Shown: in pieces, positions 1 to 64,000 of the stretch
How positions within the stretch are numbered: the stretch's first letter is position 1
Layout of the letters: every line of letters starts with the position of its first letter
From: Blautia hansenii DSM 20583
GTDB lineage: Bacteria > Bacillota > Clostridia > Lachnospirales > Lachnospiraceae
DNA length: 64,000 bases
Assembly: GCF_002222595.2 (NCBI RefSeq)
Contig: NZ_CP022413.2
Coordinates: 566,501 to 630,500 of the forward strand
Direction of reading: 5' to 3'
Notes under the pieces: generated by a model
Told to the model about the DNA's origin: nothing
What the model saw: only the letters and a program-made list of their open reading frames with translations
Databases searched by the model: none
Made by a program: the position numbers and the translations under genes

Positions 1-594
1 AAACGGTCATGGGCATTGGGGCAGGTGATTTACATTGTCAGCGCTTCGTTTCTTTATGTTATGTTTTTGCTTTTGATGTCTATATTGCCGTTAATCGGTC
101 ATGGGGAAATTGGAAGTGAATGGGGAAAAATTTGGGGAACATTGGCGAAAACAGATGCAGGAGTACAGTTCGGACTTTTGTTTTCTGTAACAGAATATAT
201 GATTAGTAATTATAGTCCTATATTTGCTTTGGCTGTAAGTGTATTGCTGGAATGGTGCTGTGTAAGCTGGTTAGGATTAATGATATACTTCTTGAATAAA
301 TTGACAGGGAAAACAGTGGGAACTTGTGTCGGAGCTTTTTTTGTATTGCTTGATATTTGTATTTCAAATGACTGGATGCCGTGGGCAAATCGTTTTTCTC
401 CGATTACGTTGGCGCAAATAAATGCTTATGCAGGAAGTAATCTAAAGTATCATATTACATTTCAGTATGGAATTGCATTTTTTATAATAGGCATTCTTGT
501 TTTGAGCGTTTTAAGTATTTTAGTAAATTATAAAGAAAAGGCAGAAAACCGGTTACAGAAGTTGGAGGTAAAATGGATACAGAAGCAACGATAG
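1..594 (+). CDS. ABC-2 type permease subunit, 5' partial
   Basis: This is the C-terminal part of an integral membrane protein cut by the window edge. The reading frame is open from base 1, so the TTG at 16 is not a real start. The visible part has about five hydrophobic segments and ends in a short basic cytoplasmic tail. It overlaps the following ABC ATPase gene by 22 bp, which suggests translational coupling and a permease/ATPase pair of the bacitracin or lantibiotic-immunity type. No catalytic motif is expected. The substrate cannot be told from this fragment. Confidence 0.7.
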   Translation, partial: KRSWALGQVIYIVSASFLYVMFLLLMSILPLIGHGEIGSEWGKIWGTLAKTDAGVQFGLLFSVTEYMISNYSPIFALAVSVLLEWCCVSWLGLMIYFLNKLTGKTVGTCVGAFFVLLDICISNDWMPWANRFSPITLAQINAYAGSNLKYHITFQYGIAFFIIGILVLSVLSILVNYKEKAENRLQKLEVKWIQKQR

Positions 595-1232
595 TAGTAG
601 AAAATCTTGATAAGCGATTTAAAAATCAGTCGGTATTAAAGAATGTAAATGTAAAATTTTCTAAAGGAAATATTTATGGAATTATTGGAAGAAATGGTTC
701 GGGAAAAACGATTTTATTGAAATGTATTTGTGGTTTTTTGAGACCAACAGCAGGTACTGTTTCTGTGAATAATAAAATTGTCGGACAAGATATTGATTTT
801 CCTCAGAAACTGGGGTTTATTATTGAAACACCGGGATTTCTGATGAATTATTCCGGATATAAAAATTTGAAATATTTGGCTTCTATACAGAAAAATATAG
901 ATGATGAAGGAATTAAAGAGTCTATGTCATTGGTTGGTTTAGATTCAGCGGATAAAAAACATGTAGGTAAATATTCTCTCGGAATGCGCCAACGTTTAGG
1001 GATAGCACAGGCGATTATGGAAAAACCGGATATTCTGATTTTAGACGAGCCAATGAACGGCTTAGATAAGAACGGAGTGCAGGAAATGAGGGAACTGTTT
1101 TTACAGATGAAATCGGAGGGGAAATTAATTCTTTTGACAAGTCATAATCATGAAGATATAGAAGTATTGTGTGATGAAGTTTACGAAATGGAAGATGGTA
1201 TACTTACAAAAAAACAAGGGGCAGTCGGCTAA
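573..1232 (+). CDS. ABC transporter ATP-binding protein (BcrA-like)
   Basis: This is a 219-residue stand-alone nucleotide-binding domain. Walker A reads GRNGSGKT near residue 40, the signature reads YSLGMRQRLG near residue 135, and Walker B reads ILILDEP. The Gln-to-Met change in the signature (LGMRQ instead of SGGQ) is typical of bacitracin/lantibiotic-type and ABC-2 ATPases. It is shorter than BcrA (about 300 residues) because it lacks the C-terminal extension. It overlaps the upstream permease gene and is the last gene of that operon, closed by a terminator. Its likely role is to energise peptide antibiotic export or immunity; the substrate is unknown. Confidence 0.9.
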   Translation: MDTEATIVVENLDKRFKNQSVLKNVNVKFSKGNIYGIIGRNGSGKTILLKCICGFLRPTAGTVSVNNKIVGQDIDFPQKLGFIIETPGFLMNYSGYKNLKYLASIQKNIDDEGIKESMSLVGLDSADKKHVGKYSLGMRQRLGIAQAIMEKPDILILDEPMNGLDKNGVQEMRELFLQMKSEGKLILLTSHNHEDIEVLCDEVYEMEDGILTKKQGAVG

Positions 1233-1260
1233 TATCGGTTTTTAGACTCTAAATCTTGAA

Positions 1261-1328
1261 AGTAAGAACCTCTCATAGAAATCCGCATTTTTCATGCCTG
1301 ATGTTCTGTGAGAGGTTCTTACTTTTTT
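1261..1328 (+). terminator. Intrinsic terminator
   Basis: A perfect 15-bp inverted repeat (1261-1275 with 1309-1323, AGTAAGAACCTCTCA) surrounds a 33-nt loop and is followed by a run of T on the plus strand. It ends the ABC operon. It also abuts the stop codon of the convergent lipoprotein gene and may act on both strands, although the minus-strand T-run is weak. Confidence 0.75.
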
Positions 1329-2103
1329 AGTTTACATAATCTTTCCAGATATATCCTTTCTGTCCTTCGAAATCGACTTCATACCAGCCGCTTCCGTCTA
1401 TGTTAGTAATCGTTACGGCCGCATCCGTATGTAAAGTTCCAAGGACTTCAGAACCGCTTTTTGGTTCGGAGCGAACATATACACTGCTTGCGATGGTAGT
1501 TTCTCTGGAGCCACCAACAGGAAATTCGCTGTCATCTGTATCGTCTTTCTTGTCATCTTCCTTGTCGTCTTTTTTATCATTTTCTTTTGGAGGGACTTTT
1601 TCATCAGGCTTTTCTTGTTTATCTTCCTGTTTCTCATCTTCTTGCTTTTTATCTTCCGGTTTTTCATCGACATCGTCCTCTTTGTCGTCTTCTTCTAAGA
1701 TGACAGGAGAGCCGGTACTGTTAGGAATACTTTCTTCTGCTTTTTCTGCCAGAGCCAGAACACTGGAATTGTCGTCGGTGGTAGTGATTTTTCTTATTTT
1801 TACTTTACTGGTATCGGTATCTTCAATGGCACCTACATACATAAGTGTTACTTCATTTCCGGGAATAATTCCGTTTTCTAAATCAAGCTGTGCTTTTTCG
1901 CAGTTATCGAAGGATAATTTTTTACCTTCAGAAGTCTCAATAGATATTTCTGTGCCGGTATAGGTGATTAAAGTTCCGCTCAAAGAAGAAGATACTGCGT
2001 CAAGTTCGGCTTCTTCAGCTTCTTGAGAGTTCTCCTCTTTTGTACATCCTGCGAAAGACAGGGCAGTTACTGATGCAAGTAATACAAGTAAAAATTTTTT
2101 CAT
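1327..2103 (-). CDS. Lipoprotein with acidic linker and C-terminal SH3-like domain
   Basis: The start is ATG at 2103, seven nt after an AGGAGGT. A TTG six bases upstream is too close to that site. The N-terminus is a lipoprotein signal with lipobox F-A-G-C, lipidated on Cys20. A roughly 100-residue globular part follows, then a linker of about 60 residues made almost only of Asp, Glu, Lys and Pro. The C-terminus (about 60 residues, with VYVRSEP and GYIWKDYVN) looks like a bacterial SH3b domain of the kind that binds cell wall. The likely role is a surface protein reaching through the wall; no enzymatic motif is visible. It lies 17 nt downstream of the MATE gene and is probably co-transcribed with it. 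Confidence 0.8.
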   Translation of the reverse strand: MKKFLLVLLASVTALSFAGCTKEENSQEAEEAELDAVSSSLSGTLITYTGTEISIETSEGKKLSFDNCEKAQLDLENGIIPGNEVTLMYVGAIEDTDTSKVKIRKITTTDDNSSVLALAEKAEESIPNSTGSPVILEEDDKEDDVDEKPEDKKQEDEKQEDKQEKPDEKVPPKENDKKDDKEDDKKDDTDDSEFPVGGSRETTIASSVYVRSEPKSGSEVLGTLHTDAAVTITNIDGSGWYEVDFEGQKGYIWKDYVN

Positions 2104-2120
2104 AAACAATACCTCCTGTG

Positions 2121-3488
2121 TTATGAATTTGCGCGTTTTTCTAAGTGTTTGTTAAATACCAGAAGAAAGCCTGCTGTTGCCATAAAAGCGGCAATTCCAT
2201 CTGCAATAGGCTGTGCATAGAAAGCACTTCGTGCGCCGAAGAAAATAGGAAGAAGGATGGTGAAAAGCATATAATCTCCCTTTCTGGCAAGAGAAAGGAA
2301 TAAAGCTGTCTTGCTTCTTCCAAGAGCTGTTAAACCATCCACAAATACATATTGAAAACTAAGTGGAATAATCATTAAAGTGAATACTCCAATTCCCCAT
2401 GTACAGAGCTCAAGCTGTAGAGGGTCTTTTGTGAAAATGTGGATGAAATACTGAGGTACAATACGGGAAAGTATAAACATTAAGGTAGTAAAGCAAAGGC
2501 AGAGAATTAAAATATATTTTTCTGCTTTTTTTACTCGTTTAATTTCTTTTGCTCCGTAATTATAACTCAGGATTGCCTGTGTACCACTGGAAATTCCCAG
2601 CATAGGGCCGGTAATCAGCATCATAAAGCTTTGAACAATGGTTGCACAGGTGATTAAAATATCTCCTTCTGAAGGGCCTCCGAATTTTTGCAGAACAGAG
2701 TTCATGACAATGATAATGACACTATCGGTGGAAAGTATCAGAAAAGGAGAAATTCCCAGTATTAAAATTTTTTGCACAATCACAGGTGAAAACGATTGCT
2801 TTTTCAGCAATGTAATTTTAATGGGTACTTTTTTGCCAATTAAAAACAAAAAGGCAAAAGTGCAAGATGCAAATTGTGCGATAACAGTGGCAATAGCAGC
2901 TCCGGCAACCTTCATATCCAGTAAGAAAATGAAGATAGGGTCCAGTACAATATTGGTAACAGCGCCGATTAAAACGGTAAGCATTCCTATAGCAGGAAAT
3001 CCCTGACAGGTAATAAAATAATTTAGCCCGATAGCCATAAGGGCAAAAAACGTTCCGGCAGTATAAATGGTAAGATAAGTATTTGCATAGGGGAAGGTTA
3101 CAGAGCTTGCGCCAAACCAGTTCAGCAGATATTTTTTACTTACTAGAAATAATATAGTCAGTACGGCAGAAAAAAGAACCAGCATAGCAAAGCTGTGGGC
3201 TAGAATAGATTCTGCCTGCTTTTTCCTTCCGGCGCCCATACGCATGGACATTAAAATGGAACCACCTAAACCAATAAGTGTACCAAAAGAGGTCAAAAGT
3301 GTAACAATAGGACCGCACACACCTACGCCGGCAAGGGCTGCATCTCCGATTTCTTTGATGTTTCCGATAAACATTCGGTCAATGATACTGTATAGAACAG
3401 TAACAAATTGTGCAATCATAGATGGAATTGCCAGTTTTAGAACCAGAATGGGAATTCGGTCTTTTCCTAAGTCTGTTTGATGTTTCAT
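2121..3488 (-). CDS. MATE family efflux transporter
   Basis: This is a 455-residue polytopic membrane protein with about 12 hydrophobic segments in two similar halves, the usual MATE size. The N-terminal stretch with IPSMIAQFVTVLYSIIDRMFIG and ALAGVGVCGP is characteristic of MepA/NorM-like multidrug and toxin exporters, which use a proton or sodium gradient to expel cationic drugs. The start is an ATG preceded by GAAGGAGAAG. It is divergent from the molybdenum hydroxylase operon and is followed closely by the lipoprotein gene. The substrate is not predictable. Confidence 0.93.
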   Translation of the reverse strand: MKHQTDLGKDRIPILVLKLAIPSMIAQFVTVLYSIIDRMFIGNIKEIGDAALAGVGVCGPIVTLLTSFGTLIGLGGSILMSMRMGAGRKKQAESILAHSFAMLVLFSAVLTILFLVSKKYLLNWFGASSVTFPYANTYLTIYTAGTFFALMAIGLNYFITCQGFPAIGMLTVLIGAVTNIVLDPIFIFLLDMKVAGAAIATVIAQFASCTFAFLFLIGKKVPIKITLLKKQSFSPVIVQKILILGISPFLILSTDSVIIIVMNSVLQKFGGPSEGDILITCATIVQSFMMLITGPMLGISSGTQAILSYNYGAKEIKRVKKAEKYILILCLCFTTLMFILSRIVPQYFIHIFTKDPLQLELCTWGIGVFTLMIIPLSFQYVFVDGLTALGRSKTALFLSLARKGDYMLFTILLPIFFGARSAFYAQPIADGIAAFMATAGFLLVFNKHLEKRANS

Positions 3489-3559
3489 TTCTCTTCTCCT
3501 TCATGGTTATCTGTACCTTGATTTTAATACGAATTAGAGAAAAAGAAAAGAGAAAAAGC

Positions 3560-3589
3560 TTGCTTCTCATAAAAAGCCTGTGTTATACT
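3560..3589 (+). promoter_or_regulatory. Promoter of the molybdenum hydroxylase operon
   Basis: There is a -35 TTGCTT at 3560-3565, an 18-nt spacer, and an extended -10 TGTTATACT with TATACT at 3584-3589. Transcription would start near 3596, about 60 nt before the FAD-subunit start codon and just before a terminator-like hairpin. Confidence 0.6.
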
Positions 3590-3614
3590 AAATTCATGGG
3601 AACACAACAAGGGG

Positions 3615-3638
3615 AGCACTGCGCAGGCAGTGCTTTTT
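3615..3638 (+). terminator. Terminator-like hairpin in the 5' leader (possible attenuator)
   Basis: AGCACTGC (3615-3622), loop GCAG, and GCAGTGCT (3627-3634) form a perfect 8-bp stem followed by TTTTT. It lies about 20 nt after the predicted transcription start and about 20 nt before the first start codon. No plus-strand gene upstream needs terminating, so it may attenuate the hydroxylase operon. Confidence 0.6.
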
Positions 3639-3658
3639 ATTATGATGAAGGAGCAGAC

Positions 3659-4477
3659 ATGTTAAAGATTAAAAATTATGTAAGACCTGAGAGTCTGGAA
3701 GAAGCGTATGAGCTGAACCAGAAAAAGTCCTCCTGTATTTTAGGAGGAATGTTATGGCTGAAAATGGGAAACAGAAATGTAGGAACAGCCATTGATTTAT
3801 CAAAGCTGGGACTGAATGAAATTAAAGAAACAGAAGAGGAATTTCAAATCGGGGCAATGACTTCTTTAAGAGAGCTGGAAGTACATAAAGGGCTGGCAGC
3901 GTATACAAACGGTGCAATGAAGGAAAGTCTTCGCCATATTGTAGGGGTACAGTTTCGAAATCGTGCTACCGTAGGAGGAAGTATTTTCGGCAGATACGGA
4001 TTTTCCGATGTGCTCACCATGTTTTTGGCAATGGATACAGAAGTGGAGCTTTACAAAAGAGGCCGTATCTCTTTAAAAGAATTTGCAGCAGAAAAGCCGG
4101 ACAGAGATATTTTGGTGCGTTTGATTGTAAAGAAAAAGCCTGCTCGCATGGCATATATCAGCCAGAGGAACAGCAGTACCGATTTTCCTGTACTGACCTG
4201 TGCAGTTTCCATAGAGGAAGACGGAAATGTAAAAGTGGCAGTGGGAGCTTGCCCTTTCAGAGCAAAACTGGTGGAGGATAAGGAAAATATTTTAAAAGGA
4301 TTTCTGAGTATGGAAGCTTCAGAAAAAGAAAAGGCAGCCTGCGACTTTGCCCTTTTTGCAAAAGAGCAGGTGAGAACAGCAGGAAATATGAGAGCTTCCA
4401 AGGAATACAGAAGTCTTCTTGTTCAGGTTTTGGTAAAAAGAGCGCTGTTAAAAGCAGGAGGGGAAAATGGAAATTAA
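3659..4477 (+). CDS. Molybdenum hydroxylase FAD-binding subunit (XdhB/CoxM type)
   Basis: The start is ATG at 3659, with AAGGAG five nt upstream; the longer open frame reaching into the divergent MATE promoter is not used. At 272 residues it is close to the usual size of stand-alone FAD subunits of xanthine dehydrogenase or CO dehydrogenase type enzymes. The motif RNRATVGGSIFGRYG matches the FAD pyrophosphate-binding region of the family. The subunit carries electrons from the iron-sulfur subunit to NAD or another acceptor. It overlaps the 2Fe-2S subunit gene by 11 bp, and all three subunits are clearly co-translated. The substrate (purine or another N-heterocycle) is not decided by this sequence. 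Confidence 0.9.
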   Translation: MLKIKNYVRPESLEEAYELNQKKSSCILGGMLWLKMGNRNVGTAIDLSKLGLNEIKETEEEFQIGAMTSLRELEVHKGLAAYTNGAMKESLRHIVGVQFRNRATVGGSIFGRYGFSDVLTMFLAMDTEVELYKRGRISLKEFAAEKPDRDILVRLIVKKKPARMAYISQRNSSTDFPVLTCAVSIEEDGNVKVAVGACPFRAKLVEDKENILKGFLSMEASEKEKAACDFALFAKEQVRTAGNMRASKEYRSLLVQVLVKRALLKAGGENGN

Positions 4478-4937
4478 ATTTAAGCTAAACGGAAAAGAAA
4501 TAAAGGCAGAAGCAGAGGCAGATACCATACTTTTGGATTTTTTAAGAGAACAGGGCTGTTACAGTGTAAAAAGAGGTTGTGAGACAGCAAACTGCGGCTT
4601 ATGTACGGTTTTGATGAATAAAAAGTCTGTGCTTTCCTGCTCCGTATTGGCGGTACAGGCAGACGGACAGGAAATTGTTACTTTAGAGGGAATGCAGAAG
4701 GAAGCCGAAGAATTCGGAGATTTTCTTGCAAATGAAGGCGCAGAGCAGTGCGGATTTTGCAATCCTGGCTTTATTATGAATGTATTTGCCATGTTGGAAG
4801 AAATCGAAGAGCCAACAGAAGAAGAAATTTTGGAATATCTGGCAGGAAATCTCTGTCGCTGTTCCGGATTTGTGGGACAGACCAGAAGTATTTTGAAATT
4901 TTTGAAATATAAGAAAGGGGGCAAAAAAGAAGCATGA
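4467..4937 (+). CDS. Molybdenum hydroxylase 2Fe-2S subunit
   Basis: This 156-residue protein has the two-domain layout of the small subunit of xanthine dehydrogenase-family enzymes. The N-terminal plant-ferredoxin-type domain carries CETANCGLC and a fourth Cys about a dozen residues later. The C-terminal helical domain carries CGFC and CRC (proximal cluster). These two 2Fe-2S clusters pass electrons from molybdenum to FAD. It overlaps the FAD-subunit gene upstream and shares an ATGA with the large-subunit gene downstream. All eight expected cysteines are visible. Confidence 0.94.
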   Translation: MEIKFKLNGKEIKAEAEADTILLDFLREQGCYSVKRGCETANCGLCTVLMNKKSVLSCSVLAVQADGQEIVTLEGMQKEAEEFGDFLANEGAEQCGFCNPGFIMNVFAMLEEIEEPTEEEILEYLAGNLCRCSGFVGQTRSILKFLKYKKGGKKEA

Positions 4938-7219
4938 GTTATGTAAATCAATCTGTACAGAAAAAAGATGCAAAGGCGTTGGTTACGGGGCAGCCGGTTT
5001 ATACAGATGATATCGCTCCGGCGGATTGTCTGATTGTCAAGGTGTTGCGAAGCCCTCACGCACATGCCATGATAGAAGAAATAAAAACAGATACAGCCAA
5101 GAAAGTTCCGGGAATTGCCTGTATTCTCACTTATGAGGACGTACCTCAAGAGCGTTTTACCATGGCGGGACAGACTTATCCTGAATTAAGTCCTTATGAC
5201 CGTTTGATTTTGGATAAGCATTTAAGATTTGTGGGAGATGCCGTAGCCATTGTAGCAGGGGAAAACGAGAAAGCTGTGGACAAGGCTTTAAAACTCATCA
5301 AAGTAAAATATGAGATTTTAGAGCCTGTATTGGATTTCCATAAAGCAAAGGACTGCGAAATTCTCATACATCCGGAAGAAAACTGGGAGGCAAAGGTTCC
5401 TGTGGGTGCAGACAATCACCGCAATCTCTGTGCATCCGGTGTGGAAAGCAAAGGCGATGTGGAAGCTCTTTTAAAGGAATGTAAATATGTGGTAGAGGGA
5501 ACGTATCATACAAAAGCAAATCAGCAGGCGATGATGGAAACCTTCCGTGCCTATACGTATTTGGATCATTTTGGCAGATTGAATGTCGTGGCGTCCACAC
5601 AGGTTCCTTTCCATATAAGAAGAATTTTAGGAAGAGCGCTGGGTATCGGCGCATCTAAGGTAAGAGTAATAAAACCACGTATCGGAGGAGGATTTGGAGC
5701 AAAGCAGACTTCTGTGGCAGAGGTATATCCGGCGATTGTGACCTTAAAAACAGGAAAGCCGGCTAAAATGATTTTCTCCCGCTATGAGTCTCAGATTTGT
5801 TCCTCTCCCCGTCATGAGATGGAAGTGAAAGTGCGTTTGGGAGCAGATGAAAAGGGCTTGTTAAGAGCCATTGACATTTATACGCTTTCCAATACAGGAG
5901 CTTACGGAGAGCATGGACCTACAACCGTAGGTTTATCCGCTCATAAACCGCTGGGCCTGTACCGAAATACACAGGCATATCGCTTTACTTATGATGTAGT
6001 ATATACAAATCACATGTCAGCAGGAGCGTATCGTGGATACGGTGCAACACAGGGGATTTTTGCGGTAGAGTCAGCCATTGACGAGCTGGCAGAAAAAATT
6101 GGCATGAACCCCATTGCTTTTCGAGAGTTAAACGTGTCAAGAGAAGGAGACGCTTTTGTAGGATATGACGGAAGTCCTGTGGTTACAAGCTGTACCTTGG
6201 ATAAATGTATTGAAAAAGCAAAAGAGATGATAGGCTGGGACAAAAAATATCCCTGCTATGAGACAAAAGACGGAAAAATCCGTGGCGTAGGGGCGGCTCT
6301 TGCTATGCAGGGTTCAGCCATTGCAGGCGTTGACGTAGGCGGTGCAACCATTAAGCTGGGAGAGGATGCTTCCTATACCTTAAGCCTTGGAGCTACGGAC
6401 ATGGGAACAGGCTGCGATACCATTCTGGCACAGATGGCGGCTGATATTTTAGAGACAAAGCTGGAAAATATCGTGGTATTCGGTGTTGATACAGATATTT
6501 CTCCTTACGACTCCGGCTCCTATGCTTCTGCAACCACCTATGTTACAGGAATGGCAGTGGCAGACGCCTGCAAAGAGCTTCGTGAGAAAATCAAGGAAAT
6601 CGGAGCAGAGATTTTAGGCGTTCCCGTACAGGAAACAGAATTTGACGGACAGAGAGTTTATACGCTGGATGGAGAAAGAGAAGTTTCCAAAGAGGAGATT
6701 GCGGTAAAAGGAACTTGCGGAAATAATCAGTCCCTTCATGTAACAGTCAACCGCTCCTCCAAAATTTCTCCGCCGCCGTTTATGGCAGGTATGGCAGAGG
6801 TGGAGATTGATAAAGAGACAGGAAGCATTGAAGTGGTAGACTACGTGGCAGTGGTAGACTGCGGAACACCTGTCAATCCAAATCTTGCCAGAGTACAGAC
6901 AGAGGGCGGTCTTGCACAGGGGATTGGAATGGCTTTATACGAAGATATCCAGTATAACGAAAAAGGACAGATGCGAAATAATTCCTTTATGCAGTATAAA
7001 ATTCCATGTCGACAGGATGTAAAGAAAATTCGTGTGGAATTTGCTCCAAGCTATGAAAAATCACATCCGTTCGGGGCAAAATCCATAGGAGAAATCGTTA
7101 TCAATACTCCGTGTCCGGCTATTGCCAATGCAGTTTACAATGCTGTGGGACTCCGCATAAAAGAAACGCCCATTACTCCTGAGAAAATAGCCATGGGATT
7201 ATTAGAAAATAAAATTTGA
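4934..7219 (+). CDS. Molybdenum hydroxylase large subunit (molybdopterin-binding)
   Basis: This 761-residue protein is the usual size for a separate Mo subunit. GGGFGAKQ near residue 250 is the molybdopterin-contacting loop, AYRGYGATQ is the family's conserved arginine motif, and IGEIVINTP near the C-terminus holds the glutamate expected to act as catalytic base. It would hydroxylate an aromatic heterocycle or aldehyde using water as the oxygen source. Cofactor maturation genes and typical purine-degradation partners are absent nearby. The genes that follow are an amino-acid permease and a peptidase, so the substrate remains open. Confidence 0.92.
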   Translation: MSYVNQSVQKKDAKALVTGQPVYTDDIAPADCLIVKVLRSPHAHAMIEEIKTDTAKKVPGIACILTYEDVPQERFTMAGQTYPELSPYDRLILDKHLRFVGDAVAIVAGENEKAVDKALKLIKVKYEILEPVLDFHKAKDCEILIHPEENWEAKVPVGADNHRNLCASGVESKGDVEALLKECKYVVEGTYHTKANQQAMMETFRAYTYLDHFGRLNVVASTQVPFHIRRILGRALGIGASKVRVIKPRIGGGFGAKQTSVAEVYPAIVTLKTGKPAKMIFSRYESQICSSPRHEMEVKVRLGADEKGLLRAIDIYTLSNTGAYGEHGPTTVGLSAHKPLGLYRNTQAYRFTYDVVYTNHMSAGAYRGYGATQGIFAVESAIDELAEKIGMNPIAFRELNVSREGDAFVGYDGSPVVTSCTLDKCIEKAKEMIGWDKKYPCYETKDGKIRGVGAALAMQGSAIAGVDVGGATIKLGEDASYTLSLGATDMGTGCDTILAQMAADILETKLENIVVFGVDTDISPYDSGSYASATTYVTGMAVADACKELREKIKEIGAEILGVPVQETEFDGQRVYTLDGEREVSKEEIAVKGTCGNNQSLHVTVNRSSKISPPPFMAGMAEVEIDKETGSIEVVDYVAVVDCGTPVNPNLARVQTEGGLAQGIGMALYEDIQYNEKGQMRNNSFMQYKIPCRQDVKKIRVEFAPSYEKSHPFGAKSIGEIVINTPCPAIANAVYNAVGLRIKETPITPEKIAMGLLENKI

Positions 7220-7248
7220 CAAAAATTTGACGCTTTTAAAGGTATAAT
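7216..7248 (+). promoter_or_regulatory. Possible promoter of the permease gene
   Basis: A perfect -10 TATAAT lies at 7243-7248 between the hydroxylase and permease genes. The nearest -35-like boxes are TTGACA at 7216 (spacer 21) and TTGACG at 7227 (spacer 10). Neither spacing is ideal, so only the -10 is convincing. Confidence 0.35.
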
Positions 7249-7290
7249 GAGAAATCGCTAAAAAATTATTAGAAACAAGGAGAAGAAGTG

Positions 7291-8700
7291 ATGAATAACC
7301 ACAAAAGCGAAAAGAAAATCATGTGGTACAGCCTTGCTTTTATGGCCTTTTCAACAGTATGGGGATTTGGAAATGTTATTAACGGCTTTTCTGAATACGG
7401 CGGATTAAAAGCAATTGTTTCATGGGCATTAATTTTTGCCATTTATTTTGTACCATATGCGTTAATGGTTGGTGAAATGGGGAGTGCTTTCAAAGAAGCA
7501 GGCGGCGGTGTAAGCTCCTGGATTTTGGAAACAATCGGACCTAGAATGGCTTATCTGGCAGGATGGACCTACTGGATTGTGCATATGCCATATATTTCAC
7601 AGAAGCCAAACGGCGCAGTTATTGCAACAAGCTGGGCAATCTTCAGAGATGCACGTATCAGTCAGATGGATGTAAAGTTAATGGCAGTTATCTGTCTTGC
7701 ATTATTCCTGTTTGCTGTGTGGGTTGCATCTAAGGGAATTGGCGTTTTAAACAAACTGACATCTCTTGCAGGCTCTACAATGTTTATCATGTCTATTCTT
7801 TTCATCATTATGATGATTGCTGCACCTGCAATTACAGGAGCAGACGTAATGGACATTGAATGGTCAGTAGAAACCTTCATGCCTACATTTGACAGTAAGT
7901 TCTTCTTGAACCTGTCTATTCTGGTATTTGCTGTAGGCGGATGTGAAAAGATTTCACCTTATGTAAATAAGATGAAAAATCCTGCAAAGGACTTCTCAAG
8001 AGGTATGATTACACTTGCCATCATGGTTACTGTATGTGCGGTATTGGGAACAATCTCATTAGGAATGATGTTTGACTCCAACAATATCCCACCGGACCTT
8101 ATGACAAACGGTGCTTACTATGCATTCCAGAAATTAGGTGAATATTACCATGTGGGTGATTTCTTCGTAGTAGTTTATGCTCTGACAAATTTAATCGGAC
8201 AGTTTGCAGTTTTAATTCTGTCTATTGATGCGCCTCTGCGTATGCTCTTAGACAGTGCAGATGATAACTATATTCCAAAAGCTATGTTTAAACAGAATAA
8301 ACACGGCACTTATACAAATGGACATAAATTAGTTATGGTTATCGTATCTTTACTGATTATCGTTCCTGCATTTGGTATTGAAAGTGTAGACGTATTAGTA
8401 AAATGGCTTGTAAAAGTAAACTCTGTATGTATGCCTCTGCGTTACCTTTGGGTATTCGTTGCATATATTGCATTGAAGAAAGCAGGAGACAAATTCCATG
8501 CAGAATATCGTTTTGTTAAAAATAAAACTGTTGGTATTATCTTTGGTGTATGGTGCTTTGCATTCACAGCATTTGCCTGCATCGGTGGCATTTACTCAGA
8601 AGATCCATTCCAGTTAGTAATGAACATTGTAACTCCATTCGTATTAATCGGACTTGGATTTATCATGCCAATTATTGCAAAACGTTCTAAAAACAAATAA
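7291..8700 (+). CDS. APC family amino-acid permease (YjeM/glutamate-GABA antiporter-like)
   Basis: The start is ATG at 7291, with AAGGAG eight nt upstream; a GTG immediately before it is less likely. The 469-residue product has about 12 hydrophobic segments. Its N-terminal TVWGFGNVINGF resembles the unwound first helix of APC transporters, and EAGGGVSSW follows in TM2-3, as in the amino-acid:GABA antiporter branch. It would exchange or import amino acids across the membrane. It is followed by an aminopeptidase gene after a hairpin, which fits peptide/amino-acid use. The exact substrate is unknown. Confidence 0.85.
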   Translation: MNNHKSEKKIMWYSLAFMAFSTVWGFGNVINGFSEYGGLKAIVSWALIFAIYFVPYALMVGEMGSAFKEAGGGVSSWILETIGPRMAYLAGWTYWIVHMPYISQKPNGAVIATSWAIFRDARISQMDVKLMAVICLALFLFAVWVASKGIGVLNKLTSLAGSTMFIMSILFIIMMIAAPAITGADVMDIEWSVETFMPTFDSKFFLNLSILVFAVGGCEKISPYVNKMKNPAKDFSRGMITLAIMVTVCAVLGTISLGMMFDSNNIPPDLMTNGAYYAFQKLGEYYHVGDFFVVVYALTNLIGQFAVLILSIDAPLRMLLDSADDNYIPKAMFKQNKHGTYTNGHKLVMVIVSLLIIVPAFGIESVDVLVKWLVKVNSVCMPLRYLWVFVAYIALKKAGDKFHAEYRFVKNKTVGIIFGVWCFAFTAFACIGGIYSEDPFQLVMNIVTPFVLIGLGFIMPIIAKRSKNK

Positions 8701-8707
8701 GAACAAC

Positions 8708-8736
8708 AGTGCCCGGCTCTGAGGAGTACGGGCACT
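8708..8736 (+). other. Intercistronic stem-loop
   Basis: AGTGCCCG (8708-8715) pairs with CGGGCACT (8729-8736) around a 13-nt loop, between the permease stop and the aminopeptidase ribosome-binding site. No T-run follows, so it is more likely an mRNA-stability element than a terminator. Confidence 0.5.
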
Positions 8737-8762
8737 CTGTATATAAGATAAGGAGGAAAAAT

Positions 8763-10031
8763 ATGTATCAGGAAACAGCAAAAGAACTTATTCAGTTTAT
8801 CGAAAACAGCCCAACTTGTTTTCATGCAGTGGCTTCCATGAAAGAAATGCTGGAAAAAGAAGGTTATACAGAATTAAAAGAAGCTGATAAATGGGAAATT
8901 AAAAAGGGCGGAAATTATTATGTGACAAGAAACGACTCCTCTCTGATTGCATTTTCCGTACCGGAAGGAGAAGCAAAAGGCTTCCGCATTATGGCAAGTC
9001 ACAGCGACTCTCCATGCTTTAAAATTAAAGAAAATCCGGAAATGACAGTGGACAACAAATACGTGAAATTAAACGTAGAGCGTTACGGCGGTATGATTTG
9101 TGCTCCTTGGTTTGACCGTCCGCTTTCCGTAGCAGGCCGTGTAATTGTCAAAGAAGACGGAAAGCTGGTGACAAAGCTGGTTGACGTAGACAGAGATTTA
9201 CTGATGATTCCAAATCTTGCCATTCACATGAACAGAGAAGTAAATGACGGATACAAATACAATGCACAGAAGGATTTACTTCCGTTATTCGGTGATATTG
9301 CTGCAAAAGATACCTTCATGAAAACTATTGCCGAAGCAGCAGATGTAAAAGAAGAAAATATCTTAGGCCATGACTTATTCCTCTACAACAGAGAAAAAGG
9401 TTCTGTGTGGGGAGCAAATGAAGAATATGTTTCTATCGGAAGATTAGATGATTTGCAGTGTGCATTTTCATCCTTGAAAGGTTTTCTGGCAGGAGAAAAG
9501 AAAGAATACATTGCAGTACATTGTGTACTTGACAATGAAGAAGTGGGAAGCGGTACAAAACAGGGTGCGGCGTCTACTTTCTTATATGATGTGCTGGTTC
9601 GTGCAAATCAGGCTCTGGGACAGGATTATGAAGATTATTTAAGATATCTTGCCAACAGCTTTATGGTTTCTGCTGACAATGCTCATGCAGTTCATCCAAA
9701 CTATACAGAAAAGGCAGACCCTGTAAATCGCCCATACTTAAATGAAGGAATTGTAATTAAGCACAGCGCAAATCAGAAATATTGTACAGACGGTGTTTCA
9801 GCAGCAATGTTTAAAGATTTATGTAATGAAGCGGAAGTACCTTTCCAGACATTTACAAATCGCTCTGATATTTTAGGCGGCTCTACACTTGGAAATATTT
9901 CCAACACAAAGGTTGCTTTAAATGCAGTGGATATCGGACTTCCACAGCTTGCAATGCACTCTCCTTATGAAACAGTGGGAGTAAAAGATACCGAGTATCT
10001 GATTAAAGCGGCAACAAAATTATTCTGTTAA
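8763..10031 (+). CDS. M18 family aminopeptidase
   Basis: The start is ATG at 8763, six nt after AGGAGG; the longer frame upstream would run through the hairpin. The 422-residue product has the zinc-peptidase motifs in order: ASHSDSP (His, Asp), IGRLDDLQ (Asp), DNEEVGS (Glu-Glu), SADNAHAVHP (Asp/His), NRSDILGGST, and LAMHSPYE (His). These match the two-zinc site of aspartyl aminopeptidase-type M18 enzymes, which are cytosolic and form large dodecamers. It would trim N-terminal, often acidic, residues from peptides. No signal peptide is present. Confidence 0.94.
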   Translation: MYQETAKELIQFIENSPTCFHAVASMKEMLEKEGYTELKEADKWEIKKGGNYYVTRNDSSLIAFSVPEGEAKGFRIMASHSDSPCFKIKENPEMTVDNKYVKLNVERYGGMICAPWFDRPLSVAGRVIVKEDGKLVTKLVDVDRDLLMIPNLAIHMNREVNDGYKYNAQKDLLPLFGDIAAKDTFMKTIAEAADVKEENILGHDLFLYNREKGSVWGANEEYVSIGRLDDLQCAFSSLKGFLAGEKKEYIAVHCVLDNEEVGSGTKQGAASTFLYDVLVRANQALGQDYEDYLRYLANSFMVSADNAHAVHPNYTEKADPVNRPYLNEGIVIKHSANQKYCTDGVSAAMFKDLCNEAEVPFQTFTNRSDILGGSTLGNISNTKVALNAVDIGLPQLAMHSPYETVGVKDTEYLIKAATKLFC

Positions 10032-10039
10032 TGTAAAGA

Positions 10040-10181
10040 AGCTGTCATTTTAAGTCGCATCGAGAATATCTATACATTTTGCGCTCAGTCTGCGCTCACT
10101 TTGAGCTTGTAATCTCAAAGCGTGCTCGACAAATTCGCTAAAAATGTATAGATATCTCTGATTGCTCTTAATGTGACAGCT
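10040..10181. repeat. Palindromic dispersed repeat, full copy 1
   Basis: This is a nested inverted repeat of about 142 bp. The outer arms are 10040-10054 and 10167-10181 (AGCTGTCA pairing with TGACAGCT). The inner arms are 10064-10080 and 10141-10157 (ATATCTATACATTTT and its complement). A central stem CTTTGAG/CTCAAAG sits inside. A second full copy lies at 57656-57799 and a shortened one at 53810-53861. It sits between the convergent aminopeptidase and psiE-like genes and could terminate both. It encodes nothing visible and looks like a non-autonomous mobile or REP-like element. Confidence 0.85.
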
Positions 10182-10185
10182 CTTT

Positions 10186-10590
10186 CTAAAGTTTATCGTA
10201 AGTTTTTTCCTTATTTTCCGGAGCTTTTAAAAGCAAATATTTACGAATTGCAAAGATAACGGCAATAGCGACAACGCCGATAAGTGTTTCTACCATATTA
10301 AGGTGTTCGACTACCATTTGCCTTGCAATGGCAAACATTAAAACCTCCAGAAGATTTTCAGCCGTATGCTTTGCCAGCATCTTTACGAATTCTACGCCAA
10401 TGAGAAGTGTCAGCGCATTTCCCAAAAATTCGGTAAATTGTTCCGGACTGATATCCAAAAGCGGAATACGGATAAAATTATAAAGCATGGGAATAATTAA
10501 TGTAATAATTACCAGAAGCATTACCGCAGATAAAACGATTTCCGTGTATCTGGATATGGTATAGATAATTTCATTTAGTTTTCGTTTCAT
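10186..10590 (-). CDS. PsiE family membrane protein
   Basis: This 134-residue protein has four hydrophobic segments, the size and layout of the phosphate-starvation-inducible PsiE family. The central block KHTAENLLEVLMFAIARQ, followed by VVEH, is the conserved family signature. The start is an ATG preceded by AAAGGAG. The biochemical function of the family is not known. It stands alone between a palindromic repeat and a divergently transcribed wall hydrolase. No Pho-box can be identified with confidence in its upstream region. Confidence 0.82.
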   Translation of the reverse strand: MKRKLNEIIYTISRYTEIVLSAVMLLVIITLIIPMLYNFIRIPLLDISPEQFTEFLGNALTLLIGVEFVKMLAKHTAENLLEVLMFAIARQMVVEHLNMVETLIGVVAIAVIFAIRKYLLLKAPENKEKTYDKL

Positions 10591-10740
10591 GGTTCTCCTT
10601 TCATATCGTAATTTTGTTCTTTAAAAATTTGTAACAATTCCATGGTTTTATCATATCATAAATCCCCGAAAAACCGAAGAAAAGATTGAAAAAACGGGAA
10701 ATAATTTGTAATACAAATTTAAAAAATCCCAACTTCACAC

Positions 10741-10769
10741 TTGCCAAGGAAAAAAAATTATGCTATTAT
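10741..10769 (+). promoter_or_regulatory. Promoter of the NlpC/P60 hydrolase gene
   Basis: There is a -35 TTGCCA at 10741-10746, a 17-nt spacer, and an extended -10 TGCTATTAT with TATTAT at 10764-10769. The predicted leader is about 80 nt and holds a WalR-like direct repeat. Confidence 0.6.
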
Positions 10770-10788
10770 ATACAGGAAGTTTGAAAAA

Positions 10789-10805
10789 TGTTTCAGAAAT
10801 GTTAC
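10789..10805 (+). promoter_or_regulatory. WalR-like direct repeat
   Basis: TGTTTC and TGTTAC are separated by exactly 5 nt, close to the WalR consensus TGTWAH-N5-TGTWAH (one mismatch). The site lies just downstream of the predicted transcription start of a peptidoglycan hydrolase gene, the typical WalR target class. The position would favour repression. Confidence 0.35.
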
Positions 10806-10856
10806 AGATATTAAAAAAGTAAGTATAAAATTGTTATTGGAGAGGTACATAGAAAT

Positions 10857-12176
10857 ATGAAAAAAAGATTAGCATGTCTGTCATTGATTTTTGCTATGGC
10901 AGCTACACAAATTCTTCCAGTTTCCGCTGCAAGAAAAGATGATGTACAGGCTCAGAAATCAGAAACTCAGAATAAACTTTCAGAAGCAGAAGCAAGAGCA
11001 AATAGTCTTGAAGAGCAGAAGGGCGCTATTATGGGACAGATTAGTTCCTCTGAACAGGAATTAGTAGACGTTCTTTCTCAGATTGATATTCTTGCCGGAG
11101 AAATTACAGATAAAGAAGCAGAAATTGAAAAAACAAAAGAAGATCTTGTACAGGCAGAGCAGGAAAGAGACGAACAGTACGAAGCAATGAAGAAAAGAAT
11201 TCAGTACATGTACGAAAATGGCGGAAGCGATGCTTGGGCACAGATTTTATTAGAGTCTGATAGTATTGCATCTATGTTATCCAAAGTGGAAAACACAGAA
11301 AAGATGTATGCTTATGACAGAGCAGAGCTGAAAGAAATGAAAGAAGCTGTTCAGGAAGTTAAAGATTTAGAAACAAAATTAGAAAATGAAAAATCTGAAT
11401 TAGAAACTGCCAAAGAAGAACAGGAAGGCATGAAAGGCGCTCTTCAGACTAAGATTGACGACTTAAAAGCAAATGCAACTGACTATGAAGCACAGATTGC
11501 AAATGTAAAAGCACAGGCTGAACAGTATAAAAACCTGATTGCACAGCAGACAGCAGAGCTTGAACAAATTCAGGCACAGGAAGAAGCGGCAAGAAAAGAA
11601 CAGGAAAAACAGCAGCAGGCTCAGCAGAATAATAATAACAGTAGTAACAATAACAGCAATAGTAATAAACCATCAAATAATAACAGTAGTAATACAAATA
11701 ATAATAAACCAAGCAGTAATAAGCCGAGCAATGGTGGAGGAAACTCAAAGCCAGAGAGCCAGAAACCATCATCTAAACCAGAAACAGAGAAACCATCCAC
11801 ACCATCTTATAATGGTTCAACAGGTGCAGCAGTTGTAGCCTATGCAAAACAGTTTATCGGAAATCCTTATGTATACGGCGGAAACAGCTTAACAAATGGT
11901 ATTGACTGCTCCGGATTTACACAGCAGATTTACGGACACTTCGGATACAGCCTTCCACGTACAAGTGGTGCACAGGCAAGCTCCGGTGTAAGAATTGATT
12001 ATTCCCAGCATCGTGCAGGAGATTTAATTGTATATCCCGGACATGTGGCAATCCTTACAGGAGACGGCGGAATTGTACATGCTTCCAACAGCGCTCCATA
12101 TCCAAAGGGTGGTATTAAATATACTGCAAACGCATTATACAGAGATTACATTGCAGTTAGAAGAATTGTTCAGTAA
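10857..12176 (+). CDS. Secreted NlpC/P60 peptidoglycan hydrolase with coiled-coil N-terminus
   Basis: This 439-residue protein has a signal peptide (cleavage after VSA near residue 24), then a long Glu/Lys/Gln-rich coiled coil to about residue 260. A low-complexity linker rich in Asn, Ser, Lys and Pro follows (about 260-325), then a C-terminal NlpC/P60 domain. The catalytic triad is visible: Cys351 in DCSGF, His396 in GHVAI, and a polar third residue near His408. The layout is that of CwlO/PcsB/SagA-type D,L-endopeptidases, whose coiled coil is usually controlled by FtsEX. It would cut stem peptides during wall growth. A terminator follows directly. Confidence 0.93.
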   Translation: MKKRLACLSLIFAMAATQILPVSAARKDDVQAQKSETQNKLSEAEARANSLEEQKGAIMGQISSSEQELVDVLSQIDILAGEITDKEAEIEKTKEDLVQAEQERDEQYEAMKKRIQYMYENGGSDAWAQILLESDSIASMLSKVENTEKMYAYDRAELKEMKEAVQEVKDLETKLENEKSELETAKEEQEGMKGALQTKIDDLKANATDYEAQIANVKAQAEQYKNLIAQQTAELEQIQAQEEAARKEQEKQQQAQQNNNNSSNNNSNSNKPSNNNSSNTNNNKPSSNKPSNGGGNSKPESQKPSSKPETEKPSTPSYNGSTGAAVVAYAKQFIGNPYVYGGNSLTNGIDCSGFTQQIYGHFGYSLPRTSGAQASSGVRIDYSQHRAGDLIVYPGHVAILTGDGGIVHASNSAPYPKGGIKYTANALYRDYIAVRRIVQ

Positions 12177-12198
12177 TTAATTACATAGTACATATTAG

Positions 12199-12230
12199 GG
12201 AGAAATACCGTTTTTGGTATTTCTCCTTTT
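12199..12230 (+). terminator. Intrinsic terminator
   Basis: GGAGAAATACC (12199-12209) pairs perfectly with GGTATTTCTCC (12216-12226) around a 6-nt loop, followed by TTTT. It separates the wall hydrolase gene from the two-component/ABC cluster. Confidence 0.85.
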
Positions 12231-12258
12231 CTGTATGGTAAATTTTAGGAGAAAAGTG

Positions 12259-12942
12259 ATGAAAGAAGAAAAGAAAATCTTAATTGTAGAAGATGATACA
12301 GATATTAATAATCTGCTTTTTACAGCTCTAAAGAAGCAGGGATACACTGCCACACAGGCGTTTTCCGGAACGGAAGCAAAAATGCTGCTGAAGATGGAAA
12401 ATTTTGCATTGATATTGTTAGATTTAATGCTGCCGGGCATATCGGGAGAGGAAGTTTTGGAATTTATAAAAGAGCAGGGAAACAGCGCAGTAATTATTTT
12501 GACGGCAAAGGACACACTTGACGATAAGGTAAACCTTTTAATTGCGGGAGCGGATGATTATATTACAAAGCCTTTTGAAATACAGGAGGTATTGGCAAGG
12601 GTTCAGGTGCAGCTTCGCCGCAGTGTTCAAGAGGGAAACAGCAACGTGCTTTCTCATAAACAAATGGTGCTGGACAGAGAAAAATTTCAGATAAAAGTAG
12701 AGGGACAACTGATGGGGAAAATTACAAAGCAGGAATTTTCTATATTAGAACTGTTGTTAAAGCATCCGAAACAGGTATTCAGCAAGGAAGATATCTTTGA
12801 ATATGCTTGGGAAGAGCCATATATGGGAGAAACAAAAACTTTAGATGTGCACATCAGCAATATTCGGAAAAAGATAAAAGAAGTTACAAAGGAAGAATAT
12901 ATTGAAACAGTATGGGGAATTGGATATCGCTTACAACAGTAA
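12259..12942 (+). CDS. OmpR family response regulator
   Basis: The start is ATG at 12259, after TTTAGGAGAAAAG; a longer frame begins inside the terminator and is unlikely. The 227-residue product has a receiver domain with acidic pocket EDD at 11-13, phospho-acceptor Asp55 (LLDLMLPG) and the conserved KPF. A winged-helix DNA-binding domain follows, with DVHISNIRKKI and a terminal GYRL. Its partner is most likely the histidine kinase encoded at 14798, three genes on, and its targets the ABC genes between them. This arrangement is typical of systems sensing antimicrobial peptides. Confidence 0.93.
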   Translation: MKEEKKILIVEDDTDINNLLFTALKKQGYTATQAFSGTEAKMLLKMENFALILLDLMLPGISGEEVLEFIKEQGNSAVIILTAKDTLDDKVNLLIAGADDYITKPFEIQEVLARVQVQLRRSVQEGNSNVLSHKQMVLDREKFQIKVEGQLMGKITKQEFSILELLLKHPKQVFSKEDIFEYAWEEPYMGETKTLDVHISNIRKKIKEVTKEEYIETVWGIGYRLQQ

Positions 12943-13044
12943 AGAATTATGCCGCTCATACTTTACTCTTTTTTTACTTTTGATTTGCGATTTTTTAGGA
13001 TTGAAGAGATATGATAAGAGCAGATAAGGAAAGGAGAGACTGTT

Positions 13045-13962
13045 ATGAGTGAATATTTGTTACAAACCAGAGGTCTGACAAAACAATATGGGCGTCATAA
13101 AGCAGTGGAAAATGTGGATATCCACGTGAAAAAGGGTGCAATTTATGGATTTATAGGAAGAAACGGAGCAGGAAAGAGTACTTGTCTGAAAATGGTAAGC
13201 GGACTTTCACGTCCTACCGCAGGTGAGATTGAATTTTTTGGTTATTCAGGGAAGGAATTGAAAGACCTTCGTTCTAGAATTGGTTGTTTAATTGAGATGC
13301 CCGGATTATACGGCAATATGACAGCTTATCAAAATCTGAAAATAAAATGCGAAATGCTGGGAATTAACAAAAAAGGATATGTAGAAGATATCTTGAAAAC
13401 CGTAGGACTGGAAAAAACAGGAAGAAAAAAAACAAAACATTTTTCACTGGGAATGAAACAGCGTTTAGGCATTGGGCTGGCGCTGGTGGGAGAACCGGAT
13501 TTGCTGGTTTTAGATGAGCCTATTAACGGCCTTGATCCACAGGGAATTGTGGAAGTTCGGGACACCATACAGAAGCTTCGTGATGAGAGAAATATGACTA
13601 TTTTAATTTCCAGTCATGTATTAGAGGAGCTTTCAAAGCTGGCAACCCATTACGGAATTATTCATAATGGAAGCTTATTGCAGGAACTCAGTCAGGAAGA
13701 ATTGATAAAACGCTGCTCCGAACGTATGGAGCTGGAATTGGATTATCCGGAACAGGCGCTTCCTATCTTAGATAAAATGGGATTTACCAACTATCAGGTC
13801 ATGGACAAGCATCGTATTTATATTTTTGAACGATTGGAAGAAAGCGCTCTTTTAAATATGGAGCTGGCAAAAGCGGGGATTTTCGTAAGAGGAATTGCAA
13901 TTACCAGTGAAGATTTGGAAAGCTATTTTTTAAACCTGACAGGAGGTGCTCAGCATGCTTAA
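13045..13962 (+). CDS. ABC transporter ATP-binding protein (bacitracin/lantibiotic type)
   Basis: This 305-residue ATPase has Walker A GRNGAGKST near residue 40, signature HFSLGMKQRLG near 135, Walker B LLVLDEP, and a C-terminal extension of about 90 residues as in BcrA. It would drive the permease encoded immediately downstream, whose start overlaps its stop by 8 bp. It lies 102 nt after the response regulator. A weak promoter (TTGCGA at 12985, TATGAT at 13010) could start a separate transcript. Likely role: resistance to or transport of a peptide antibiotic. Confidence 0.92.
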   Translation: MSEYLLQTRGLTKQYGRHKAVENVDIHVKKGAIYGFIGRNGAGKSTCLKMVSGLSRPTAGEIEFFGYSGKELKDLRSRIGCLIEMPGLYGNMTAYQNLKIKCEMLGINKKGYVEDILKTVGLEKTGRKKTKHFSLGMKQRLGIGLALVGEPDLLVLDEPINGLDPQGIVEVRDTIQKLRDERNMTILISSHVLEELSKLATHYGIIHNGSLLQELSQEELIKRCSERMELELDYPEQALPILDKMGFTNYQVMDKHRIYIFERLEESALLNMELAKAGIFVRGIAITSEDLESYFLNLTGGAQHA

Positions 13963-14797
13963 ACTGATTAAAATGGATTTATATCGAATGTTTCATACAA
14001 AGGCTTTTTATATTATTTGGATTATTCTTGGGGCAGCTGTTATTTTTTCAACTACGATGTCAAAGGAAGACTATCAATATATGCAAGAGGAAGCGGCAAA
14101 GGGACAATTAGAAACCGTGTCAGAGGAAGGAACGCTGAATTTTGGATTAAGTGTTTCGCTACCTACAAAGCCAGAAGAAAAAGTAACAATCTTTGACCAG
14201 ATTTTTGCCAATATGCAGTCAAAATTTATTGCCCTGTTTCTGGTGATTTTTACTGTATTGTTTTCCACAGCGGATCTTACAAGCGGATATATTAAGAACA
14301 TTGGAGGACAGGTAAAGGATAGAGGGAGTCTTATTCTTTCAAAGGCGATTGTATTGTTGCTTTATACAGTCTTGACATTATTTTTATACCTTGGTATACA
14401 GGCAGTTTGTCAGTACGCAGTATTCGGAGCGTCAAAATGGGGAAATATGGAGATGTTCTGGAGATATTTCGGGACAGAAACGGTTCTTCATTATAGTTTG
14501 GTTTTACTTTGCATGGCAATGGCAATTATTTTAAAAAGTAATATGCTTAGTATGACCTTATCTGTCTGTATGTGTCTGAATGTACTTATTTTGGTATACA
14601 GTCTTGTAGATAAGGTCTTACATGATATGGGAGTGAAAAACTTCAGCTTTATTGAGCATACAGTCAGCGGAAAGATTTCTCTGCTTTCTATGACGCCGAA
14701 GGCTTCTGAATGCGTAAACGCACTGGGAATAGCCGGAGTATTTGGAATTTTGGCGATTTTTCTGACGGTTTTGGTATTTCGAAGGAGAGATATATAG
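13955..14797 (+). CDS. ABC-2 type permease
   Basis: The start is ATG at 13955, eight nt after AGGAGG; the upstream GTG lies inside that ribosome-binding site. The 280-residue protein has an N-terminal helix, a soluble extracytoplasmic loop of about 70 residues, and five further helices, as in BcrB/lantibiotic-immunity permeases. It overlaps the ATPase gene and is followed without a gap by the histidine kinase gene, so transporter and sensor are tightly coupled. The substrate is unknown. Confidence 0.85.
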   Translation: MLKLIKMDLYRMFHTKAFYIIWIILGAAVIFSTTMSKEDYQYMQEEAAKGQLETVSEEGTLNFGLSVSLPTKPEEKVTIFDQIFANMQSKFIALFLVIFTVLFSTADLTSGYIKNIGGQVKDRGSLILSKAIVLLLYTVLTLFLYLGIQAVCQYAVFGASKWGNMEMFWRYFGTETVLHYSLVLLCMAMAIILKSNMLSMTLSVCMCLNVLILVYSLVDKVLHDMGVKNFSFIEHTVSGKISLLSMTPKASECVNALGIAGVFGILAIFLTVLVFRRRDI

Positions 14798-15703
14798 ATG
14801 AAATTCTGGATTGGAATTTTAATTTTTATTCTTTTATTACAAACTTATTTTTTAGTAAAAATGCAGCGGCAGATAGGGGATATCTGCCGCCAGCTTGCGT
14901 TTCTGATGAAACATGACAGTAATATGATGATTACCGCAAATATGAAAACAGGCGGTTTTGAAAAATTAGTAAGTCTGTTAAACGAGTTGTTTCAAATGCG
15001 AAGAAAAGAACAACGGGAATTTAAGGAAAAGGAACAGATGATTGCGGATACCTATACAAATTTATCCCATGATATTCGCACGCCCCTGACTTCTCTTAAC
15101 GGTTATTTTCAGCTCATGGAAAGTGCAAGTGCGGAAGAACAGAAGCATTACATGAAGGTAATACAGGAGAGAATTGAAAGCTTAAAGGAAATGCTGGAAG
15201 AATTATTTATGTTTACAAAGCTGAAGAATGACAGCTTTGTTTTAGAATTAAAAACCTGTTGCATCAACCGCATTTTAAAGAATACCATTTTTTCTTATTA
15301 CGATGACTGGTCAGGGAGGGGGATTTTGCCTGAAATCAGCTTGCCTGAAAAACAGCTTTATATGGAGGGGAACGAAGCCGGATTAAAGCGGGTGCTTCAG
15401 AATATTATTAAAAATGGTATGGATCATGGGCAGGAAAAGATAAAGGTGCAGCTTTTTGAAAAAGAAGAAAAGATTTGTCTCTGGATTTGCAATGAGGTGA
15501 CAAATCCGGAAGAAATCGACGTATCCAAAGTATTTCAGAGATTTTATAAAGCAGATGGGGCAAGGAGTAAAAATTCCAGCGGATTGGGGCTTTCCATTGC
15601 ACAGGAATTTGTTCTTAGAATGAAGGGGGAAATTCATGCGGAACTTTCCGGAAATGAGTTCTGGGTGAAGGTGAGTTTTCCGCAAAAAAATAGTAATCTA
15701 TAA
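14798..15703 (+). CDS. Sensor histidine kinase, single membrane helix
   Basis: This 301-residue protein has one N-terminal membrane helix (about 3-21) and no extracellular domain. A linker follows, then the H-box NLSHDIRTPLT with phospho-His91, the N-box LQNIIKNGMDHG, and the G-box SSGLGLSIAQ. The absence of a sensor domain suggests that it reads the state of the neighbouring ABC transporter or an intramembrane signal. Its likely partner is the regulator encoded at 12259. The gene begins right after the permease stop codon, with GGAGAG as ribosome-binding site. Confidence 0.92.
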   Translation: MKFWIGILIFILLLQTYFLVKMQRQIGDICRQLAFLMKHDSNMMITANMKTGGFEKLVSLLNELFQMRRKEQREFKEKEQMIADTYTNLSHDIRTPLTSLNGYFQLMESASAEEQKHYMKVIQERIESLKEMLEELFMFTKLKNDSFVLELKTCCINRILKNTIFSYYDDWSGRGILPEISLPEKQLYMEGNEAGLKRVLQNIIKNGMDHGQEKIKVQLFEKEEKICLWICNEVTNPEEIDVSKVFQRFYKADGARSKNSSGLGLSIAQEFVLRMKGEIHAELSGNEFWVKVSFPQKNSNL

Positions 15704-15715
15704 TTCACGGCTTTA

Positions 15716-15724
15716 TGATATAAT
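15716..15724 (+). promoter_or_regulatory. Possible extended -10 promoter of dinD
   Basis: TGATATAAT contains a perfect -10 with an extended TG. No good -35 is visible 17 nt upstream. No complete Clostridia-type LexA box was recognised in the 144 nt up to dinD. Confidence 0.35.
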
Positions 15725-15867
15725 CAAAGAGTCAATATCAATGTGAATATTATTACCAGATAATAAACCAATTAATTTCAATGGAACATATAGAAAGATT
15801 TCTACGGATTTTAGTTACATTATTGAGGATAGTTAGAAGTTGTTGAGCGAAAGGAGCTTTAACAAAA

Positions 15868-16731
15868 ATGGATAAAAGAAAAATGGAACAAATTCGTCAA
15901 AAATATGATTTGGTTATACATATCAACGAGGAAGCAGATGTTGAATTTTGGTATGCAAGAGAGCTTATGAGTTTGCTGGGATATGACCGTTGGGAGAATT
16001 TTGACAAAGCGGTTGGTCGTGCAATAGAGTCTTGTAAGACATCGGGAATAGAGGTATCGGATCATTTTCGTGAGGTCACGAAAATGATAACAATAGGTAA
16101 AGGTGGAAAAAGAAAAGTTAAAGACTATATGCTTACTCGTTATGCTTGCTATCTTATTGCCCAAAACGGTGATCCTAAAAAGGAAGAAATTGCTTTTGCT
16201 CAAAGTTACTTTGCGGTTCAGACAAGAAAGCAAGAGCTTATTGAGGAGCGTATTTCTTTGATAGAAAGAACACAAGCAAGAGGAAGATTAAAAGAAGCGG
16301 AAAAGAGATTATCACAAAATATTTATGAGCGTGGTGTTGATGATGCGGGTTTTGGACGTATTCGTTCTAAAGGTGATAGAGCATTATTTGGCGGATATTC
16401 TACGCAGGAAATGAAAAGCAAGCTTGGAGTAAAAGAGAACAGACCACTTGCAGATTTTCTTCCTACACTTACCATTGCAGCTAAGAATTTGGCAACTGAA
16501 ATGACAAATTACAATGTTGAAGAAAAAGACTTACAAGGTGAAAAAGCAATCACGGATGAACATGTTCAAAATAACTCTACAATTAGAGATATGCTTGGTC
16601 AAAGAGGAATTAAGCCTGAAAATTTGCCACCGTCAGAAGATATTAAAAAATTGGAAAGAAGAGTTAAATCTCAAGAAAAAAAGCTTGCATCGAAAGCGGG
16701 AAAATTGCCGAGTTTAGATGAAAAATTATAA
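15868..16731 (+). CDS. dinD: DNA-damage-inducible protein D (DinD-like)
   Basis: This 287-residue protein matches DinD in length and layout. An N-terminal BRO/antirepressor-type domain (FWYARELMSLLGYDRWENF, residues about 27-45) is followed by the conserved DYMLTRYACYLIAQNGDP. A central helical region rich in Arg and Glu comes next, then RSKGDRALFGG and a Lys-rich C-terminal tail. In E. coli DinD is SOS-induced and inhibits RecA activities; that function is known from the family, not shown here. The ribosome-binding site AAAGGAG lies about 10 nt from the ATG. It is monocistronic, with its own terminator and no phage genes nearby. Confidence 0.85.
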   Translation: MDKRKMEQIRQKYDLVIHINEEADVEFWYARELMSLLGYDRWENFDKAVGRAIESCKTSGIEVSDHFREVTKMITIGKGGKRKVKDYMLTRYACYLIAQNGDPKKEEIAFAQSYFAVQTRKQELIEERISLIERTQARGRLKEAEKRLSQNIYERGVDDAGFGRIRSKGDRALFGGYSTQEMKSKLGVKENRPLADFLPTLTIAAKNLATEMTNYNVEEKDLQGEKAITDEHVQNNSTIRDMLGQRGIKPENLPPSEDIKKLERRVKSQEKKLASKAGKLPSLDEKL

Positions 16732-16775
16732 CAATTTTTGCAGGGCTTAAAGTGAATGTTTATACTACAAAAGAC

Positions 16776-16823
16776 AAGGTAAAGCTAACGGATTTTTGTC
16801 CGTAGGCTTTGCCTTATTTTTTT
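16776..16823 (+). terminator. Intrinsic terminator after dinD
   Basis: AAGGTAAAGC-TAACGGA (16776-16792) pairs with TCCG-TAGGCTTTGCCTT (16799-16815), followed by seven T from 16817. Confidence 0.8.
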
Positions 16824-16858
16824 AAAAATCCGTAGTGTTATAATGGCATTTTGAACAT

Positions 16859-16877
16859 TTGTTAATAAAGTTCACAA
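16859..16877. promoter_or_regulatory. Rex-like inverted repeat
   Basis: TTGTTAA and TTCACAA are arranged as an inverted repeat with a 5-nt centre. Rex sites normally read TTGTGAA/TTGTTAA-N4-TTMACAA, so the spacer is one base too long. It lies 19 nt upstream of the -35 box of the redox operon. A second possible extended -10 (TGTTATAAT) lies at 16836-16844, just before it. Confidence 0.3.
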
Positions 16878-16896
16878 AATGTTTTCAAAAAAGATA

Positions 16897-16925
16897 TTGA
16901 CATAAGTTCAAAACTGGAGTATTTT
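16897..16925 (+). promoter_or_regulatory. Promoter of the DUF134/fusion-reductase operon
   Basis: There is a perfect -35 TTGACA at 16897-16902, a 17-nt spacer, and a weak -10 TATTTT at 16920-16925. The leader of about 45 nt leads to GAGAGGAGG before the DUF134 start codon. Confidence 0.55.
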
Positions 16926-16975
16926 AAAAGCGCAAAGAAGAAAAAATTCAACGCCATACAAGAGAGGAGGACACC

Positions 16976-17311
16976 ATGGCCAGACCGCAGAAACTCAGAT
17001 GCATTTGTTCAAAGCCCAAAGTGACAGGTTTAATACCGGAGGGATGTCCGGGAAGTGGAAATATTAACCTCACTTATGACGAATATGAGGTTATTCGCCT
17101 TTTGGACTATATAAAACTGACACAGGAGCAATGTGCAGAAAAAATGAACATTTCCCGTCCCACAGTAACCCGCATTTACAACGAGGCAAGACAGAAAATT
17201 GCAGATGTGCTGGTAAATGGACAACGGCTGACAATCAGCGGAGGTGACGTTACCGTATGTGAAGAAATGCGTCCGGAATGTGCAGGAAAGAAATATTGTT
17301 GTCACAGATAG
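16976..17311 (+). CDS. DUF134 family helix-turn-helix protein
   Basis: This 111-residue protein starts MARPQKLRCI and has the DUF134 layout. A Cys-containing N-terminus (CICSKPKV, then a Cys-Pro-Gly) is followed by a helix-turn-helix like sigma-70 region 4 (LTQEQCAEKMNISRPTVTR, about 50-68). The Cys-rich end contains CEEMRPEC and CCHR. The several cysteines suggest a metal or redox-sensing regulator, which is inference. It lies 25 nt upstream of the sulfur-reductase fusion and probably controls that operon. Confidence 0.85.
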   Translation: MARPQKLRCICSKPKVTGLIPEGCPGSGNINLTYDEYEVIRLLDYIKLTQEQCAEKMNISRPTVTRIYNEARQKIADVLVNGQRLTISGGDVTVCEEMRPECAGKKYCCHR

Positions 17312-17336
17312 GAACAAAAAAATGGGAGAGAAGACT

Positions 17337-19919
17337 ATGAAAATATTAATTATAGGTGGTGTTGCTGCGGGAACAAAAACAGCAGCAAAATTAAAAAGAG
17401 AAGACAGAAGTGCAGAAGTTACCGTAATCACAAAGGATAGAGATATTTCCTATGCGGGCTGTGGACTTCCTTATTATGTAGGCGGTTTGATTGAAAACCG
17501 TGAAGAGCTGATTGTAAATACTCCGGCAAAATATGCAGGACTTACAGGCGTAGAGGTAAAAACAGGAAAAGAAGCCATTGCTCTTTGCGCAGATAAAAAA
17601 GAGGTAATTGTAAAAGATGTTGAAACAGGAGCGGAAGAAGCCTACGGTTATGATAAGCTGGTTTTAACAGTAGGCGCTTCTCCTGCAAAGCTACCGATAG
17701 AGGGCACAGACCTTTCCGGCGTATTTCAGATGCGCACACCGGATGATGCAGAAAATATTCGTTCCTATGTGGAAGAAAATCAGGTGAAAAAAGCAGTTGT
17801 AATCGGAGCGGGCTTTATCGGTCTGGAGGTTGCGGAGAATTTAAAGGCAAAAGGCATTCAGGTGACGGTTATTGATTTTGCATCACAGATTTTACCGAAT
17901 ATTGTGGATGCGGAAGTGGCTGTTTATGCGAAAAAGCATCTGTTAAAAGAAGGTATTCGTGTTATTACAGGTACAAAAGCAGACGCAATCATGGGGAATG
18001 ACCATGTAACAGGAGTAAAAACATCCGCAGGCTTGTTAAGATGTGAGCTTTTGATTATGGCAGCAGGTATTCGTCCAAATACAGACTTTCTTCAGGACTC
18101 CGGTTTGGAGATGTTCAAGGGCACAATTCTTGTAGACAAGACCATGAAAACAAATTTAGAGGATGTCTATGCAGCCGGTGACTGTGTAATGGTTACCAAC
18201 CGCATTACAGGAAAACCGCAGTGGTCTCCAATGGGCTCTTCTGCAAATCTGGAAGGCAGAACACTGGCACAGGTTTTGACCGGTACAAAAAAAGAATATC
18301 CGGGTGTGCTGGGAACAGGCGTTGTAAAATTGCCAAATCTGAATATCGGACGTACCGGTCTTACAGAGGAACAGGCAAAAAATGCCGGATACGATGTTGT
18401 GACAGTTGTAGCGCCTACGGATGACAAAGCCCATTATTATCCGGATGCAGGATTTTTCATTACAAAGCTGATTGCAGATAGAGAAAGCCACAAGCTTTTA
18501 GGCGTACAGGTGCTGGGAAACGGCGCAGTTGATAAAATGGTAGATATTGCTGTTATGGGTATCAACATGGGAGCAGTTCTGGAAGACTTTGAAAATGCGG
18601 ATTTTGCTTATGCACCGCCATTTTCTACTGCTATTCATCCATTTGTACAGGCTGTTTACATTTTACTGAATAAGATTAACGGAAATCTTGTGAGCATGAC
18701 ACCGGCAGAATATGCGGCAGGAAAAGCAAAGGATTACAAGGTGGTAGACGTAGGACTTACGCCGTCTATTCGTGGGGCAGTTTATGTAAATCTTTCTCAG
18801 GTAAACGGAGAAATCGAAGGTCTGGATAAAGAGGAAAAGCTTCTTCTTGTATGTGCAAAAGGAAAACGTGGATATTTCTTACAGAACAGATTACGCTCTT
18901 ACGGATATAAAAATACCGTGGTGCTGGAAGGCGCACAATTCTTTAATGACGTAAAAGTACAGCATGCAGAAAATGCCGTATCTCCGGAAGAAGAAACAAG
19001 AGTAAAGGCTCTTGGTTTTTTAAGAGATAAAACAACTTTAGACAAATTTAACGGACGTGTTATTACAAGAAACGGAAAAATTACAGCAGACGAAGCCAGA
19101 ACCATTGCAGAGGCGGCAGAGCTTTTCGGAAGCGGAGAAGTTACCATGACTTCCCGTCTGACAATGGAAATTCAGGGAGTTCCATTTGACAACATTGAGC
19201 CCCTGCGTGAATATCTCATGCAGGCAGGACTGGAAACAGGCGGAACAGGTTCTAAGGTTCGTCCGGTAGTTTCCTGTAAAGGTACAACCTGTCAGTATGG
19301 ATTGATTGATACCTTTGGATTATCAGAGGAAATCCACGAGAGATTTTTCCACGGTTATGCAAATGTGAAGCTTCCTCATAAATTTAAAATTGCAGTCGGC
19401 GGATGTCCGAATAACTGTGTAAAACCGGACTTAAATGATTTAGGGATTATCGGACAGAGAATTCCACAGGTAGATATGGAAAAATGCCGTGGATGTAAAA
19501 TCTGTCGCGTGGAAAAGAATTGTCCAATCAATGTAGCAAAAGTAGTAGACGGAAAAATTGTTATTGATGAAAATTCATGTAATCACTGCGGACGCTGTAT
19601 CGGAAAATGTCCATTTAACGCTTTTGAAGATTATACAAACGGCTATCGTATTTACATTGGCGGACGCTGGGGCAAGAAGGTTGCACAGGGGCGTTATCTG
19701 GAAAAAGTATTTACAGATAAAGAAGAAGTGTTATCTGTTGTAGAAAAGGCAATTCTCTTATTCAGAGAACAGGGAATTACAGGAGAACGCTTTGCAGATA
19801 CTGTTGCAAGAATTGGATTTGAAAATGTGCAGGAGCAGCTTCTGGGAGATGAGTTATTAAGCAGAAAAGAAGAAAATATCAAGGCTCAAAAACACTTAAA
19901 AGGCGGAGCAACCTGCTAA
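17337..19919 (+). CDS. Multidomain FAD/rhodanese/siroheme reductase/ferredoxin fusion protein
   Basis: The start is ATG at 17337, after GGGAGAG; the longer frame overlaps the DUF134 gene. The 860-residue product has four modules. Residues 1-450 form a CoA-disulfide-reductase-like flavoprotein with GGVAAGTKTA and active Cys42 in YAGCGLPYY. Residues about 455-545 form a rhodanese domain with Cys506 in the loop CAKGKRG. Residues about 560-705 form a sulfite/nitrite-reductase-like module with CKGTTC (647, 652) and CPNNC (690, 694), as expected to hold a 4Fe-4S/siroheme centre. Residues 717-758 hold two ferredoxin motifs (CRGCKIC plus Cys729; CNHCGRC plus Cys758). It may use NAD(P)H to reduce a persulfide, sulfite or polysulfide in the cytoplasm. 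The exact reaction is not known. A terminator follows. Confidence 0.85.
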   Translation: MKILIIGGVAAGTKTAAKLKREDRSAEVTVITKDRDISYAGCGLPYYVGGLIENREELIVNTPAKYAGLTGVEVKTGKEAIALCADKKEVIVKDVETGAEEAYGYDKLVLTVGASPAKLPIEGTDLSGVFQMRTPDDAENIRSYVEENQVKKAVVIGAGFIGLEVAENLKAKGIQVTVIDFASQILPNIVDAEVAVYAKKHLLKEGIRVITGTKADAIMGNDHVTGVKTSAGLLRCELLIMAAGIRPNTDFLQDSGLEMFKGTILVDKTMKTNLEDVYAAGDCVMVTNRITGKPQWSPMGSSANLEGRTLAQVLTGTKKEYPGVLGTGVVKLPNLNIGRTGLTEEQAKNAGYDVVTVVAPTDDKAHYYPDAGFFITKLIADRESHKLLGVQVLGNGAVDKMVDIAVMGINMGAVLEDFENADFAYAPPFSTAIHPFVQAVYILLNKINGNLVSMTPAEYAAGKAKDYKVVDVGLTPSIRGAVYVNLSQVNGEIEGLDKEEKLLLVCAKGKRGYFLQNRLRSYGYKNTVVLEGAQFFNDVKVQHAENAVSPEEETRVKALGFLRDKTTLDKFNGRVITRNGKITADEARTIAEAAELFGSGEVTMTSRLTMEIQGVPFDNIEPLREYLMQAGLETGGTGSKVRPVVSCKGTTCQYGLIDTFGLSEEIHERFFHGYANVKLPHKFKIAVGGCPNNCVKPDLNDLGIIGQRIPQVDMEKCRGCKICRVEKNCPINVAKVVDGKIVIDENSCNHCGRCIGKCPFNAFEDYTNGYRIYIGGRWGKKVAQGRYLEKVFTDKEEVLSVVEKAILLFREQGITGERFADTVARIGFENVQEQLLGDELLSRKEENIKAQKHLKGGATC

Positions 19920-19935
19920 TAAGATTTAAAAATTG

Positions 19936-19985
19936 AGACTATCACATAAAAGGCATATTTCCTTAATGTGATAGTCTTTTATTTG
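19936..19985. terminator. Bidirectional intrinsic terminator
   Basis: AGACTATCACAT (19936-19947) pairs perfectly with ATGTGATAGTCT (19966-19977). T-rich sequence follows on the plus strand, and CAATTTTTAAAT follows on the minus strand, so it serves both the fusion gene and the convergent LysR gene. Confidence 0.85.
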
Positions 19986-19988
19986 TTC

Positions 19989-20876
19989 TTATTTAGAAAG
20001 ACGAAGGAGCTCCTGAAATATGCCTTCATATTCTTCTGAAAAGATGCTGTCTTTATTCCAGATAAAGGTAAAATCGTGCATAACCATGAAATCAGACAAT
20101 GGAATTTGTTTTAAAATTCCCTGTTGGATTTCCTTTTCTACCGCTGCTTTGTAGAGAAAGGAGATACCACAGTCTTCACACAGCAAAGACACAATAGTGT
20201 GAATGTTTTCTACCTCAATAATATGAGGAAAGTCGTAAATGGACATGTTTTTCAAGGCAAGAGTTTTGGTAAGAATGGCTCTTGTACCGGAGCCGTGTTC
20301 ACGAAGGAGCAGACGTTCCGAGGTCAAGTCCCGTAAGGAAGTGACGGGATTTTGAAAAACATGGTCTTTTGATGCAACAGCAATGTATTCTTCTGACTGA
20401 AAAATACGGGTTTGGTAATTATCCCCTTTAAAATATCCCTCTACAATGGCAAAATCAATGAGACCATCGCATAAAAGGGAAAGCAATTTCTGGGTGTTTC
20501 CATACCGAATATGAAAATCTGTATCAGGGTGTGCCTGGATAAATTTTGCCAGAGCAGGCACAATGGCGTATTCTCCGATAGTCATAGTCACACCAAAGGT
20601 CAAAACTCTTTTTTGTGTCAGACTTTCTTTCATGCGCTTTTTTAAAGTATTTTCATCATTTCTCATAGCTTCTAGGGCCGAGCGGAGAATTTCTCCTGCA
20701 GGTGTAAGCAGGAGTTTTTTCTTATCACGGATAAATAAGGGTGAATCGTATTCTTTTTCCAAGTATTTTATATGTTGTGAGACAGCAGGCTGTGTCAGGT
20801 TTAATTTCTCAGCAGCATGGGTAAAATTCATATATTCACATACTGTTAAAAAAGTTTCCATTCGAAAATCTAACAT
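19989..20876 (-). CDS. LysR family transcriptional regulator (CysL/YeiE-like)
   Basis: This 295-residue protein has an N-terminal winged helix-turn-helix (FTHAAEKLNLTQPAVSQHIKY, about 18-38) and a periplasmic-binding-like effector domain. The start ATG follows CGGAGGT. It is divergent from a FAD oxidoreductase gene and a yeiH-type exporter gene, and a perfect inverted repeat lies between. In other bacteria LysR proteins of the CysL/YeiE branch sit next to yeiH and respond to sulfur compounds. Here that link rests on gene context, not on a ligand motif. Confidence 0.88.
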   Translation of the reverse strand: MLDFRMETFLTVCEYMNFTHAAEKLNLTQPAVSQHIKYLEKEYDSPLFIRDKKKLLLTPAGEILRSALEAMRNDENTLKKRMKESLTQKRVLTFGVTMTIGEYAIVPALAKFIQAHPDTDFHIRYGNTQKLLSLLCDGLIDFAIVEGYFKGDNYQTRIFQSEEYIAVASKDHVFQNPVTSLRDLTSERLLLREHGSGTRAILTKTLALKNMSIYDFPHIIEVENIHTIVSLLCEDCGISFLYKAAVEKEIQQGILKQIPLSDFMVMHDFTFIWNKDSIFSEEYEGIFQELLRLSK

Positions 20877-20912
20877 AAAGACTACCTCCGAGAAAATAGG
20901 AAATTTCTAGTA

Positions 20913-20939
20913 TAATCATAACAAATATTTATGATTATA
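20913..20939. promoter_or_regulatory. LysR operator candidate in the divergent promoter region
   Basis: A perfect 10-bp inverted repeat, ATAATCATAA (20913-20922) and TTATGATTAT (20930-20939), surrounds a 7-nt centre. It lies 37 nt upstream of the LysR start and about 80 nt upstream of the oxidoreductase start. It contains T-N11-A pairs, as expected for LysR binding. Confidence 0.6.
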
Positions 20940-21021
20940 TCAATATTTATAATTTTACAAAATGATAAATATGAAATATAGTAAGGATGTAGAAAAACAG
21001 AGAATATGGAGGAGAAAAAAT

Positions 21022-21918
21022 ATGTATGATATGATTATTATTGGGGCAGGACCGGCAGGTATCAGTGCAGGAATTTATGCGGTAAGCAGAGGAAAGAAAG
21101 CATTGATTTTAGAAAAGAATGAAGTAGGGGGATTAATTGGAAAAGTTTCTACAGTGACACATTATGTAGGTGTATCTCAGGGGGAAACAGGATATATTTT
21201 TGCAGAAAAATTAAAAACACAGGCAGAAAATGCAGGTGTAGAAATCAGAAAAGAAGACGTAATCGAAGTAGAATTAAAAGGTGAAATCAAAAAAATTCGG
21301 ACAACAAATCAAGAATATCAGGCAAAAAAAGTTATTCTTGCCAATGGAACGTCTCCCAGAATGTTAAACATTGAAGGAGAAAAGCAGTTGACAGGAAAGG
21401 GTATGCGTATGAACGCTGCAAAGGATGCCGCAAAATATCAGGGGAAAAACGTCTATGTAATCGGCGGAGCTGACGGTGCAGTGAAGGAAGCCTTATATCT
21501 GGCAAAATATGCGGCGCAAGTAACCATTATCCACTTTGAAGAAAAGCTGGGATGTATTGCGGAATTTAAGGAAAAAGTTGTAAAAACACCAAATATTAAA
21601 GTACGTTTAAATACAAGACTTCACGGAGTATACGGCGTAGAAAGAGTAGAGTCTTTAGAACTCTCCGATGAGAAAACAGGAGCGATTGAGACCATTGCAG
21701 CTCCGGGATGCGGGATTTTTGTCTATGCGGGGACAATTCCAAATACGCATTTATATACAGAGTTAAGTTTGGAGAATGGTTTTATACCGGTAGATGAAAA
21801 TATGGAAACAGAGATTACAGGAGTTTATGCAGTAGGAGATATTCGTGTGAAAAATATTCGTCAGGTATCTACGGCAGTGGCAGATGGAACAATCTCAGCA
21901 ATTCACGCAGCTATGTAA
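21022..21918 (+). CDS. Thioredoxin-reductase-like FAD protein lacking the CxxC
   Basis: The start is ATG at 21022, after GGAGGAG; the upstream in-frame ATG lies in the promoter region. The 298-residue product has the TrxR fold order: FAD motif [13 protein letters not shown] (8-20), NAD(P) domain with [13 protein letters not shown] (146-158), and C-terminal FAD motif GVYAVGDIR. Where thioredoxin reductase has CATC before Asp, this protein has Asn131-Ala-Ala-Lys134. The redox cysteines are therefore missing and it cannot be a classical thioredoxin reductase. It may pass electrons from NAD(P)H directly to another protein. It is 11 nt from the yeiH-like gene and probably LysR-controlled. Confidence 0.8.
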
Positions 21919-21929
21919 GGAGGAAAAGG

Positions 21930-22961
21930 ATGAAATTTCTATCAAAAAACGGAAAAGGATTATTATTATGTCTGGGACTGGCAATTCCCTCTTGTATTTT
22001 AGGAAAAATGTTTCCTGTTATCGGAGGTCCGGTATTTGCCATTCTCATAGGAATGGTTCTCGCACTTGTAGTGAAAAAGAAAGAGCCATTTGAAGGCGGT
22101 GTAAAATTTACTTCGAAAAAAATTCTTCAGTATGCAGTTGTATTATTGGGATTTGGAATGAATTTAGAAGTGGTTATGGAAACAGGAAAGCAATCTCTTC
22201 CTATTATAATATGTACCATTACCACTTCACTGGTAATCGCTTTTGTACTTCATCGGGCAATGAACATTCCTGAGAAAATTTCTACGCTGGTGGGAGTAGG
22301 CTCATCTATTTGCGGAGGCTCTGCAATCGCAGCAACTGCTCCGGTAATTGATGCAGATGAAGAAGAAGTTGCACAGGCAATTTCCGTTATCTTTCTGTTT
22401 AATATTCTGGCGGCGTTGATTTTTCCTGCACTGGGAGCAGCCATAGGATTTTCCACTACATCAGGAGATGCTTTCGGTGTTTTCGCAGGAACTGCGGTAA
22501 ATGACACATCTTCTGTAACAGCGGCGGCTTCTACATGGGACAGCATGTACCATTTGGGCAGTCAGACTTTAGATAAGGCGGTAACGGTAAAGCTTACCAG
22601 AACATTGGCGATTATTCCAATTACCTTAGTATTGGCAGTTCGCCGAGTAAAAAAAGCAGAAAATCAGAACGGAGAAAAGGTATCACTGAAAAAAGTTTTT
22701 CCATTCTTTATTCTGTTCTTTATCGGAGCAAGCGTGATTACCACCGTAGCGGTAGCGGCAGGCGTTCCCATTGAAAGCTTTCAGCCTTTAAAAGAGCTTT
22801 CCAAGTTCTTTATTGTTATGGCAATGGGGGCTATCGGATTTCATACGGATATTGTAAAGCTGGTAAAAAGCGGCGGAAAACCGATTTTGCTGGGGATGGC
22901 ATGTTGGGTAGGAATTACGGCAGTTACTCTTACTATGCAGCACTTTATGCACATGTGGTAA
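21930..22961 (+). CDS. YeiH/UPF0324 family membrane transporter
   Basis: This 343-residue protein has about ten hydrophobic segments, the family's usual size. Recognisable family stretches are [33 protein letters not shown] with the acidic [13 protein letters not shown], and [15 protein letters not shown]. YeiH proteins are predicted sulfate/sulfite-related exporters and are often regulated by a neighbouring LysR, as here. It forms a two-gene operon with the CxxC-less flavoprotein, with AGGAGG before its start. Transport has not been shown for most members. Confidence 0.85.
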
Positions 22962-23114
22962 AAGATTAAAGTATCTGTTTTATAGCATATAGACAGTTGT
23001 ACCAATAATCTGAAATAAAATAGGAATTATGACGAAAAAATAAAATTAGATAAAAAAATGTGCTGAAACAAAGGAAAGAATTTTTAGCTATTTAACCAAA
23101 TAAAGCATGATTTG

Positions 23115-23143
23115 TTGAAATACATGTGTTAAGATGCTATACT
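23115..23143 (+). promoter_or_regulatory. Promoter of the AraC-type regulator and possibly the first degradation operon
   Basis: There is a -35 TTGAAA at 23115-23120, a 17-nt spacer, and an extended -10 TGCTATACT with TATACT at 23138-23143. It lies 33 nt upstream of the GTG start, with GAGGGGA as ribosome-binding site. Confidence 0.7.
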
Positions 23144-23175
23144 TTTGTTGAAAAAAACGATTTGAGGGGAAAATA

Positions 23176-25163
23176 GTGAAGAAAAAGGCGCAATATCTAC
23201 GATTTGTCATAACGTATAATTTAATTTTGTTAATACCGTTTCTTATTATCAATATTTGTACATTTAATTTATTTAAGAAGCATCAATATGAAAAGGTGAC
23301 AGACGAAGCAAAGATGACTTTTGAAAGGCAAGATGATTTTTTAAAACAGCAGATGTCTGTAATCAGAAACTTTTCAGATGAATGTAGGTTTAATAAGATT
23401 TATAATGAACTGTATTGGGATACGCCAAATGTATATTTGGATATAGAAGATGATTTAAAAGAGCAGGAAGATAAAATTCCTTTTGTGGACGGAATTTATT
23501 TATATGATAAGGAAAATGAAATTGTTTTGTCTTCAGTAGGCGTATTTTCGGAGGAACTCTTTTTTGATAAGATATGTCAAACTAAAACAGAAATTTTTGA
23601 AAGAGCCGAAAAGCTAAGAGGGGAGGTAACTGCCTGTAGAGCAACTGTACAGGGAGAAAATAAAGATGGAATTTTATTTGTCACTGCAATCAGAACGTGG
23701 ACACCTCAGGGTGAGGAAATAAAATATTTGCTTTTTCCTGTGAGAAATCAGAAAATCAATTTTCAGTTTGCAGAAACAGAAGAAGATAAGATTTTTCTCA
23801 CCGATCAAGGTAATGTACTTTATACGACAGAAGATTGGAATGAAGAAAGTGATTGGGAAAAGGGCTTAAAAAAAGCACTTTCAGATAAGAATTATTATAC
23901 ATGGCAAAAGGAAATGGAATGCGGATTTAAATATATTCGAATGATTTCAAAGGAAAGAATTACGAATAGCTTGAATATTTATTTGCGAGGTTATGCAATA
24001 TGGGTATTATGCAGTCTTACCATTGGTGTTATGCTGGCATGCTTCTTTTCGAAGATAAGATATGAGAGTTATAAAAAGCTAATCCTACATAATGAGAAAC
24101 TGGAAGAAGAAAGAAATGAATTACGAACAGAGAGTTGCTTATATGAGCTTTTGCAAAAAGAGGTACAGCCTCAAGATGAGTTATGGAATAAGTGTCTGGA
24201 AAGCAAGATTTATATAAATCGAAAATATAAATTTTTTGTGGTTCTGCCGGATCATATTCCTGAAAATAAAGGGTATTATGAATGGTTTGGTCAGCAAATG
24301 AATAAATACAGCATTTCCACAGCATATCAGATTGAAATTGTTGAGGATATGTTAATTTATCTTGTTTGTACAGATGAACCGGCAAGAGAACTGGAAAAGA
24401 AGATTGCAACACTGGCGAAAGGAAATGTACAGGTTGGTATAGGGGATTTGACTACTGATGTCAGTAAATTGCGGCAGTCTTATCAGCAGGCAAAGGAAAG
24501 ACGGAATAAATTGCCTGGAAATAAAGGAAGAAATTCATATCCGGAAAGAGAACTTATGTCTTTGAAGGAAGCAGTTAAAGACGGCGACAGTACAAGGGCA
24601 ATCTTGTTGCTTGATGAAATCTCAGATTATATGAAAGATACAGATGTCACAATAGTAACGGGTATTTTATGGGATGTATCCCGGATTTTTGGCATTGACA
24701 GAAACAAAGTGTTGGGAGAAAAAGGGCGGGCAAATATCGCTATTAATGATTTCTGCAAACAATTTTTAGAAGATATGAAGAAAAAGGTAGAGCTAGCGAC
24801 TAAGCCTATTCAGGAAAAAGCATCAGGATATAGAAAACGAGATATTGTAGATGTATTGAGTTATGTTCATGAGCATTATTTAGATGATAATTTCAGCGTA
24901 AAAGGGATGTCTGCTTATTTTGAAACTTCTGTATCTAATCTAAGCCATTTCTTTAAAAAGAATATGGAGGTTACAATTTCACAGTATGTAGAACAGATTA
25001 AGCTGGAAAGAGCAAAAGAAATGTTCAAAGCAGTGATAAGAAAATTTCTGAAATTGCAGAAACTCTGCGTTATGCTAACAGTACAGTATTTATTGAAATG
25101 TTTAAAAAGTATGAAGGCGTAACACCGGGGGTATACAGAGATGACAGCGATAAAGAGGAGTAA
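23176..25163 (+). pseudogene. Membrane-anchored AraC family regulator, frameshifted near its C-terminus
   Basis: The frame opens with GTG at 23176. It encodes a membrane helix (about 9-30), an extracytoplasmic sensor region of about 235 residues, a second helix (about 268-288), a cytoplasmic linker, and an AraC-type DNA-binding domain beginning near residue 560. The frame then runs off the family pattern at about 25024 and stops at 25122. From 25026 a different frame continues exactly as AraC proteins do (SSDKKISEIAETLRYANSTV, then FKKYEGVTPGVYRDD) and stops at 25163. One missing base just before 25026 explains both. In this sequence the second helix-turn-helix is therefore lost. Intact, it would sense oligosaccharides outside and activate the sulfatase/lyase genes downstream. 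Confidence 0.85.
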
Positions 25164-25178
25164 GGAATTAAGAAAAGT

Positions 25179-26606
25179 ATGGAAAAGAAGCGATATCATG
25201 TTTTATTTATTCAAGTAGATCAGTGGGGTGAAAAATTTCTGGATTTTACAGGAAATAATACGATTATGACACCTACAATTCATCAGCTGGCGAGAGATGG
25301 AGTGATGTATTCCAATTGCTACAGCACTTGTCCGGTGTGTATACCGGCGCGAAGGAGTCTTATGACCGGATTATTTCCCAAAACGCATAAAGACCGAGTT
25401 TATAGTGACAGAATGAAAATGCCTGCAGTTACAACGTTAGCAGAAGCATTTTATCAGGCGGGTTATCATACTATGGCGGTTGGGAAACTTCATGTATATC
25501 CTCAAAGAAATCGCATTGGATTTCAAGATGTTGTTTTACAGGAGGAAGGACGATATGAATTTGGAGGACCAGATGATTATCAGATATGGCTGGGAGAAAA
25601 TGGCTATATAGGACAAGAGTTTCTTCATGGAATGGGAAACAATACTTATTATACGAGAACCTGGCCATTAAGTGAAACTGCCCATCCTACTACATGGGCT
25701 ACCGGGCAGATGATAAAGCAAATAAAAAGGAGAGATCCGGAAAAACCGGCATTTTTCTATCTTTCCTATACTTTTCCTCATCCACCGCTGGTTCCGCTGT
25801 CAGAATATTGGGATATGTATTCTGAACAGGATATACAGGAGCCGGAATACGGAGACTGGGAAGACGAAAGTTTTATTTTTAAAGAATTGACAGAAGCGGC
25901 AAGATATTATTCTCATAAAGAGATGATAAGGGCAAAAAGAGCTTATTATGCACAGTGCACCCATATTGATAACCAAATTCGGCTGGTTATCGGAGCGCTG
26001 AAGGAGGAAGGTATTTTAGACGATACCATTCTTGTATTTACCAGTGACCATGGTGAAATGCTTTTTGATCATGGTATGGTGGGAAAACGTACTTTTTATG
26101 AGAATTCTGCACATATACCTCTAATCTTTTCCGGAAATCCTGTTTCTGAACTGAGAGGCAAAGTAGATGACAGAATTGCCTGCTTGGAAGATATTATGCC
26201 AACATTATTAGAATTATGCAAGATTGAAATACCGTCTTCTGTAGAAGGGCAATCCTTATTTGAAAAAGAAAGACGGGATTTTTTATATGGAGAAATCAGT
26301 GAGGGATATAGAGCAACACGAATGATTCGTATGGGGAATTATAAATTAATTTATTATCCCTATGGAAATAAAGTACAGATTTTTGATATTCTTCAAGATA
26401 AAAATGAATTACACGATTTATCAAAGAAAGAGGAATTTAAAAGTATAAAGGAAGAAATGTTGGCTCGATTATGTGCTTCTTTATATGGAAAAGATAGGAA
26501 AGAATGGATAAGGAATGGAAAGCTTGTAGGAGTTGAAGCACCGGCATATAAGGAACGGGGAGATTACACATTTTCTAATCAAAGAGGTTTGCATTGGCCA
26601 ATATAA
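25179..26606 (+). CDS. Cys-type S1 sulfatase 1
   Basis: This 475-residue sulfatase has no signal peptide and is probably cytoplasmic. The formylglycine site is Cys54 in CIPAR (C-x-P-x-R). Metal and substrate ligands follow in the usual order: Asp in QVDQWG, GKLHV (Lys, His), FPHPP, and SDHGEMLFDHG (Asp, His), then a Lys in GKRTF. It would remove sulfate esters from imported glycosaminoglycan fragments; the position on the sugar is not predictable here. It needs conversion of Cys54 to formylglycine by a maturase not present in this window. It begins 15 nt after the regulator and ends 14 nt before the lyase start. Confidence 0.93.
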   Translation: MEKKRYHVLFIQVDQWGEKFLDFTGNNTIMTPTIHQLARDGVMYSNCYSTCPVCIPARRSLMTGLFPKTHKDRVYSDRMKMPAVTTLAEAFYQAGYHTMAVGKLHVYPQRNRIGFQDVVLQEEGRYEFGGPDDYQIWLGENGYIGQEFLHGMGNNTYYTRTWPLSETAHPTTWATGQMIKQIKRRDPEKPAFFYLSYTFPHPPLVPLSEYWDMYSEQDIQEPEYGDWEDESFIFKELTEAARYYSHKEMIRAKRAYYAQCTHIDNQIRLVIGALKEEGILDDTILVFTSDHGEMLFDHGMVGKRTFYENSAHIPLIFSGNPVSELRGKVDDRIACLEDIMPTLLELCKIEIPSSVEGQSLFEKERRDFLYGEISEGYRATRMIRMGNYKLIYYPYGNKVQIFDILQDKNELHDLSKKEEFKSIKEEMLARLCASLYGKDRKEWIRNGKLVGVEAPAYKERGDYTFSNQRGLHWPI

Positions 26607-26620
26607 AAGGAAAAAGAAAG

Positions 26621-29386
26621 ATGGAAAGTATCAGACTTATTAAAGGACAAACAGTACAATTAAGAAAACCGGAAAATTTTTCAGATAAGGTATTTGGGAG
26701 TACGGGTTTTTTAAGATATGACGGAAATTTTTTGAAAAATGCAGGGTATTATAAAATTAAGAGAGAGTTAAGAGTAGGAGAGGAGGAAGGAGAACGAAAA
26801 TCAGAGGAAACAAAAGCAGAGCATCTTTTGGAAATAGAGAAGGTATCTGCTCAAGAGATATGCATAAGAGCAAAAAATAAAGGAAAGGTTGCGGTTGTCC
26901 TTAAGGATCACACTGGAAAAGAAAAGAAATGGAATGTGGAAATTCTGCATGAAAATCCCAAAAATCTACCAGATGTGTCAAAAGATGATTTTAGAGAAAT
27001 TCGTTTCAGATGGAAACAATTATTGACCGGAAAAGAGTTAAAAAATACAGAGGAGGGAAGAAAACTCCTAGGAAAGATAAATAAAGAAGCAGAAAATGTA
27101 TGGAAGCAATACTTCTATAAAGGTCAGGAGACATGTAAGAGTATCCCATGGAAGGAAATCTTGCAGGAAGAAACAGAAATTCCTTACGTAGATGATGCGA
27201 TACAGTTTGCATCAGCTTTCCGAAAGGTTCAGATTTTATGTAAAGCATATGGAGCAGAAGGTGGACTGCTTTATAAAAATGAAGAATTGTGGCGGGATAT
27301 TATTCATATATTAGACTTTTTATGTAATCAGTGCTATGTGCCGAAGACTCAGACAAATAATTGGTGGATGTGGGAAATCGGTATCCCAAAGGAATTAATC
27401 CCTTCTTTAATTATTCTTTTTGAGAGCCTTACAAAAGAACAGATATGGAGATACACAGAGGGGATTTCCTTTTTTCAACCGGATCCTTTCCATGAGGGAG
27501 TAATTGGGACTGCCAGTACTCACGGACAGGGGTACCGCAGGGGTCAGGGTGCAAATATTATTGACTGTTCTACAATCGCAGTGGGATTAGGTGCTTTAAG
27601 AGAGGATAATGAGCTGGTATATTTGGGCATGCTGGCATCTGCGGAAACCTTTGTTATTAAAAATGTGAAAGAGAGCAGTGAAATTTCTAAAAAAGGATAT
27701 GAAAGTGGATTTTATGCAGATGGCTCTTATTTAGATCATGTAAAGGTTCCATATTTAGGTGCTTATGGAATTGAATTTATGAAGGGAGCTGCAAAAATCC
27801 CTTATTTACTTTATAAAACCCCATGGAAATATCCGGACTATGTATGGAAAAATTTAGAAACTTATATTATTCATGGGTTCGGAAATGCTATATACAAGGG
27901 ATGCATGTTGGACTGCCTGAAAGGACGTTCTGTATCAAGACCTACGTGGAGCAATCGGGATATAGGGCGAGAAGCTATGAAAATCAGTGTCAGATTGTTA
28001 GATTTTTTGGGAGAAAATGGGAGAAAAACAGTACTTCCCATGTTAAAGGAATGGATTGAGGAGGATAAGGGCTTTTTAGATAGCTTGAAAAATGTGGAAG
28101 ATATAGACATAAAAGACAGAGCAAAGAAACTGTTAAGCGATACGTCTGTTAGGAGTGAGGTTCCTTCGGTACATAAATTGTATCCTCTTATGGATAGAGT
28201 TATTCATAGAAGAAAAAAATATCTTTTTGCAGTATCCATGTATTCAGAACGTATTCAGAATACAGAGATTATGAACCATGAAAATCGCTTTGGCTGGCAT
28301 CAGAATAATGGTATGACTTATCTTTATGATGCAGATAATCAGTATACAGAAAATTATTGGAATACAGTGAATCCTTTCAGGCTTTCTGGAACTACTGTTG
28401 TGCCGGTGAATATAGGAAATGGAAAACCGGATAGTTCGGGTTATGTGCAGGGAGGGGATTTTTGCTCAAAGGAAAGCTGGGTAGGAGGCACTGGGATTGA
28501 AAATTTCGGAATTAGTGGAATGGCTTTTTCAGGAAAGGTGCAAACCGTTTCAGGAGATCCGGCTGTTTCTTATGCACCGGATTTAAAAGGGAAAAAGTCA
28601 TGGTTTATGTTTGAAAAGGAAATCGTCTGTCTGGGTGCGGGAATTACAAATAAAAATGTGGAAATTCCGGTGGAAACGATTATTGAGAATAAGAAGCTTA
28701 GAAAAGATGGAAGCAACCAATTTCTGATAAATGGAGAGAGTCCCGATGTTTTATTGAGAAAGGCTGATATAAAGGAATTGGTAAATCGTAGCAAGAATAT
28801 GTCGGGTACAAGCTTTGAACAGGTGCGTTGGGCACATTTAGAGGGAAATCATTCAACCGGAACCGGATATTATTTTCCGGAAGAAAATACAGAAATCCAG
28901 GTTTGCAGGGGAGAGACAACAGGAAACTGGAAAGATATAGGAATGTTTGAAGGGGAAAGTACGGAAAATTATTTGGAGATGTGGGTAGATCATGGGAAAA
29001 ATCCGGATAATGCATCTTATAGCTATGTGCTGCTTCCGGAAACAAGCGTGGAAGAAACAGAAAATTATGTAAGAGAGCCCAAGATAACAATTTTGGAAAA
29101 TAGCAGTAAAGTGCAGGCTGTGTATCACAGAAAGCTTGGGATTACTGGAATAAACTTTTGGCAGGAGCAAGGGGGAAGCATAGGCGGAATAACAAGTGAT
29201 AAAGCTGCTTCGGTTATGTTGCAGGAAACCGCAAAGGGAACATTGAAGATTTCTGTTTCTGATCCTACTATGAAAAACCAGGGAGAAATTCGGATTATGC
29301 TGGGAAAGGATACTGTTTTAATCTTCCGTATGGCGGGAAAAAATGGCAGATCATGTCTGGCAGAACTTCCAATACATTCTATTTAG
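26621..29386 (+). CDS. Polysaccharide lyase family 8 (chondroitin/hyaluronan lyase type), no signal peptide
   Basis: The start is ATG at 26621; the TTG at 26594 overlaps the sulfatase. The 921-residue protein has an N-terminal beta-type region (1-110), an alpha-toroid domain (about 120-520) and C-terminal beta-sandwiches. PL8 landmarks are NNWWMWEIGIP (about 246-256), GANIID with Asn312, and DGSYLDH with His373. Tyr382 follows in YLGAYG, exactly nine residues on as in pneumococcal hyaluronate lyase, and Arg436/Arg440 occur in GRSVSR. The later GWHQNNGMTYLYDADNQY is also typical. The enzyme would cleave 1,4-linked hexosamine-uronic acid bonds by elimination, leaving a 4,5-unsaturated uronate for GH88. 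Unlike most PL8 enzymes it has no secretion signal and probably acts on imported oligosaccharides. Confidence 0.92.
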   Translation: MESIRLIKGQTVQLRKPENFSDKVFGSTGFLRYDGNFLKNAGYYKIKRELRVGEEEGERKSEETKAEHLLEIEKVSAQEICIRAKNKGKVAVVLKDHTGKEKKWNVEILHENPKNLPDVSKDDFREIRFRWKQLLTGKELKNTEEGRKLLGKINKEAENVWKQYFYKGQETCKSIPWKEILQEETEIPYVDDAIQFASAFRKVQILCKAYGAEGGLLYKNEELWRDIIHILDFLCNQCYVPKTQTNNWWMWEIGIPKELIPSLIILFESLTKEQIWRYTEGISFFQPDPFHEGVIGTASTHGQGYRRGQGANIIDCSTIAVGLGALREDNELVYLGMLASAETFVIKNVKESSEISKKGYESGFYADGSYLDHVKVPYLGAYGIEFMKGAAKIPYLLYKTPWKYPDYVWKNLETYIIHGFGNAIYKGCMLDCLKGRSVSRPTWSNRDIGREAMKISVRLLDFLGENGRKTVLPMLKEWIEEDKGFLDSLKNVEDIDIKDRAKKLLSDTSVRSEVPSVHKLYPLMDRVIHRRKKYLFAVSMYSERIQNTEIMNHENRFGWHQNNGMTYLYDADNQYTENYWNTVNPFRLSGTTVVPVNIGNGKPDSSGYVQGGDFCSKESWVGGTGIENFGISGMAFSGKVQTVSGDPAVSYAPDLKGKKSWFMFEKEIVCLGAGITNKNVEIPVETIIENKKLRKDGSNQFLINGESPDVLLRKADIKELVNRSKNMSGTSFEQVRWAHLEGNHSTGTGYYFPEENTEIQVCRGETTGNWKDIGMFEGESTENYLEMWVDHGKNPDNASYSYVLLPETSVEETENYVREPKITILENSSKVQAVYHRKLGITGINFWQEQGGSIGGITSDKAASVMLQETAKGTLKISVSDPTMKNQGEIRIMLGKDTVLIFRMAGKNGRSCLAELPIHSI

Positions 29387-29459
29387 ATATTTATTTGTTG
29401 AATAAATAGTTCAAAAATGCAAAAAAACGATATAAAAAGGGGGAAAAAGCTAAAATATA

Positions 29460-29539
29460 CAAGAAAATGATATAGTATTCAAGAATATGAGATATACAGA
29501 TACAAGTCTTTTATTTACAATATAGACATCAAGAAAATG
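29460..29539 (+). promoter_or_regulatory. Helically phased direct repeats upstream of importer 1
   Basis: CAAGAAAATG (29460), CAAGAATATG (29480) and CAAGAAAATG (29530) are spaced 20 and 50 bp apart, about two and five helical turns, on one face of the DNA. They lie 60-140 nt before the solute-binding-protein start. This pattern suits an AraC-type activator such as the regulator encoded at 23176. The 214-nt region otherwise shows only AT-rich sequence. Confidence 0.4.
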
Positions 29540-29600
29540 CTGGCCGGCATAAATGATGAAAAAAAGAAGAAGCAATATGTTAAAGCTAAGGAGGATTAAA

Positions 29601-31229
29601 ATGAGAAGTAAGTGGGCTCGTATTGTTAGTATGACTTTAGTGGGTACTATGTTATTGACTGGTTGTGGTGGTGCTAGTGGAGATAAGAAAGAAGACTCCA
29701 AGGACGAAAAGAAAGAGGTATCCGATAATTTAAATAAAGAGGGACTGCCGATTTTAAAGGAGAAGGAAACATTCACGATTGCAGTGCCACAGAAAAGTAC
29801 ATTAAAATCAGCGGCAGAAAAGGAATGTGTAAAGGCTGCTGAAGAAGCTACAAATGTTCATATTGAGTGGGTAGAAATTCCAGCTTCCGGTTGGAAAGAA
29901 AAAATCAACATTATGTTCAATACAGACAGTTTACCAGATGCGATTATCGGTGCTGTAGATATGGCTAAAAATTATGAGCAGTTAGCAGAATTGGACGATA
30001 TGTTAAAAGAATATGCGCCAAACACAACAGCATTCTTTGAAACAAGAGATGATTATCCAACAGGTTTATATTCACCGGATGGAAAAATTCATACATTACC
30101 AACAGGTGATGAAGCAATCCATAATATTATTGACTCTCAGCTTTGGATTAACCAGAAATGGCTTGATAATTTAGGCTTACAGATGCCGACAACTGTTGAT
30201 GAGTTTAAAGAAGTATTGATTGCATTTCGTGACAAAGATCCAAATGGAAATGGAAAAGCAGATGAAATTCCGTTTACATTTCGGGATGCATGGGGCTGGG
30301 GCGGAACAATCGAAAACCTTTTTGGACCTTTTGGTGTGTTAGAAACAGCTACTCACGTATTTACAAGAGACGGAAAAGTTACTTTTAGTGCAGCAGAGCA
30401 GGGATATTATGATGCGTTGACATGGATGAACGGATTATATAAAGAAGGTTTAATTGATAAAGAAGCTTTTACACTGAGTGGAGACCAGTATGCGTCAAGA
30501 GGTGCCTCAGGCGATAATTTAGGTGTTGTTGCAGGATATCGTGCAAATGAAGCGGGTGTTGTTAACGAAGCAGATTATCGTGCAGTTCCTGTATTAAAAG
30601 GACAAGACGGCACACAGATGGTTGGTATAAACAATGTAACAAAAACAGGCGGTTTTGTAATCAGTAAAAACTGTAAAAATCCAGAAGCTTTAGTTCGCTG
30701 GTATGATTATATTAATTCGAGTCTGGAATTAGCGCTTGAGTGGGGACGTGGAGAAGAAGATGTAACATGGAGAATTTTGGAACAGGACGGAGAACAAATT
30801 CCACAGTTTATTACAATGGATGAGACAATCTTAAAAGAAAACGGTGGATATCAGTCTAAAGCAGAATATAGAAACGCAGAAAGTTTCTCAGGTGATACAC
30901 CTTCTCTTTGGAAATACGAATATGCACAGAAAGTAGTAAATGATGAAAATTGTCCACCAGACTATAAATTAGATGCTGTAAATGAGCAGATGCAGTATGG
31001 AGTTATGGAACTTCCTTCCGGAACATCTGATCTGGAAAATTCAGAAAGAAGAACAATTTTATTAGCTGATATTGATAACTATCTGAAGAAATTCATTGCA
31101 GATTCAGTTATCAATGGTATTGATGAAGGAAAATGGGAAGAACATCAGAAAACGTTGAAATCCCTTAAAGTTGAAGAATATACAAAACTTTGTCAAGAAT
31201 TTGTTGATTCTTTAGAAACAGATAAATAG
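29601..31229 (+). CDS. ABC importer solute-binding lipoprotein 1 (LplA/AlgQ-like)
   Basis: The start is ATG at 29601, after AAGGAGGA; the longer frame is leader sequence. The 542-residue protein has a lipoprotein signal with LLTGC (Cys22). The stretch DPNGNGKADEIPFTF is the EF-hand-like calcium site found in AlgQ and in the glycosaminoglycan-binding proteins of this family. It would capture oligosaccharides outside the cell and deliver them to the two permeases that follow. No ATPase is encoded here, so a shared MsmX-type ATPase elsewhere is expected. A hairpin follows the gene. Confidence 0.93.
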   Translation: MRSKWARIVSMTLVGTMLLTGCGGASGDKKEDSKDEKKEVSDNLNKEGLPILKEKETFTIAVPQKSTLKSAAEKECVKAAEEATNVHIEWVEIPASGWKEKINIMFNTDSLPDAIIGAVDMAKNYEQLAELDDMLKEYAPNTTAFFETRDDYPTGLYSPDGKIHTLPTGDEAIHNIIDSQLWINQKWLDNLGLQMPTTVDEFKEVLIAFRDKDPNGNGKADEIPFTFRDAWGWGGTIENLFGPFGVLETATHVFTRDGKVTFSAAEQGYYDALTWMNGLYKEGLIDKEAFTLSGDQYASRGASGDNLGVVAGYRANEAGVVNEADYRAVPVLKGQDGTQMVGINNVTKTGGFVISKNCKNPEALVRWYDYINSSLELALEWGRGEEDVTWRILEQDGEQIPQFITMDETILKENGGYQSKAEYRNAESFSGDTPSLWKYEYAQKVVNDENCPPDYKLDAVNEQMQYGVMELPSGTSDLENSERRTILLADIDNYLKKFIADSVINGIDEGKWEEHQKTLKSLKVEEYTKLCQEFVDSLETDK

Positions 31230-31242
31230 CAAAGAAGTACAG

Positions 31243-31281
31243 TCTGGTACAGTGCTTGTGTGAGTGCAGTGCTGTACCAGA
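31243..31281 (+). other. Stem-loop between binding-protein and permease genes
   Basis: TCTGGTACAG (31243-31252) pairs with CTGTACCAGA (31272-31281), followed by TTGTATTTA. It is probably a weak terminator or 3'-protecting hairpin that keeps binding-protein mRNA more abundant than permease mRNA. Confidence 0.5.
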
Positions 31282-31301
31282 TTGTATTTATGGAGGGAAA
31301 T

Positions 31302-32231
31302 ATGTCAAATACAACAAAAGGAAAAAGAAACGGAAAGTTTCTTCGACACTTAAAAAGAACATGGGTGCTTTATTTGTTTATCGTTCCAATGGTCATTTAT
31401 GTAATATTATTCAGTTATGTTCCAATGTATGGCATACAGTTAGCCTTTAAAGATTATCGTCCTACAGATGGAATTTGGGGCAGTGCTTGGGTTGGATTAG
31501 AACATTTTAAAACTTTTTTTGAATCTTTTCAGTTTAAAGATTTGTTGTGGAATACGTTATCATTAAGTTTTTACTCTTTGATTGCAGGCTTCCCGATGCC
31601 GATTATTTTCGCTTTATTCTTAAATTACATTACTAAGAAACGCTTGAAAAAAGCGGCGCAGATGATTACTTATGCACCACACTTTATCTCCATGGTAGTA
31701 TATTGTGGTATGATTTTAATTTTCTTATCCAGTGATGGTGTTGTAAACCAGCTTTTAATGATTTTCGGTGTTGATCCGGTAGGATTTTTATCCAATCCGG
31801 AAAATTTCAGACACATTTATGTATGGTCCGGAGTATTACAGGGTATTGGTTGGGGATCAATTATGTATATTTCTGTATTGACCTCTGTTGGACCAGAGCT
31901 TCACGAAGCTGCTACTGTAGACGGAGCCAGCCGTTTCCAGAGACTGCTTTACATCGATATTCCTTCTATTATGCCGACTATGGTAATTATGTTAATTATG
32001 AGAGCCGGAGAAATCATGGACTTAGGATTTGAAAAAGCGTTCTTATTACAGAACAGCATTAACCTTGAATATTCAGAGATTATTTCAACTTATGTATATA
32101 AAATCGGTATTCAAAACGGACAATTCAGTTATTCAGCAGCTATTGGTTTGTTTAATAATGTAATTAATCTGTTGCTGTTAGTTGTGGTAAATAAAATTGC
32201 GAAACGTGTTTCAGATGTAAGTCTTTGGTAG
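31302..32231 (+). CDS. ABC importer permease 1A (LplB-like)
   Basis: The start is ATG at 31302, after GGAGGGA; the upstream frame runs through the hairpin. The 309-residue protein has six hydrophobic segments and the EAA loop ELHEAATVDGASRFQR (about residue 205), which contacts the ATPase. The sequence YVPMYGIQLAFKDY near the N-terminus is typical of LplB/YteP permeases for complex oligosaccharides. It pairs with the permease gene 13 nt downstream. Confidence 0.93.
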   Translation: MSNTTKGKRNGKFLRHLKRTWVLYLFIVPMVIYVILFSYVPMYGIQLAFKDYRPTDGIWGSAWVGLEHFKTFFESFQFKDLLWNTLSLSFYSLIAGFPMPIIFALFLNYITKKRLKKAAQMITYAPHFISMVVYCGMILIFLSSDGVVNQLLMIFGVDPVGFLSNPENFRHIYVWSGVLQGIGWGSIMYISVLTSVGPELHEAATVDGASRFQRLLYIDIPSIMPTMVIMLIMRAGEIMDLGFEKAFLLQNSINLEYSEIISTYVYKIGIQNGQFSYSAAIGLFNNVINLLLLVVVNKIAKRVSDVSLW

Positions 32232-32244
32232 GAAGGAGCAGGCA

Positions 32245-33138
32245 ATGAAAAAGTTTAAAAAAATGAGTAAATCAGATATCGTATTTCTTTTTATTGTTTA
32301 TGCTACGGTTATTCTGATTTCAGTTATTATTTTATACCCATTGTGGTTTGTCATTATTGCATCAATTAGTGATCCGAATTTAGTTGCCACAGGAGAAGTT
32401 CTTCTTTTGCCCAAGGGAATAACTTTTGAAGGCTTCAAGTATATTTTTAGAGATCCTAGAATTTGGTCAGGATATTACAATACCATTCGTTATACAGTTG
32501 TAGGAACTATGTTGGCATTATTTATTACGATTCCGGCAGGATATGCGTTGTCCAGAACGGATATGATGGGACGTGGAATTATTATGAAACTCCTGATTGT
32601 TACAAAATATTTTTCCGGTGGTTTAATTCCTACTTACTTGGTAGTAAAATGGCTTGGACTTGTAAATACTCCTTATGTATTAATGATTTTAGGCTCATTT
32701 TCTGTATTTAATCTGATTTTGTGCAGAACATATTTCTTGAACACAATGCCAATTGAACTGCAGGAAGCAGCAGAGATTGATGGTTGTGGTATTTTTCAGT
32801 ATTTTATGAAGATAGTCATTCCGTTATCAAAATCTATTATTGCAATTATGGTACTTTACTATGCAGTAGGTCACTGGAATTCATTCTTTAATGGATTGAT
32901 TTATGTAACAGACAGTGATTTATATCCGTTACAGTTGATTTTAAGAGATATTTTGATTACAGGGCAATCTGTCGATCCTGCCACAGTGGATCCAGAGTCT
33001 TTGGAACTGATGAAACAAATCGCAAGAACAATCCAATATGGTGTAATTATTGTATCTTCTTTACCGGTATTAGTGTTATATCCTTTTGTACAGAAACATT
33101 TTGTAAAAGGTGTTATGATTGGTTCAGTGAAAGGTTGA
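32245..33138 (+). CDS. ABC importer permease 1B (LplC/YtcP-like)
   Basis: This 297-residue membrane protein has six helices, with the EAA loop LQEAAEIDGCGIFQYF (about 172-187). N-terminal YPLWFVIIASISDP and the C-terminal VKGVMIGSVKG are characteristic of the CarB/LplC branch. It forms the channel with permease 1A. AAGGAGC precedes its start. The sulfatase 2 gene begins 9 nt after its stop, which ties transport to desulfation in one operon. Confidence 0.93.
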   Translation: MKKFKKMSKSDIVFLFIVYATVILISVIILYPLWFVIIASISDPNLVATGEVLLLPKGITFEGFKYIFRDPRIWSGYYNTIRYTVVGTMLALFITIPAGYALSRTDMMGRGIIMKLLIVTKYFSGGLIPTYLVVKWLGLVNTPYVLMILGSFSVFNLILCRTYFLNTMPIELQEAAEIDGCGIFQYFMKIVIPLSKSIIAIMVLYYAVGHWNSFFNGLIYVTDSDLYPLQLILRDILITGQSVDPATVDPESLELMKQIARTIQYGVIIVSSLPVLVLYPFVQKHFVKGVMIGSVKG

Positions 33139-33147
33139 TGATATTTC

Positions 33148-34524
33148 ATGGAAAATGTATTGATTATACATGTGGATCAGCTTAGACGAGATGTATTAAG
33201 CTGTTATGGAGGAAAGGAAGTGCAGACGCCGAATATTGATTTTCTGGCGGAGAATGGAGTTCTGTTAGAAAATTTTTATACACCAAGTGCTGTCTGCACC
33301 CCCTCAAGGGGGTGTTTTTTTACGGGAAATTACCCTCATGAAAACGGAGCTTACAGAAATGGAATTCCGGTAAAGCGGGATGTTCATGGATTTGCGGAGG
33401 TCTTTGCAAAAGCGGGATATCATACAGGATATCTGGGAAAATGGCATTTAGCGGACCATAAGGAAAGAGGAGATGACTTAGGAGAATACAATCCTCTGGG
33501 ATTTGAAGATTGGGATTATAAAGTAGAATTTGGACATTGTAAATCGGTTGCTTATGAAAACGGAAAAGTAAGACCGAAAAGAGAAGTAGGAAATGACAAA
33601 AGCTATACGACAGACTGGCTTACGGATGAGACAATTAGATTTTTAAATAATCAGCTTAAAAGCACGCAGCCTTTTTTGTTTACAGTGAGTATACCGGATC
33701 CCCATCAACCGTTTGAAGTCAGACCGCCTTATGATACCATGTTTGACCCATTAAAAGTAGAAATACCGGAAAGCTTCTGGGAAAAAGAGATACCGGACTG
33801 GGCAGAAAGAGATACATGGGGAAGACTACATTATTATCCGTATGGGCTTTTCGAAAGGGAAGGGCACTTGCGTAGGCTGAAAGCTCAGTATCTAGGAGCT
33901 GTAAAATGTATTGATGATAATGTTGGAAGAATTATTCAATGTTTAAAAGATACAGGCTTATGGGAAAATACGATGGTTGTTTTCACCACAGATCATGGAG
34001 AATATATGGGGGAGCATGGGCTTATGGAGAAAAATAATCTCTATGAAAGTGTATATCACATTCCTTGTGTGATTTCTATGCCATGGAAGAAAATTCAGGA
34101 AAGACGCTGCAATACATGGATAAATGTGGTGGATTTTGCTCCTACATTAGCCGGAATGCTGGGAATTCCTTATCCATTTAAGGTACAGGGGAAAGACTTG
34201 TCAACATATCTTTTAGAAAATAGAGAAACAGAGCAGATTCTTTATATTCATCCTAGCGATGTGCCGAGAGCAGGAATTCTTACACCGGAATTTGAGCTTG
34301 CTTATGTGGGAAAAGGGTGGTGTGAGGAAGAATTCCATGACCATATTTTGTTTGATATGAGAAAAGATCCTCTCCAGATGACAAATGTATTTGGAAAGCC
34401 GGAGTATGCCAAAGTACAGAAAATGTTGACAGAAAAATTGAAGCGGCATTTTGAAGAAATCGGTACACCAAAGAAATTTTTGCCAAAGGAAGTATGGACA
34501 GTTGAAGAAAAGGACGGGAATTAA
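33148..34524 (+). CDS. Cys-type S1 sulfatase 2
   Basis: This 458-residue protein has no signal peptide. Cys50 in CTPSR is the expected formylglycine residue. Other active-site elements are HVDQLRRD (metal Asp), GKWHLADH, DPHQPFE, and TDHGEYMGEHG with Lys in MEKNN. It belongs to the alkaline-phosphatase-like sulfatases and would act on imported sulfated oligosaccharides. Its sequence differs clearly from the other sulfatases here, so it probably targets another sulfate position or residue. The ribosome-binding site is weak (AAAGG, 12 nt away), suggesting coupling to the permease gene. Confidence 0.93.
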   Translation: MENVLIIHVDQLRRDVLSCYGGKEVQTPNIDFLAENGVLLENFYTPSAVCTPSRGCFFTGNYPHENGAYRNGIPVKRDVHGFAEVFAKAGYHTGYLGKWHLADHKERGDDLGEYNPLGFEDWDYKVEFGHCKSVAYENGKVRPKREVGNDKSYTTDWLTDETIRFLNNQLKSTQPFLFTVSIPDPHQPFEVRPPYDTMFDPLKVEIPESFWEKEIPDWAERDTWGRLHYYPYGLFEREGHLRRLKAQYLGAVKCIDDNVGRIIQCLKDTGLWENTMVVFTTDHGEYMGEHGLMEKNNLYESVYHIPCVISMPWKKIQERRCNTWINVVDFAPTLAGMLGIPYPFKVQGKDLSTYLLENRETEQILYIHPSDVPRAGILTPEFELAYVGKGWCEEEFHDHILFDMRKDPLQMTNVFGKPEYAKVQKMLTEKLKRHFEEIGTPKKFLPKEVWTVEEKDGN

Positions 34525-34525
34525 A

Positions 34526-35485
34526 ATGAAAAGTGTGTTTCTTCCAAAAGATAATCATGGAGAAATCTTACATGCTCATGGAGGGCAGATTTTAGTAGAA
34601 AACGGTATTTATTACTGGATTGGAGAAAACAGAACACAGAGGAATAAAGTTTCCTGCTATAAATCCAAGGACTTTTTAAATTGGGAATTTTGTAATCATA
34701 TTTTAACTTTGGACTCACAGGTGGAGGACAGATTTTTAGGCAGAGATTTGCGATTGGATATACCGGAGCAAAAGGCTTCTATCGGAATAGGATGTAATAT
34801 AGAGCGTCCTAAGGTGATTTACAATGAAAAAACGCAACAATATGTGATGTGGGCACATTGGGAGATGCCGGCAGACTATAAACTTGCCAGATGTGCAGTG
34901 GCTGTGTGTGATACCATTGATGGGGATTATACATATCTTGGAAGCTTTAATCCAATGGGATATATGTCACGAGATTGTACCCTTTTTGTAGATGATGATA
35001 AGTGTGCATATTTTATATCTGCTGCAAGAGATAATCAGGATTTGCATATTTATCGTTTGACAGAGGATTATTTATCAATCGAGAGTAAGGTGTGTACTTT
35101 ATGGCCGGGAGAATTAAGAGAAGCGCCGGTAATGTTTAAGAGAAATGGATATTATTACCTTTTGACCAGTGGGTGTACAGGCTGGCAGCCAAATCAGTCG
35201 TCTTACGCATATTCCCGTTGTATTGACCATGGATGGTCTAATCGTTTTGAGCTGGGAGATGAAACTACTTATCAATCTCAGCCTACAGGTGTTATTAAAA
35301 CTTATAATTCGGCGTTGAATACAACACAATACTGGTATCTGGGAGACCGTTGGGGTGGCTGTGGGGAAGCATATTTCCAGTCAGAATATGTACTCTTGCC
35401 CCTGACATTTTCATCAGATACCGACTTGCATTTAGAGTGGAGGGAGGAGATAGCGCATGAATATTTTATTCATCATGGCAGATGA
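34526..35485 (+). CDS. GH43-like glycoside hydrolase (exo-beta-1,3-galactanase-type branch)
   Basis: The start is ATG at 34526, one nt after the sulfatase 2 stop; a longer frame inside the sulfatase gene is unlikely. The 319-residue protein looks like a five-bladed propeller. HAHGGQILVENGIYYWIGEN and ERPKVIYNEKTQQYVMWAHW match the GH43 branch that includes galactan 1,3-beta-galactosidase. REAPVMFKRNGYYYLLTSG would carry the acid Glu, and YQSQPTG may hold the Gln used there instead of an Asp base. It has no signal peptide. A Gal-beta-1,3-Gal bond exists in the proteoglycan linkage region, so it may act there; this is speculation. Its end overlaps the next sulfatase by 29 bp. Confidence 0.78.
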   Translation: MKSVFLPKDNHGEILHAHGGQILVENGIYYWIGENRTQRNKVSCYKSKDFLNWEFCNHILTLDSQVEDRFLGRDLRLDIPEQKASIGIGCNIERPKVIYNEKTQQYVMWAHWEMPADYKLARCAVAVCDTIDGDYTYLGSFNPMGYMSRDCTLFVDDDKCAYFISAARDNQDLHIYRLTEDYLSIESKVCTLWPGELREAPVMFKRNGYYYLLTSGCTGWQPNQSSYAYSRCIDHGWSNRFELGDETTYQSQPTGVIKTYNSALNTTQYWYLGDRWGGCGEAYFQSEYVLLPLTFSSDTDLHLEWREEIAHEYFIHHGR

Positions 35486-36911
35486 TCAAGGCTCATGGGC
35501 AATGAACTGTGGGGGCACAAAAGAATTGTGTACACCTAATTTAAATCGAATAGCAGAAAGCGGAATGCAGTTTCAAAATTTTTATTGTGTATCACCGGTC
35601 TGCTCTCCGGCAAGAGCCTCTGTACTTACCGGCGATATTCCTTCTTCTCATGGTGTACACGATTGGATACGAAGTGGAAATATTGATAAAGATAAGTTTG
35701 AAGAGGCAGGCAGAGAAAATCCGTACTGGAATGGGTATTCTTGTGAAGACAAACCTATTTCTTATTTAGAAGGAAAAACTACATACACAGATGTGTTAAA
35801 TGAAAATGGTTATAGATGTGCTCTGGCAGGTAAATGGCATTTAGGTGACAGCGTTTGCCCTCAACATGGTTTTTCCAAATGGTATACCATCGGATTAGGC
35901 GGATGTGATTATTTTCATCCGGATATTGTGGAAAATGGAAATATAAAAGTTCTGCATGAGCAGTATGTTACAGAAGTAATTGCAAATAAAGCGATAGAAT
36001 ACTTAAACGAGTTTCAGCATCAAGAAGAACCCTTTTATCTTTCTGTGCATTTTACAGCACCTCATTCTCCATGGGGAGAAGAACAACATCCTAAAAAATG
36101 GATGGATTACTATGAAAATTGTGATTTCCAAAGTATTCCTGATGAGGCGGATCACCCGGATTTAACTACAGGACCGGTATTTGGAACTGAAAAGAGAAAA
36201 GAAAATCTCAGAGGTTACTTTGCGGCAATCAGTGCAATGGATGAGCAAATCGGAAGGATTTTAGATACCCTTGAAGCAAACGGGTTAAGAGAAAATACTC
36301 TTGTTGTTTATACAGCAGATAATGGTATGAGTATGGGACATCATGGTGTATGGGGAAAAGGAAATGGAACGTTTCCTTTCAATATGTATGAAACATCTGT
36401 AAAAGTACCATTTCTTATGTCTTTACCGGGGGTAATTCCTCAAGGAAAAAGAGAAGAAACTATTCTTAGCGCATACGACATTTTTCCCACACTTTTAGAG
36501 CTTTGTAAGCTCGATAGAAAGGAATGTGAGAAATTGCCGGGCAGAAGCTTTGCATATCTTCTTCGATGGGAAAAGGAACACAAGAAGAGGGACGAAGAAA
36601 TCGTGGTGTTTGATGAATATGGTCCGGTGCGTATGATTCGCAATCAAGACTGGAAATATATTCATCGATATCCGTATGGTCCTCATGAGCTATATTATTT
36701 AACGGAGGATCCGGAGGAAAAAGAAAATTTATACGGACAACCGGAATATGAAAAAATGGTAGTCGAAATGAGAACAAGGTTAAATGAATGGTTTAATAAG
36801 TATGCAGATGAAAAGGTAGATGGGGTAAAAGAGAGTGTCACCGGATTGGGACAAATGTGTCGAGCCGGCATTTATTCAGAAAAAACAGATACGTATTATT
36901 GTGAAAAATAG
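35457..36911 (+). CDS. Cys-type S1 sulfatase 3
   Basis: This 484-residue protein without a signal peptide starts inside the end of the GH43 gene, after GGAGGGAGGAG. Cys49 in CSPAR is the formylglycine site. MADDQG supplies metal Asp residues, followed by GKWHLGD, TAPHSPWG and TADNGMSMGHHG (Asn in place of His after Asp, a common variant), then GKGNGTF. It acts with the other sulfatases on imported fragments. A short decayed relic of a second copy lies at 45661-45740. Confidence 0.93.
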   Translation: MNILFIMADDQGSWAMNCGGTKELCTPNLNRIAESGMQFQNFYCVSPVCSPARASVLTGDIPSSHGVHDWIRSGNIDKDKFEEAGRENPYWNGYSCEDKPISYLEGKTTYTDVLNENGYRCALAGKWHLGDSVCPQHGFSKWYTIGLGGCDYFHPDIVENGNIKVLHEQYVTEVIANKAIEYLNEFQHQEEPFYLSVHFTAPHSPWGEEQHPKKWMDYYENCDFQSIPDEADHPDLTTGPVFGTEKRKENLRGYFAAISAMDEQIGRILDTLEANGLRENTLVVYTADNGMSMGHHGVWGKGNGTFPFNMYETSVKVPFLMSLPGVIPQGKREETILSAYDIFPTLLELCKLDRKECEKLPGRSFAYLLRWEKEHKKRDEEIVVFDEYGPVRMIRNQDWKYIHRYPYGPHELYYLTEDPEEKENLYGQPEYEKMVVEMRTRLNEWFNKYADEKVDGVKESVTGLGQMCRAGIYSEKTDTYYCEK

Positions 36912-36939
36912 TATGATCATGGCGAAAGAGGAGAAAATT

Positions 36940-38118
36940 ATGGCACAGACATTTGAAACCCTTGAAAAATATCAAGGGTGTAGTCAGGAGTTGATTGAAC
37001 AGGCAGTTTGTCAGGCAACAGATATTGTAAAAGGAAATTTAAAGGATTTTACAGATTTTTTTCAGTCACCAAATACGAAGCAGGGATTTTATTGGCAGAC
37101 AGAAAACGTAGAATGGACTACAGGTTTCTGGACCGGTGTGGTGTGGCTGGCTTATGAGCTTACAAAAGATGATGAATTTAAGAAAACAGGAGAAGTTCAC
37201 GTAGACAGCTTCTTAAATCGTATTCAGAAAAAAATCGATGTGAATAATCATGATATGGGATTTCTGTATAGTCTTTCCTGTGTTGCGGCATATAAACTTT
37301 GCGGAAATGAAAAGGGAAAAGAGGCGGCAATATTAGCAGCCGATCACCTGCTTACCAGATACAGAGAAAACGGAGAGTTTATTCAGGCATGGGGAAATGT
37401 AGGAAATCCAAAGGATTATCGCCTAATTATTGATTGTCTGTTAAATCTTCCCTTATTATACTGGGCAACAGAGGCAACAGGAAATCCGGAATATGCTGAA
37501 AAGGCATGCAAGCATATTCATACAGCAATGCAGTGCGTGTTAAGGGAGGATCATTCTACTTATCACACCTACTATATTGATCCGGAAACTGGAAAGCCTT
37601 CTCATGGCGTAACGCATCAGGGAAATCGAAACGCCTCTGCATGGGCAAGAGGGCAGGCATGGGGTGTTTATGGTGTGGCTTTGAGCTATCGCTATCAAAA
37701 AAATCCAGAATATATTCAGATGTTCCGTGATGTAACCGACTACTTTATTGAGCATTTACCGGATGATTTAATTCCATATTGGGATTTTGACTTTGACACA
37801 GGGAGCACAGAACCAAGAGATTCTTCTTCCTCTCCTATTGCGATTTGTGGTATTTATGAAATGCTTCCGTATCTGGAAAAAGAGGAAGCAGAAAAATACT
37901 GTATGGCAGCCGATAAAATGTTGCGTGCTTTGATTGAGAGCTGTGCGGTAAAATCCATTGAACAGTCGAATGGACTTCTGTTGCATGGCACTTATGCAAG
38001 AGACACCAAAGAAAATACCTGTACGGATAGAGGTGTGGATGAGTGTAATACATGGGGGGATTATTTCTATTTAGAAGCTCTTAGAAGAAGATGTGGAGCA
38101 TGGAACCCTTACTGGTAA
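36940..38118 (+). CDS. GH88 unsaturated glucuronyl hydrolase, copy 1
   Basis: The start is ATG at 36940, after AGAGGAG; a longer frame overlaps sulfatase 3. The 392-residue cytoplasmic enzyme has an alpha6/alpha6-barrel layout. The family landmarks are VEWTTGFWTG, NHDMGFLYSLSC with the first catalytic Asp, LIIDCLLNLPLLYWA with the second, ARGQAWGVYG, and WDFDFDTG. GH88 enzymes hydrate the 4,5-unsaturated uronic acid left by a lyase such as PL8, releasing it as a keto acid and freeing the hexosamine. It is followed 11 nt later by sulfatase 4. A second copy is at 49066. Confidence 0.95.
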   Translation: MAQTFETLEKYQGCSQELIEQAVCQATDIVKGNLKDFTDFFQSPNTKQGFYWQTENVEWTTGFWTGVVWLAYELTKDDEFKKTGEVHVDSFLNRIQKKIDVNNHDMGFLYSLSCVAAYKLCGNEKGKEAAILAADHLLTRYRENGEFIQAWGNVGNPKDYRLIIDCLLNLPLLYWATEATGNPEYAEKACKHIHTAMQCVLREDHSTYHTYYIDPETGKPSHGVTHQGNRNASAWARGQAWGVYGVALSYRYQKNPEYIQMFRDVTDYFIEHLPDDLIPYWDFDFDTGSTEPRDSSSSPIAICGIYEMLPYLEKEEAEKYCMAADKMLRALIESCAVKSIEQSNGLLLHGTYARDTKENTCTDRGVDECNTWGDYFYLEALRRRCGAWNPYW

Positions 38119-38129
38119 GGAGGAAAATC

Positions 38130-39509
38130 ATGAAGAAAAGACCAAATTTATTATATGTTTTTCTGGATCAGTGGAGATATCAGGCAATGGGGTATGCAAA
38201 ATCAGATGAAGTGTGTACGCCACACATGGACAGCTTTGCAAGGGAAAGCTTAGACTGCACCGAAGCGGTCAGTACCTTTCCACTTTGTTCTCCTCATCGT
38301 GCATCTCTGTTTACGGGAAAATATCCTTTTAGTGTAGGAATGTGGACCAACTGTAAAATAGGATTGAGTGAAGTCTTAATGTTAAAACCGCAGGAAACCT
38401 GTATTGGAAATGTATTAAAGGATACAGGCTACCATACAGGTTATATTGGAAAATGGCATTTAGATGCTTCCGAACAGAACTTTGAGAAAAATCCGATTTC
38501 CGGGGCAAGTCACTGGGATGCTTATACACCACCGGGGGAAAGAAGACAAGGTTTTGATTATTGGCTGTCTTATGGTGCTTGTGATGAACATTTAGATCCC
38601 CATTATTGGGCGGATACACCGGAACAGATTAAGCCGGGTTGCTGGTCGCCGGAATTTGAGACGGATAAGGCATTGGAATATATGGAAGAAAAGAAAAATC
38701 AGGCGGAGCCCTTTGCATTGTTTGTCTCTTACAATCCACCTCATCTTCCGCATGAATTGGTACCGGATAAATATTATGAACAGTACAAGGATATGCCGGT
38801 GTATTTCAGAGAAAATGTGCCTGAGGAAAAACGGACTCCGGATATGGAAACTATTACCAGACAGTATTTTGCAGCAGTTACCGGTGTAGATGAACAGTTT
38901 GGAAGACTTTTAGAGTTTTTGAAAGAAAATGGAATGGAAGAAGATACGATTGTTGTACTTTCTGCAGATCATGGAGAAATGTTAGGTTCACATGGACACA
39001 TGGGCAAAAATGTATGGTATGAGGAGTCTATCCACATTCCGCTGTATATTCGTCAGAAAGGGCGTCTTGTTCCTGTAAAATATAAGGAGTTAGTAGCAAG
39101 TCCAGATCACATGCCTACAATTTTAGGACTTCTGAATATTCCTGTACCGGATACTTGTCAGGGCTTTAATCATGCACCAGGAATACTGGGACAGGAAAAT
39201 GATGCGCCACAAGATGCGTTTTTATGTTCTTATCCGGGAATGCCGGAAATGGTGGCAGCCTTTGAAAAACAAGGGCTGAACAGTAAGTGTTATGGTTGGC
39301 GAGGGCTTCGGACACATACATATACTTTTGTAATAAATAATGGATATGAGCCGGGGGAAAAACAGGTGAAAATGTTGTATAATAATGAAGAAGATCCTTA
39401 TCAGCAAAATCCCATTATGATTACGGAGCTGAACGAGGAACTTGCAGCAGATTATGAAAAACGTCTGCGGGAATATTTGGATATGCAACAAGATCCATTT
39501 CTTATGTAA
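38130..39509 (+). CDS. Cys-type S1 sulfatase 4, copy 1
   Basis: The start is ATG at 38130, after a TAAGGAGG that contains the GH88 stop codon, indicating translational coupling. At 459 residues it has no signal peptide. Cys53 in CSPHR is the formylglycine site. LDQWR, GKWHLDAS, NPPHLPHE, and SADHGEMLGSHG with GKNVWYE complete the active site. It is nearly identical to the copy at 50256. The conserved pairing with GH88 in both copies suggests it acts on the same disaccharide. Confidence 0.94.
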   Translation: MKKRPNLLYVFLDQWRYQAMGYAKSDEVCTPHMDSFARESLDCTEAVSTFPLCSPHRASLFTGKYPFSVGMWTNCKIGLSEVLMLKPQETCIGNVLKDTGYHTGYIGKWHLDASEQNFEKNPISGASHWDAYTPPGERRQGFDYWLSYGACDEHLDPHYWADTPEQIKPGCWSPEFETDKALEYMEEKKNQAEPFALFVSYNPPHLPHELVPDKYYEQYKDMPVYFRENVPEEKRTPDMETITRQYFAAVTGVDEQFGRLLEFLKENGMEEDTIVVLSADHGEMLGSHGHMGKNVWYEESIHIPLYIRQKGRLVPVKYKELVASPDHMPTILGLLNIPVPDTCQGFNHAPGILGQENDAPQDAFLCSYPGMPEMVAAFEKQGLNSKCYGWRGLRTHTYTFVINNGYEPGEKQVKMLYNNEEDPYQQNPIMITELNEELAADYEKRLREYLDMQQDPFLM

Positions 39510-39547
39510 AAGCGAGAGGCTGTTGCTTAGGCAATAGCCTCTCGCTT
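39510..39547 (+). other. Strong intercistronic stem-loop after sulfatase 4, copy 1
   Basis: A 17-bp stem (39510-39526 with 39531-39547, AGCGAGAGGCTGTTGC pairing with GCAATAGCCTCTCGCT) has a TTAG tetraloop. No T-run follows. A matching hairpin lies at the same place in copy 2. Confidence 0.7.
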
Positions 39548-39580
39548 GTATCAACGTATTTGAAAATCAAGAGGAAGATT

Positions 39581-40903
39581 ATGGAAAGGTGATAGGTTAT
39601 TTTTATTATGGCAGATACCCAGCGTACGGATATGCTGGGGTATTACGGAAATTCTGCAATGCTTACACCAAATCTGGACAGACTTGCGGCAGAGGGGATA
39701 CGATACGATAAAGCCTATACCACACAGCCTGTATGTCAGCCTGCGAGATCTGCGATTTTTACAGGAAGCTATCCTCATTCCTGTGCCGGATGGTCGAACT
39801 GTATGGGACTTTCCGATAATGTACAAAGCATTGGACAGCGCTTAAGCGATGCAGGAATTCACACTGCTTATGTAGGCAAATGGCATCTGGACGGCGGAGA
39901 TTATTTCGGACTGGGCAGATGTCCAAAGGGATGGGACGAAGATTACTGGTATGATATGAAATGCTTCTTGGATGAATTGACACCGGAAGAAAGATATCGT
40001 ATCCGCCAGATAGAAAGCATTGAAAAATACAACATTACCAAAGATATGACTTACGGACACCGCTGTGCAGACAGAGCCGTGGATTTTATTGAAAAACACA
40101 AAGACGAAGATTATTTTCTGGTTATGTCTTTAGACGAGCCTCACGGTCCTTATATCTGTCCGAAAAAATATGTGGATTTGTATAAGGACTACGAGATACC
40201 GGTAAAAGAAAATATGAAGGATACGCTGGAGGATAAACCGGAGCACCACAGAATTTGGGCAGGAGACCAATACTTAAAGGCATGTCGTGAAGACTTTAAG
40301 CTCAGTCCAAAAGAATTTTTAGGCTGCAATACCTTTGCGGATTATGAAATCGGCAGGGTTTTGGATGCAGCGGCGCAGTATGAGGAAGAACTGATTATTA
40401 TTCATACCTCCGACCACGGAGATATGATGTACGGACATTCCCTTACAGGAAAAGGACCTGCTTTATATGAAGAAATTACACATATTCCGCTGATGATTAA
40501 AGGCTTTGGAAAAGGTGTGGATAAAAATCCAGTGTCTCATATTAACTTAGCGCCTACGATTTTTGATATGTTTGGTGTGCCAATTCCAAAGATGTTTGAG
40601 GGAAGAAGTATCTTTGAGAAAGTGAAAAATCCGGAAATACGCTGCAATGACTATGTATTTATGGAATTTGGTCGTTATGAGGTAGACCATGACGGATTTG
40701 GCGGTTACCAGCCCCTTCGAGGCGCTTTTGACGGAAGATATAAAATGGTAATTAATTTGATGACCAGTGATGAATTGTATGATTTACAGGAAGAACCGCA
40801 GGAAATGAAAAACCTGATTAACGAGCCGGGCTATGATGAAATCAGAAAGAGACTGCATGAGGCAATTCTCAATCATATGTATAATACAAGAGATTGGAAA
40901 TAG
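39581..40903 (+). pseudogene. Sulfatase 5, copy 1, decayed at both ends
   Basis: Compared with the intact copy at 51705, the true start region (ATG at 39581) runs into TGA and TAG after three codons, where copy 2 reads Arg-Gln. Translation could restart only at ATG 39608, losing the first beta strand and its first nine residues. At the other end, homology stops at 40894 after TRD, and about 75 C-terminal residues are replaced by IS66 sequence. The middle is well preserved, including CQPAR, GKWHLDGG and TSDHGDMMYGHS. It is probably non-functional and recently inactivated. Confidence 0.85.
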
Positions 40904-42111
40904 AATTCGGTGTCAATGGGTGGAAACAGTTACCGGATGCCATTTCCAAAAAATATCATTTTGTACCTGCGAGGGTAGAGGTAGAAGAACATCACATCGG
41001 TGTGTATGCCAGCAAAACAGATGAGCACATGGTCAAAGCAGACCATCCAAAAGCATTACTGCATGGAAGTTTGGTATCACCATCTCTTGGAGCTGCGATC
41101 ATCAATGGAAAGTATGTGAATGCAGTTCCTCTCTATCGGTTAGAGCAGGAATTCCAGCGTTATGGCCTGCAGATCACAAGGCAGAACATGGCAAACTGGT
41201 GCATACGTTTGGCAGAGGAATATCTATCGATCCTTTATGATCATCTTCATGAAGAATTGTATTTCTATCATGTGATCCAGGCAGACGAGACGCCGGTGCT
41301 TGTAAACCATGACGGACGCAAAGCCGGAAGCAAAAGCTGGATGTGGGTATACCGTTCTGGTCATCTGTATCAAGACCGGCAGATTGTCCTGTATGAATAC
41401 CAGCAGACAAGAAATGCATCCCATCCACGGGAATTCCTGAAAGGATACGATGGCATCTGTGTAACAGATGGTTATCAGGTCTACCATACTTTAGAAAAAG
41501 AATTGGAAGAACTGACCATTGCTGGATGCTGGGTGCACTGTCGCCGCAGATTTGATGAAGCTTTGAAGCTGATTCCCAAACCATCCCAAAAGGAATCCAA
41601 TGCATTTCTGCTGATGAAACAGATTCAGGCAATCTATCGGGAAGAAGGGAAATTGAATGACCTTTCTTCTGATGAACGACTTAAACAGCGACAGGCGGTT
41701 ATCAAACCTCTTGTGGATGCTTTTTTTGCGTACCTGAAAACCATAAATGTGTCCAAAAAGGACAAATTTGGTGATGCCGTTAGATATGCACGAAATCAGG
41801 AAAAATATCTCCGGGTATTTCTTACAGACGGAGATGTTCCGATTGATAATAATGCATCCGAAAGGGCAATCCGAGGTTTTTGTATTGGAAAGAAGAATTG
41901 GCAGATGATCGATACGATTCATGGAGCCAAATCTTCCGCAATTATTTACAGTATTGTAGAAACTGCAAAAGCCAATAATCTGAAACCTTTTGATTATGTG
42001 CAGCATCTCTTGGAAGAGATTCCGAAACACATGAATGATAAGGACTGTTCTTTTCTGGAAGATCTTCTGCCCTGGTCAGAAAAACTTCCGGCAGGGATTC
42101 GCAAAGCTTAA
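40894..42111 (+). pseudogene. IS66 transposase (TnpC), N-terminally truncated
   Basis: The frame encodes about 405 residues, against roughly 520-540 for full TnpC. The N-terminal coiled-coil and zinc-finger part is mostly missing. The DDE catalytic residues are present: Asp in QADETPV, Asp in VTDGYQVY, and Glu in NNASERAIRG. The C-terminal LLPW motif is also intact. The frame opens with a TTG at the sulfatase junction and has no credible ribosome-binding site. It is unlikely to move on its own but could be mobilised in trans. Confidence 0.9.
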
Positions 42112-42172
42112 ATATCGGTGGCTGCAAAGCAGCCGCCTAAAAATGTCAAGGTACTCGCTATTTTGCGTTTAC
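40895..42172 (+). mobile_element. IS66 family element, 5'-truncated remnant
   Basis: Only the 3' part of an IS66 element is present: a truncated tnpC, a small hairpin (42118-42137), and a right end whose outer sequence GCGTTTAC (42145-42172 region) reads GTAAACGC on the other strand, as IS66 ends do. The left end, the two small accessory genes and the transposase N-terminus are missing. The left boundary is fused directly to sulfatase 5, so a deletion joined them. Confidence 0.8.
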
Positions 42173-42192
42173 GGAACTTTAGTGAAGATTAA

Positions 42193-43959
42193 ATGAAAAA
42201 AATATTAAAGCTGTATTTAAATAAGGAAAAGGATAAGGCGAAGATGGGGAAACAAGTTATTAAAGATTGGAAGCCAATTTATAAAATAGCAGAAGTATCA
42301 GGAGTTTTTCTTGGTGGAATTATGCTGGTACTTATATTTAGAGGCGGGTTTGATGTAATGGAAACGTGGCTACTGCGTATGCTTATAGATGCTGCAAAAG
42401 AAAATCAAGCCATCATAGGCATGTGTATATTTTTGGTTTGTTTGATTTTAGCAGAAGGTATCATGGGAATTATATCTGGAATGTGGATTGGTAGGACTGT
42501 AATAAAAGGAAGAAAAAAAATTCAGGTGTATTTAATGAATAAATTACTGGATTGTCCTCATAGTACTCTTTCAGATATGGGAACAGGAGAAATTTTGACA
42601 CGTTTGCAAACAGATAGCCGCCAATGTGTGGAAAGTATCCGATACTTTTTACAGACGGTGGTGTATGGGGGGATTCTTTTCATTTGGCCAATTATTATCT
42701 GCTTTTTTATAAGCTGGCAATTAACTCTTTTAAGCATCCTTATGGTTCCGCTTATTTTTGTTTGTGCAAAAAAATTCAGTGTCAAGATTGGTGCTGCTTC
42801 GGAAGAATTACAAAATAAAGAGGGAAAAGCAAATAAAATATTTCAAGAATGTGTTTGGCAGATACCGACAACAAAAGCATATTCTGCCCAACAAGAATGG
42901 ACTGGTTATTTAAACCAAACATTTTGTGAATTATATCGGGCAAAAAATAAAAAAGTGTTTTCTCAGTTGGTTTATGAGCCGTTTTTAAATATTATTCAGA
43001 TACTTCCTCAAATTGTAATTATAGCAGTGGGCGGTTGTTTGCTTATACAGCATAAAGTTACAGTAGGAGATTTATTACTGTTTACTATTTTTTTAGGCTA
43101 TATTACAAATGGAATGATGGGAATTCCACAATGGTTGGCACAGTATCGACAATTTTCAGGACACAGAAAAAGAATTTTTGAAATTCTGCAAATTCCATTT
43201 TTTTCGGGGAAAGACGTGGAAAAGGAAGAAAAGCCGGATATTATTTTAAACAGTATGGAGTTTATGTATGCTAATAGAAAATTCGGGATAAGCGATATTT
43301 CAGTAGAAATCGAAAAAGGAATGCATGTTGCCATTGTAGGAGAAAGTGGATGTGGTAAAACAACATTGTTGAAAACCATTGCCGGTTTAAATAGACCGCA
43401 AAAAGGAGAAGCATTTGTATTGGGCTATGATTTATTTCAATGCCGGCCGGAACAACTGTATTGTCATTTAGCATTAGTGTTGCAGGACACGTATTTGTTT
43501 CCGGGAACAATCAGAGAAAATCTGATTGCCGGAAACAGGAATATTTCTTTGGAGCAATTAGAAAATGCATGTAAAAAAGCTAAGATATGGGAATGGATTT
43601 GCAAGCTTCCGAAAGGACTTGATACAACTCTTTCGGAGTTCTCCAGTAATATTTCAGGAGGACAAAAGCAGCGAATTGGTATTGCAAGGGCAATTTTGCG
43701 TAAAGCAGATGTATGGCTTATAGATGAACCTACCAGCTCTTTAGATTATCAGACTGCTCAGGATATTTTAAATAATCTTAGGGATATTACCCGTACATAT
43801 ACGACGGTTACAGTTACTCATGATATGAGCAATATGTCAGAGTATGATTTTATTTTAGTTATGGAAGATGGAAAATTGGTGCAAACAGGACCCCACTTTG
43901 AATTGTTGAAAAAAGAAGGTGTTTATGCAAAACTCTATGAAAAGGAGAGAAATGAATAG
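42193..43959 (+). CDS. ABC exporter half-transporter A (permease-ATPase)
   Basis: This 588-residue protein has a six-helix type I exporter domain (about 35-340) fused to an ATPase domain. Walker A is GESGCGKTT (near 388), the signature is ISGGQKQRIG, and Walker B is VWLIDEPTSS. It pairs with the exporter gene 2 nt downstream, probably as a heterodimer. Base composition is visibly more AT-rich than the neighbouring glycan genes. It lies between the two copies of the duplication, right after an IS66 end, so it probably arrived by transfer. No peptide or modifying-enzyme gene is next to it, so the cargo is unknown. Confidence 0.9.
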   Translation: MKKILKLYLNKEKDKAKMGKQVIKDWKPIYKIAEVSGVFLGGIMLVLIFRGGFDVMETWLLRMLIDAAKENQAIIGMCIFLVCLILAEGIMGIISGMWIGRTVIKGRKKIQVYLMNKLLDCPHSTLSDMGTGEILTRLQTDSRQCVESIRYFLQTVVYGGILFIWPIIICFFISWQLTLLSILMVPLIFVCAKKFSVKIGAASEELQNKEGKANKIFQECVWQIPTTKAYSAQQEWTGYLNQTFCELYRAKNKKVFSQLVYEPFLNIIQILPQIVIIAVGGCLLIQHKVTVGDLLLFTIFLGYITNGMMGIPQWLAQYRQFSGHRKRIFEILQIPFFSGKDVEKEEKPDIILNSMEFMYANRKFGISDISVEIEKGMHVAIVGESGCGKTTLLKTIAGLNRPQKGEAFVLGYDLFQCRPEQLYCHLALVLQDTYLFPGTIRENLIAGNRNISLEQLENACKKAKIWEWICKLPKGLDTTLSEFSSNISGGQKQRIGIARAILRKADVWLIDEPTSSLDYQTAQDILNNLRDITRTYTTVTVTHDMSNMSEYDFILVMEDGKLVQTGPHFELLKKEGVYAKLYEKERNE

Positions 43960-43961
43960 AA

Positions 43962-45581
43962 ATGGGGAAAATACAGTTATTTGAAAAAAAACACAAGCTG
44001 GCGTTGGGGTGTGGATATGTTCTCTATCCATTAGCAAAATGTGGCTCTACCTTACTTTTGGCATCTTTATTTAGCCAAGTGTTTGCCCTTATTACAAATT
44101 CCAAAAACCAAAGACAGTTTCTTAGTTTAGTAGCGATAAATCTTCTTTTGGTGGCAGGCTGCATTTTTTTGATGGTTATTTCCAAGTGTATTATTCAAAT
44201 TTTTTTGAATAAAGCAATTATAGGATTGAAAAAAAATTATGTGACTCATTTGCAAAATATGTCATTAAAAGAATTGCAGGGACAGCATAGTGGACATTGG
44301 CTGTCAATTTTAGAAAAAGATATTCAAAAAGTAGAAACATTTTTGGGAACGACAATGATACAGTCTGTTTTGCCCATTGTCATAGGTGGAGTTTGTATTA
44401 TTTCTATTTTTTTGAAAACATGGCAAATTGGTATGGTAGTTTTAATATTGTCGGTGTCTTCTCAGATAGTAAATAAGTATTATGGAAAAAAACATCGGTA
44501 TTATCAACAGACAATTGCAGAAGAGGAAGAAAAAATACAGGAATGCGAAACGGATTGTATTGCAGGAGAGGAAACAATTCGTGTATATCAATTAAAAAGC
44601 TTTGTATTAGACAAGGTAGAAAAATTATTTTGTAAAGTAAATGAAAAAGAAGATAAATATCTAGAACAAAGAACGCTACATTATTTTATTAGCGGAATTT
44701 TAGGAAGCTTAACAATGCTGACACCGATTGCTTATGGCATGTTGCTTGTTTCCAAAGGGGAGTATGAGATTTCAGAAATTATGTATAGTGTTCAGCTTTG
44801 TGGAAATGTGGGTTGGTTTTTGGGAAGTATTGCTTCTTCTATAGAAGAAATCAGTAAATACAAGGTTTCTTATAATCGCATCAAACACGTAATAGAAACA
44901 GAAGAAGATCAAGTCTGCTTTGTAGAGGAAAAAGAGAAAGGCTACGTGCTAAAAGCAGAAAAGTGGTCAGTGGGATATGGTGATGTAAAAGTTATAAATG
45001 AGATTAATTTTCAGGCAGAGAAAGGAAAATACATTGTTATAGCAGGGGAATCAGGAAAAGGCAAGAGTACTTTGCTAAAAGGGATTAAAGGGCTTTTGAA
45101 GTCAACAGGAAAGTTGTCATGTAATTTTGAAAATGGAAAATCCGAAGGAGTATTTAACAGTGAAATGATTTATGTCCCTCAAAACGTTGAGCTGTTTGAG
45201 GAGTCCTTTTTAAATGTTCTTACATATTGGAAAGAAATACCAATGGAAGAAGTAGAGTTATGTTGTAAAAGATGCTGTATTCACGATTTTATTCAAAAGC
45301 AACCGAAGGGGTATGAAACAATGATAAGAGAACGAGGAAGTAACCTTTCAGGCGGACAAAGGCAGAGGCTTGCTATTGCAAGAGCATTGCTTAAAAAGCC
45401 TCAAGTATTGTTGTTAGACGAGGCAACTTCTGCTTTAGATGAGAAAACGGAAAGACAGCTTTTTAAGAATATAAGGGAAGCTTATCCACAGATGACAATA
45501 TTATCTGTTACTCATAGGCTGGGAGAAATGGAAAATGCAGATGAAGTTTGGAAGATGGGAGATAATGTAAAACGTATATAA
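43962..45581 (+). CDS. ABC exporter half-transporter B (permease-ATPase)
   Basis: This 539-residue partner has an exporter membrane domain (about 20-300) and an ATPase domain. Walker A is AGESGKGKST, the signature is LSGGQRQRLA, and Walker B is VLLLDEATSAL. It is shorter than usual because the region around the Q-loop is compact. It is translated two nt after half-transporter A. It shares the AT-rich composition of its partner. Its function is probably export of a peptide or lipid; nothing in the window narrows it. Confidence 0.9.
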   Translation: MGKIQLFEKKHKLALGCGYVLYPLAKCGSTLLLASLFSQVFALITNSKNQRQFLSLVAINLLLVAGCIFLMVISKCIIQIFLNKAIIGLKKNYVTHLQNMSLKELQGQHSGHWLSILEKDIQKVETFLGTTMIQSVLPIVIGGVCIISIFLKTWQIGMVVLILSVSSQIVNKYYGKKHRYYQQTIAEEEEKIQECETDCIAGEETIRVYQLKSFVLDKVEKLFCKVNEKEDKYLEQRTLHYFISGILGSLTMLTPIAYGMLLVSKGEYEISEIMYSVQLCGNVGWFLGSIASSIEEISKYKVSYNRIKHVIETEEDQVCFVEEKEKGYVLKAEKWSVGYGDVKVINEINFQAEKGKYIVIAGESGKGKSTLLKGIKGLLKSTGKLSCNFENGKSEGVFNSEMIYVPQNVELFEESFLNVLTYWKEIPMEEVELCCKRCCIHDFIQKQPKGYETMIRERGSNLSGGQRQRLAIARALLKKPQVLLLDEATSALDEKTERQLFKNIREAYPQMTILSVTHRLGEMENADEVWKMGDNVKRI

Positions 45582-45610
45582 TAGAAATCAATATGTAATG
45601 TATGTATATA

Positions 45611-45660
45611 GGGAGATACTGGCAGAATATAAACTTGCCAGATGTATAGATGCCGTGTGC
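45611..45660 (+). pseudogene. Relic of a GH43 gene
   Basis: Fifty bases align without gaps to 34860-34909 of the GH43 gene with about 41 identities. The shared core is TATAAACTTGCCAGATGT. It carries no usable reading frame. It is directly joined to a sulfatase 3 relic, although the matching intact segments are about 1 kb apart, so an internal deletion happened. Confidence 0.75.
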
Positions 45661-45740
45661 TTTTCAAAATGGCATATCATAGGGGTGAGTGGCCGTGATT
45701 ATTTCCATCCAGATATTGTGGAGAATGGTAATATAATAAT
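45661..45740 (+). pseudogene. Relic of a sulfatase 3 gene
   Basis: About 79 bases align without gaps to 35871-35949 of sulfatase 3, near 78 percent identical by eye, including the codons for Asp-Tyr-Phe-His-Pro and GATATTGTGGA. Together with the GH43 relic it shows that this side of the locus once had the same two genes. The rest of the 350-nt gap (45741-45931) is AT-rich leader sequence for importer 2; no clear promoter boxes were recognised. Confidence 0.75.
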
Positions 45741-45931
45741 ACACATAAAATTCCCGAAAACTTTATGAAAAATGTAAAAAAGTAATAAAATATGAAAAAA
45801 GTACAAGAAAAAATACACCCATATATAGATAGTAATAGAAATAGATAAATAATTCATTTATGCAAACGTGGATTTTTGGTACTCTATATTTACAAAAAAC
45901 AACGGAACATTTTTCGTAAAGGAGGAGAATT

Positions 45932-47224
45932 ATGAAAGCAAGAAAAGTAATTGCAATGGGAATGATTGCTGCCATGTCAGTAGGTATGCTGGCAGGCTGC
46001 GGCGGAGACAAAAAGGATGACAAGAAAGAGGATGGCGGAAAGAAAAAACTGACAATCTCTACGTGGGATAACGACACATCACCACAGTTTAAAACAGCCG
46101 TTGATGTATTTAAGGAAAAACATCCTGACGTAGAAATAGAATTTGTGGATACAGCAGCAAACGAATACAACAACAAGCTGACTGTTATGCTTGCCGGAGG
46201 CGATCCGGATCCTGACGTTATCTTCGTAAAAGATATGGGAACACAGATTAGCATGCAGGAAAAAGGCCAGATTGAATGTCTGGACAAATACATAGAAAAA
46301 GATAAATTAGATTTATCCATCTATAACGGAACAGCAGAAGAGCTTCAGATTGACGGAAAACAGTATACACTTCCATATCGTTCTGACTGGTACGTGCTGT
46401 ATTACAACAAAGATTTGTTTGACAAAGCAAACGTTCCTTATCCAAGCAACGACATGACATGGGATGAATACGAAGAGCTGGCACGCAAGATGACAAGCGG
46501 CGAAGGAAACGAAAAAATTTACGGAACACACAATCACAACTGGATGGCTTTAGTATGTAACTGGGCAATTCAGGATGGAAAGAACACATTAGTATCTGAT
46601 GATTACAGCTTCTTAAAACCGGCTTACGAGCAGGCGCTGCGTATGCAGAAGGACGGAATTCTTCAGGACTATGCAACAATTAAAACAGGAAACTTACATT
46701 ACTCAAGTGTATTCCAGCAGCAGCAGTGTGCAATGATGCCAATGGGAACATGGTTCATCGCAAACTTAATTCAGGCACAGAATGCAGGTGAGATTGACTT
46801 TAACTGGGGATTTGCAACCATTCCTCATCCGGAAGGCGTAGAAGCAGGAAACAGCGTTGGCGCTGTAACACCGGTTGCAATCAATGCAAACTCCGACCAG
46901 AAGGATTTAGCTTGGGAATTTGTAAAATGTGCAACAAGCGTAGAAACAGCTGAAAAGCTTGCTGAACAGGGTATTTTAACTGTTGTTCAGAACGATACAA
47001 TTATGGAAAAAGTAACTTCCGTAGAAGGCTTCCCAGAAGGCTGTGCAGAGGCACTGGAATTAAAAGGTATGGTATTCGACAGACCACTGGATAAAAACAT
47101 TGAAAAAATCCGTAAAGCAGTGGAAGAAGAACATGACTTGATTATGATTGGCGAAGAAAGTATTGACGACGGACTTAAAAATATGACAGATCGTGTAAAA
47201 GAGATACGTGAAGCCAATCCGTGA
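45932..47224 (+). CDS. ABC importer solute-binding lipoprotein 2 (CUT1 family 1)
   Basis: This 430-residue protein has a lipoprotein signal ending in MLAGC (Cys23), then a Lys/Asp-rich tether and a family 1 sugar-binding fold (ISTWDNDTSPQF; later GTWFIANLIQAQ). The start follows AAAGGAGGAG. It belongs to a different branch from binding protein 1 and is likely to bind smaller or differently sulfated fragments, since it is followed by GH88 and sulfatases. It is separated from its permeases by a hairpin. Confidence 0.93.
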   Translation: MKARKVIAMGMIAAMSVGMLAGCGGDKKDDKKEDGGKKKLTISTWDNDTSPQFKTAVDVFKEKHPDVEIEFVDTAANEYNNKLTVMLAGGDPDPDVIFVKDMGTQISMQEKGQIECLDKYIEKDKLDLSIYNGTAEELQIDGKQYTLPYRSDWYVLYYNKDLFDKANVPYPSNDMTWDEYEELARKMTSGEGNEKIYGTHNHNWMALVCNWAIQDGKNTLVSDDYSFLKPAYEQALRMQKDGILQDYATIKTGNLHYSSVFQQQQCAMMPMGTWFIANLIQAQNAGEIDFNWGFATIPHPEGVEAGNSVGAVTPVAINANSDQKDLAWEFVKCATSVETAEKLAEQGILTVVQNDTIMEKVTSVEGFPEGCAEALELKGMVFDRPLDKNIEKIRKAVEEEHDLIMIGEESIDDGLKNMTDRVKEIREANP

Positions 47225-47243
47225 TAAATAAAAATAACAAGGG

Positions 47244-47288
47244 ACAGGGCTTTCTGAATGTAGAACGAACACAGACGGAAAGCCCTGT
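47244..47288 (+). other. Stem-loop between binding-protein 2 and permease genes
   Basis: ACAGGGCTTTC (47244-47254) pairs perfectly with GAAAGCCCTGT (47278-47288). No T-run follows. It probably protects the binding-protein transcript, as the hairpin at 31243 does in the other importer operon. Confidence 0.55.
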
Positions 47289-47311
47289 GTTCTGGAAAAG
47301 GAGAAAAGGAT

Positions 47312-48214
47312 ATGGCAATGACAACAAAACAAAAAAGAGTCATAAAAAGTAATCTGATTGGATATTCATTTATTTTACCGAACTTTATCGGGTATTTCCT
47401 GTTTATCTTTGTTCCGGTGGTATTTTCTTTCGTACTCAGCGTTATGAAATGGAACGGTTCTTCCAATACACCAATGGAATTTGTAGGTCTTGAGAACTTT
47501 GTACGTTTGATGGATGACTCCACTTTTAAAATGGCTGTGGGACATACCTTCTACTATGCAATCTTCACAGTACCCCTTACAGTTGCGGCAGCGCTTTTAA
47601 TCGCAGTTTTGCTGAACAGCAAAATCAAAGGAATTGTTGTTTACCGTACTGCATTTTTCTTCCCTTATATTGCTTCTCTTGTAGCAGTAGGTGCAGTGTG
47701 GAACATGCTTTTCATGAAGGACGTAGGTCCAATTAATGAATTTTTAAGAGCAATCGGTATTTCCAATCCTCCGGGATGGGTGGCATCTGTAAAATGGGCG
47801 ATGCCGGCAATCATTATCGTAAGTGTTTGGAAATACATGGGATATTACATGATTGTATATCTTGCAGCTTTGCAGGGGATTTCAAAAGAGCTTTATGAAG
47901 CAGCCAGTCTTGACGGAGCAACAGGCTGGAAAAAACTGAAATATATTACAATTCCGATGTTAAAACCAACGACATTCTTTGTTGTAATTATGTTGACAAT
48001 TCAGTGCTTCAAGGTATTTGACTTGATTTACATTATGACAGGCGGCGGTCCCGGACGTGCAACACAGGTTATGGTAAACCACATTTATGACGCAGCGTTT
48101 ACAAACTTTGAATTCGGATATGCAAGTGCAAGTGCTATCGTATTATTTGCAATCGTGCTTGTAATTACATTAGTCCAGTTCAGAGGTGAGAAGAAATTCA
48201 CAGAGTGGATGTAA
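47312..48214 (+). CDS. ABC importer permease 2A (MalF/UgpA-like)
   Basis: This 300-residue protein has six hydrophobic segments and the EAA loop KELYEAASLDGATGWKK (about 191-207). The phrase YIMTGGGPGRATQVM near the C-terminus is the family signature of CUT1 inner-membrane components. It partners with permease 2B, 12 nt downstream. AAAAGGAG precedes the start. Confidence 0.94.
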   Translation: MAMTTKQKRVIKSNLIGYSFILPNFIGYFLFIFVPVVFSFVLSVMKWNGSSNTPMEFVGLENFVRLMDDSTFKMAVGHTFYYAIFTVPLTVAAALLIAVLLNSKIKGIVVYRTAFFFPYIASLVAVGAVWNMLFMKDVGPINEFLRAIGISNPPGWVASVKWAMPAIIIVSVWKYMGYYMIVYLAALQGISKELYEAASLDGATGWKKLKYITIPMLKPTTFFVVIMLTIQCFKVFDLIYIMTGGGPGRATQVMVNHIYDAAFTNFEFGYASASAIVLFAIVLVITLVQFRGEKKFTEWM

Positions 48215-48226
48215 AGGAGTGACAAT

Positions 48227-49051
48227 ATGAAAGCAGAAAAAAGAAAAAAAATATTGATTTATATAGGTTTGACATTTCTGGCAGTATTGATGATTATTCC
48301 TTTTTACTGGATGTTGATTTCTTCTGTAAAGCTGAATAAAGACGTATTCAGTATTCCAATGGAATGGATACCGAGAAGTTTTCACTTTGAAAACTATCAG
48401 GAAATCTGGGAAAAAATCCCACTTTTGACATTCTTTAAAAATAGTACAAAACTGACAGTAATTACAACCATTATCCAGTTGGCAACAAGCTGCTTTGCAG
48501 CTTATGGATTTGCAAAGCTGGAGTTTAAGGGAAGAGATTTCCTTTTCCTTGCTTATGTAACGACAATCGCTGTTCCATGGCAGGTATACATGGTTCCTCA
48601 GTTTACTATGATGTCCAAATTCGGTTTAAACAATACACATATCGGATTGATTATGCTTCATGCCTTCAGCGCCTTTGGCGTATTCCTTATGAGGCAGTTC
48701 TTCCTCAGTATTCCAAAAGAGCTGTCGGAAGCGGCACGTATTGACGGACTTGGCGAATACGGTATTTTTGCCCGTGTGGTATTACCTTTAGCGAAACCCG
48801 GTATTGCAACCTTAACTATTTTTACTTTTGTAAACGTATGGAACGATTTCATGGGCCCATTGATTTACTTAAACAGTACAGAGTTAAAGACTATTCAGCT
48901 TGGTATTCGTATGTTTATTTCTCAGTATGCCGCTGATTATGCTCTGATTATGGCAGCATCTGTATGTGCTCTGATACCGGTAGTAATTATCTTTATTGCC
49001 TGTCAGAAATTCTTCGTAGAAGGTGTTGCAGCAAGTGGTATCAAGGGCTAA
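48227..49051 (+). CDS. ABC importer permease 2B (MalG/UgpE-like)
   Basis: This 274-residue protein has six helices and the EAA loop KELSEAARIDGLGEYGIF (about 164-181). Its C-terminus FFVEGVAASGIKG is typical for MalG-type permeases. It is followed 14 nt later by the GH88 copy 2 gene, so import and processing are in one transcript. No ATPase is encoded, as for importer 1. Confidence 0.94.
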   Translation: MKAEKRKKILIYIGLTFLAVLMIIPFYWMLISSVKLNKDVFSIPMEWIPRSFHFENYQEIWEKIPLLTFFKNSTKLTVITTIIQLATSCFAAYGFAKLEFKGRDFLFLAYVTTIAVPWQVYMVPQFTMMSKFGLNNTHIGLIMLHAFSAFGVFLMRQFFLSIPKELSEAARIDGLGEYGIFARVVLPLAKPGIATLTIFTFVNVWNDFMGPLIYLNSTELKTIQLGIRMFISQYAADYALIMAASVCALIPVVIIFIACQKFFVEGVAASGIKG

Positions 49052-49065
49052 AAAAGGAGAAAAAT

Positions 49066-50244
49066 ATGGCACAGACATTTGAAAACCTTGAGAAATATCA
49101 GGGGTGCAGTCAGGAAATGATAGAACAGGCAGTTCATCAGGCAACTGCTATTGTAAAAGGTAATTTAAAGGATTTTACAGACTTTTTCCAGTCTCCCAAT
49201 ACAGAAAATGGATTTTATTGGCAGACAGAAAATGTAGAATGGACCACAGGTTTTTGGACCGGTGTGGTATGGCTGGCTTATGAGCTTACAAAGGACGAAG
49301 AATTTAAGAAAACAGGAGAAGTTCACGTAGACAGCTTTTTAAATCGTATTCAGAAAAAAATTGATGTGAATTATCATGACATGGGATTTCTTTACAGTCT
49401 TTCCTGTGTTGCGGCATATAAGCTGTGTGGAAGTGAAAAAGGAAAGGAGGCTGCTATTTTGGCAGCCGACCACCTGCTCACCAGATACAGAGAAAACGGA
49501 GAGTTTATTCAGGCATGGGGAAATGTAGGAGATCCAAAGGATTATCGCCTTATCATTGACTGTCTGTTAAATCTTCCTTTATTATACTGGGCAACAGAGG
49601 TTACAGGAAATCCGGAATATGCTGAAAAAGCATGCAAGCATATTCATACGGCAATGCAATGTGTGTTAAGGGAAGACCATTCCACTTATCATACCTACTA
49701 TATTAATCCGGAAACAGGAAAACCTTCCTATGGCGTAACCCATCAGGGAAATCGAAACGGCTCTGCATGGGCAAGAGGACAGGCATGGGGCGTATACGGT
49801 GTTGCGTTAAGCTATCGTTATCAGCAAAATCCGGAGTACATCCAGATGTTCCGTGATGTAACCGATTACTTTATCGAACATTTACCGGAAGACTTAATTC
49901 CATATTGGGATTTTGATTTTGACACAGGAAGCACAGAGCCAAGAGACTCCTCTTCCTCCGCCATTGTTATCTGCGGTATTTACGAAATGCTTCCGTATCT
50001 GGAAAAAGAAGAAGCAGAGAAATATGGCATGGCAGCAGATAAAATGCTGTGTGCTTTAATTGAAAAATGTGCGGTAAAATCTAAGGAACAGTCCAACGGT
50101 CTTTTGCTGCACGGCACTTATGCCAGAAGCTCCGAAGAAAACACCTGCAAGGACAGAGGTGTGGACGAGTGTAACACATGGGGCGATTACTTCTATTTAG
50201 AAGCCCTCCGAAGAAGATGCGGAACATGGAACCCTTACTGGTAA
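49066..50244 (+). CDS. GH88 unsaturated glucuronyl hydrolase, copy 2
   Basis: The start is ATG at 49066, after AAAAGGAGA; the longer frame overlaps the permease. At 392 residues it is the same length as copy 1, with about 27 substitutions. The catalytic regions YHDMGFLYSLSC, LIIDCLLNLPLLYWA, ARGQAWGVYG and WDFDFDTG are unchanged. Substitutions fall mostly on the N-terminal helix and near the C-terminus. It shares the role of copy 1 but lies behind importer 2, so the two may respond to different regulators. Confidence 0.95.
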   Translation: MAQTFENLEKYQGCSQEMIEQAVHQATAIVKGNLKDFTDFFQSPNTENGFYWQTENVEWTTGFWTGVVWLAYELTKDEEFKKTGEVHVDSFLNRIQKKIDVNYHDMGFLYSLSCVAAYKLCGSEKGKEAAILAADHLLTRYRENGEFIQAWGNVGDPKDYRLIIDCLLNLPLLYWATEVTGNPEYAEKACKHIHTAMQCVLREDHSTYHTYYINPETGKPSYGVTHQGNRNGSAWARGQAWGVYGVALSYRYQQNPEYIQMFRDVTDYFIEHLPEDLIPYWDFDFDTGSTEPRDSSSSAIVICGIYEMLPYLEKEEAEKYGMAADKMLCALIEKCAVKSKEQSNGLLLHGTYARSSEENTCKDRGVDECNTWGDYFYLEALRRRCGTWNPYW

Positions 50245-50255
50245 GGAGGGAAATC

Positions 50256-51635
50256 ATGAAGAAAAGACCAAATTTATTATATGTTTTTCTGGATCAGTGG
50301 AGATATCAGGCAATGGGCTATGCAAAGGAAGATGAAGTGTGTACTCCCCACATGGACAGCTTTGCAAGGGAAAGCCTAGACTGCACAGAAGCAGTGAGCA
50401 CCTTCCCCCTTTGTTCTCCACACCGTGCATCCTTGCTGACGGGAAAATATCCTTTTAGTGTAGGAATGTGGACAAACTGCAAAATCGGATTAAGCGAAAT
50501 TTTAATGTTAAAGCCACAGGAAACTTGTATCGGAAACGTGTTAAAGGATACAGGATACCACACCGGATATATCGGAAAATGGCATTTGGATGCTTCAGAG
50601 CAGAATTTTGAGAAAAATCCTGTTTCAGGAGCAAAGGATTGGGATGCCTACACTCCACCGGGAGAGAGAAGACAGGGATTTGACTACTGGCTCTCCTACG
50701 GCGCATGTGATGAGCATTTAACTCCTCATTACTGGGCAGATACACCAAAGCAAATCAGACCGAACTGCTGGTCACCGGAATTTGAGACGGATAAGGCGCT
50801 GGAATATATGGAAGGAAAGAAACAGCAGGAAGAACCCTTTGCTCTGTTTGTTTCTTACAATCCTCCCCACCTTCCCTATGAGCTTGTGCCTGATAAATAT
50901 TATGAAAAGTACAAAGATATGCCGGTACATTTCAGGGAAAACGTGCCAAAGGAAAAGAGGACTCCGGAGATGGAGACCATTACCAGACAGTATTTTGCAG
51001 CAGTTTCCGGTGTAGATGAACAGTTTGGAAGACTTTTAGATTTCCTGAAGGAAAACCACATGGAGGAAGATACCATTGTGGTACTTTCAGCCGACCATGG
51101 CGAAATGTTAGGTTCTCATGGACGTATGAGCAAAAATGTGTGGTATGAGGAGTCTATCCACATTCCATTGTATATCCGCCAGAAAGGGCGTCTTGCTCCT
51201 GCAAAATATAAGGAGCTGGTAGCAAGTCCCGACCACATGCCTACACTTTTAGGACTGTTGGATATTCCTGTGCCGGATACCTGTCAGGGCTTTAATCATG
51301 CGCCGGGAATACTGGGACAGGAAAATGATGCGCCACAAGATGCGTTTTTATGTTCTTATCCGGGAATGCCGGAAATGGTGGCAGCCTTTGAAAAACAGGG
51401 GTTGAACAGTAAGTGCTATGGCTGGAGGGGTATTCGGACACATACACATACTTTTGTAATAAATAATGGATATAAACCGGGAGAAAAACAGGTGAAAATG
51501 TTGTATAATAATGAAAAAGATCCTTATCAGCAAAATCCTATTATGATTACGGAGCTGAACGAGGAGCTTGCAGCAGATTATGAGAAACGTCTGCGGGAAT
51601 ATTTAGATATGCAGCAAGATCCATTTCTTATGTAA
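50256..51635 (+). CDS. Cys-type S1 sulfatase 4, copy 2
   Basis: The start is ATG at 50256, coupled to the GH88 stop through TAAGGAGG. At 459 residues it is nearly the same as the gene at 38130. CSPHR (Cys53), GKWHLDAS, and SADHGEMLGSHG with KNVWYE are conserved. The few changes, such as GHMGK to GRMSK next to the active-site Lys, could tune substrate preference; that is untested. It is cytoplasmic. Confidence 0.94.
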   Translation: MKKRPNLLYVFLDQWRYQAMGYAKEDEVCTPHMDSFARESLDCTEAVSTFPLCSPHRASLLTGKYPFSVGMWTNCKIGLSEILMLKPQETCIGNVLKDTGYHTGYIGKWHLDASEQNFEKNPVSGAKDWDAYTPPGERRQGFDYWLSYGACDEHLTPHYWADTPKQIRPNCWSPEFETDKALEYMEGKKQQEEPFALFVSYNPPHLPYELVPDKYYEKYKDMPVHFRENVPKEKRTPEMETITRQYFAAVSGVDEQFGRLLDFLKENHMEEDTIVVLSADHGEMLGSHGRMSKNVWYEESIHIPLYIRQKGRLAPAKYKELVASPDHMPTLLGLLDIPVPDTCQGFNHAPGILGQENDAPQDAFLCSYPGMPEMVAAFEKQGLNSKCYGWRGIRTHTHTFVINNGYKPGEKQVKMLYNNEKDPYQQNPIMITELNEELAADYEKRLREYLDMQQDPFLM

Positions 51636-51640
51636 AACGA

Positions 51641-51668
51641 AGAGGCTGTTGCTTAGGCAATGGCCTCT
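51641..51668 (+). other. Intercistronic stem-loop after sulfatase 4, copy 2
   Basis: AGAGGCTGTTGC (51641-51652), loop TTAG, and GCAATGGCCTCT (51657-51668) form a stem with two wobble pairs. It is in the same place as the hairpin at 39510 and shares its loop. Confidence 0.6.
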
Positions 51669-51704
51669 GTTTGCATAAAATAAATACTTATCAGGAGGAA
51701 GATT

Positions 51705-53222
51705 ATGAAGAAAAGACAGGTTATTTTTATTATGACAGATACCCAGCGCACAGACATGCTGGGCTGTTATGGCAATTCCGCAATGGTTACACCGAATTTA
51801 GACAGGTTGGCGGCAGAGGGAATACGATACGATAAAGCCTATACCACACAGCCTGTATGTCAGCCTGCAAGGTCTGCGATTTTTACAGGAAGCTACCCTC
51901 ATTCCTGTGCCGGATGGTCGAACTGTATGGGACTTTCCGATAATGTACAAAGCATTGGACAGCGCTTAAGCGATGCAGGAATTCACACTGCTTATGTTGG
52001 AAAATGGCATCTGGACGGCGGAGATTATTTCGGATTGGGCAGATGTCCAAAGGGCTGGGACGAAGATTACTGGTATGACATGAAATGCTTCTTGGATGAA
52101 CTGACACCGGAGGAAAGATACCGTATTCGCCAGATAGAAAGCATTGAAAAATACAACATTACCGAAGATATGACTTACGGACACCGCTGTGCAGACAGAG
52201 CAGTGGATTTCATTGAAAAACACAAAGACGAAGATTATTTTCTGGTTATGTCCTTAGACGAGCCTCACGGCCCACATATTTGTCCAAAAAAATATGTGGA
52301 TTTGTATAAAGACTATGAGATACCGGTAAAAGAAAATATGAAGGATACGCTGGAGGATAAGCCGGAGCACCACAGAATTTGGGCGGGAGACGAATATCTA
52401 AAGGCATGCCGTGAAGACTTTAAACTCAGTCCAAAAGAATTTTTAGGCTGTAATACCTTTGCAGATTATGAAATCGGCAGGGTTTTGGATGCGGCGGCGC
52501 AATATGAAGATGAGCCGATTATTATTTATACTTCTGACCACGGAGATATGATGTACGGACATTCTCTTACAGGAAAAGGACCTGCTTTATATGAAGAAAT
52601 TACACATATTCCGCTGATGATTAAAGGCTTTGGAAAAGGTGTGGATAAAAATCCTGTTTCTCACATCAACTTAGCGCCTACGATTTTTGATATGTTTGGC
52701 GTGCCAATTCCAAAGATGTTTGAAGGCAGAAGTATCTTTGAGGAAGTGAAAAATCCGGAAGTACGCTGCAATGACTATGTCTTTATGGAATTTGGTCGTT
52801 ATGAGGTAGACCATGACGGATTTGGCGGTTATCAGCCTCTTCGAGGTGCTTTTGACGGACGTTATAAGATGGTAATTAACCTTATGACCAGTGATGAGCT
52901 GTATGATTTGCAGGAAGATCCGCAGGAGATGAAAAACCTGATTAACGAGCCGGGCTATGATGAAATCAGAAAAAGACTGCATGAGGCAATTCTGGACAAC
53001 ATGTATGAAACAAGAGATCCTTTCCGAGGCTATTATTGGGAAGACCGTCCATGGAACCGTATTACAGAATACAAAACATGGGACAGCAGACTGATGACAC
53101 GTCAAAGAGAAAATGAAGAATATGAGCCAAGACAGTTAGATTACGGCACAGGGCTTCCGATGACTTCCGCTGTGAGAAAAAAAGGACAGTCAGATGCCAA
53201 GTTTGCAGGAAAAAAAGAATGA
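51705..53222 (+). CDS. Cys-type S1 sulfatase 5, intact copy
   Basis: This 505-residue protein has no signal peptide and starts after AGGAGG. Cys52 in CQPAR is the formylglycine site. MTDTQRTD supplies metal ligands, followed by GKWHLDGG, DEPHGPH, and TSDHGDMMYGHS with GKGPALYE. The C-terminal region (about 430-505, WEDRPWNRITEYKTW) is missing in the decayed copy at 39581 and shows what that copy lost. Its stop overlaps the next gene's start (ATGA). Confidence 0.94.
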   Translation: MKKRQVIFIMTDTQRTDMLGCYGNSAMVTPNLDRLAAEGIRYDKAYTTQPVCQPARSAIFTGSYPHSCAGWSNCMGLSDNVQSIGQRLSDAGIHTAYVGKWHLDGGDYFGLGRCPKGWDEDYWYDMKCFLDELTPEERYRIRQIESIEKYNITEDMTYGHRCADRAVDFIEKHKDEDYFLVMSLDEPHGPHICPKKYVDLYKDYEIPVKENMKDTLEDKPEHHRIWAGDEYLKACREDFKLSPKEFLGCNTFADYEIGRVLDAAAQYEDEPIIIYTSDHGDMMYGHSLTGKGPALYEEITHIPLMIKGFGKGVDKNPVSHINLAPTIFDMFGVPIPKMFEGRSIFEEVKNPEVRCNDYVFMEFGRYEVDHDGFGGYQPLRGAFDGRYKMVINLMTSDELYDLQEDPQEMKNLINEPGYDEIRKRLHEAILDNMYETRDPFRGYYWEDRPWNRITEYKTWDSRLMTRQRENEEYEPRQLDYGTGLPMTSAVRKKGQSDAKFAGKKE

Positions 53223-53803
53223 TTTTATCCTTACAAGGCTGCATGGGCGTGGGAAAAACCACTGCCCTGCAATATATAGAAAAGAATGTCCCTGATGTAC
53301 ATATCAGTTGGGAAGAAAACAGACATGTGATAGAAGAAGTAAAACGGCGGGGCTTACAGAAAACAAAATATGAAGATTATCTGGAAATTCAAAAGCTGTG
53401 GCTGGAAAATGAGGTAAAAAGGTACGAGAAGGCGCAGCTGTGGGAATGTACCATGATGGATTTCGGAGCAGAGGAAATTGAGTTTTATACCTTGAATTAT
53501 CCCAAAACCATAGGGGCAGACTGGGATGTGGAACATCTTTTGAAAAAAGAGCTGGATGCAGTGAGGGCGTGTATGCCGCAGCGAATTTTATTTTTAGATG
53601 CTTCAGAAGAAACTTTAAGAAAACGGAAAGAAACAGACACTACCCGTTCACGGGAATTTTTTGAATATTATATCCAGAAGCTTTTACCTTTGAAAAAAGA
53701 GTGGTTTCTAAACAGAGCGGATGTGGATATTTTGAACACAGATGGGAAAAGTATCCAAGAGGTGGGAGAAAAGGTAAGAGAGTGGCTGGAAAAGGTACGG
53801 TAA
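53219..53803 (+). CDS. P-loop nucleoside/nucleotide kinase-like protein
   Basis: This 194-residue protein has Walker A GCMGVGKTT (7-15). A conserved acidic/aromatic stretch lies near SWEENRHV, and a LID-like KRKETDTTRSREF lies near 137-149, as in deoxynucleoside-kinase or uridine-kinase-like folds. The family cannot be named more closely. It overlaps sulfatase 5 by four bases, so it is part of the glycan operon. It could phosphorylate a small product or be a passenger. No equivalent follows the copy 1 block, where the IS66 remnant takes its place. Confidence 0.65.
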   Translation: MILSLQGCMGVGKTTALQYIEKNVPDVHISWEENRHVIEEVKRRGLQKTKYEDYLEIQKLWLENEVKRYEKAQLWECTMMDFGAEEIEFYTLNYPKTIGADWDVEHLLKKELDAVRACMPQRILFLDASEETLRKRKETDTTRSREFFEYYIQKLLPLKKEWFLNRADVDILNTDGKSIQEVGEKVREWLEKVR

Positions 53804-53809
53804 GGAACA

Positions 53810-53861
53810 GAATATCTATACATTTTTTTCGGATAAATCTGCTAAAAGTGTATAGATATTC
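53810..53861. repeat. Palindromic dispersed repeat, short copy
   Basis: The inner arms of the repeat seen at 10040 and 57656 are present (GAATATCTATACATTT and GTGTATAGATATTC), but the central part is reduced to about 15 nt and the outer arms are missing. It lies just after the kinase-like gene and may end that operon. The remaining 127 nt up to the sensor kinase show no clear promoter. Confidence 0.75.
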
Positions 53862-53988
53862 ATGCTGTATCGAAGAGTTCCGAATATAAATTCAGTGTTT
53901 CAAGTGTTTGCATGGAGGATTGAATTTACATCCGGAATTGTATAAAAATGGGGAATATGGTAAGATTTTAATAAGTGGGGGGACGGAT

Positions 53989-55770
53989 ATGAGGAAAATC
54001 AAGAAATGGATACATTCGCTTAGGGGAAGAATTATCATTTATAACCTGATTATGGTAATTACAGTAGCTTTGCTGGGAAGTATTGTAACGTATAAGACAG
54101 CGCTGGACCGTTCCAAAAAAGTAATCAAGCAGTCCATGAGCCAGCGGATAGAAGGAGTTTCCGATAAGTTTCAGGTAGCTTACGAGGAAATGATGAACAT
54201 TGTGTTAAACTGTACCGGCAGAAAATCTATGAATTTAGGAAGTCTGGATTTTACACAGCAGCCTTCCCAGAGAAAACAGGCGTTGATGAATAATGAACTG
54301 ATGAGTGATTACTGTGCGATTTCAGGATATGGCAGTTATATTTCCAAGCTGATGATGGCAGACAAGGAAGGTCATTTTATTCAAACAGGCAGTGACGTAG
54401 GAAGTACGGATGATTTTGAAAAGCTTATGGAAACCGGCTGGTTTGAGCAGGAATTGGCGAAGGAAACAGGAGATTATAAGGTCAGCGTGGTAAAAAATCC
54501 TTTTTTCGGAGGAAAAGGGGAGAAAATGATACCCATTATCCGTCCTTTGGATAATACAGGACTTATGCGGAAAGAAGGCTGGGTTTTCTTAGGAATATCC
54601 GCAAAATTATTTGAAGACGAGCTGGCACGGTCTGACAGCGGAAACACTATGATAGCAGTTACCGGCACAGGAGATTTGATTGCCGAAGTAAAAACAGAGG
54701 AATTAAAGGAGAAGGAGCTTTCTCAAATTACAGAGATGCTTTTAAAGAAAACGGAAAATACAGGTGTAATCGAAGAAAAAACAAGCAGCGGACAGTGGTT
54801 TATTTCTTATGCCAAAAGTCCGGAAACAGGAATTTTAACCTATGAAATGATGCCTGTAAAGGAAGCTTTAAATGAAAGAGTGATTATTATCCGTCTGGCA
54901 GGGGTGCTGTTCTTTGTCTGTCTTTTACTGGGAATGCTGTTATCGGTGCTTTCCTCAAAGCGAATAAGAAAGCCCATTGATTTGCTTACGGCTCAGGTCA
55001 AGAAAATCGGAGGAGGAGATTTCAGCAGAAATCCGCAGCTTGAGACTGATGACGAAATCGGAGAAATCGGAAAAGGCATTAATCACATGAGCGGCAAGAT
55101 TGAGCAGCTTTTGAAAAAGAATGTAGAGGACGAAAGAGAGAAGAAAAATCTGGAGATTAAAATGTTGCAGGCACAGATAAATCCTCATTTTCTGTATAAT
55201 ACCTTAGACTCCATTCGCTGGATTGCAGTTATTCAGAAGAATGCCAGCATTGTAAAAATGGTTACGGCTCTTTCAAGCCTTTTGAAAAATATGGCAAAGG
55301 GCTTTAATGAAAAGGTTACGCTAAGAGAAGAATTGAACTTTTTGCAGGACTATATTATTATAGAAAAAATGCGTTACATGGAAATGTTTGATGTGGAAAT
55401 CCATGTGGAAGAGGAAAGCTTATATAACGCAAGGATTGTTAAGCTGACGCTTCAGCCTTTGGTGGAAAATGCCATTTTTTCAGGTATAGAGCCCATGGGA
55501 GAAAACGGAATAATTTCCATTCATGTAAAAGCTTTGGAAAACACACTCTGTATTTCGGTAAGAGACAATGGAGTGGGAATACCGGAAGAAAAAATAGAGA
55601 AGATATTAAAGGGGAAAGAAAAGAGCAAAAACGATACCATGAGCGGCATCGGACTTCCGAATGTAGACCAGAGAATTAAGCTGGTGTACGGGGAAGAATA
55701 CGGACTTTCCATAGAAAGCAAGGTAGGCGAATACACGGAAATTCAGGTTCGTATACCGATAGAATACTAA
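53989..55770 (+). CDS. YesM-type sensor histidine kinase
   Basis: The start is ATG at 53989, after GGGGGGA; the upstream frame has no ribosome-binding site. The 593-residue protein has a first helix (about 19-40), an extracytoplasmic Cache-like sensor (about 45-300), and a second helix (about 305-328). A HAMP region follows, then the LytS/YesM-type kinase core with QAQINPHFLYNTLDSIRW (phospho-His) and ATPase motifs DNGVGIPEE and GIGLPNVDQR. It forms a two-component system with the YesN-type regulator 26 nt downstream. It probably senses an extracellular oligosaccharide for the importer 2 operon. Confidence 0.94.
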   Translation: MRKIKKWIHSLRGRIIIYNLIMVITVALLGSIVTYKTALDRSKKVIKQSMSQRIEGVSDKFQVAYEEMMNIVLNCTGRKSMNLGSLDFTQQPSQRKQALMNNELMSDYCAISGYGSYISKLMMADKEGHFIQTGSDVGSTDDFEKLMETGWFEQELAKETGDYKVSVVKNPFFGGKGEKMIPIIRPLDNTGLMRKEGWVFLGISAKLFEDELARSDSGNTMIAVTGTGDLIAEVKTEELKEKELSQITEMLLKKTENTGVIEEKTSSGQWFISYAKSPETGILTYEMMPVKEALNERVIIIRLAGVLFFVCLLLGMLLSVLSSKRIRKPIDLLTAQVKKIGGGDFSRNPQLETDDEIGEIGKGINHMSGKIEQLLKKNVEDEREKKNLEIKMLQAQINPHFLYNTLDSIRWIAVIQKNASIVKMVTALSSLLKNMAKGFNEKVTLREELNFLQDYIIIEKMRYMEMFDVEIHVEEESLYNARIVKLTLQPLVENAIFSGIEPMGENGIISIHVKALENTLCISVRDNGVGIPEEKIEKILKGKEKSKNDTMSGIGLPNVDQRIKLVYGEEYGLSIESKVGEYTEIQVRIPIEY

Positions 55771-55796
55771 CTTAGACATAAGGCGGGGGAAAAGAA

Positions 55797-57446
55797 ATGT
55801 ATCAGGTTTTACTTGTAGATGATGAGCCGTTAATTTTAACAGGAATTCAATCTATGATAAATTGGGAAGATTATGACTGTGTGATTACAGATAAGGCAAG
55901 CAACGGAAAACAGGCATTGGAAAAAATGGAGAAAAGCATGCCCGACATTGTCATTACAGATATTAAAATGCCGGTGATGACAGGAATTGAGTTTATGCAG
56001 GAATGTCGTGACAGAGGATATGATACAGTTTTCATACTTTTGACCAATTTAGAGGAGTTTTCTCTGGCAAAAAGCGCTCTTGCTCTTGGTGCAGCAGATT
56101 ATCTGGTAAAAATGGAAATGACACAGGAGATGATGGGAAACAGCTTAAAGCGAGCAACAGAGATGTGTAATCAAAAACGCATTTTAACAGATAAAATTCC
56201 CCACAGAGAGTTTCATCCAAAGGATGTAAAACAGACTGCCACAGGATTTTTCAGAGACATCTTGGAAAAAGCAGGAAATCTTTCCGATGAATTTCGAAAA
56301 AAGTGGCAGGAGCCGGTGGAGAAAATGGAGCTGGAGCAGCTTTATGAAAACGGCGTGCTGATGTGGATACGTCCCTATAAGGACAGGGATTTGTTTGAGA
56401 ATGTTTCCGAAGACGACAGAAAAGAAATGCTGGATTATGCGCAGAGTCTCATGGAGCAGTTTATGAACCGTATTCATTCCGGGTGCTGTACGCTGGTGTG
56501 GAAACGAATGGGGATTTTAGCCATTCTTCCGGGACAGAACAGGACGGAAAAGTATTATCGTGATACAGGAAAGAAAATCTGCAATATTTTAGAGGATTAT
56601 TTTGGCTGCCAGACATTAGTGGCAATTAGTGCGCCTATGGAGGACATTTGGGGGGGAAGTAAAAGGGCTCTTTCCCAGATTAAGAAAATACAGGAATTTT
56701 ATTATTATCACAGCAATGAGCCTGTGGTTTTGGTCAGCGATGTGGAGGCGCATTTCTGGGAAGAACGTCATGCCCGCCACGATACCTTTGATATCAGCTT
56801 TTTGAAAAAGGATTTGCGTCAGGCGCTGGTGCAGCAGGACAAAGAAAAGGTAAACAGCGTTTTTGAAGAATTGTCTGCGCTCTTTACCGAGTTTCATCCT
56901 GCAAGAGAACAGGTGGTAAATGCCTGTGCAAATCTGTATTACTTTTTTCTCTCTTATGTGGAAGAGGATGCTCTTATAAAGGAAGAAATGCCTTATCCTT
57001 CTGTGGTGATGGAAATCTTACTGGAATGTTTTACTTTAAAAGCCCATACCCGCTGGCTTTTAAAATTCGGCAGTTGGGTAGGCAATACCATGGAAAATTT
57101 CCACAGAGGCAGCAAAACCGATAAAATTGTAGAGGCGGCAAAGGAATACGTAAGAGAAAACTACGGAGAAAAGCTGACGCTGGCTGCCATTGCATCAAAA
57201 ATCGGAATTAGTCAGGGGTATTTATCCAGTGTGTTTAAAAAACAGACAGGCGGAAATTTGAACGATTATATCAATCAAATGAAAATAGAAAAGGCAAAAG
57301 AGCTTTTGGAAAAGCATGAGTATATGATGTACGAGATTTCCGATATGCTGGGATTTGAAAACCCTTATTATTTCAGTAAGGTATTTAAAAAACTTACGGG
57401 AATTACCCCAAGCGAATATGAAATGCACAGGGCAGCGCAAAATTAA
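55797..57446 (+). CDS. YesN-type response regulator with AraC DNA-binding domain
   Basis: This 549-residue protein has a receiver domain (1-120) with DDE at 8-10 and phospho-acceptor Asp55 in ITDIKMP. The conserved Lys is followed by Met instead of Pro (YLVKME). A long helical middle region comes next, then a C-terminal AraC domain (about 445-545) with LAAIASKIGISQGYLSSVFKK and ending in FKKLTGITPSEY. Unlike the AraC regulator at 23176, this one is intact. It is likely to activate importer 2, GH88 and sulfatase genes. Confidence 0.94.
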   Translation: MYQVLLVDDEPLILTGIQSMINWEDYDCVITDKASNGKQALEKMEKSMPDIVITDIKMPVMTGIEFMQECRDRGYDTVFILLTNLEEFSLAKSALALGAADYLVKMEMTQEMMGNSLKRATEMCNQKRILTDKIPHREFHPKDVKQTATGFFRDILEKAGNLSDEFRKKWQEPVEKMELEQLYENGVLMWIRPYKDRDLFENVSEDDRKEMLDYAQSLMEQFMNRIHSGCCTLVWKRMGILAILPGQNRTEKYYRDTGKKICNILEDYFGCQTLVAISAPMEDIWGGSKRALSQIKKIQEFYYYHSNEPVVLVSDVEAHFWEERHARHDTFDISFLKKDLRQALVQQDKEKVNSVFEELSALFTEFHPAREQVVNACANLYYFFLSYVEEDALIKEEMPYPSVVMEILLECFTLKAHTRWLLKFGSWVGNTMENFHRGSKTDKIVEAAKEYVRENYGEKLTLAAIASKIGISQGYLSSVFKKQTGGNLNDYINQMKIEKAKELLEKHEYMMYEISDMLGFENPYYFSKVFKKLTGITPSEYEMHRAAQN

Positions 57447-57490
57447 AAGTATATAATGGAAATCTTAAAAAAGAGAAAAATGTAAAAAAA

Positions 57491-57653
57491 GGGTGCTTCC
57501 TCTCCTGCGCACGTGGTATAATGTTTGCAAAAAGCGCAAACCAAGCTGATTATATCAGCTTGCCGCCATAAGGTGTCGGATTATACCGGCAAGCCACGGC
57601 TTGAAAAGTAAATACCCTTGCGGGTGCTTCCTTTTCTACGCATGTGGTATAAT
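57491..57653. repeat. Structured intergenic segment with two extended -10-like direct repeats
   Basis: Two 32-bp units (57491-57522 and 57622-57653; 28 of 32 identical) each begin GGGTGCTTCC and end GTGGTATAAT, an extended -10 sequence. Between them lie three hairpins: AAGCTGAT/ATCAGCTT (57543-57561), CTTGCCG/CGGCAAG (57559-57565 with 57587-57593) and CAAGC/GCTTG (57590-57603). No reading frame or ribosome-binding site is present. It may be a small RNA, a repeat, or tandem promoters. It fills most of the 374-nt gap 57447-57820 together with the palindromic repeat. Confidence 0.6.
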
Positions 57654-57655
57654 AA

Positions 57656-57799
57656 AGCCGTTACTTTAAAGACATATCAGGAATATCTATACATTTTACG
57701 CTCAGTCTGCGCTCACTTTGAGCTTATAATCTCAAAGCGTGCTCAACAAATTCGCTGGAAATGTATAGATATTCCTAAATATTACTTAATGTGACGGCT
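57656..57799. repeat. Palindromic dispersed repeat, full copy 2
   Basis: This copy is about 144 bp and matches 10040-10181 across its whole length, best in the inner arms and the central GCTCAGTCTGCGCTCACTTT. Inner arms AGGAATATC and GATATTCCT pair perfectly here. In the outer stem AGCCGT pairs with ACGGCT, where the first copy has AGCTGT with ACAGCT, so a T-A pair is replaced by C-G. Confidence 0.85.
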
Positions 57800-57820
57800 T
57801 CTATCAATAGATAAGGATGG

Positions 57821-58678
57821 ATGAGAATGAGAAGAAGACGGTATAAAGGAGATATACGCAGAATACGGCAGAGGAACGCCAGAATTTTCTTAGTGGTCTG
57901 TCTTGTTGTTTTTGGCGCAGCCACAGTTTGGATTTCCATAGATGAGAAAAAAGCAGAGAAAAAGGCAGAGCAGGCATATAAAGAGCAGATAGAGCAGGAA
58001 GAACAGGCGAAAAAGGAAGAAAATACAAAGCCGCAGGTAAATATTGAACCCACAGGTCCTGTTCTGGCAGATGAAACAGAAAAGCAGCAGTGGTATTTGA
58101 GACTGGTAAACAGTGATTATCCCATGACAGAGGCAGATGTGCCGGAGGTTGCCACAGAGACCGTAGATACCAACGGCTATCAGGTAGATGCCAGAATTAT
58201 GGAAGATTTAGAGGCAATGTTTGAAGATGCCAGAGTAGCGGGGAGAACTCCTATGATTTGTTCTGCTTTTCGGGCGTGGGATTTACAGGTGTCACTTTAT
58301 GAGAACAAAATTGAAAGAGTAATGCAGGAGGAAGGTCTAAGCTACGAGGATGCGGCAGTAAAGGCGGCAACCGTAGTGGCAAAGCCGGGAACCAGCGAGC
58401 ATCAGGTGGGACTTGCCCTTGACATTGTATCCTCCGAGTATCAGGAGCTGGACGAAGCGCAGATGGAAACCGAAGACCAGAAATGGCTGATGGAAAATTC
58501 TTGGAAATACGGTTTTATTTTACGTTATCCTATGGATAAAAGTGAGATTACCGGTGTTATTTTCGAGCCGTGGCATTACCGCTATGTAGGGAAAAAGGCT
58601 GCAAAGGAGATTACAGAGCAAAATATCACATTAGAGGAATACGTTGGTGCAGGAGCAGTGGAAACACCGGTATTTTAA
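57821..58678 (+). CDS. VanY-like D-alanyl-D-alanine carboxypeptidase (M15B)
   Basis: This 285-residue protein has an Arg-rich N-terminus and one membrane helix (about 22-40), so it is a membrane-anchored extracytoplasmic enzyme. A charged helix and linker follow. The catalytic domain has SAFRAWDLQ, SEHQVGLALDIV (zinc His and Asp) and EPWHYRYVG (catalytic Glu and third zinc ligand His). It would remove the terminal D-Ala from peptidoglycan stem peptides. The start could also be ATG 57827, which is better spaced from AAGG at 57813. No vancomycin-resistance genes are near. Confidence 0.93.
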   Translation: MRMRRRRYKGDIRRIRQRNARIFLVVCLVVFGAATVWISIDEKKAEKKAEQAYKEQIEQEEQAKKEENTKPQVNIEPTGPVLADETEKQQWYLRLVNSDYPMTEADVPEVATETVDTNGYQVDARIMEDLEAMFEDARVAGRTPMICSAFRAWDLQVSLYENKIERVMQEEGLSYEDAAVKAATVVAKPGTSEHQVGLALDIVSSEYQELDEAQMETEDQKWLMENSWKYGFILRYPMDKSEITGVIFEPWHYRYVGKKAAKEITEQNITLEEYVGAGAVETPVF

Positions 58679-58698
58679 AATTTATTTATAGCATAAAA

Positions 58699-58745
58699 GT
58701 AATGCAACGATAATGCTAATATGTATTGCTATATTATAGCATTAC
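58699..58745. promoter_or_regulatory. Inverted repeat upstream of the AlbA_2 gene
   Basis: GTAATGC (58699-58705) and GCATTAC (58739-58745) frame an AT-rich 33-nt segment with further partial symmetry (TAATGCTAATA and TATTATAGCATTA). It lies 37 nt before the start codon and may be an operator, possibly for the protein itself. Confidence 0.4.
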
Positions 58746-58781
58746 ACGAGATATTGCAAAAGGAAATACCTAAGGAGGTGT

Positions 58782-60119
58782 ATGTTGGTGTCGGAGAGCC
58801 AAAATGTTGAATGGAAAGAATCTTGGCGGGACGAATATCTTAAATGGATTTGCGGCTTTGCAAACGCACAGGGTGGAAAAATTTACATTGGCACAAATGA
58901 TGATGGTACAGTAATTGGCGTGCAAGATAGCAAAAAGTTGATGGAGGATATACCAAATAAAGTCAGGGATGTTCTTGGTATTATTGTAGACGTTAATTTG
59001 TTGAGTAAAGATGGAAAAGACTACATTGAAATTTGCGTGAATTCGAATAGTTACCCCGTCAACTACAAGGGCGAATATCATTACCGGAGCGGCAGCACTA
59101 AACAGCAGTTAAAGGGGCAGGCGTTAAATCAGTTTCTATTGCAGAAAACGGGAATTACATGGGACAGTGTGCCGATTCAGGGAGTAACTATACAAGATTT
59201 AAGAAATGACAGTTTCGATATTTTCCGAGAGCAAGCAGTATGCAGCAAACGAATGGACAAGAAAGATATTGATGCCACGAATGAACAGCTACTGGATAGT
59301 TTGAATTTGCTTGAAAATAATCATTTGAAAAGAGCGGCTATTTTGCTATTTCATCATAATCCGGAAAAGTGGATACCGGGAGCATACATCAAGATTGGTT
59401 ATTTTGAATCGGATTCTGAACTGCGTTATCAGGATGAAATTCACGGTTCATTAATTTCGCAGGCAGATAAAGTGGTTGATCTCATTTTTACGAAATATTT
59501 AAAGGCAGATATTTCGTATCAAGGCGTAACAAGAGTAGAAACCTACCCTTTTCCGAAAGAAGCAATTAGGGAAGCTGTTTTTAATGCTATCGCACACAAA
59601 TTTTATGGCGCATTAATTCCAATTCAAATCAGTGTGTATGCAGATCGGATTTATATTGCGAATGATTGCATTTTCCCAGAAGATTGGACAATCAATGATT
59701 TAATGGGAAAACATCGTTCAAGACCTTATAATCCTTTGATTGCCAATACATTTTTTAGAGCTGGTTTTATCGAAGCATGGGGACGTGGAATCGAAAAAAT
59801 CAAAGATAGCTGCAAAGAAGCCGGAAATCCTATGCCAGAATATACGATTAAGCGTGAGGACATTATGGTTATGTTCAAGAGCTTGGTTAGTAGCACTGAC
59901 CAAGCTACTGACCGAGCTACTAACCAAGCTAACGATAATTCTGTAGTTACACGCATCTTGAAAGTAATTCAAGAGGAACCGTCGTTATCTCAGAAAAAAA
60001 TTGCAGCCGTCATTGGAGAAAAGTATAGTACAGTTAAGTATTATATGGAATCCATGAAAAAAACTGGAATTATAAAAAGAGAAGGTTCAAGCCAAAAAGG
60101 AAAATGGATTATTCTATAA
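58782..60119 (+). CDS. AlbA_2/Schlafen-type putative DNA-binding protein (RecG-like ATP-binding C-terminal family)
   Basis: This 445-residue protein begins with an AlbA_2 (Schlafen-like) domain: ESQNVEWKESW, then GFANAQGGKIYIGTNDDG. A middle region follows with the conserved EAIREAVFNAIAHKFY and a GHKL-like AWGRGIEKI. A winged helix forms the C-terminus (LSQKKIAAVIGEKYSTVKYY). A stretch near 375-390 repeats a T-x-Q/R-A unit (STDQATDRATNQAND). Members are annotated as transcriptional regulators or ATP-dependent helicase-like, but their function is unclear. ATG 58782 is only 3 nt from AAGGAGG, so GTG 58788 may be the true start. It stands alone, with an inverted repeat before and a terminator after. 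Confidence 0.8.
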   Translation: MLVSESQNVEWKESWRDEYLKWICGFANAQGGKIYIGTNDDGTVIGVQDSKKLMEDIPNKVRDVLGIIVDVNLLSKDGKDYIEICVNSNSYPVNYKGEYHYRSGSTKQQLKGQALNQFLLQKTGITWDSVPIQGVTIQDLRNDSFDIFREQAVCSKRMDKKDIDATNEQLLDSLNLLENNHLKRAAILLFHHNPEKWIPGAYIKIGYFESDSELRYQDEIHGSLISQADKVVDLIFTKYLKADISYQGVTRVETYPFPKEAIREAVFNAIAHKFYGALIPIQISVYADRIYIANDCIFPEDWTINDLMGKHRSRPYNPLIANTFFRAGFIEAWGRGIEKIKDSCKEAGNPMPEYTIKREDIMVMFKSLVSSTDQATDRATNQANDNSVVTRILKVIQEEPSLSQKKIAAVIGEKYSTVKYYMESMKKTGIIKREGSSQKGKWIIL

Positions 60120-60163
60120 CCATATTTCACACAATTCAATAATTACATTACTCTGCTGATACA

Positions 60164-60194
60164 GGGGCTATCTATTTCCCGATAGCCCCTTTTT
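60164..60194 (+). terminator. Intrinsic terminator
   Basis: GGGGCTATC (60164-60172) pairs with GATAGCCCC (60181-60189) around an 8-nt loop, followed by TTTTT. It ends the AlbA_2 gene. Confidence 0.9.
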
Positions 60195-60223
60195 AGATTA
60201 CTTATTTTTCTGCAATTACAAGC

Positions 60224-60252
60224 TTGACATTAAAATTTGATTTCCTTATAAT
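60224..60252 (+). promoter_or_regulatory. Consensus promoter of the heterodimeric ABC exporter
   Basis: A perfect -35 TTGACA (60224-60229), a 17-nt spacer, and a perfect -10 TATAAT (60247-60252) make this the best promoter in the window. Such a strong promoter implies either high expression or repression at the nearby palindrome. Confidence 0.9.
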
Positions 60253-60267
60253 AGTTCTACTGCAATA

Positions 60268-60281
60268 GTTAGGGAACTAAC
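60268..60281. promoter_or_regulatory. Palindromic operator candidate (MarR-like)
   Basis: GTTAG-GGAA-CTAAC is a short inverted repeat lying about 10 nt after the predicted transcription start. MarR-family repressors of drug exporters often bind at such positions. No regulator gene is adjacent inside the window. Confidence 0.4.
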
Positions 60282-60307
60282 AATTAAATAAGAAGGGAGA
60301 GGAGAAT

Positions 60308-62071
60308 ATGATTAAAACCTTGGCAGCACAAATAAAAGAGTTTAAAAAGGACTCTGTGTTGACACCAATCTTTATGATTTTAGAGGTTTTATTTGAAACC
60401 ATGATACCGTTTTTAATGGCATCCATTATTGACAAGGGTGTGGAAACGGGAGACATCGGGCATATCTGCAAGGTGGGAGCTGCAATGGCAGTGCTGGCGC
60501 TTTGCGGACTTTGGGCAGGTATGATGGGAGCAAAGTATGCTTCAAGAGCGTCTGCTGGTTTTGCCAGAAATTTAAGAAAGGCGATGTATGACAACATTCA
60601 GACCTTTTCATTTTCCAACATTGACAAATTCAGTACCGCAGGTCTGATTACACGTCTGACAACAGATGTTACCAACCTGCAAATGGCATACCAGATGCTT
60701 CTTCGTATGTTTACAAGAGCTCCGGCAAGCTTAATCTGTGCTATGGTGATGGCGTTTACCATCAACGCAGAGCTGGCAAGCATTTATCTTGTGGCGGTTA
60801 TCGGACTGGGTATTTGTCTTGTGCTGATTATGAGCCGTGCAACAAAGTATTTCCAGCAGGTTTTCAAGAAATATGATGAATTAAATGCCAGTGTACAGGA
60901 AAATATTTCTGGTATTCGTGTTGTGAAGGCTTATGTCCGTGAAGATTATGAGAACAACAAGTTCTTTAAAGCAGCAGAAAACGTATATAAGATGTTTATC
61001 AAGGCAGAAAATATCATTGTTGCCAATATGCCTCTTATGATGTTTGCCGTTTATGCTTGTATCTTAGGACTGAGCTGGCTGGGAGCGAATATGATTGTAG
61101 TGGGTGACCTTACCACAGGAGAGCTGATGAGTCTTTTGACTTATTGTATGAATATTATGATGAGTCTGATGATGCTTTCCATGATTTTTGTTATGGTTAC
61201 CATGAGTTTTGCTTCTGCAGAGCGTATTACAGAGGTTTTAAATGAGAAAGCCGATATCTGTAATCCTGAAAAACCTGTAAAAGAAGTGAAAGATGGAAGT
61301 ATTGTATTTAAAGACGTAAGCTTTTCTTATAAAAAGGACAGTCAGGAGTCTGTGCTCTCTGATATCAATTTGGAGATTGCTTCCGGTGAAACTATTGGAA
61401 TTATCGGAGGAACAGGAAGCGCCAAGTCCAGCTTGGTAAACTTAATCAGCCGTCTTTATGATGTGACAAAGGGTGAAGTCTTAGTCGGCGGTGTGGATGT
61501 AAGAGCGTATGATTTGGAAGAGCTGCGAAATCAGGTGGCAGTGGTTCTGCAAAAGAACGTGCTGTTCAGCGGAACAATTCTGGAAAACCTCAGATGGGGA
61601 AATAAAAATGCCACAGAGGAAGAATGTAAAAGAGTTTGCGAGCTGGCATGTGCAGATGAATTTATTGAGAATATGCCTGAAAAATATCACACTTACATAG
61701 AACAGGGCGGAAGCAATGTTTCCGGCGGTCAGAAGCAGAGACTTTGCATTGCAAGGGCATTGCTGAAAAAGCCGAAGATTTTGATTTTAGATGACTCCAC
61801 CAGCGCGGTAGACACTGCAACGGATGCAAAAATCAGAAAGGCTTTTGCACAGGAAATTCCAGATACTACAAAACTGATTATTGCACAGAGGATTTCCAGC
61901 ATTAAAAATGCAGACCGGATTATTGTCATGGAAGAAGGCAAAATCAACGGTATGGGAACTCATGAAGAACTGATGGAAACCAATGCCATTTACCGTGACG
62001 TTTACCAGTCACAAAATCAGGGCGGCGGTGACTTTGATGAAAATGTAAAACAGGGAGGTGAAAAGGAGTGA
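60308..62071 (+). CDS. Heterodimeric multidrug-type ABC exporter, subunit 1 (degenerate ATP site)
   Basis: This 587-residue protein has a six-helix exporter domain (about 15-310) and an ATPase domain. Walker A is GGTGSAKSS, the signature is VSGGQKQRLC, and Walker B is ILILDDSTSAVD. The residue after the Walker B Asp is Asp instead of the catalytic Glu, as in TM287, BmrC and EfrC. This subunit therefore provides the non-hydrolysing site of a heterodimer. The start follows GGGAGAGGAG. It shares bases with subunit 2 at its end (stop at 62069-62071). Confidence 0.93.
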   Translation: MIKTLAAQIKEFKKDSVLTPIFMILEVLFETMIPFLMASIIDKGVETGDIGHICKVGAAMAVLALCGLWAGMMGAKYASRASAGFARNLRKAMYDNIQTFSFSNIDKFSTAGLITRLTTDVTNLQMAYQMLLRMFTRAPASLICAMVMAFTINAELASIYLVAVIGLGICLVLIMSRATKYFQQVFKKYDELNASVQENISGIRVVKAYVREDYENNKFFKAAENVYKMFIKAENIIVANMPLMMFAVYACILGLSWLGANMIVVGDLTTGELMSLLTYCMNIMMSLMMLSMIFVMVTMSFASAERITEVLNEKADICNPEKPVKEVKDGSIVFKDVSFSYKKDSQESVLSDINLEIASGETIGIIGGTGSAKSSLVNLISRLYDVTKGEVLVGGVDVRAYDLEELRNQVAVVLQKNVLFSGTILENLRWGNKNATEEECKRVCELACADEFIENMPEKYHTYIEQGGSNVSGGQKQRLCIARALLKKPKILILDDSTSAVDTATDAKIRKAFAQEIPDTTKLIIAQRISSIKNADRIIVMEEGKINGMGTHEELMETNAIYRDVYQSQNQGGGDFDENVKQGGEKE

Positions 62072-63942
62072 AAAAGGACGGAAAAAAGAAAGGCGACTTA
62101 GGAAAGCTGTTAAAACGAGTTTTTCAGTATGTGGGAAAGAATTATAAATACCATTTGATTTTTGTTCTTATTGGGATTTTTGTCAGTGTTCTTGCCAATG
62201 TACAGGGAACGATGTTCATGAAGACCATGATTGATGATTATATTATTCCTCTGACACAGGCAAAAGTGCCCGACTTCGCTCCTTTTGCATGGGCGATTGC
62301 CAGAGTGGCAGGCTTTTATCTCATTGGTGTTTTATGTGCTTATATGTACAATAAAATCATGATTTATGTAACGCAGGGAACATTGAAAAATCTGCGAAAC
62401 GATATGTTTGCCAAAATGGAAAGTCTTCCTGTAAAATATTTTGATACCCATCCCCACGGGGACATCATGTCTGTATATACCAATGATATTGATACGTTAA
62501 GACAGATGATAAGCCAGAGTATTCCACAGATGATTTCCAGTTTCCTTACGATTGTCAGCGTGTTCATCAGTATGTTGATTTTAAATATTCCCCTTACGGT
62601 GGTAACGGTGGTTATGCTGGGACTGATGATGCTGGTGACAAAGAAGATTGCGGGACTTTCCGGAAAACACTTTATGGCGCAGCAGGTGAATATCGGTAAG
62701 GTAAACGGTTATATTGAAGAAATGATGGAAGGTCAGAAGGTCGTAAAGGTCTTCTGTCATGAAGAAGAAGCCATAGAAGCCTTTGATAAAATCAATAACC
62801 AGCTTTTTGAAAGTGCAGATAATGCCAATAAATTTGCCAATTACTTAGGACCGGTAAATGCACAGCTTGGAAATATCAATTATGTAGTCTGTGCGGTGGT
62901 AGGCGGTGTTTTGGCGATTAACGGCATCGGAGGCTTTACTCTTGGAGGGCTTGCCAGCTTTCTGACCTTTAATAAAAGCATTGCAGGACCGGTAAACCAG
63001 ATTAGCCAGCAGTTAAACAGTATTGTTATGGCTTTGGCAGGAGCAAAGAGAATTTTCGAGCTCATGGATGAAAAGCCGGAAGAAGACAACGGTTACGTGG
63101 AACTGGTTTATGCCAAGAAGGAAAACGGTGAGATTAAAGAAAGCAAGGAACGTACCGGACACTGGGCCTGGAAGCATTATCATCAGGCAGACAATACAAC
63201 CACTTATGTAGAGCAGCAGGGAGATGTGGTGCTAGATGGTGTAGACTTTGGCTATACAGATGAGAAAATTGTGCTTCATGACATTAAGCTGTACGCAAAG
63301 CCGGGAGAAAAAATCGCATTTGTAGGTTCTACCGGTGCAGGAAAAACGACCATTACCAATCTTTTAAACCGCTTTTACGATATTCAGGACGGTAAAATCC
63401 GTTATGACGGAATTAATATCAACAAGATTAAGAAAGGAGATTTAAGACGTTCTCTGGGAATTGTATTGCAGGATACCAATCTTTTTACCGCTACGGTTAT
63501 GGATAATATCCGCTACGGAAAGCTGGATGCCACAGAGGAAGAAATTATTCAGGCAGCCAAGCTGGCAAATGCAGACGGATTTATCCGCAGGCTGCCGGAT
63601 GGATATCAGACTATGCTTACCGGAAACGGAGCAAATTTAAGTCAGGGGCAAAGACAGCTTCTTGCCATTGCAAGAGCGGCAGTTGCAGATCCTCCGGTAC
63701 TTATCTTGGATGAGGCTACAAGTTCTATTGATACCAGAACAGAGAAGCTGGTTCAGGAAGGTATGGACAGGCTGATGGAAGGAAGAACCACTTTTGTCAT
63801 TGCACACCGACTTTCTACGGTAAAGAACAGCGATTGTATTATGGTACTGGAAAAGGGAAGAATTATAGAACGAGGTTCTCATGACGAACTCATGGAGCAA
63901 AGAGGAAAGTATTATCAGCTTTATACCGGAAACGGAGTATAA
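62068..63942 (+). CDS. Heterodimeric multidrug-type ABC exporter, subunit 2
   Basis: This 624-residue protein starts with GTG overlapping the previous stop, after AAAAGGAG. It has a membrane domain (about 20-330), an insertion of about 30 residues before the ATPase domain, then Walker A GSTGAGKTT, signature LSQGQRQLLA and Walker B VLILDEATSSID with the catalytic Glu. It completes the heterodimer with subunit 1. The family exports drugs or lipophilic compounds. The last 58 bases of the window (63943-64000) hold no recognisable feature. Confidence 0.93.
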   Translation: MKKDGKKKGDLGKLLKRVFQYVGKNYKYHLIFVLIGIFVSVLANVQGTMFMKTMIDDYIIPLTQAKVPDFAPFAWAIARVAGFYLIGVLCAYMYNKIMIYVTQGTLKNLRNDMFAKMESLPVKYFDTHPHGDIMSVYTNDIDTLRQMISQSIPQMISSFLTIVSVFISMLILNIPLTVVTVVMLGLMMLVTKKIAGLSGKHFMAQQVNIGKVNGYIEEMMEGQKVVKVFCHEEEAIEAFDKINNQLFESADNANKFANYLGPVNAQLGNINYVVCAVVGGVLAINGIGGFTLGGLASFLTFNKSIAGPVNQISQQLNSIVMALAGAKRIFELMDEKPEEDNGYVELVYAKKENGEIKESKERTGHWAWKHYHQADNTTTYVEQQGDVVLDGVDFGYTDEKIVLHDIKLYAKPGEKIAFVGSTGAGKTTITNLLNRFYDIQDGKIRYDGININKIKKGDLRRSLGIVLQDTNLFTATVMDNIRYGKLDATEEEIIQAAKLANADGFIRRLPDGYQTMLTGNGANLSQGQRQLLAIARAAVADPPVLILDEATSSIDTRTEKLVQEGMDRLMEGRTTFVIAHRLSTVKNSDCIMVLEKGRIIERGSHDELMEQRGKYYQLYTGNGV

Positions 63943-64000
63943 ATCTTTATATAGTCTTAATACTTCGTGCGATTTATTTATACATTCTTTATATCACAGG

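Follow-up and report, generated by a model that had tools for sequence, protein, structure and literature searches.

A block of one GH88 and two sulfatase genes is doubled in the one-contig genome of Blautia hansenii DSM 20583, within the 64,000-nt stretch analysed here (the window), and we hold with moderate confidence that the two blocks are orthologues which stem from two related lineages of Blautia and now lie side by side. Self-BLAST of the window gave one long direct repeat (copies A and B, Table 1), with 89.2% identity over 3970 columns, 425 mismatches and 2 gaps, and with 12,126 bp from start to start. The original prediction of a direct doubling some 12.1 kb apart is borne out by this self-alignment. 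Its figure of about 93% for the GH88 proteins agrees with the 93.1% measured, and the intervening DNA is, as it described, an IS66 remnant, an ABC exporter pair (GC 0.33-0.36) and importer 2. The block limits of 36940 and 49066 stand as to the repeat but not as to its left limit, as homology begins 15 bases farther upstream.

Table 1. Features of the doubled block and the surrounding locus, in window positions.
Feature	Position	Strand	Match or remark
Upstream part of locus	23176-36911	+	includes AraC-like regulator (weak match)
Sulfatase	25179-26606	+	upstream part
PL8 lyase	26594-29386	+	upstream part
Importer 1	29553-33138	+	upstream part
Sulfatase	33148-34524	+	upstream part
GH43	34451-35485	+	upstream part
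Sulfatase	35457-36911	+	upstream part
Repeat copy A (GH88, sulfatase 1, broken sulfatase 2)	36925-40894	+	self-BLAST
GH88_A, unsaturated glucuronyl hydrolase, 392 aa, intact	36940-38118	+	PF07470; internal stops absent
Sa_A, sulfatase 1 of copy A, 459 aa, intact, motif CSPHR	38130-39509	+	PF00884
Sb_A, sulfatase 2 of copy A, likely pseudogene	39581-40903	+	stops, C-terminal tail missing
Probable A-B exchange tract	39769-40051	+	alignment columns 2851-3150
IS66-family remnant, right 1.28 kb of 2811-bp element	40894-42172	+	PF03050, PF13817
IS66 transposase, C-terminal part	40894-42111	+	PF03050, PF13817
IS66 right inverted repeat	42149-42172	+	24-bp terminal repeats
ABC exporter pair E1, E2	42193-43959, 43962-45581	+	PF00664, PF00005
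Scar of second GH43-sulfatase pair, 148 bp	45589-45736	+	matches 34838-34908, 35871-35946
Importer 2 (binding protein 45932-47224; permeases 47312-48214, 48227-49051)	45932-49051	+	PF01547, PF00528
Repeat copy B (GH88_B, Sa_B, most of Sb_B)	49051-53018	+	self-BLAST; proteins
GH88_B	49066-50244	+	inside copy B
Sa_B, sulfatase 1 of copy B	50256-51635	+	inside copy B
Sb_B, sulfatase 2 of copy B, 505 aa, complete, motif CQPAR	51705-53222	+	PF00884, PF16347
AAA-type small kinase-like gene	53219-53803	+	PF13521
Histidine kinase	53908-55770	+	
AraC-type response regulator	55797-57446	+	

The relationship of the two copies was examined against the relative G012 (Blautia sp. Marseille-P3201T), which has a single copy of the block together with importer 2 and the exporter. 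Between A and B, dS was 0.685 for GH88 and 0.759 for Sa. Copy A stood at a similar distance from G012 (0.739 and 0.843, respectively), and copy B was closer (0.343 and 0.404). The gap was smaller for Sb, with 0.41-0.42 for A-G012 and 0.27 for B-G012. At the nucleotide level, B and G012 were 94.0% identical as compared with 89.3% for A and B. The baseline was drawn from 194 reading frames in 264 kb, of which 121 pairs passed filters of 80% coverage and 70% identity within the stretches of sequence compared, 21 inside the locus and 100 outside, and none of the 100 outside pairs was dropped. Outside the locus the median dS between the window genome and G012 was 0.676 (5-95%, 0.19-1.20). For GH88 and Sa, then, one copy lies at core divergence and the other is closer, as in a xenologous pair, with the noise of dS borne in mind. 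A segmental duplication would make A and B nearer to one another than either is to the copy of the sister species; this does not hold, except in columns 2851-3150, where A and B are 95-98% identical.

The low divergence extends beyond the repeat. Nine consecutive genes with a G012 counterpart between 42193 and 55770 had dS of 0.04-0.37, including 0.04 for E1, 0.27 for E2 and 0.19-0.27 for importer 2, whereas the nine with a counterpart between 23176 and 39509 had 0.43-1.26, and two genes beyond 55770 had 1.24 and 0.87. Values at or below 0.37 were found in 17 of the 100 baseline genes, 11 of them in one neighbouring block of 19 genes, so exchange with G012 occurs also without doubling. When that block (genome 631.9-653.5 kb) was set aside, 6 of 81 baseline genes remained at or below 0.37, and the longest baseline run at or below 0.40 was 2 genes. 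Per-gene dS is noisy.

In a tree of columns 1-2100, copy A grouped with its counterpart in G013, a separate assembly, at a support of 100, and B, G013-B and G012 formed a second group at 87, within which B and G013-B were united at 99. The grouping agreed with 175 of the 185 informative sites in these columns. A different pattern was observed in the exchange tract, where 16 of 18 informative sites unite the window copies (window A, window B, G012 and G013-A; Fisher p 2.6e-17 versus columns 1-2100). The support for the A-B split in a tree of columns 2851-3200 was just 79. When G001 replaced G013-A, A and B were joined at 6 of 7 sites in columns 3001-3250 and at just 2 of 7 in columns 2751-3000. 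The longest runs of identical variable sites were 31 for A-B (p 0.0025), 38 for A-G012 (p 0.0005) and 70 for B-G012 (p 0.0005), and the A-B run falls where G012 is also identical and thus does not single out an A-B exchange. Owing to the unspecific run test, the weaker G001 counts and the tree support of 79, we grade an exchange of sequence between A and B near 39769-40051 as probable.

The order of genes in G012 is importer 1, sulfatase, GH43, sulfatase, importer 2, block, exporter, kinase. In the window, the AAA-type kinase-like gene occupies the exporter's place in that order. The two loci also differ otherwise, as the aligned stretch of G012 had no match to the sulfatase and PL8 genes at 25139-29390. 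The two pieces of the scar between exporter and importer 2 are 80% identical to GH43 and to the sulfatase of the upstream pair; their matches scored 66 and 71 bits, whereas none of 500 versions of the source region with shuffled codons scored above 31 bits. Identity favoured no source (window 80%, G012 78-86%, G013 79-82%). The scar suggests that the doubled unit was formerly larger. Both odd junctions, sulfatase to copy A without importer 2 and exporter to scar to importer-2 leader, the latter at 99%, recur in G013, which retains pieces of both copies. The core genes of G013 are distant (median dS 1.72, n=7), its B copy is 98% and its exporter 96-100% identical to those of the window, and G013 may be a recipient.

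We propose that copy A would be the block native to the Blautia hansenii genome, and that copy B would have come from a relative of G012, bringing along importer 2, an ABC exporter and a piece of another GH43-sulfatase pair. In the arriving segment the order (exporter, GH43/sulfatase scar, importer 2, GH88, sulfatase, sulfatase) is a circular permutation of that in G012, the outcome expected of one crossover within the shared block or of a tandem duplication. Trimming may then have followed, with importer 2 lost ahead of copy A, the exporter lost behind copy B, most of the second GH43-sulfatase pair lost as well and, recently and by way of IS66, sulfatase 2 of copy A deprived of its tail. The donor, the direction of transfer, the single-crossover route and the order of losses are inferred. 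A single crossover predicts a native-looking right end in copy B and a foreign one in copy A. Copy B is G012-like right up to that end, at 95-100% in its final 800 or so columns, so that route needs a later exchange. No donor with exactly the incoming DNA was found among the genomes compared. A plasmid source was rejected, as the 4 plasmid records retrieved were all from E. coli and each matched just 109 of the 3970 bases. With no tRNA gene in the window, tRNA-targeted integration was not seen there.

What became of the doubling is a separate matter. The original prediction had the blocks matching gene for gene and in length, which fails at sulfatase 2. In copy A its ATG is followed by in-frame TGA and TAG at codons 4 and 5, and its tail, kept in the 14 other aligned homologues, is lost where the IS66 remnant starts; in copy B the gene is complete and its tail resembles that of the other aligned homologues. 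Sb_A is likely a pseudogene. In G013, Sb_A is frameshifted and interrupted by an integrase-bearing element. Such damage in two genomes would suit a useless doubling in which copy A is disappearing and two sets are not selected, a reading that fits any origin. We consider it less likely than not, because neither GH88_A nor Sa_A has an internal stop in either genome, and omega is near 0.05 between the copies for GH88 and Sa alike and 0.08-0.09 when copy A of the window is compared with that of G013. Where copy A stops on the right, the IS66 piece begins, and this is not the edge of the doubling. The remnant has the DDE_Tnp_IS66 domain of the family and is 99.0-99.9% identical to 4 copies in its own genome and 1 in G001. 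Longer copies elsewhere in its own genome carry both terminal inverted repeats, whereas the window keeps just the right part and lacks the left 1.53 kb.

An old tandem duplication in the window's own lineage, of a unit GH43-sulfatase-importer 2-block-exporter at about the time of the species split, is unlikely but deserves serious weight. The copies would then have diverged and undergone complementary losses, and G012 would later have received or exchanged a B-type segment. The scar and the permuted order are what tandem duplication with reciprocal loss would leave, an A-B dS of 0.69-0.76 equals the age of the split, and exchange with G012 reaches DNA outside the repeat (54238-54838, 98-99% identical). 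Transfer is still needed, however, since the B-G012 distance is about half that of core genes, and G012 has the undoubled order with importer 2 adjoining the block. The original prediction called the pair a segmental duplication, weighed here as a recent event within the genome with strain-level deletion between the copies. There are indeed two long homologous blocks in one genome, and direct orientation, a length of 4 kb and identical runs of up to 101 bases would be in keeping with it, but this origin is not favoured and we consider it improbable. The copies differ at 11% of nucleotides, two of their three genes have a synonymous divergence of about 0.7, and B groups with G012 and G013-B, apart from A. 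A recent within-genome duplication is unlikely because A-B dS is near the median between the window genome and G012 and B is closer to G012. An assembly artefact is practically excluded, as all 3,065,949 bases of the genome lie in one contig, the 11% divergence is unlike an assembly duplication and both block types with their junctions are present in G013, and no point in its support was found.

It was also predicted that recombination between the copies would delete DNA and leave one complete set. The direct repeat is able to recombine, its longest A-B identical runs being 101, 92, 89 and 67 bases, and the arithmetic of a 12.1-kb loss is right. One set would remain, its third gene with the tail of B; importer 2 and the exporter would be lost, so the deletion would not be neutral. 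Such a deletion by homologous recombination is possible. Its product was seen in neither G012 nor G013, and the single copy in G012 is not such a product, as importer 2 and the exporter are still present.

Searches in other genomes gave few comparable cases. Among 20 genomes of the genus, at least two matches at 85% or more were present just in the window's own genome and G013 in a whole-genome search. In a drawn sample of 397 family genomes, with up to 4 first-look candidates scored per genome so that distant extra copies can be missed, two matches reached E 1e-175 or better in three, and the two are neighbours in the window's own genome alone. In the best 80 of 123 related loci, permease and GH88 were adjacent in 37, and two GH88 genes at 60% or more occurred in none, with flanks of at most 10 kb that would miss a copy 12 kb away. 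The figure of 27 of 80 loci with sulfatase 1 beside GH88 was set aside, since the cut-off left out overlaps of more than 60 bases. Metagenome clusters of sulfatase 1 included P0006, with 163 members and an A-like representative, and P0008, with 351 members and a B/G012-like one; made at 90%, they may mix A and B types and carry no frequency. P0005, with 620 residues and part of sulfatase 1 repeated, was dropped as a probable misassembly.

The locus is a predicted glycosaminoglycan (GAG) utilisation locus. How gut Firmicutes use GAGs has been little studied, and a Gram-positive glycan locus (gpPUL) is defined by a carbohydrate-degrading enzyme, transporter and regulator together (PMC9067506); here PL8, GH88, sulfatases, importers and regulators are found. 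From the gene families, the PL8 lyase is predicted to cleave chondroitin/hyaluronan-type glycosaminoglycans, the binding-protein-dependent ABC importers to bring in the products, and cytoplasmic sulfatases and GH88 to complete their degradation. The closest solved structures to GH88_B are unsaturated glucuronyl hydrolases. Sa_B matched the solved 4-O-endosulfatases 6j66 (E 1.4e-90) and 6s21 (E 1.3e-80), with 2qzu ('putative sulfatase') scoring between them, and by this sequence kinship Sa is akin to chondroitin 4-O-sulfatases, an activity that is predicted. The C-x-P-x-R motif is present in 7/7 sulfatase frames of the locus, including the broken frame of Sb_A, and the genome has one TIGR03942 match above cut-off (682691-683737), so that Cys-type sulfatases and their maturase occur together.

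Known systems resemble parts of this arrangement. GAG gpPULs likewise hold enzyme, transporter and regulator in one locus, whereas a doubled block goes undescribed in the text consulted of that review, whose main text names Blautia 0 times (PMC9067506). Streptobacillus moniliformis clusters a PL8 lyase, a sulfatase and a GH88, the last two predicted cytoplasmic, with a binding-protein ABC importer, but its description names one sulfatase and one GH88 and, as far as the text consulted goes, no doubling (PMC5430744). B. hansenii DSM 20583 itself is a predicted GAG user with UGL and kduI-dhuD-dhuI, the same genus and predicted pathway, though the doubled UGL-sulfatase block goes unmentioned in the text consulted (PMC12838403). 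Synologs or pseudoparalogues are homologues of high similarity that share a genome, whether through duplication or through transfer; those for carbohydrate metabolism in Azotobacter vinelandii lie in different contexts and are not put down to recent duplication, but are mostly non-tandem, unlike the Blautia sets 12 kb apart in one locus (PMC4022178). A literature search of titles and abstract starts found no doubled GH88-sulfatase block in Blautia, which is no proof that none is published.

Bacterial families tend to expand by transfer rather than duplication. The case is ordinary in kind. If orthologous blocks were indeed brought together here, a GAG operon was doubled by interspecies exchange instead of copying and then trimmed, with several steps still readable, and predictions follow on the A-B deletion and on two importers each with its own enzymes. 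This would make the locus an unusually readable example of patchwork assembly and a good case study. A broader model, which we offer as speculation, is that recurrent insertion of a relative's copy through GH88-sulfatase homology (single-crossover, circle-like) remodels the Blautia GAG locus, the composite then passing between species while the blocks keep converting one another and serve as a recombination handle for importer swaps. At the gathering threshold the window had no Rfam element, and the scan for promoters and terminators stayed at shuffle level (53 versus 47.1, sd 7.3; 8 versus 11.6, sd 3.5). GH88_A begins 29 bases and GH88_B 15 bases past the end of the preceding gene, and GH88 and sulfatase 1 behind each of the two importer runs are probably co-transcribed with each.

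A comparison of the window with itself showed a single long direct repeat, copies A and B, with 89.2% identity over 3970 columns, two gaps and a start-to-start offset of 12,126 bp. The source genome is one contig of 3,065,949 bases (window at 566,501-630,500). The repeat of the original prediction is real and ordinary in kind. Its reading as a segmental duplication within the genome was probably mistaken as to origin, and certainly mistaken as to the completeness of copy A. Each copy comprises genes for one GH88 hydrolase and for two sulfatases of the S1 type (sulfatases 1 and 2) within a glycosaminoglycan-type locus. From left to right the locus comprises a regulator, a sulfatase, a PL8 lyase, ABC importer 1, a sulfatase, a GH43, a sulfatase and copy A, followed by an IS66 piece, an ABC exporter pair, importer 2, copy B, a small kinase-like gene, a histidine kinase and an AraC-type regulator. 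C-x-P-x-R was found in 7/7 sulfatase frames of the locus, and one sulfatase maturase in the genome scored above the TIGR03942 cut-off. The small AAA/kinase-like gene, which had no NCBIfam match, overlaps the end of copy B sulfatase 2 by 4 bases and takes the position held by the exporter in Blautia sp. Marseille-P3201T (G012).

Coordinates of the features in the window, in its genome (G000) and in the Blautia hansenii MSK.15.26 record (G013)
Feature	Sequence	Coordinates
Dispersed short repeat	window	10039-10181; 57655-57799
Sulfatase and PL8 genes	window	25139-29390
Importer 1	window	29553-33138
Copy A	window	36925-40894
Sulfatase 2 of copy A	window	39581-40903
Columns 2851-3150 of the repeat alignment	window	39758-40057
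Exporter pair	window	42193-45581
Near-identical exporter stretch	window	42536-44635
Scar	window	45589-45736
Importer 2	window	45932-49051
Copy B	window	49051-53018
End of homology of the G013 B-type piece	window	51672
Small AAA/kinase-like gene	window	53219-53803
19-gene block (631.9-653.5 kb)	G000	631905-653469
Tyrosine integrase gene	G013	L109:1-1090
DUF1611-domain gene	G013	L139:3689-4741

Copy A had been taken to match copy B gene for gene, which does not hold for its third gene. Sulfatase 2 of copy A begins ATG GAA AGG TGA TAG, with two stops that are absent at the same place in copy B, G012, the A-type piece of G013 (G013-A) and a further genome, G001. It ends inside the IS66 piece and lacks a 67-residue tail kept in 14/14 other homologues aligned (copy B, G012, G001, G013-C65 and 10 loci at >=65%). 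The IS66 piece represents the right-hand 1.28 kb of an element 2811 bp long, whose terminal repeats measure 24 bp. It probably arrived recently, because four other copies in its own genome (one of them 30 bases short at its end) and one in G001 match it at 99.0-99.9% identity; identity to a copy in G012 is 92.6%. Its boundary therefore does not mark where the doubled unit stopped. No IS66 lies before the exporter in G013; that stretch has a DUF1611 gene and a fragment of sulfatase 2 instead. The DUF1611 gene, directly before the exporter, is absent from the window, in which the IS66 piece takes that place, and the exporter may be a member of a lost small-molecule or peptide cluster.

The dS values between A and B were 0.685, 0.759 and 0.347 for GH88, sulfatase 1 and sulfatase 2, respectively, with omega about 0.05. 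The corresponding values to G012 were 0.74, 0.84 and 0.41 for A and 0.34, 0.40 and 0.27 for B. The baseline between the two genomes, from 100 orthologue pairs outside the locus within 264 kb around the window, had a median of 0.676 (quartiles 0.47-0.82). In two of its three genes, copy A thus shows the genome-wide distance to G012, whereas copy B, importer 2 and the exporter are closer. Together with the tree of columns 1-2100, which separates {A, G013-A} from {B, G013-B, G012}, this points to copy B as the probable newcomer. Values for single genes are noisy, so the contiguity of the low dS values carries the weight. Nine consecutive genes from the exporter to the histidine kinase fall at 0.04-0.37 (the kinase-like gene has no G012 counterpart in this list). 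Genes left of the exporter are mostly at 0.75-1.26, except one permease (0.43) and sulfatase 2 of copy A (0.42), and the next two genes right of the histidine kinase are at 1.24 and 0.87. Baseline pairs at <=0.37 numbered 17/100, 11 of them within one 19-gene block; without it the count is 6/81 and the longest neighbour run at <=0.40 is two. That block, about 1.4-23 kb past the window end, has 11/19 genes at dS 0.03-0.30 to G012, which suggests another exchanged segment. The exporter is itself a mosaic: 2.1 kb are 99-100% identical to both G012 and G013, followed by 81-94% to G012 (surroundings 81-95%), which indicates exchange between species in the very recent past.

G012 carries the block once, with the genes running importer 1, sulfatase, GH43, sulfatase, importer 2, block, exporter, kinase, and has no counterpart of the sulfatase and PL8 genes preceding importer 1 in the stretch aligned. 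The window's order of exporter, scar, importer 2 and block is a rotation of this order. Such a rotation would result if a circular or tandem piece entered by one crossover within the block, which would leave copy A native on the left and foreign on the right, with copy B the reverse. The right part of A is indeed closer to G012 (89-95%) than the left part (77-94%), but B is G012-like up to its end, contrary to that forecast. Because the forecast is not cleanly borne out, we favor the gain of copy B by transfer with only modest confidence. An old duplication followed by later exchange, for which unequal tandem duplication would give the same rotated order, appears rather unlikely.

The scar, between the exporter and importer 2, combines 71 bp matching the GH43 gene with 76 bp matching the sulfatase that comes after it, both at 80% identity and in the original order. 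The two matches score 66 and 71 bits, against <=31 when the source region was codon-shuffled 500 times. In G012 the counterpart of window 45735 onwards directly adjoins the end of that sulfatase; therefore the second unit was probably once equipped with a GH43-sulfatase of its own ahead of importer 2, as in G012. Since the last permease of importer 2 lies <=1.5 kb upstream of GH88 in 37/80 related loci (the best 80 of 123), copy A without importer 2 in front looks derived. In whole-genome searches of 20 genus genomes, at least two matches at >=85% occurred in G000 and G013 only. Among 397 sampled family genomes, neighbouring copies were found in the window's own genome only; G064 and G378 had two matches each, far apart or on separate contigs. 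Up to four first-look candidates per genome were scored in this search, which can miss distant extra copies.

G013 differs from the window's genome by 17-32% in the seven genes compared (68-83% nucleotide identity, median dS 1.72), so the two are different species, whichever of them rightly carries the name. Its contigs, whose order we infer, hold the run from importer 1 to copy A, lacking importer 2 (92%), the exporter, scar and importer-2 leader (99%), and permease 2, GH88 and sulfatase 1 of B (98.3%). Judged by these identities against the core divergence, the composite or its parts passed between species, in whichever direction. In G013 the composite is breaking up. Sulfatase 2 of G013-A carries a frameshift and is disrupted by an inserted element, which has a tyrosine integrase gene at its edge; a transposase gene (DDE_Tnp_1_4) lies at a contig edge before permease 2, and the homology of G013-B ends within the block.

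The copies had also been predicted to recombine, with loss of about 12.1 kb. What is seen is probable exchange of a tract, not a deletion. At 175/185 informative sites of columns 1-2100, A pairs with G013-A and B with G012; the same holds for 16/25 in columns 2101-2850. In columns 2851-3150 the pairing is A with B at 16/18 sites (Fisher p 2.6e-17 versus columns 1-2100). The direction suggested is B to A, because A-G013-A falls to 85% there while B-G012 holds at 90-93% and A-B rises to 95-98%. Counting against exchange, tree support for the A-B split is 79; with G001 as the fourth sequence, the A-B signal appears only in columns 3001-3250 (6/7) and not in 2751-3000 (2/7), and the A-B pair does not stand out in a run test. 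Taken together, copies A and B probably recombine with each other. Sulfatase 1 of G013-A is also B-like close to its end. A 620-residue metagenomic protein (P0005; one member, 3.8-kb contig) in which part of a B-type sulfatase 1 is repeated is probably a misassembly.

The nearest solved relatives of copy B GH88 are unsaturated glucuronyl hydrolases (2zzr, 3anj and others), and those of sulfatase 1 are chondroitin/dermatan 4-O-endosulfatases (6j66, 6s21). Sulfatase 2 matches a broad set, with Sulfatase_S1_30A and choline-sulfatase on top and GAG sulfatases lower. In a published scheme (PMC5430744), uptake through an ABC importer precedes desulfation in the cytoplasm and cleavage by GH88. The locus agrees with it: by eye, the sulfatases and GH88 have no apparent signal peptide and both binding proteins have a lipoprotein-like start. 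GH88 of copy A starts 29 bases past the end of a sulfatase in the importer 1 run and GH88 of copy B 15 bases past the end of importer 2, so that each of the two importer runs is provided with a GH88 and a sulfatase 1 of its own, a plausible use of keeping both copies.

Also present twice in the window is a dispersed repeat, about 100-145 bp long, with matches to itself on the other strand. No Rfam match was found in the window, and the repeat had no match in G001 or G013. It had 27 matches in its own genome and 44 in G012, and was present in 13/20 genus genomes. It is possibly a MITE or REP-like family.
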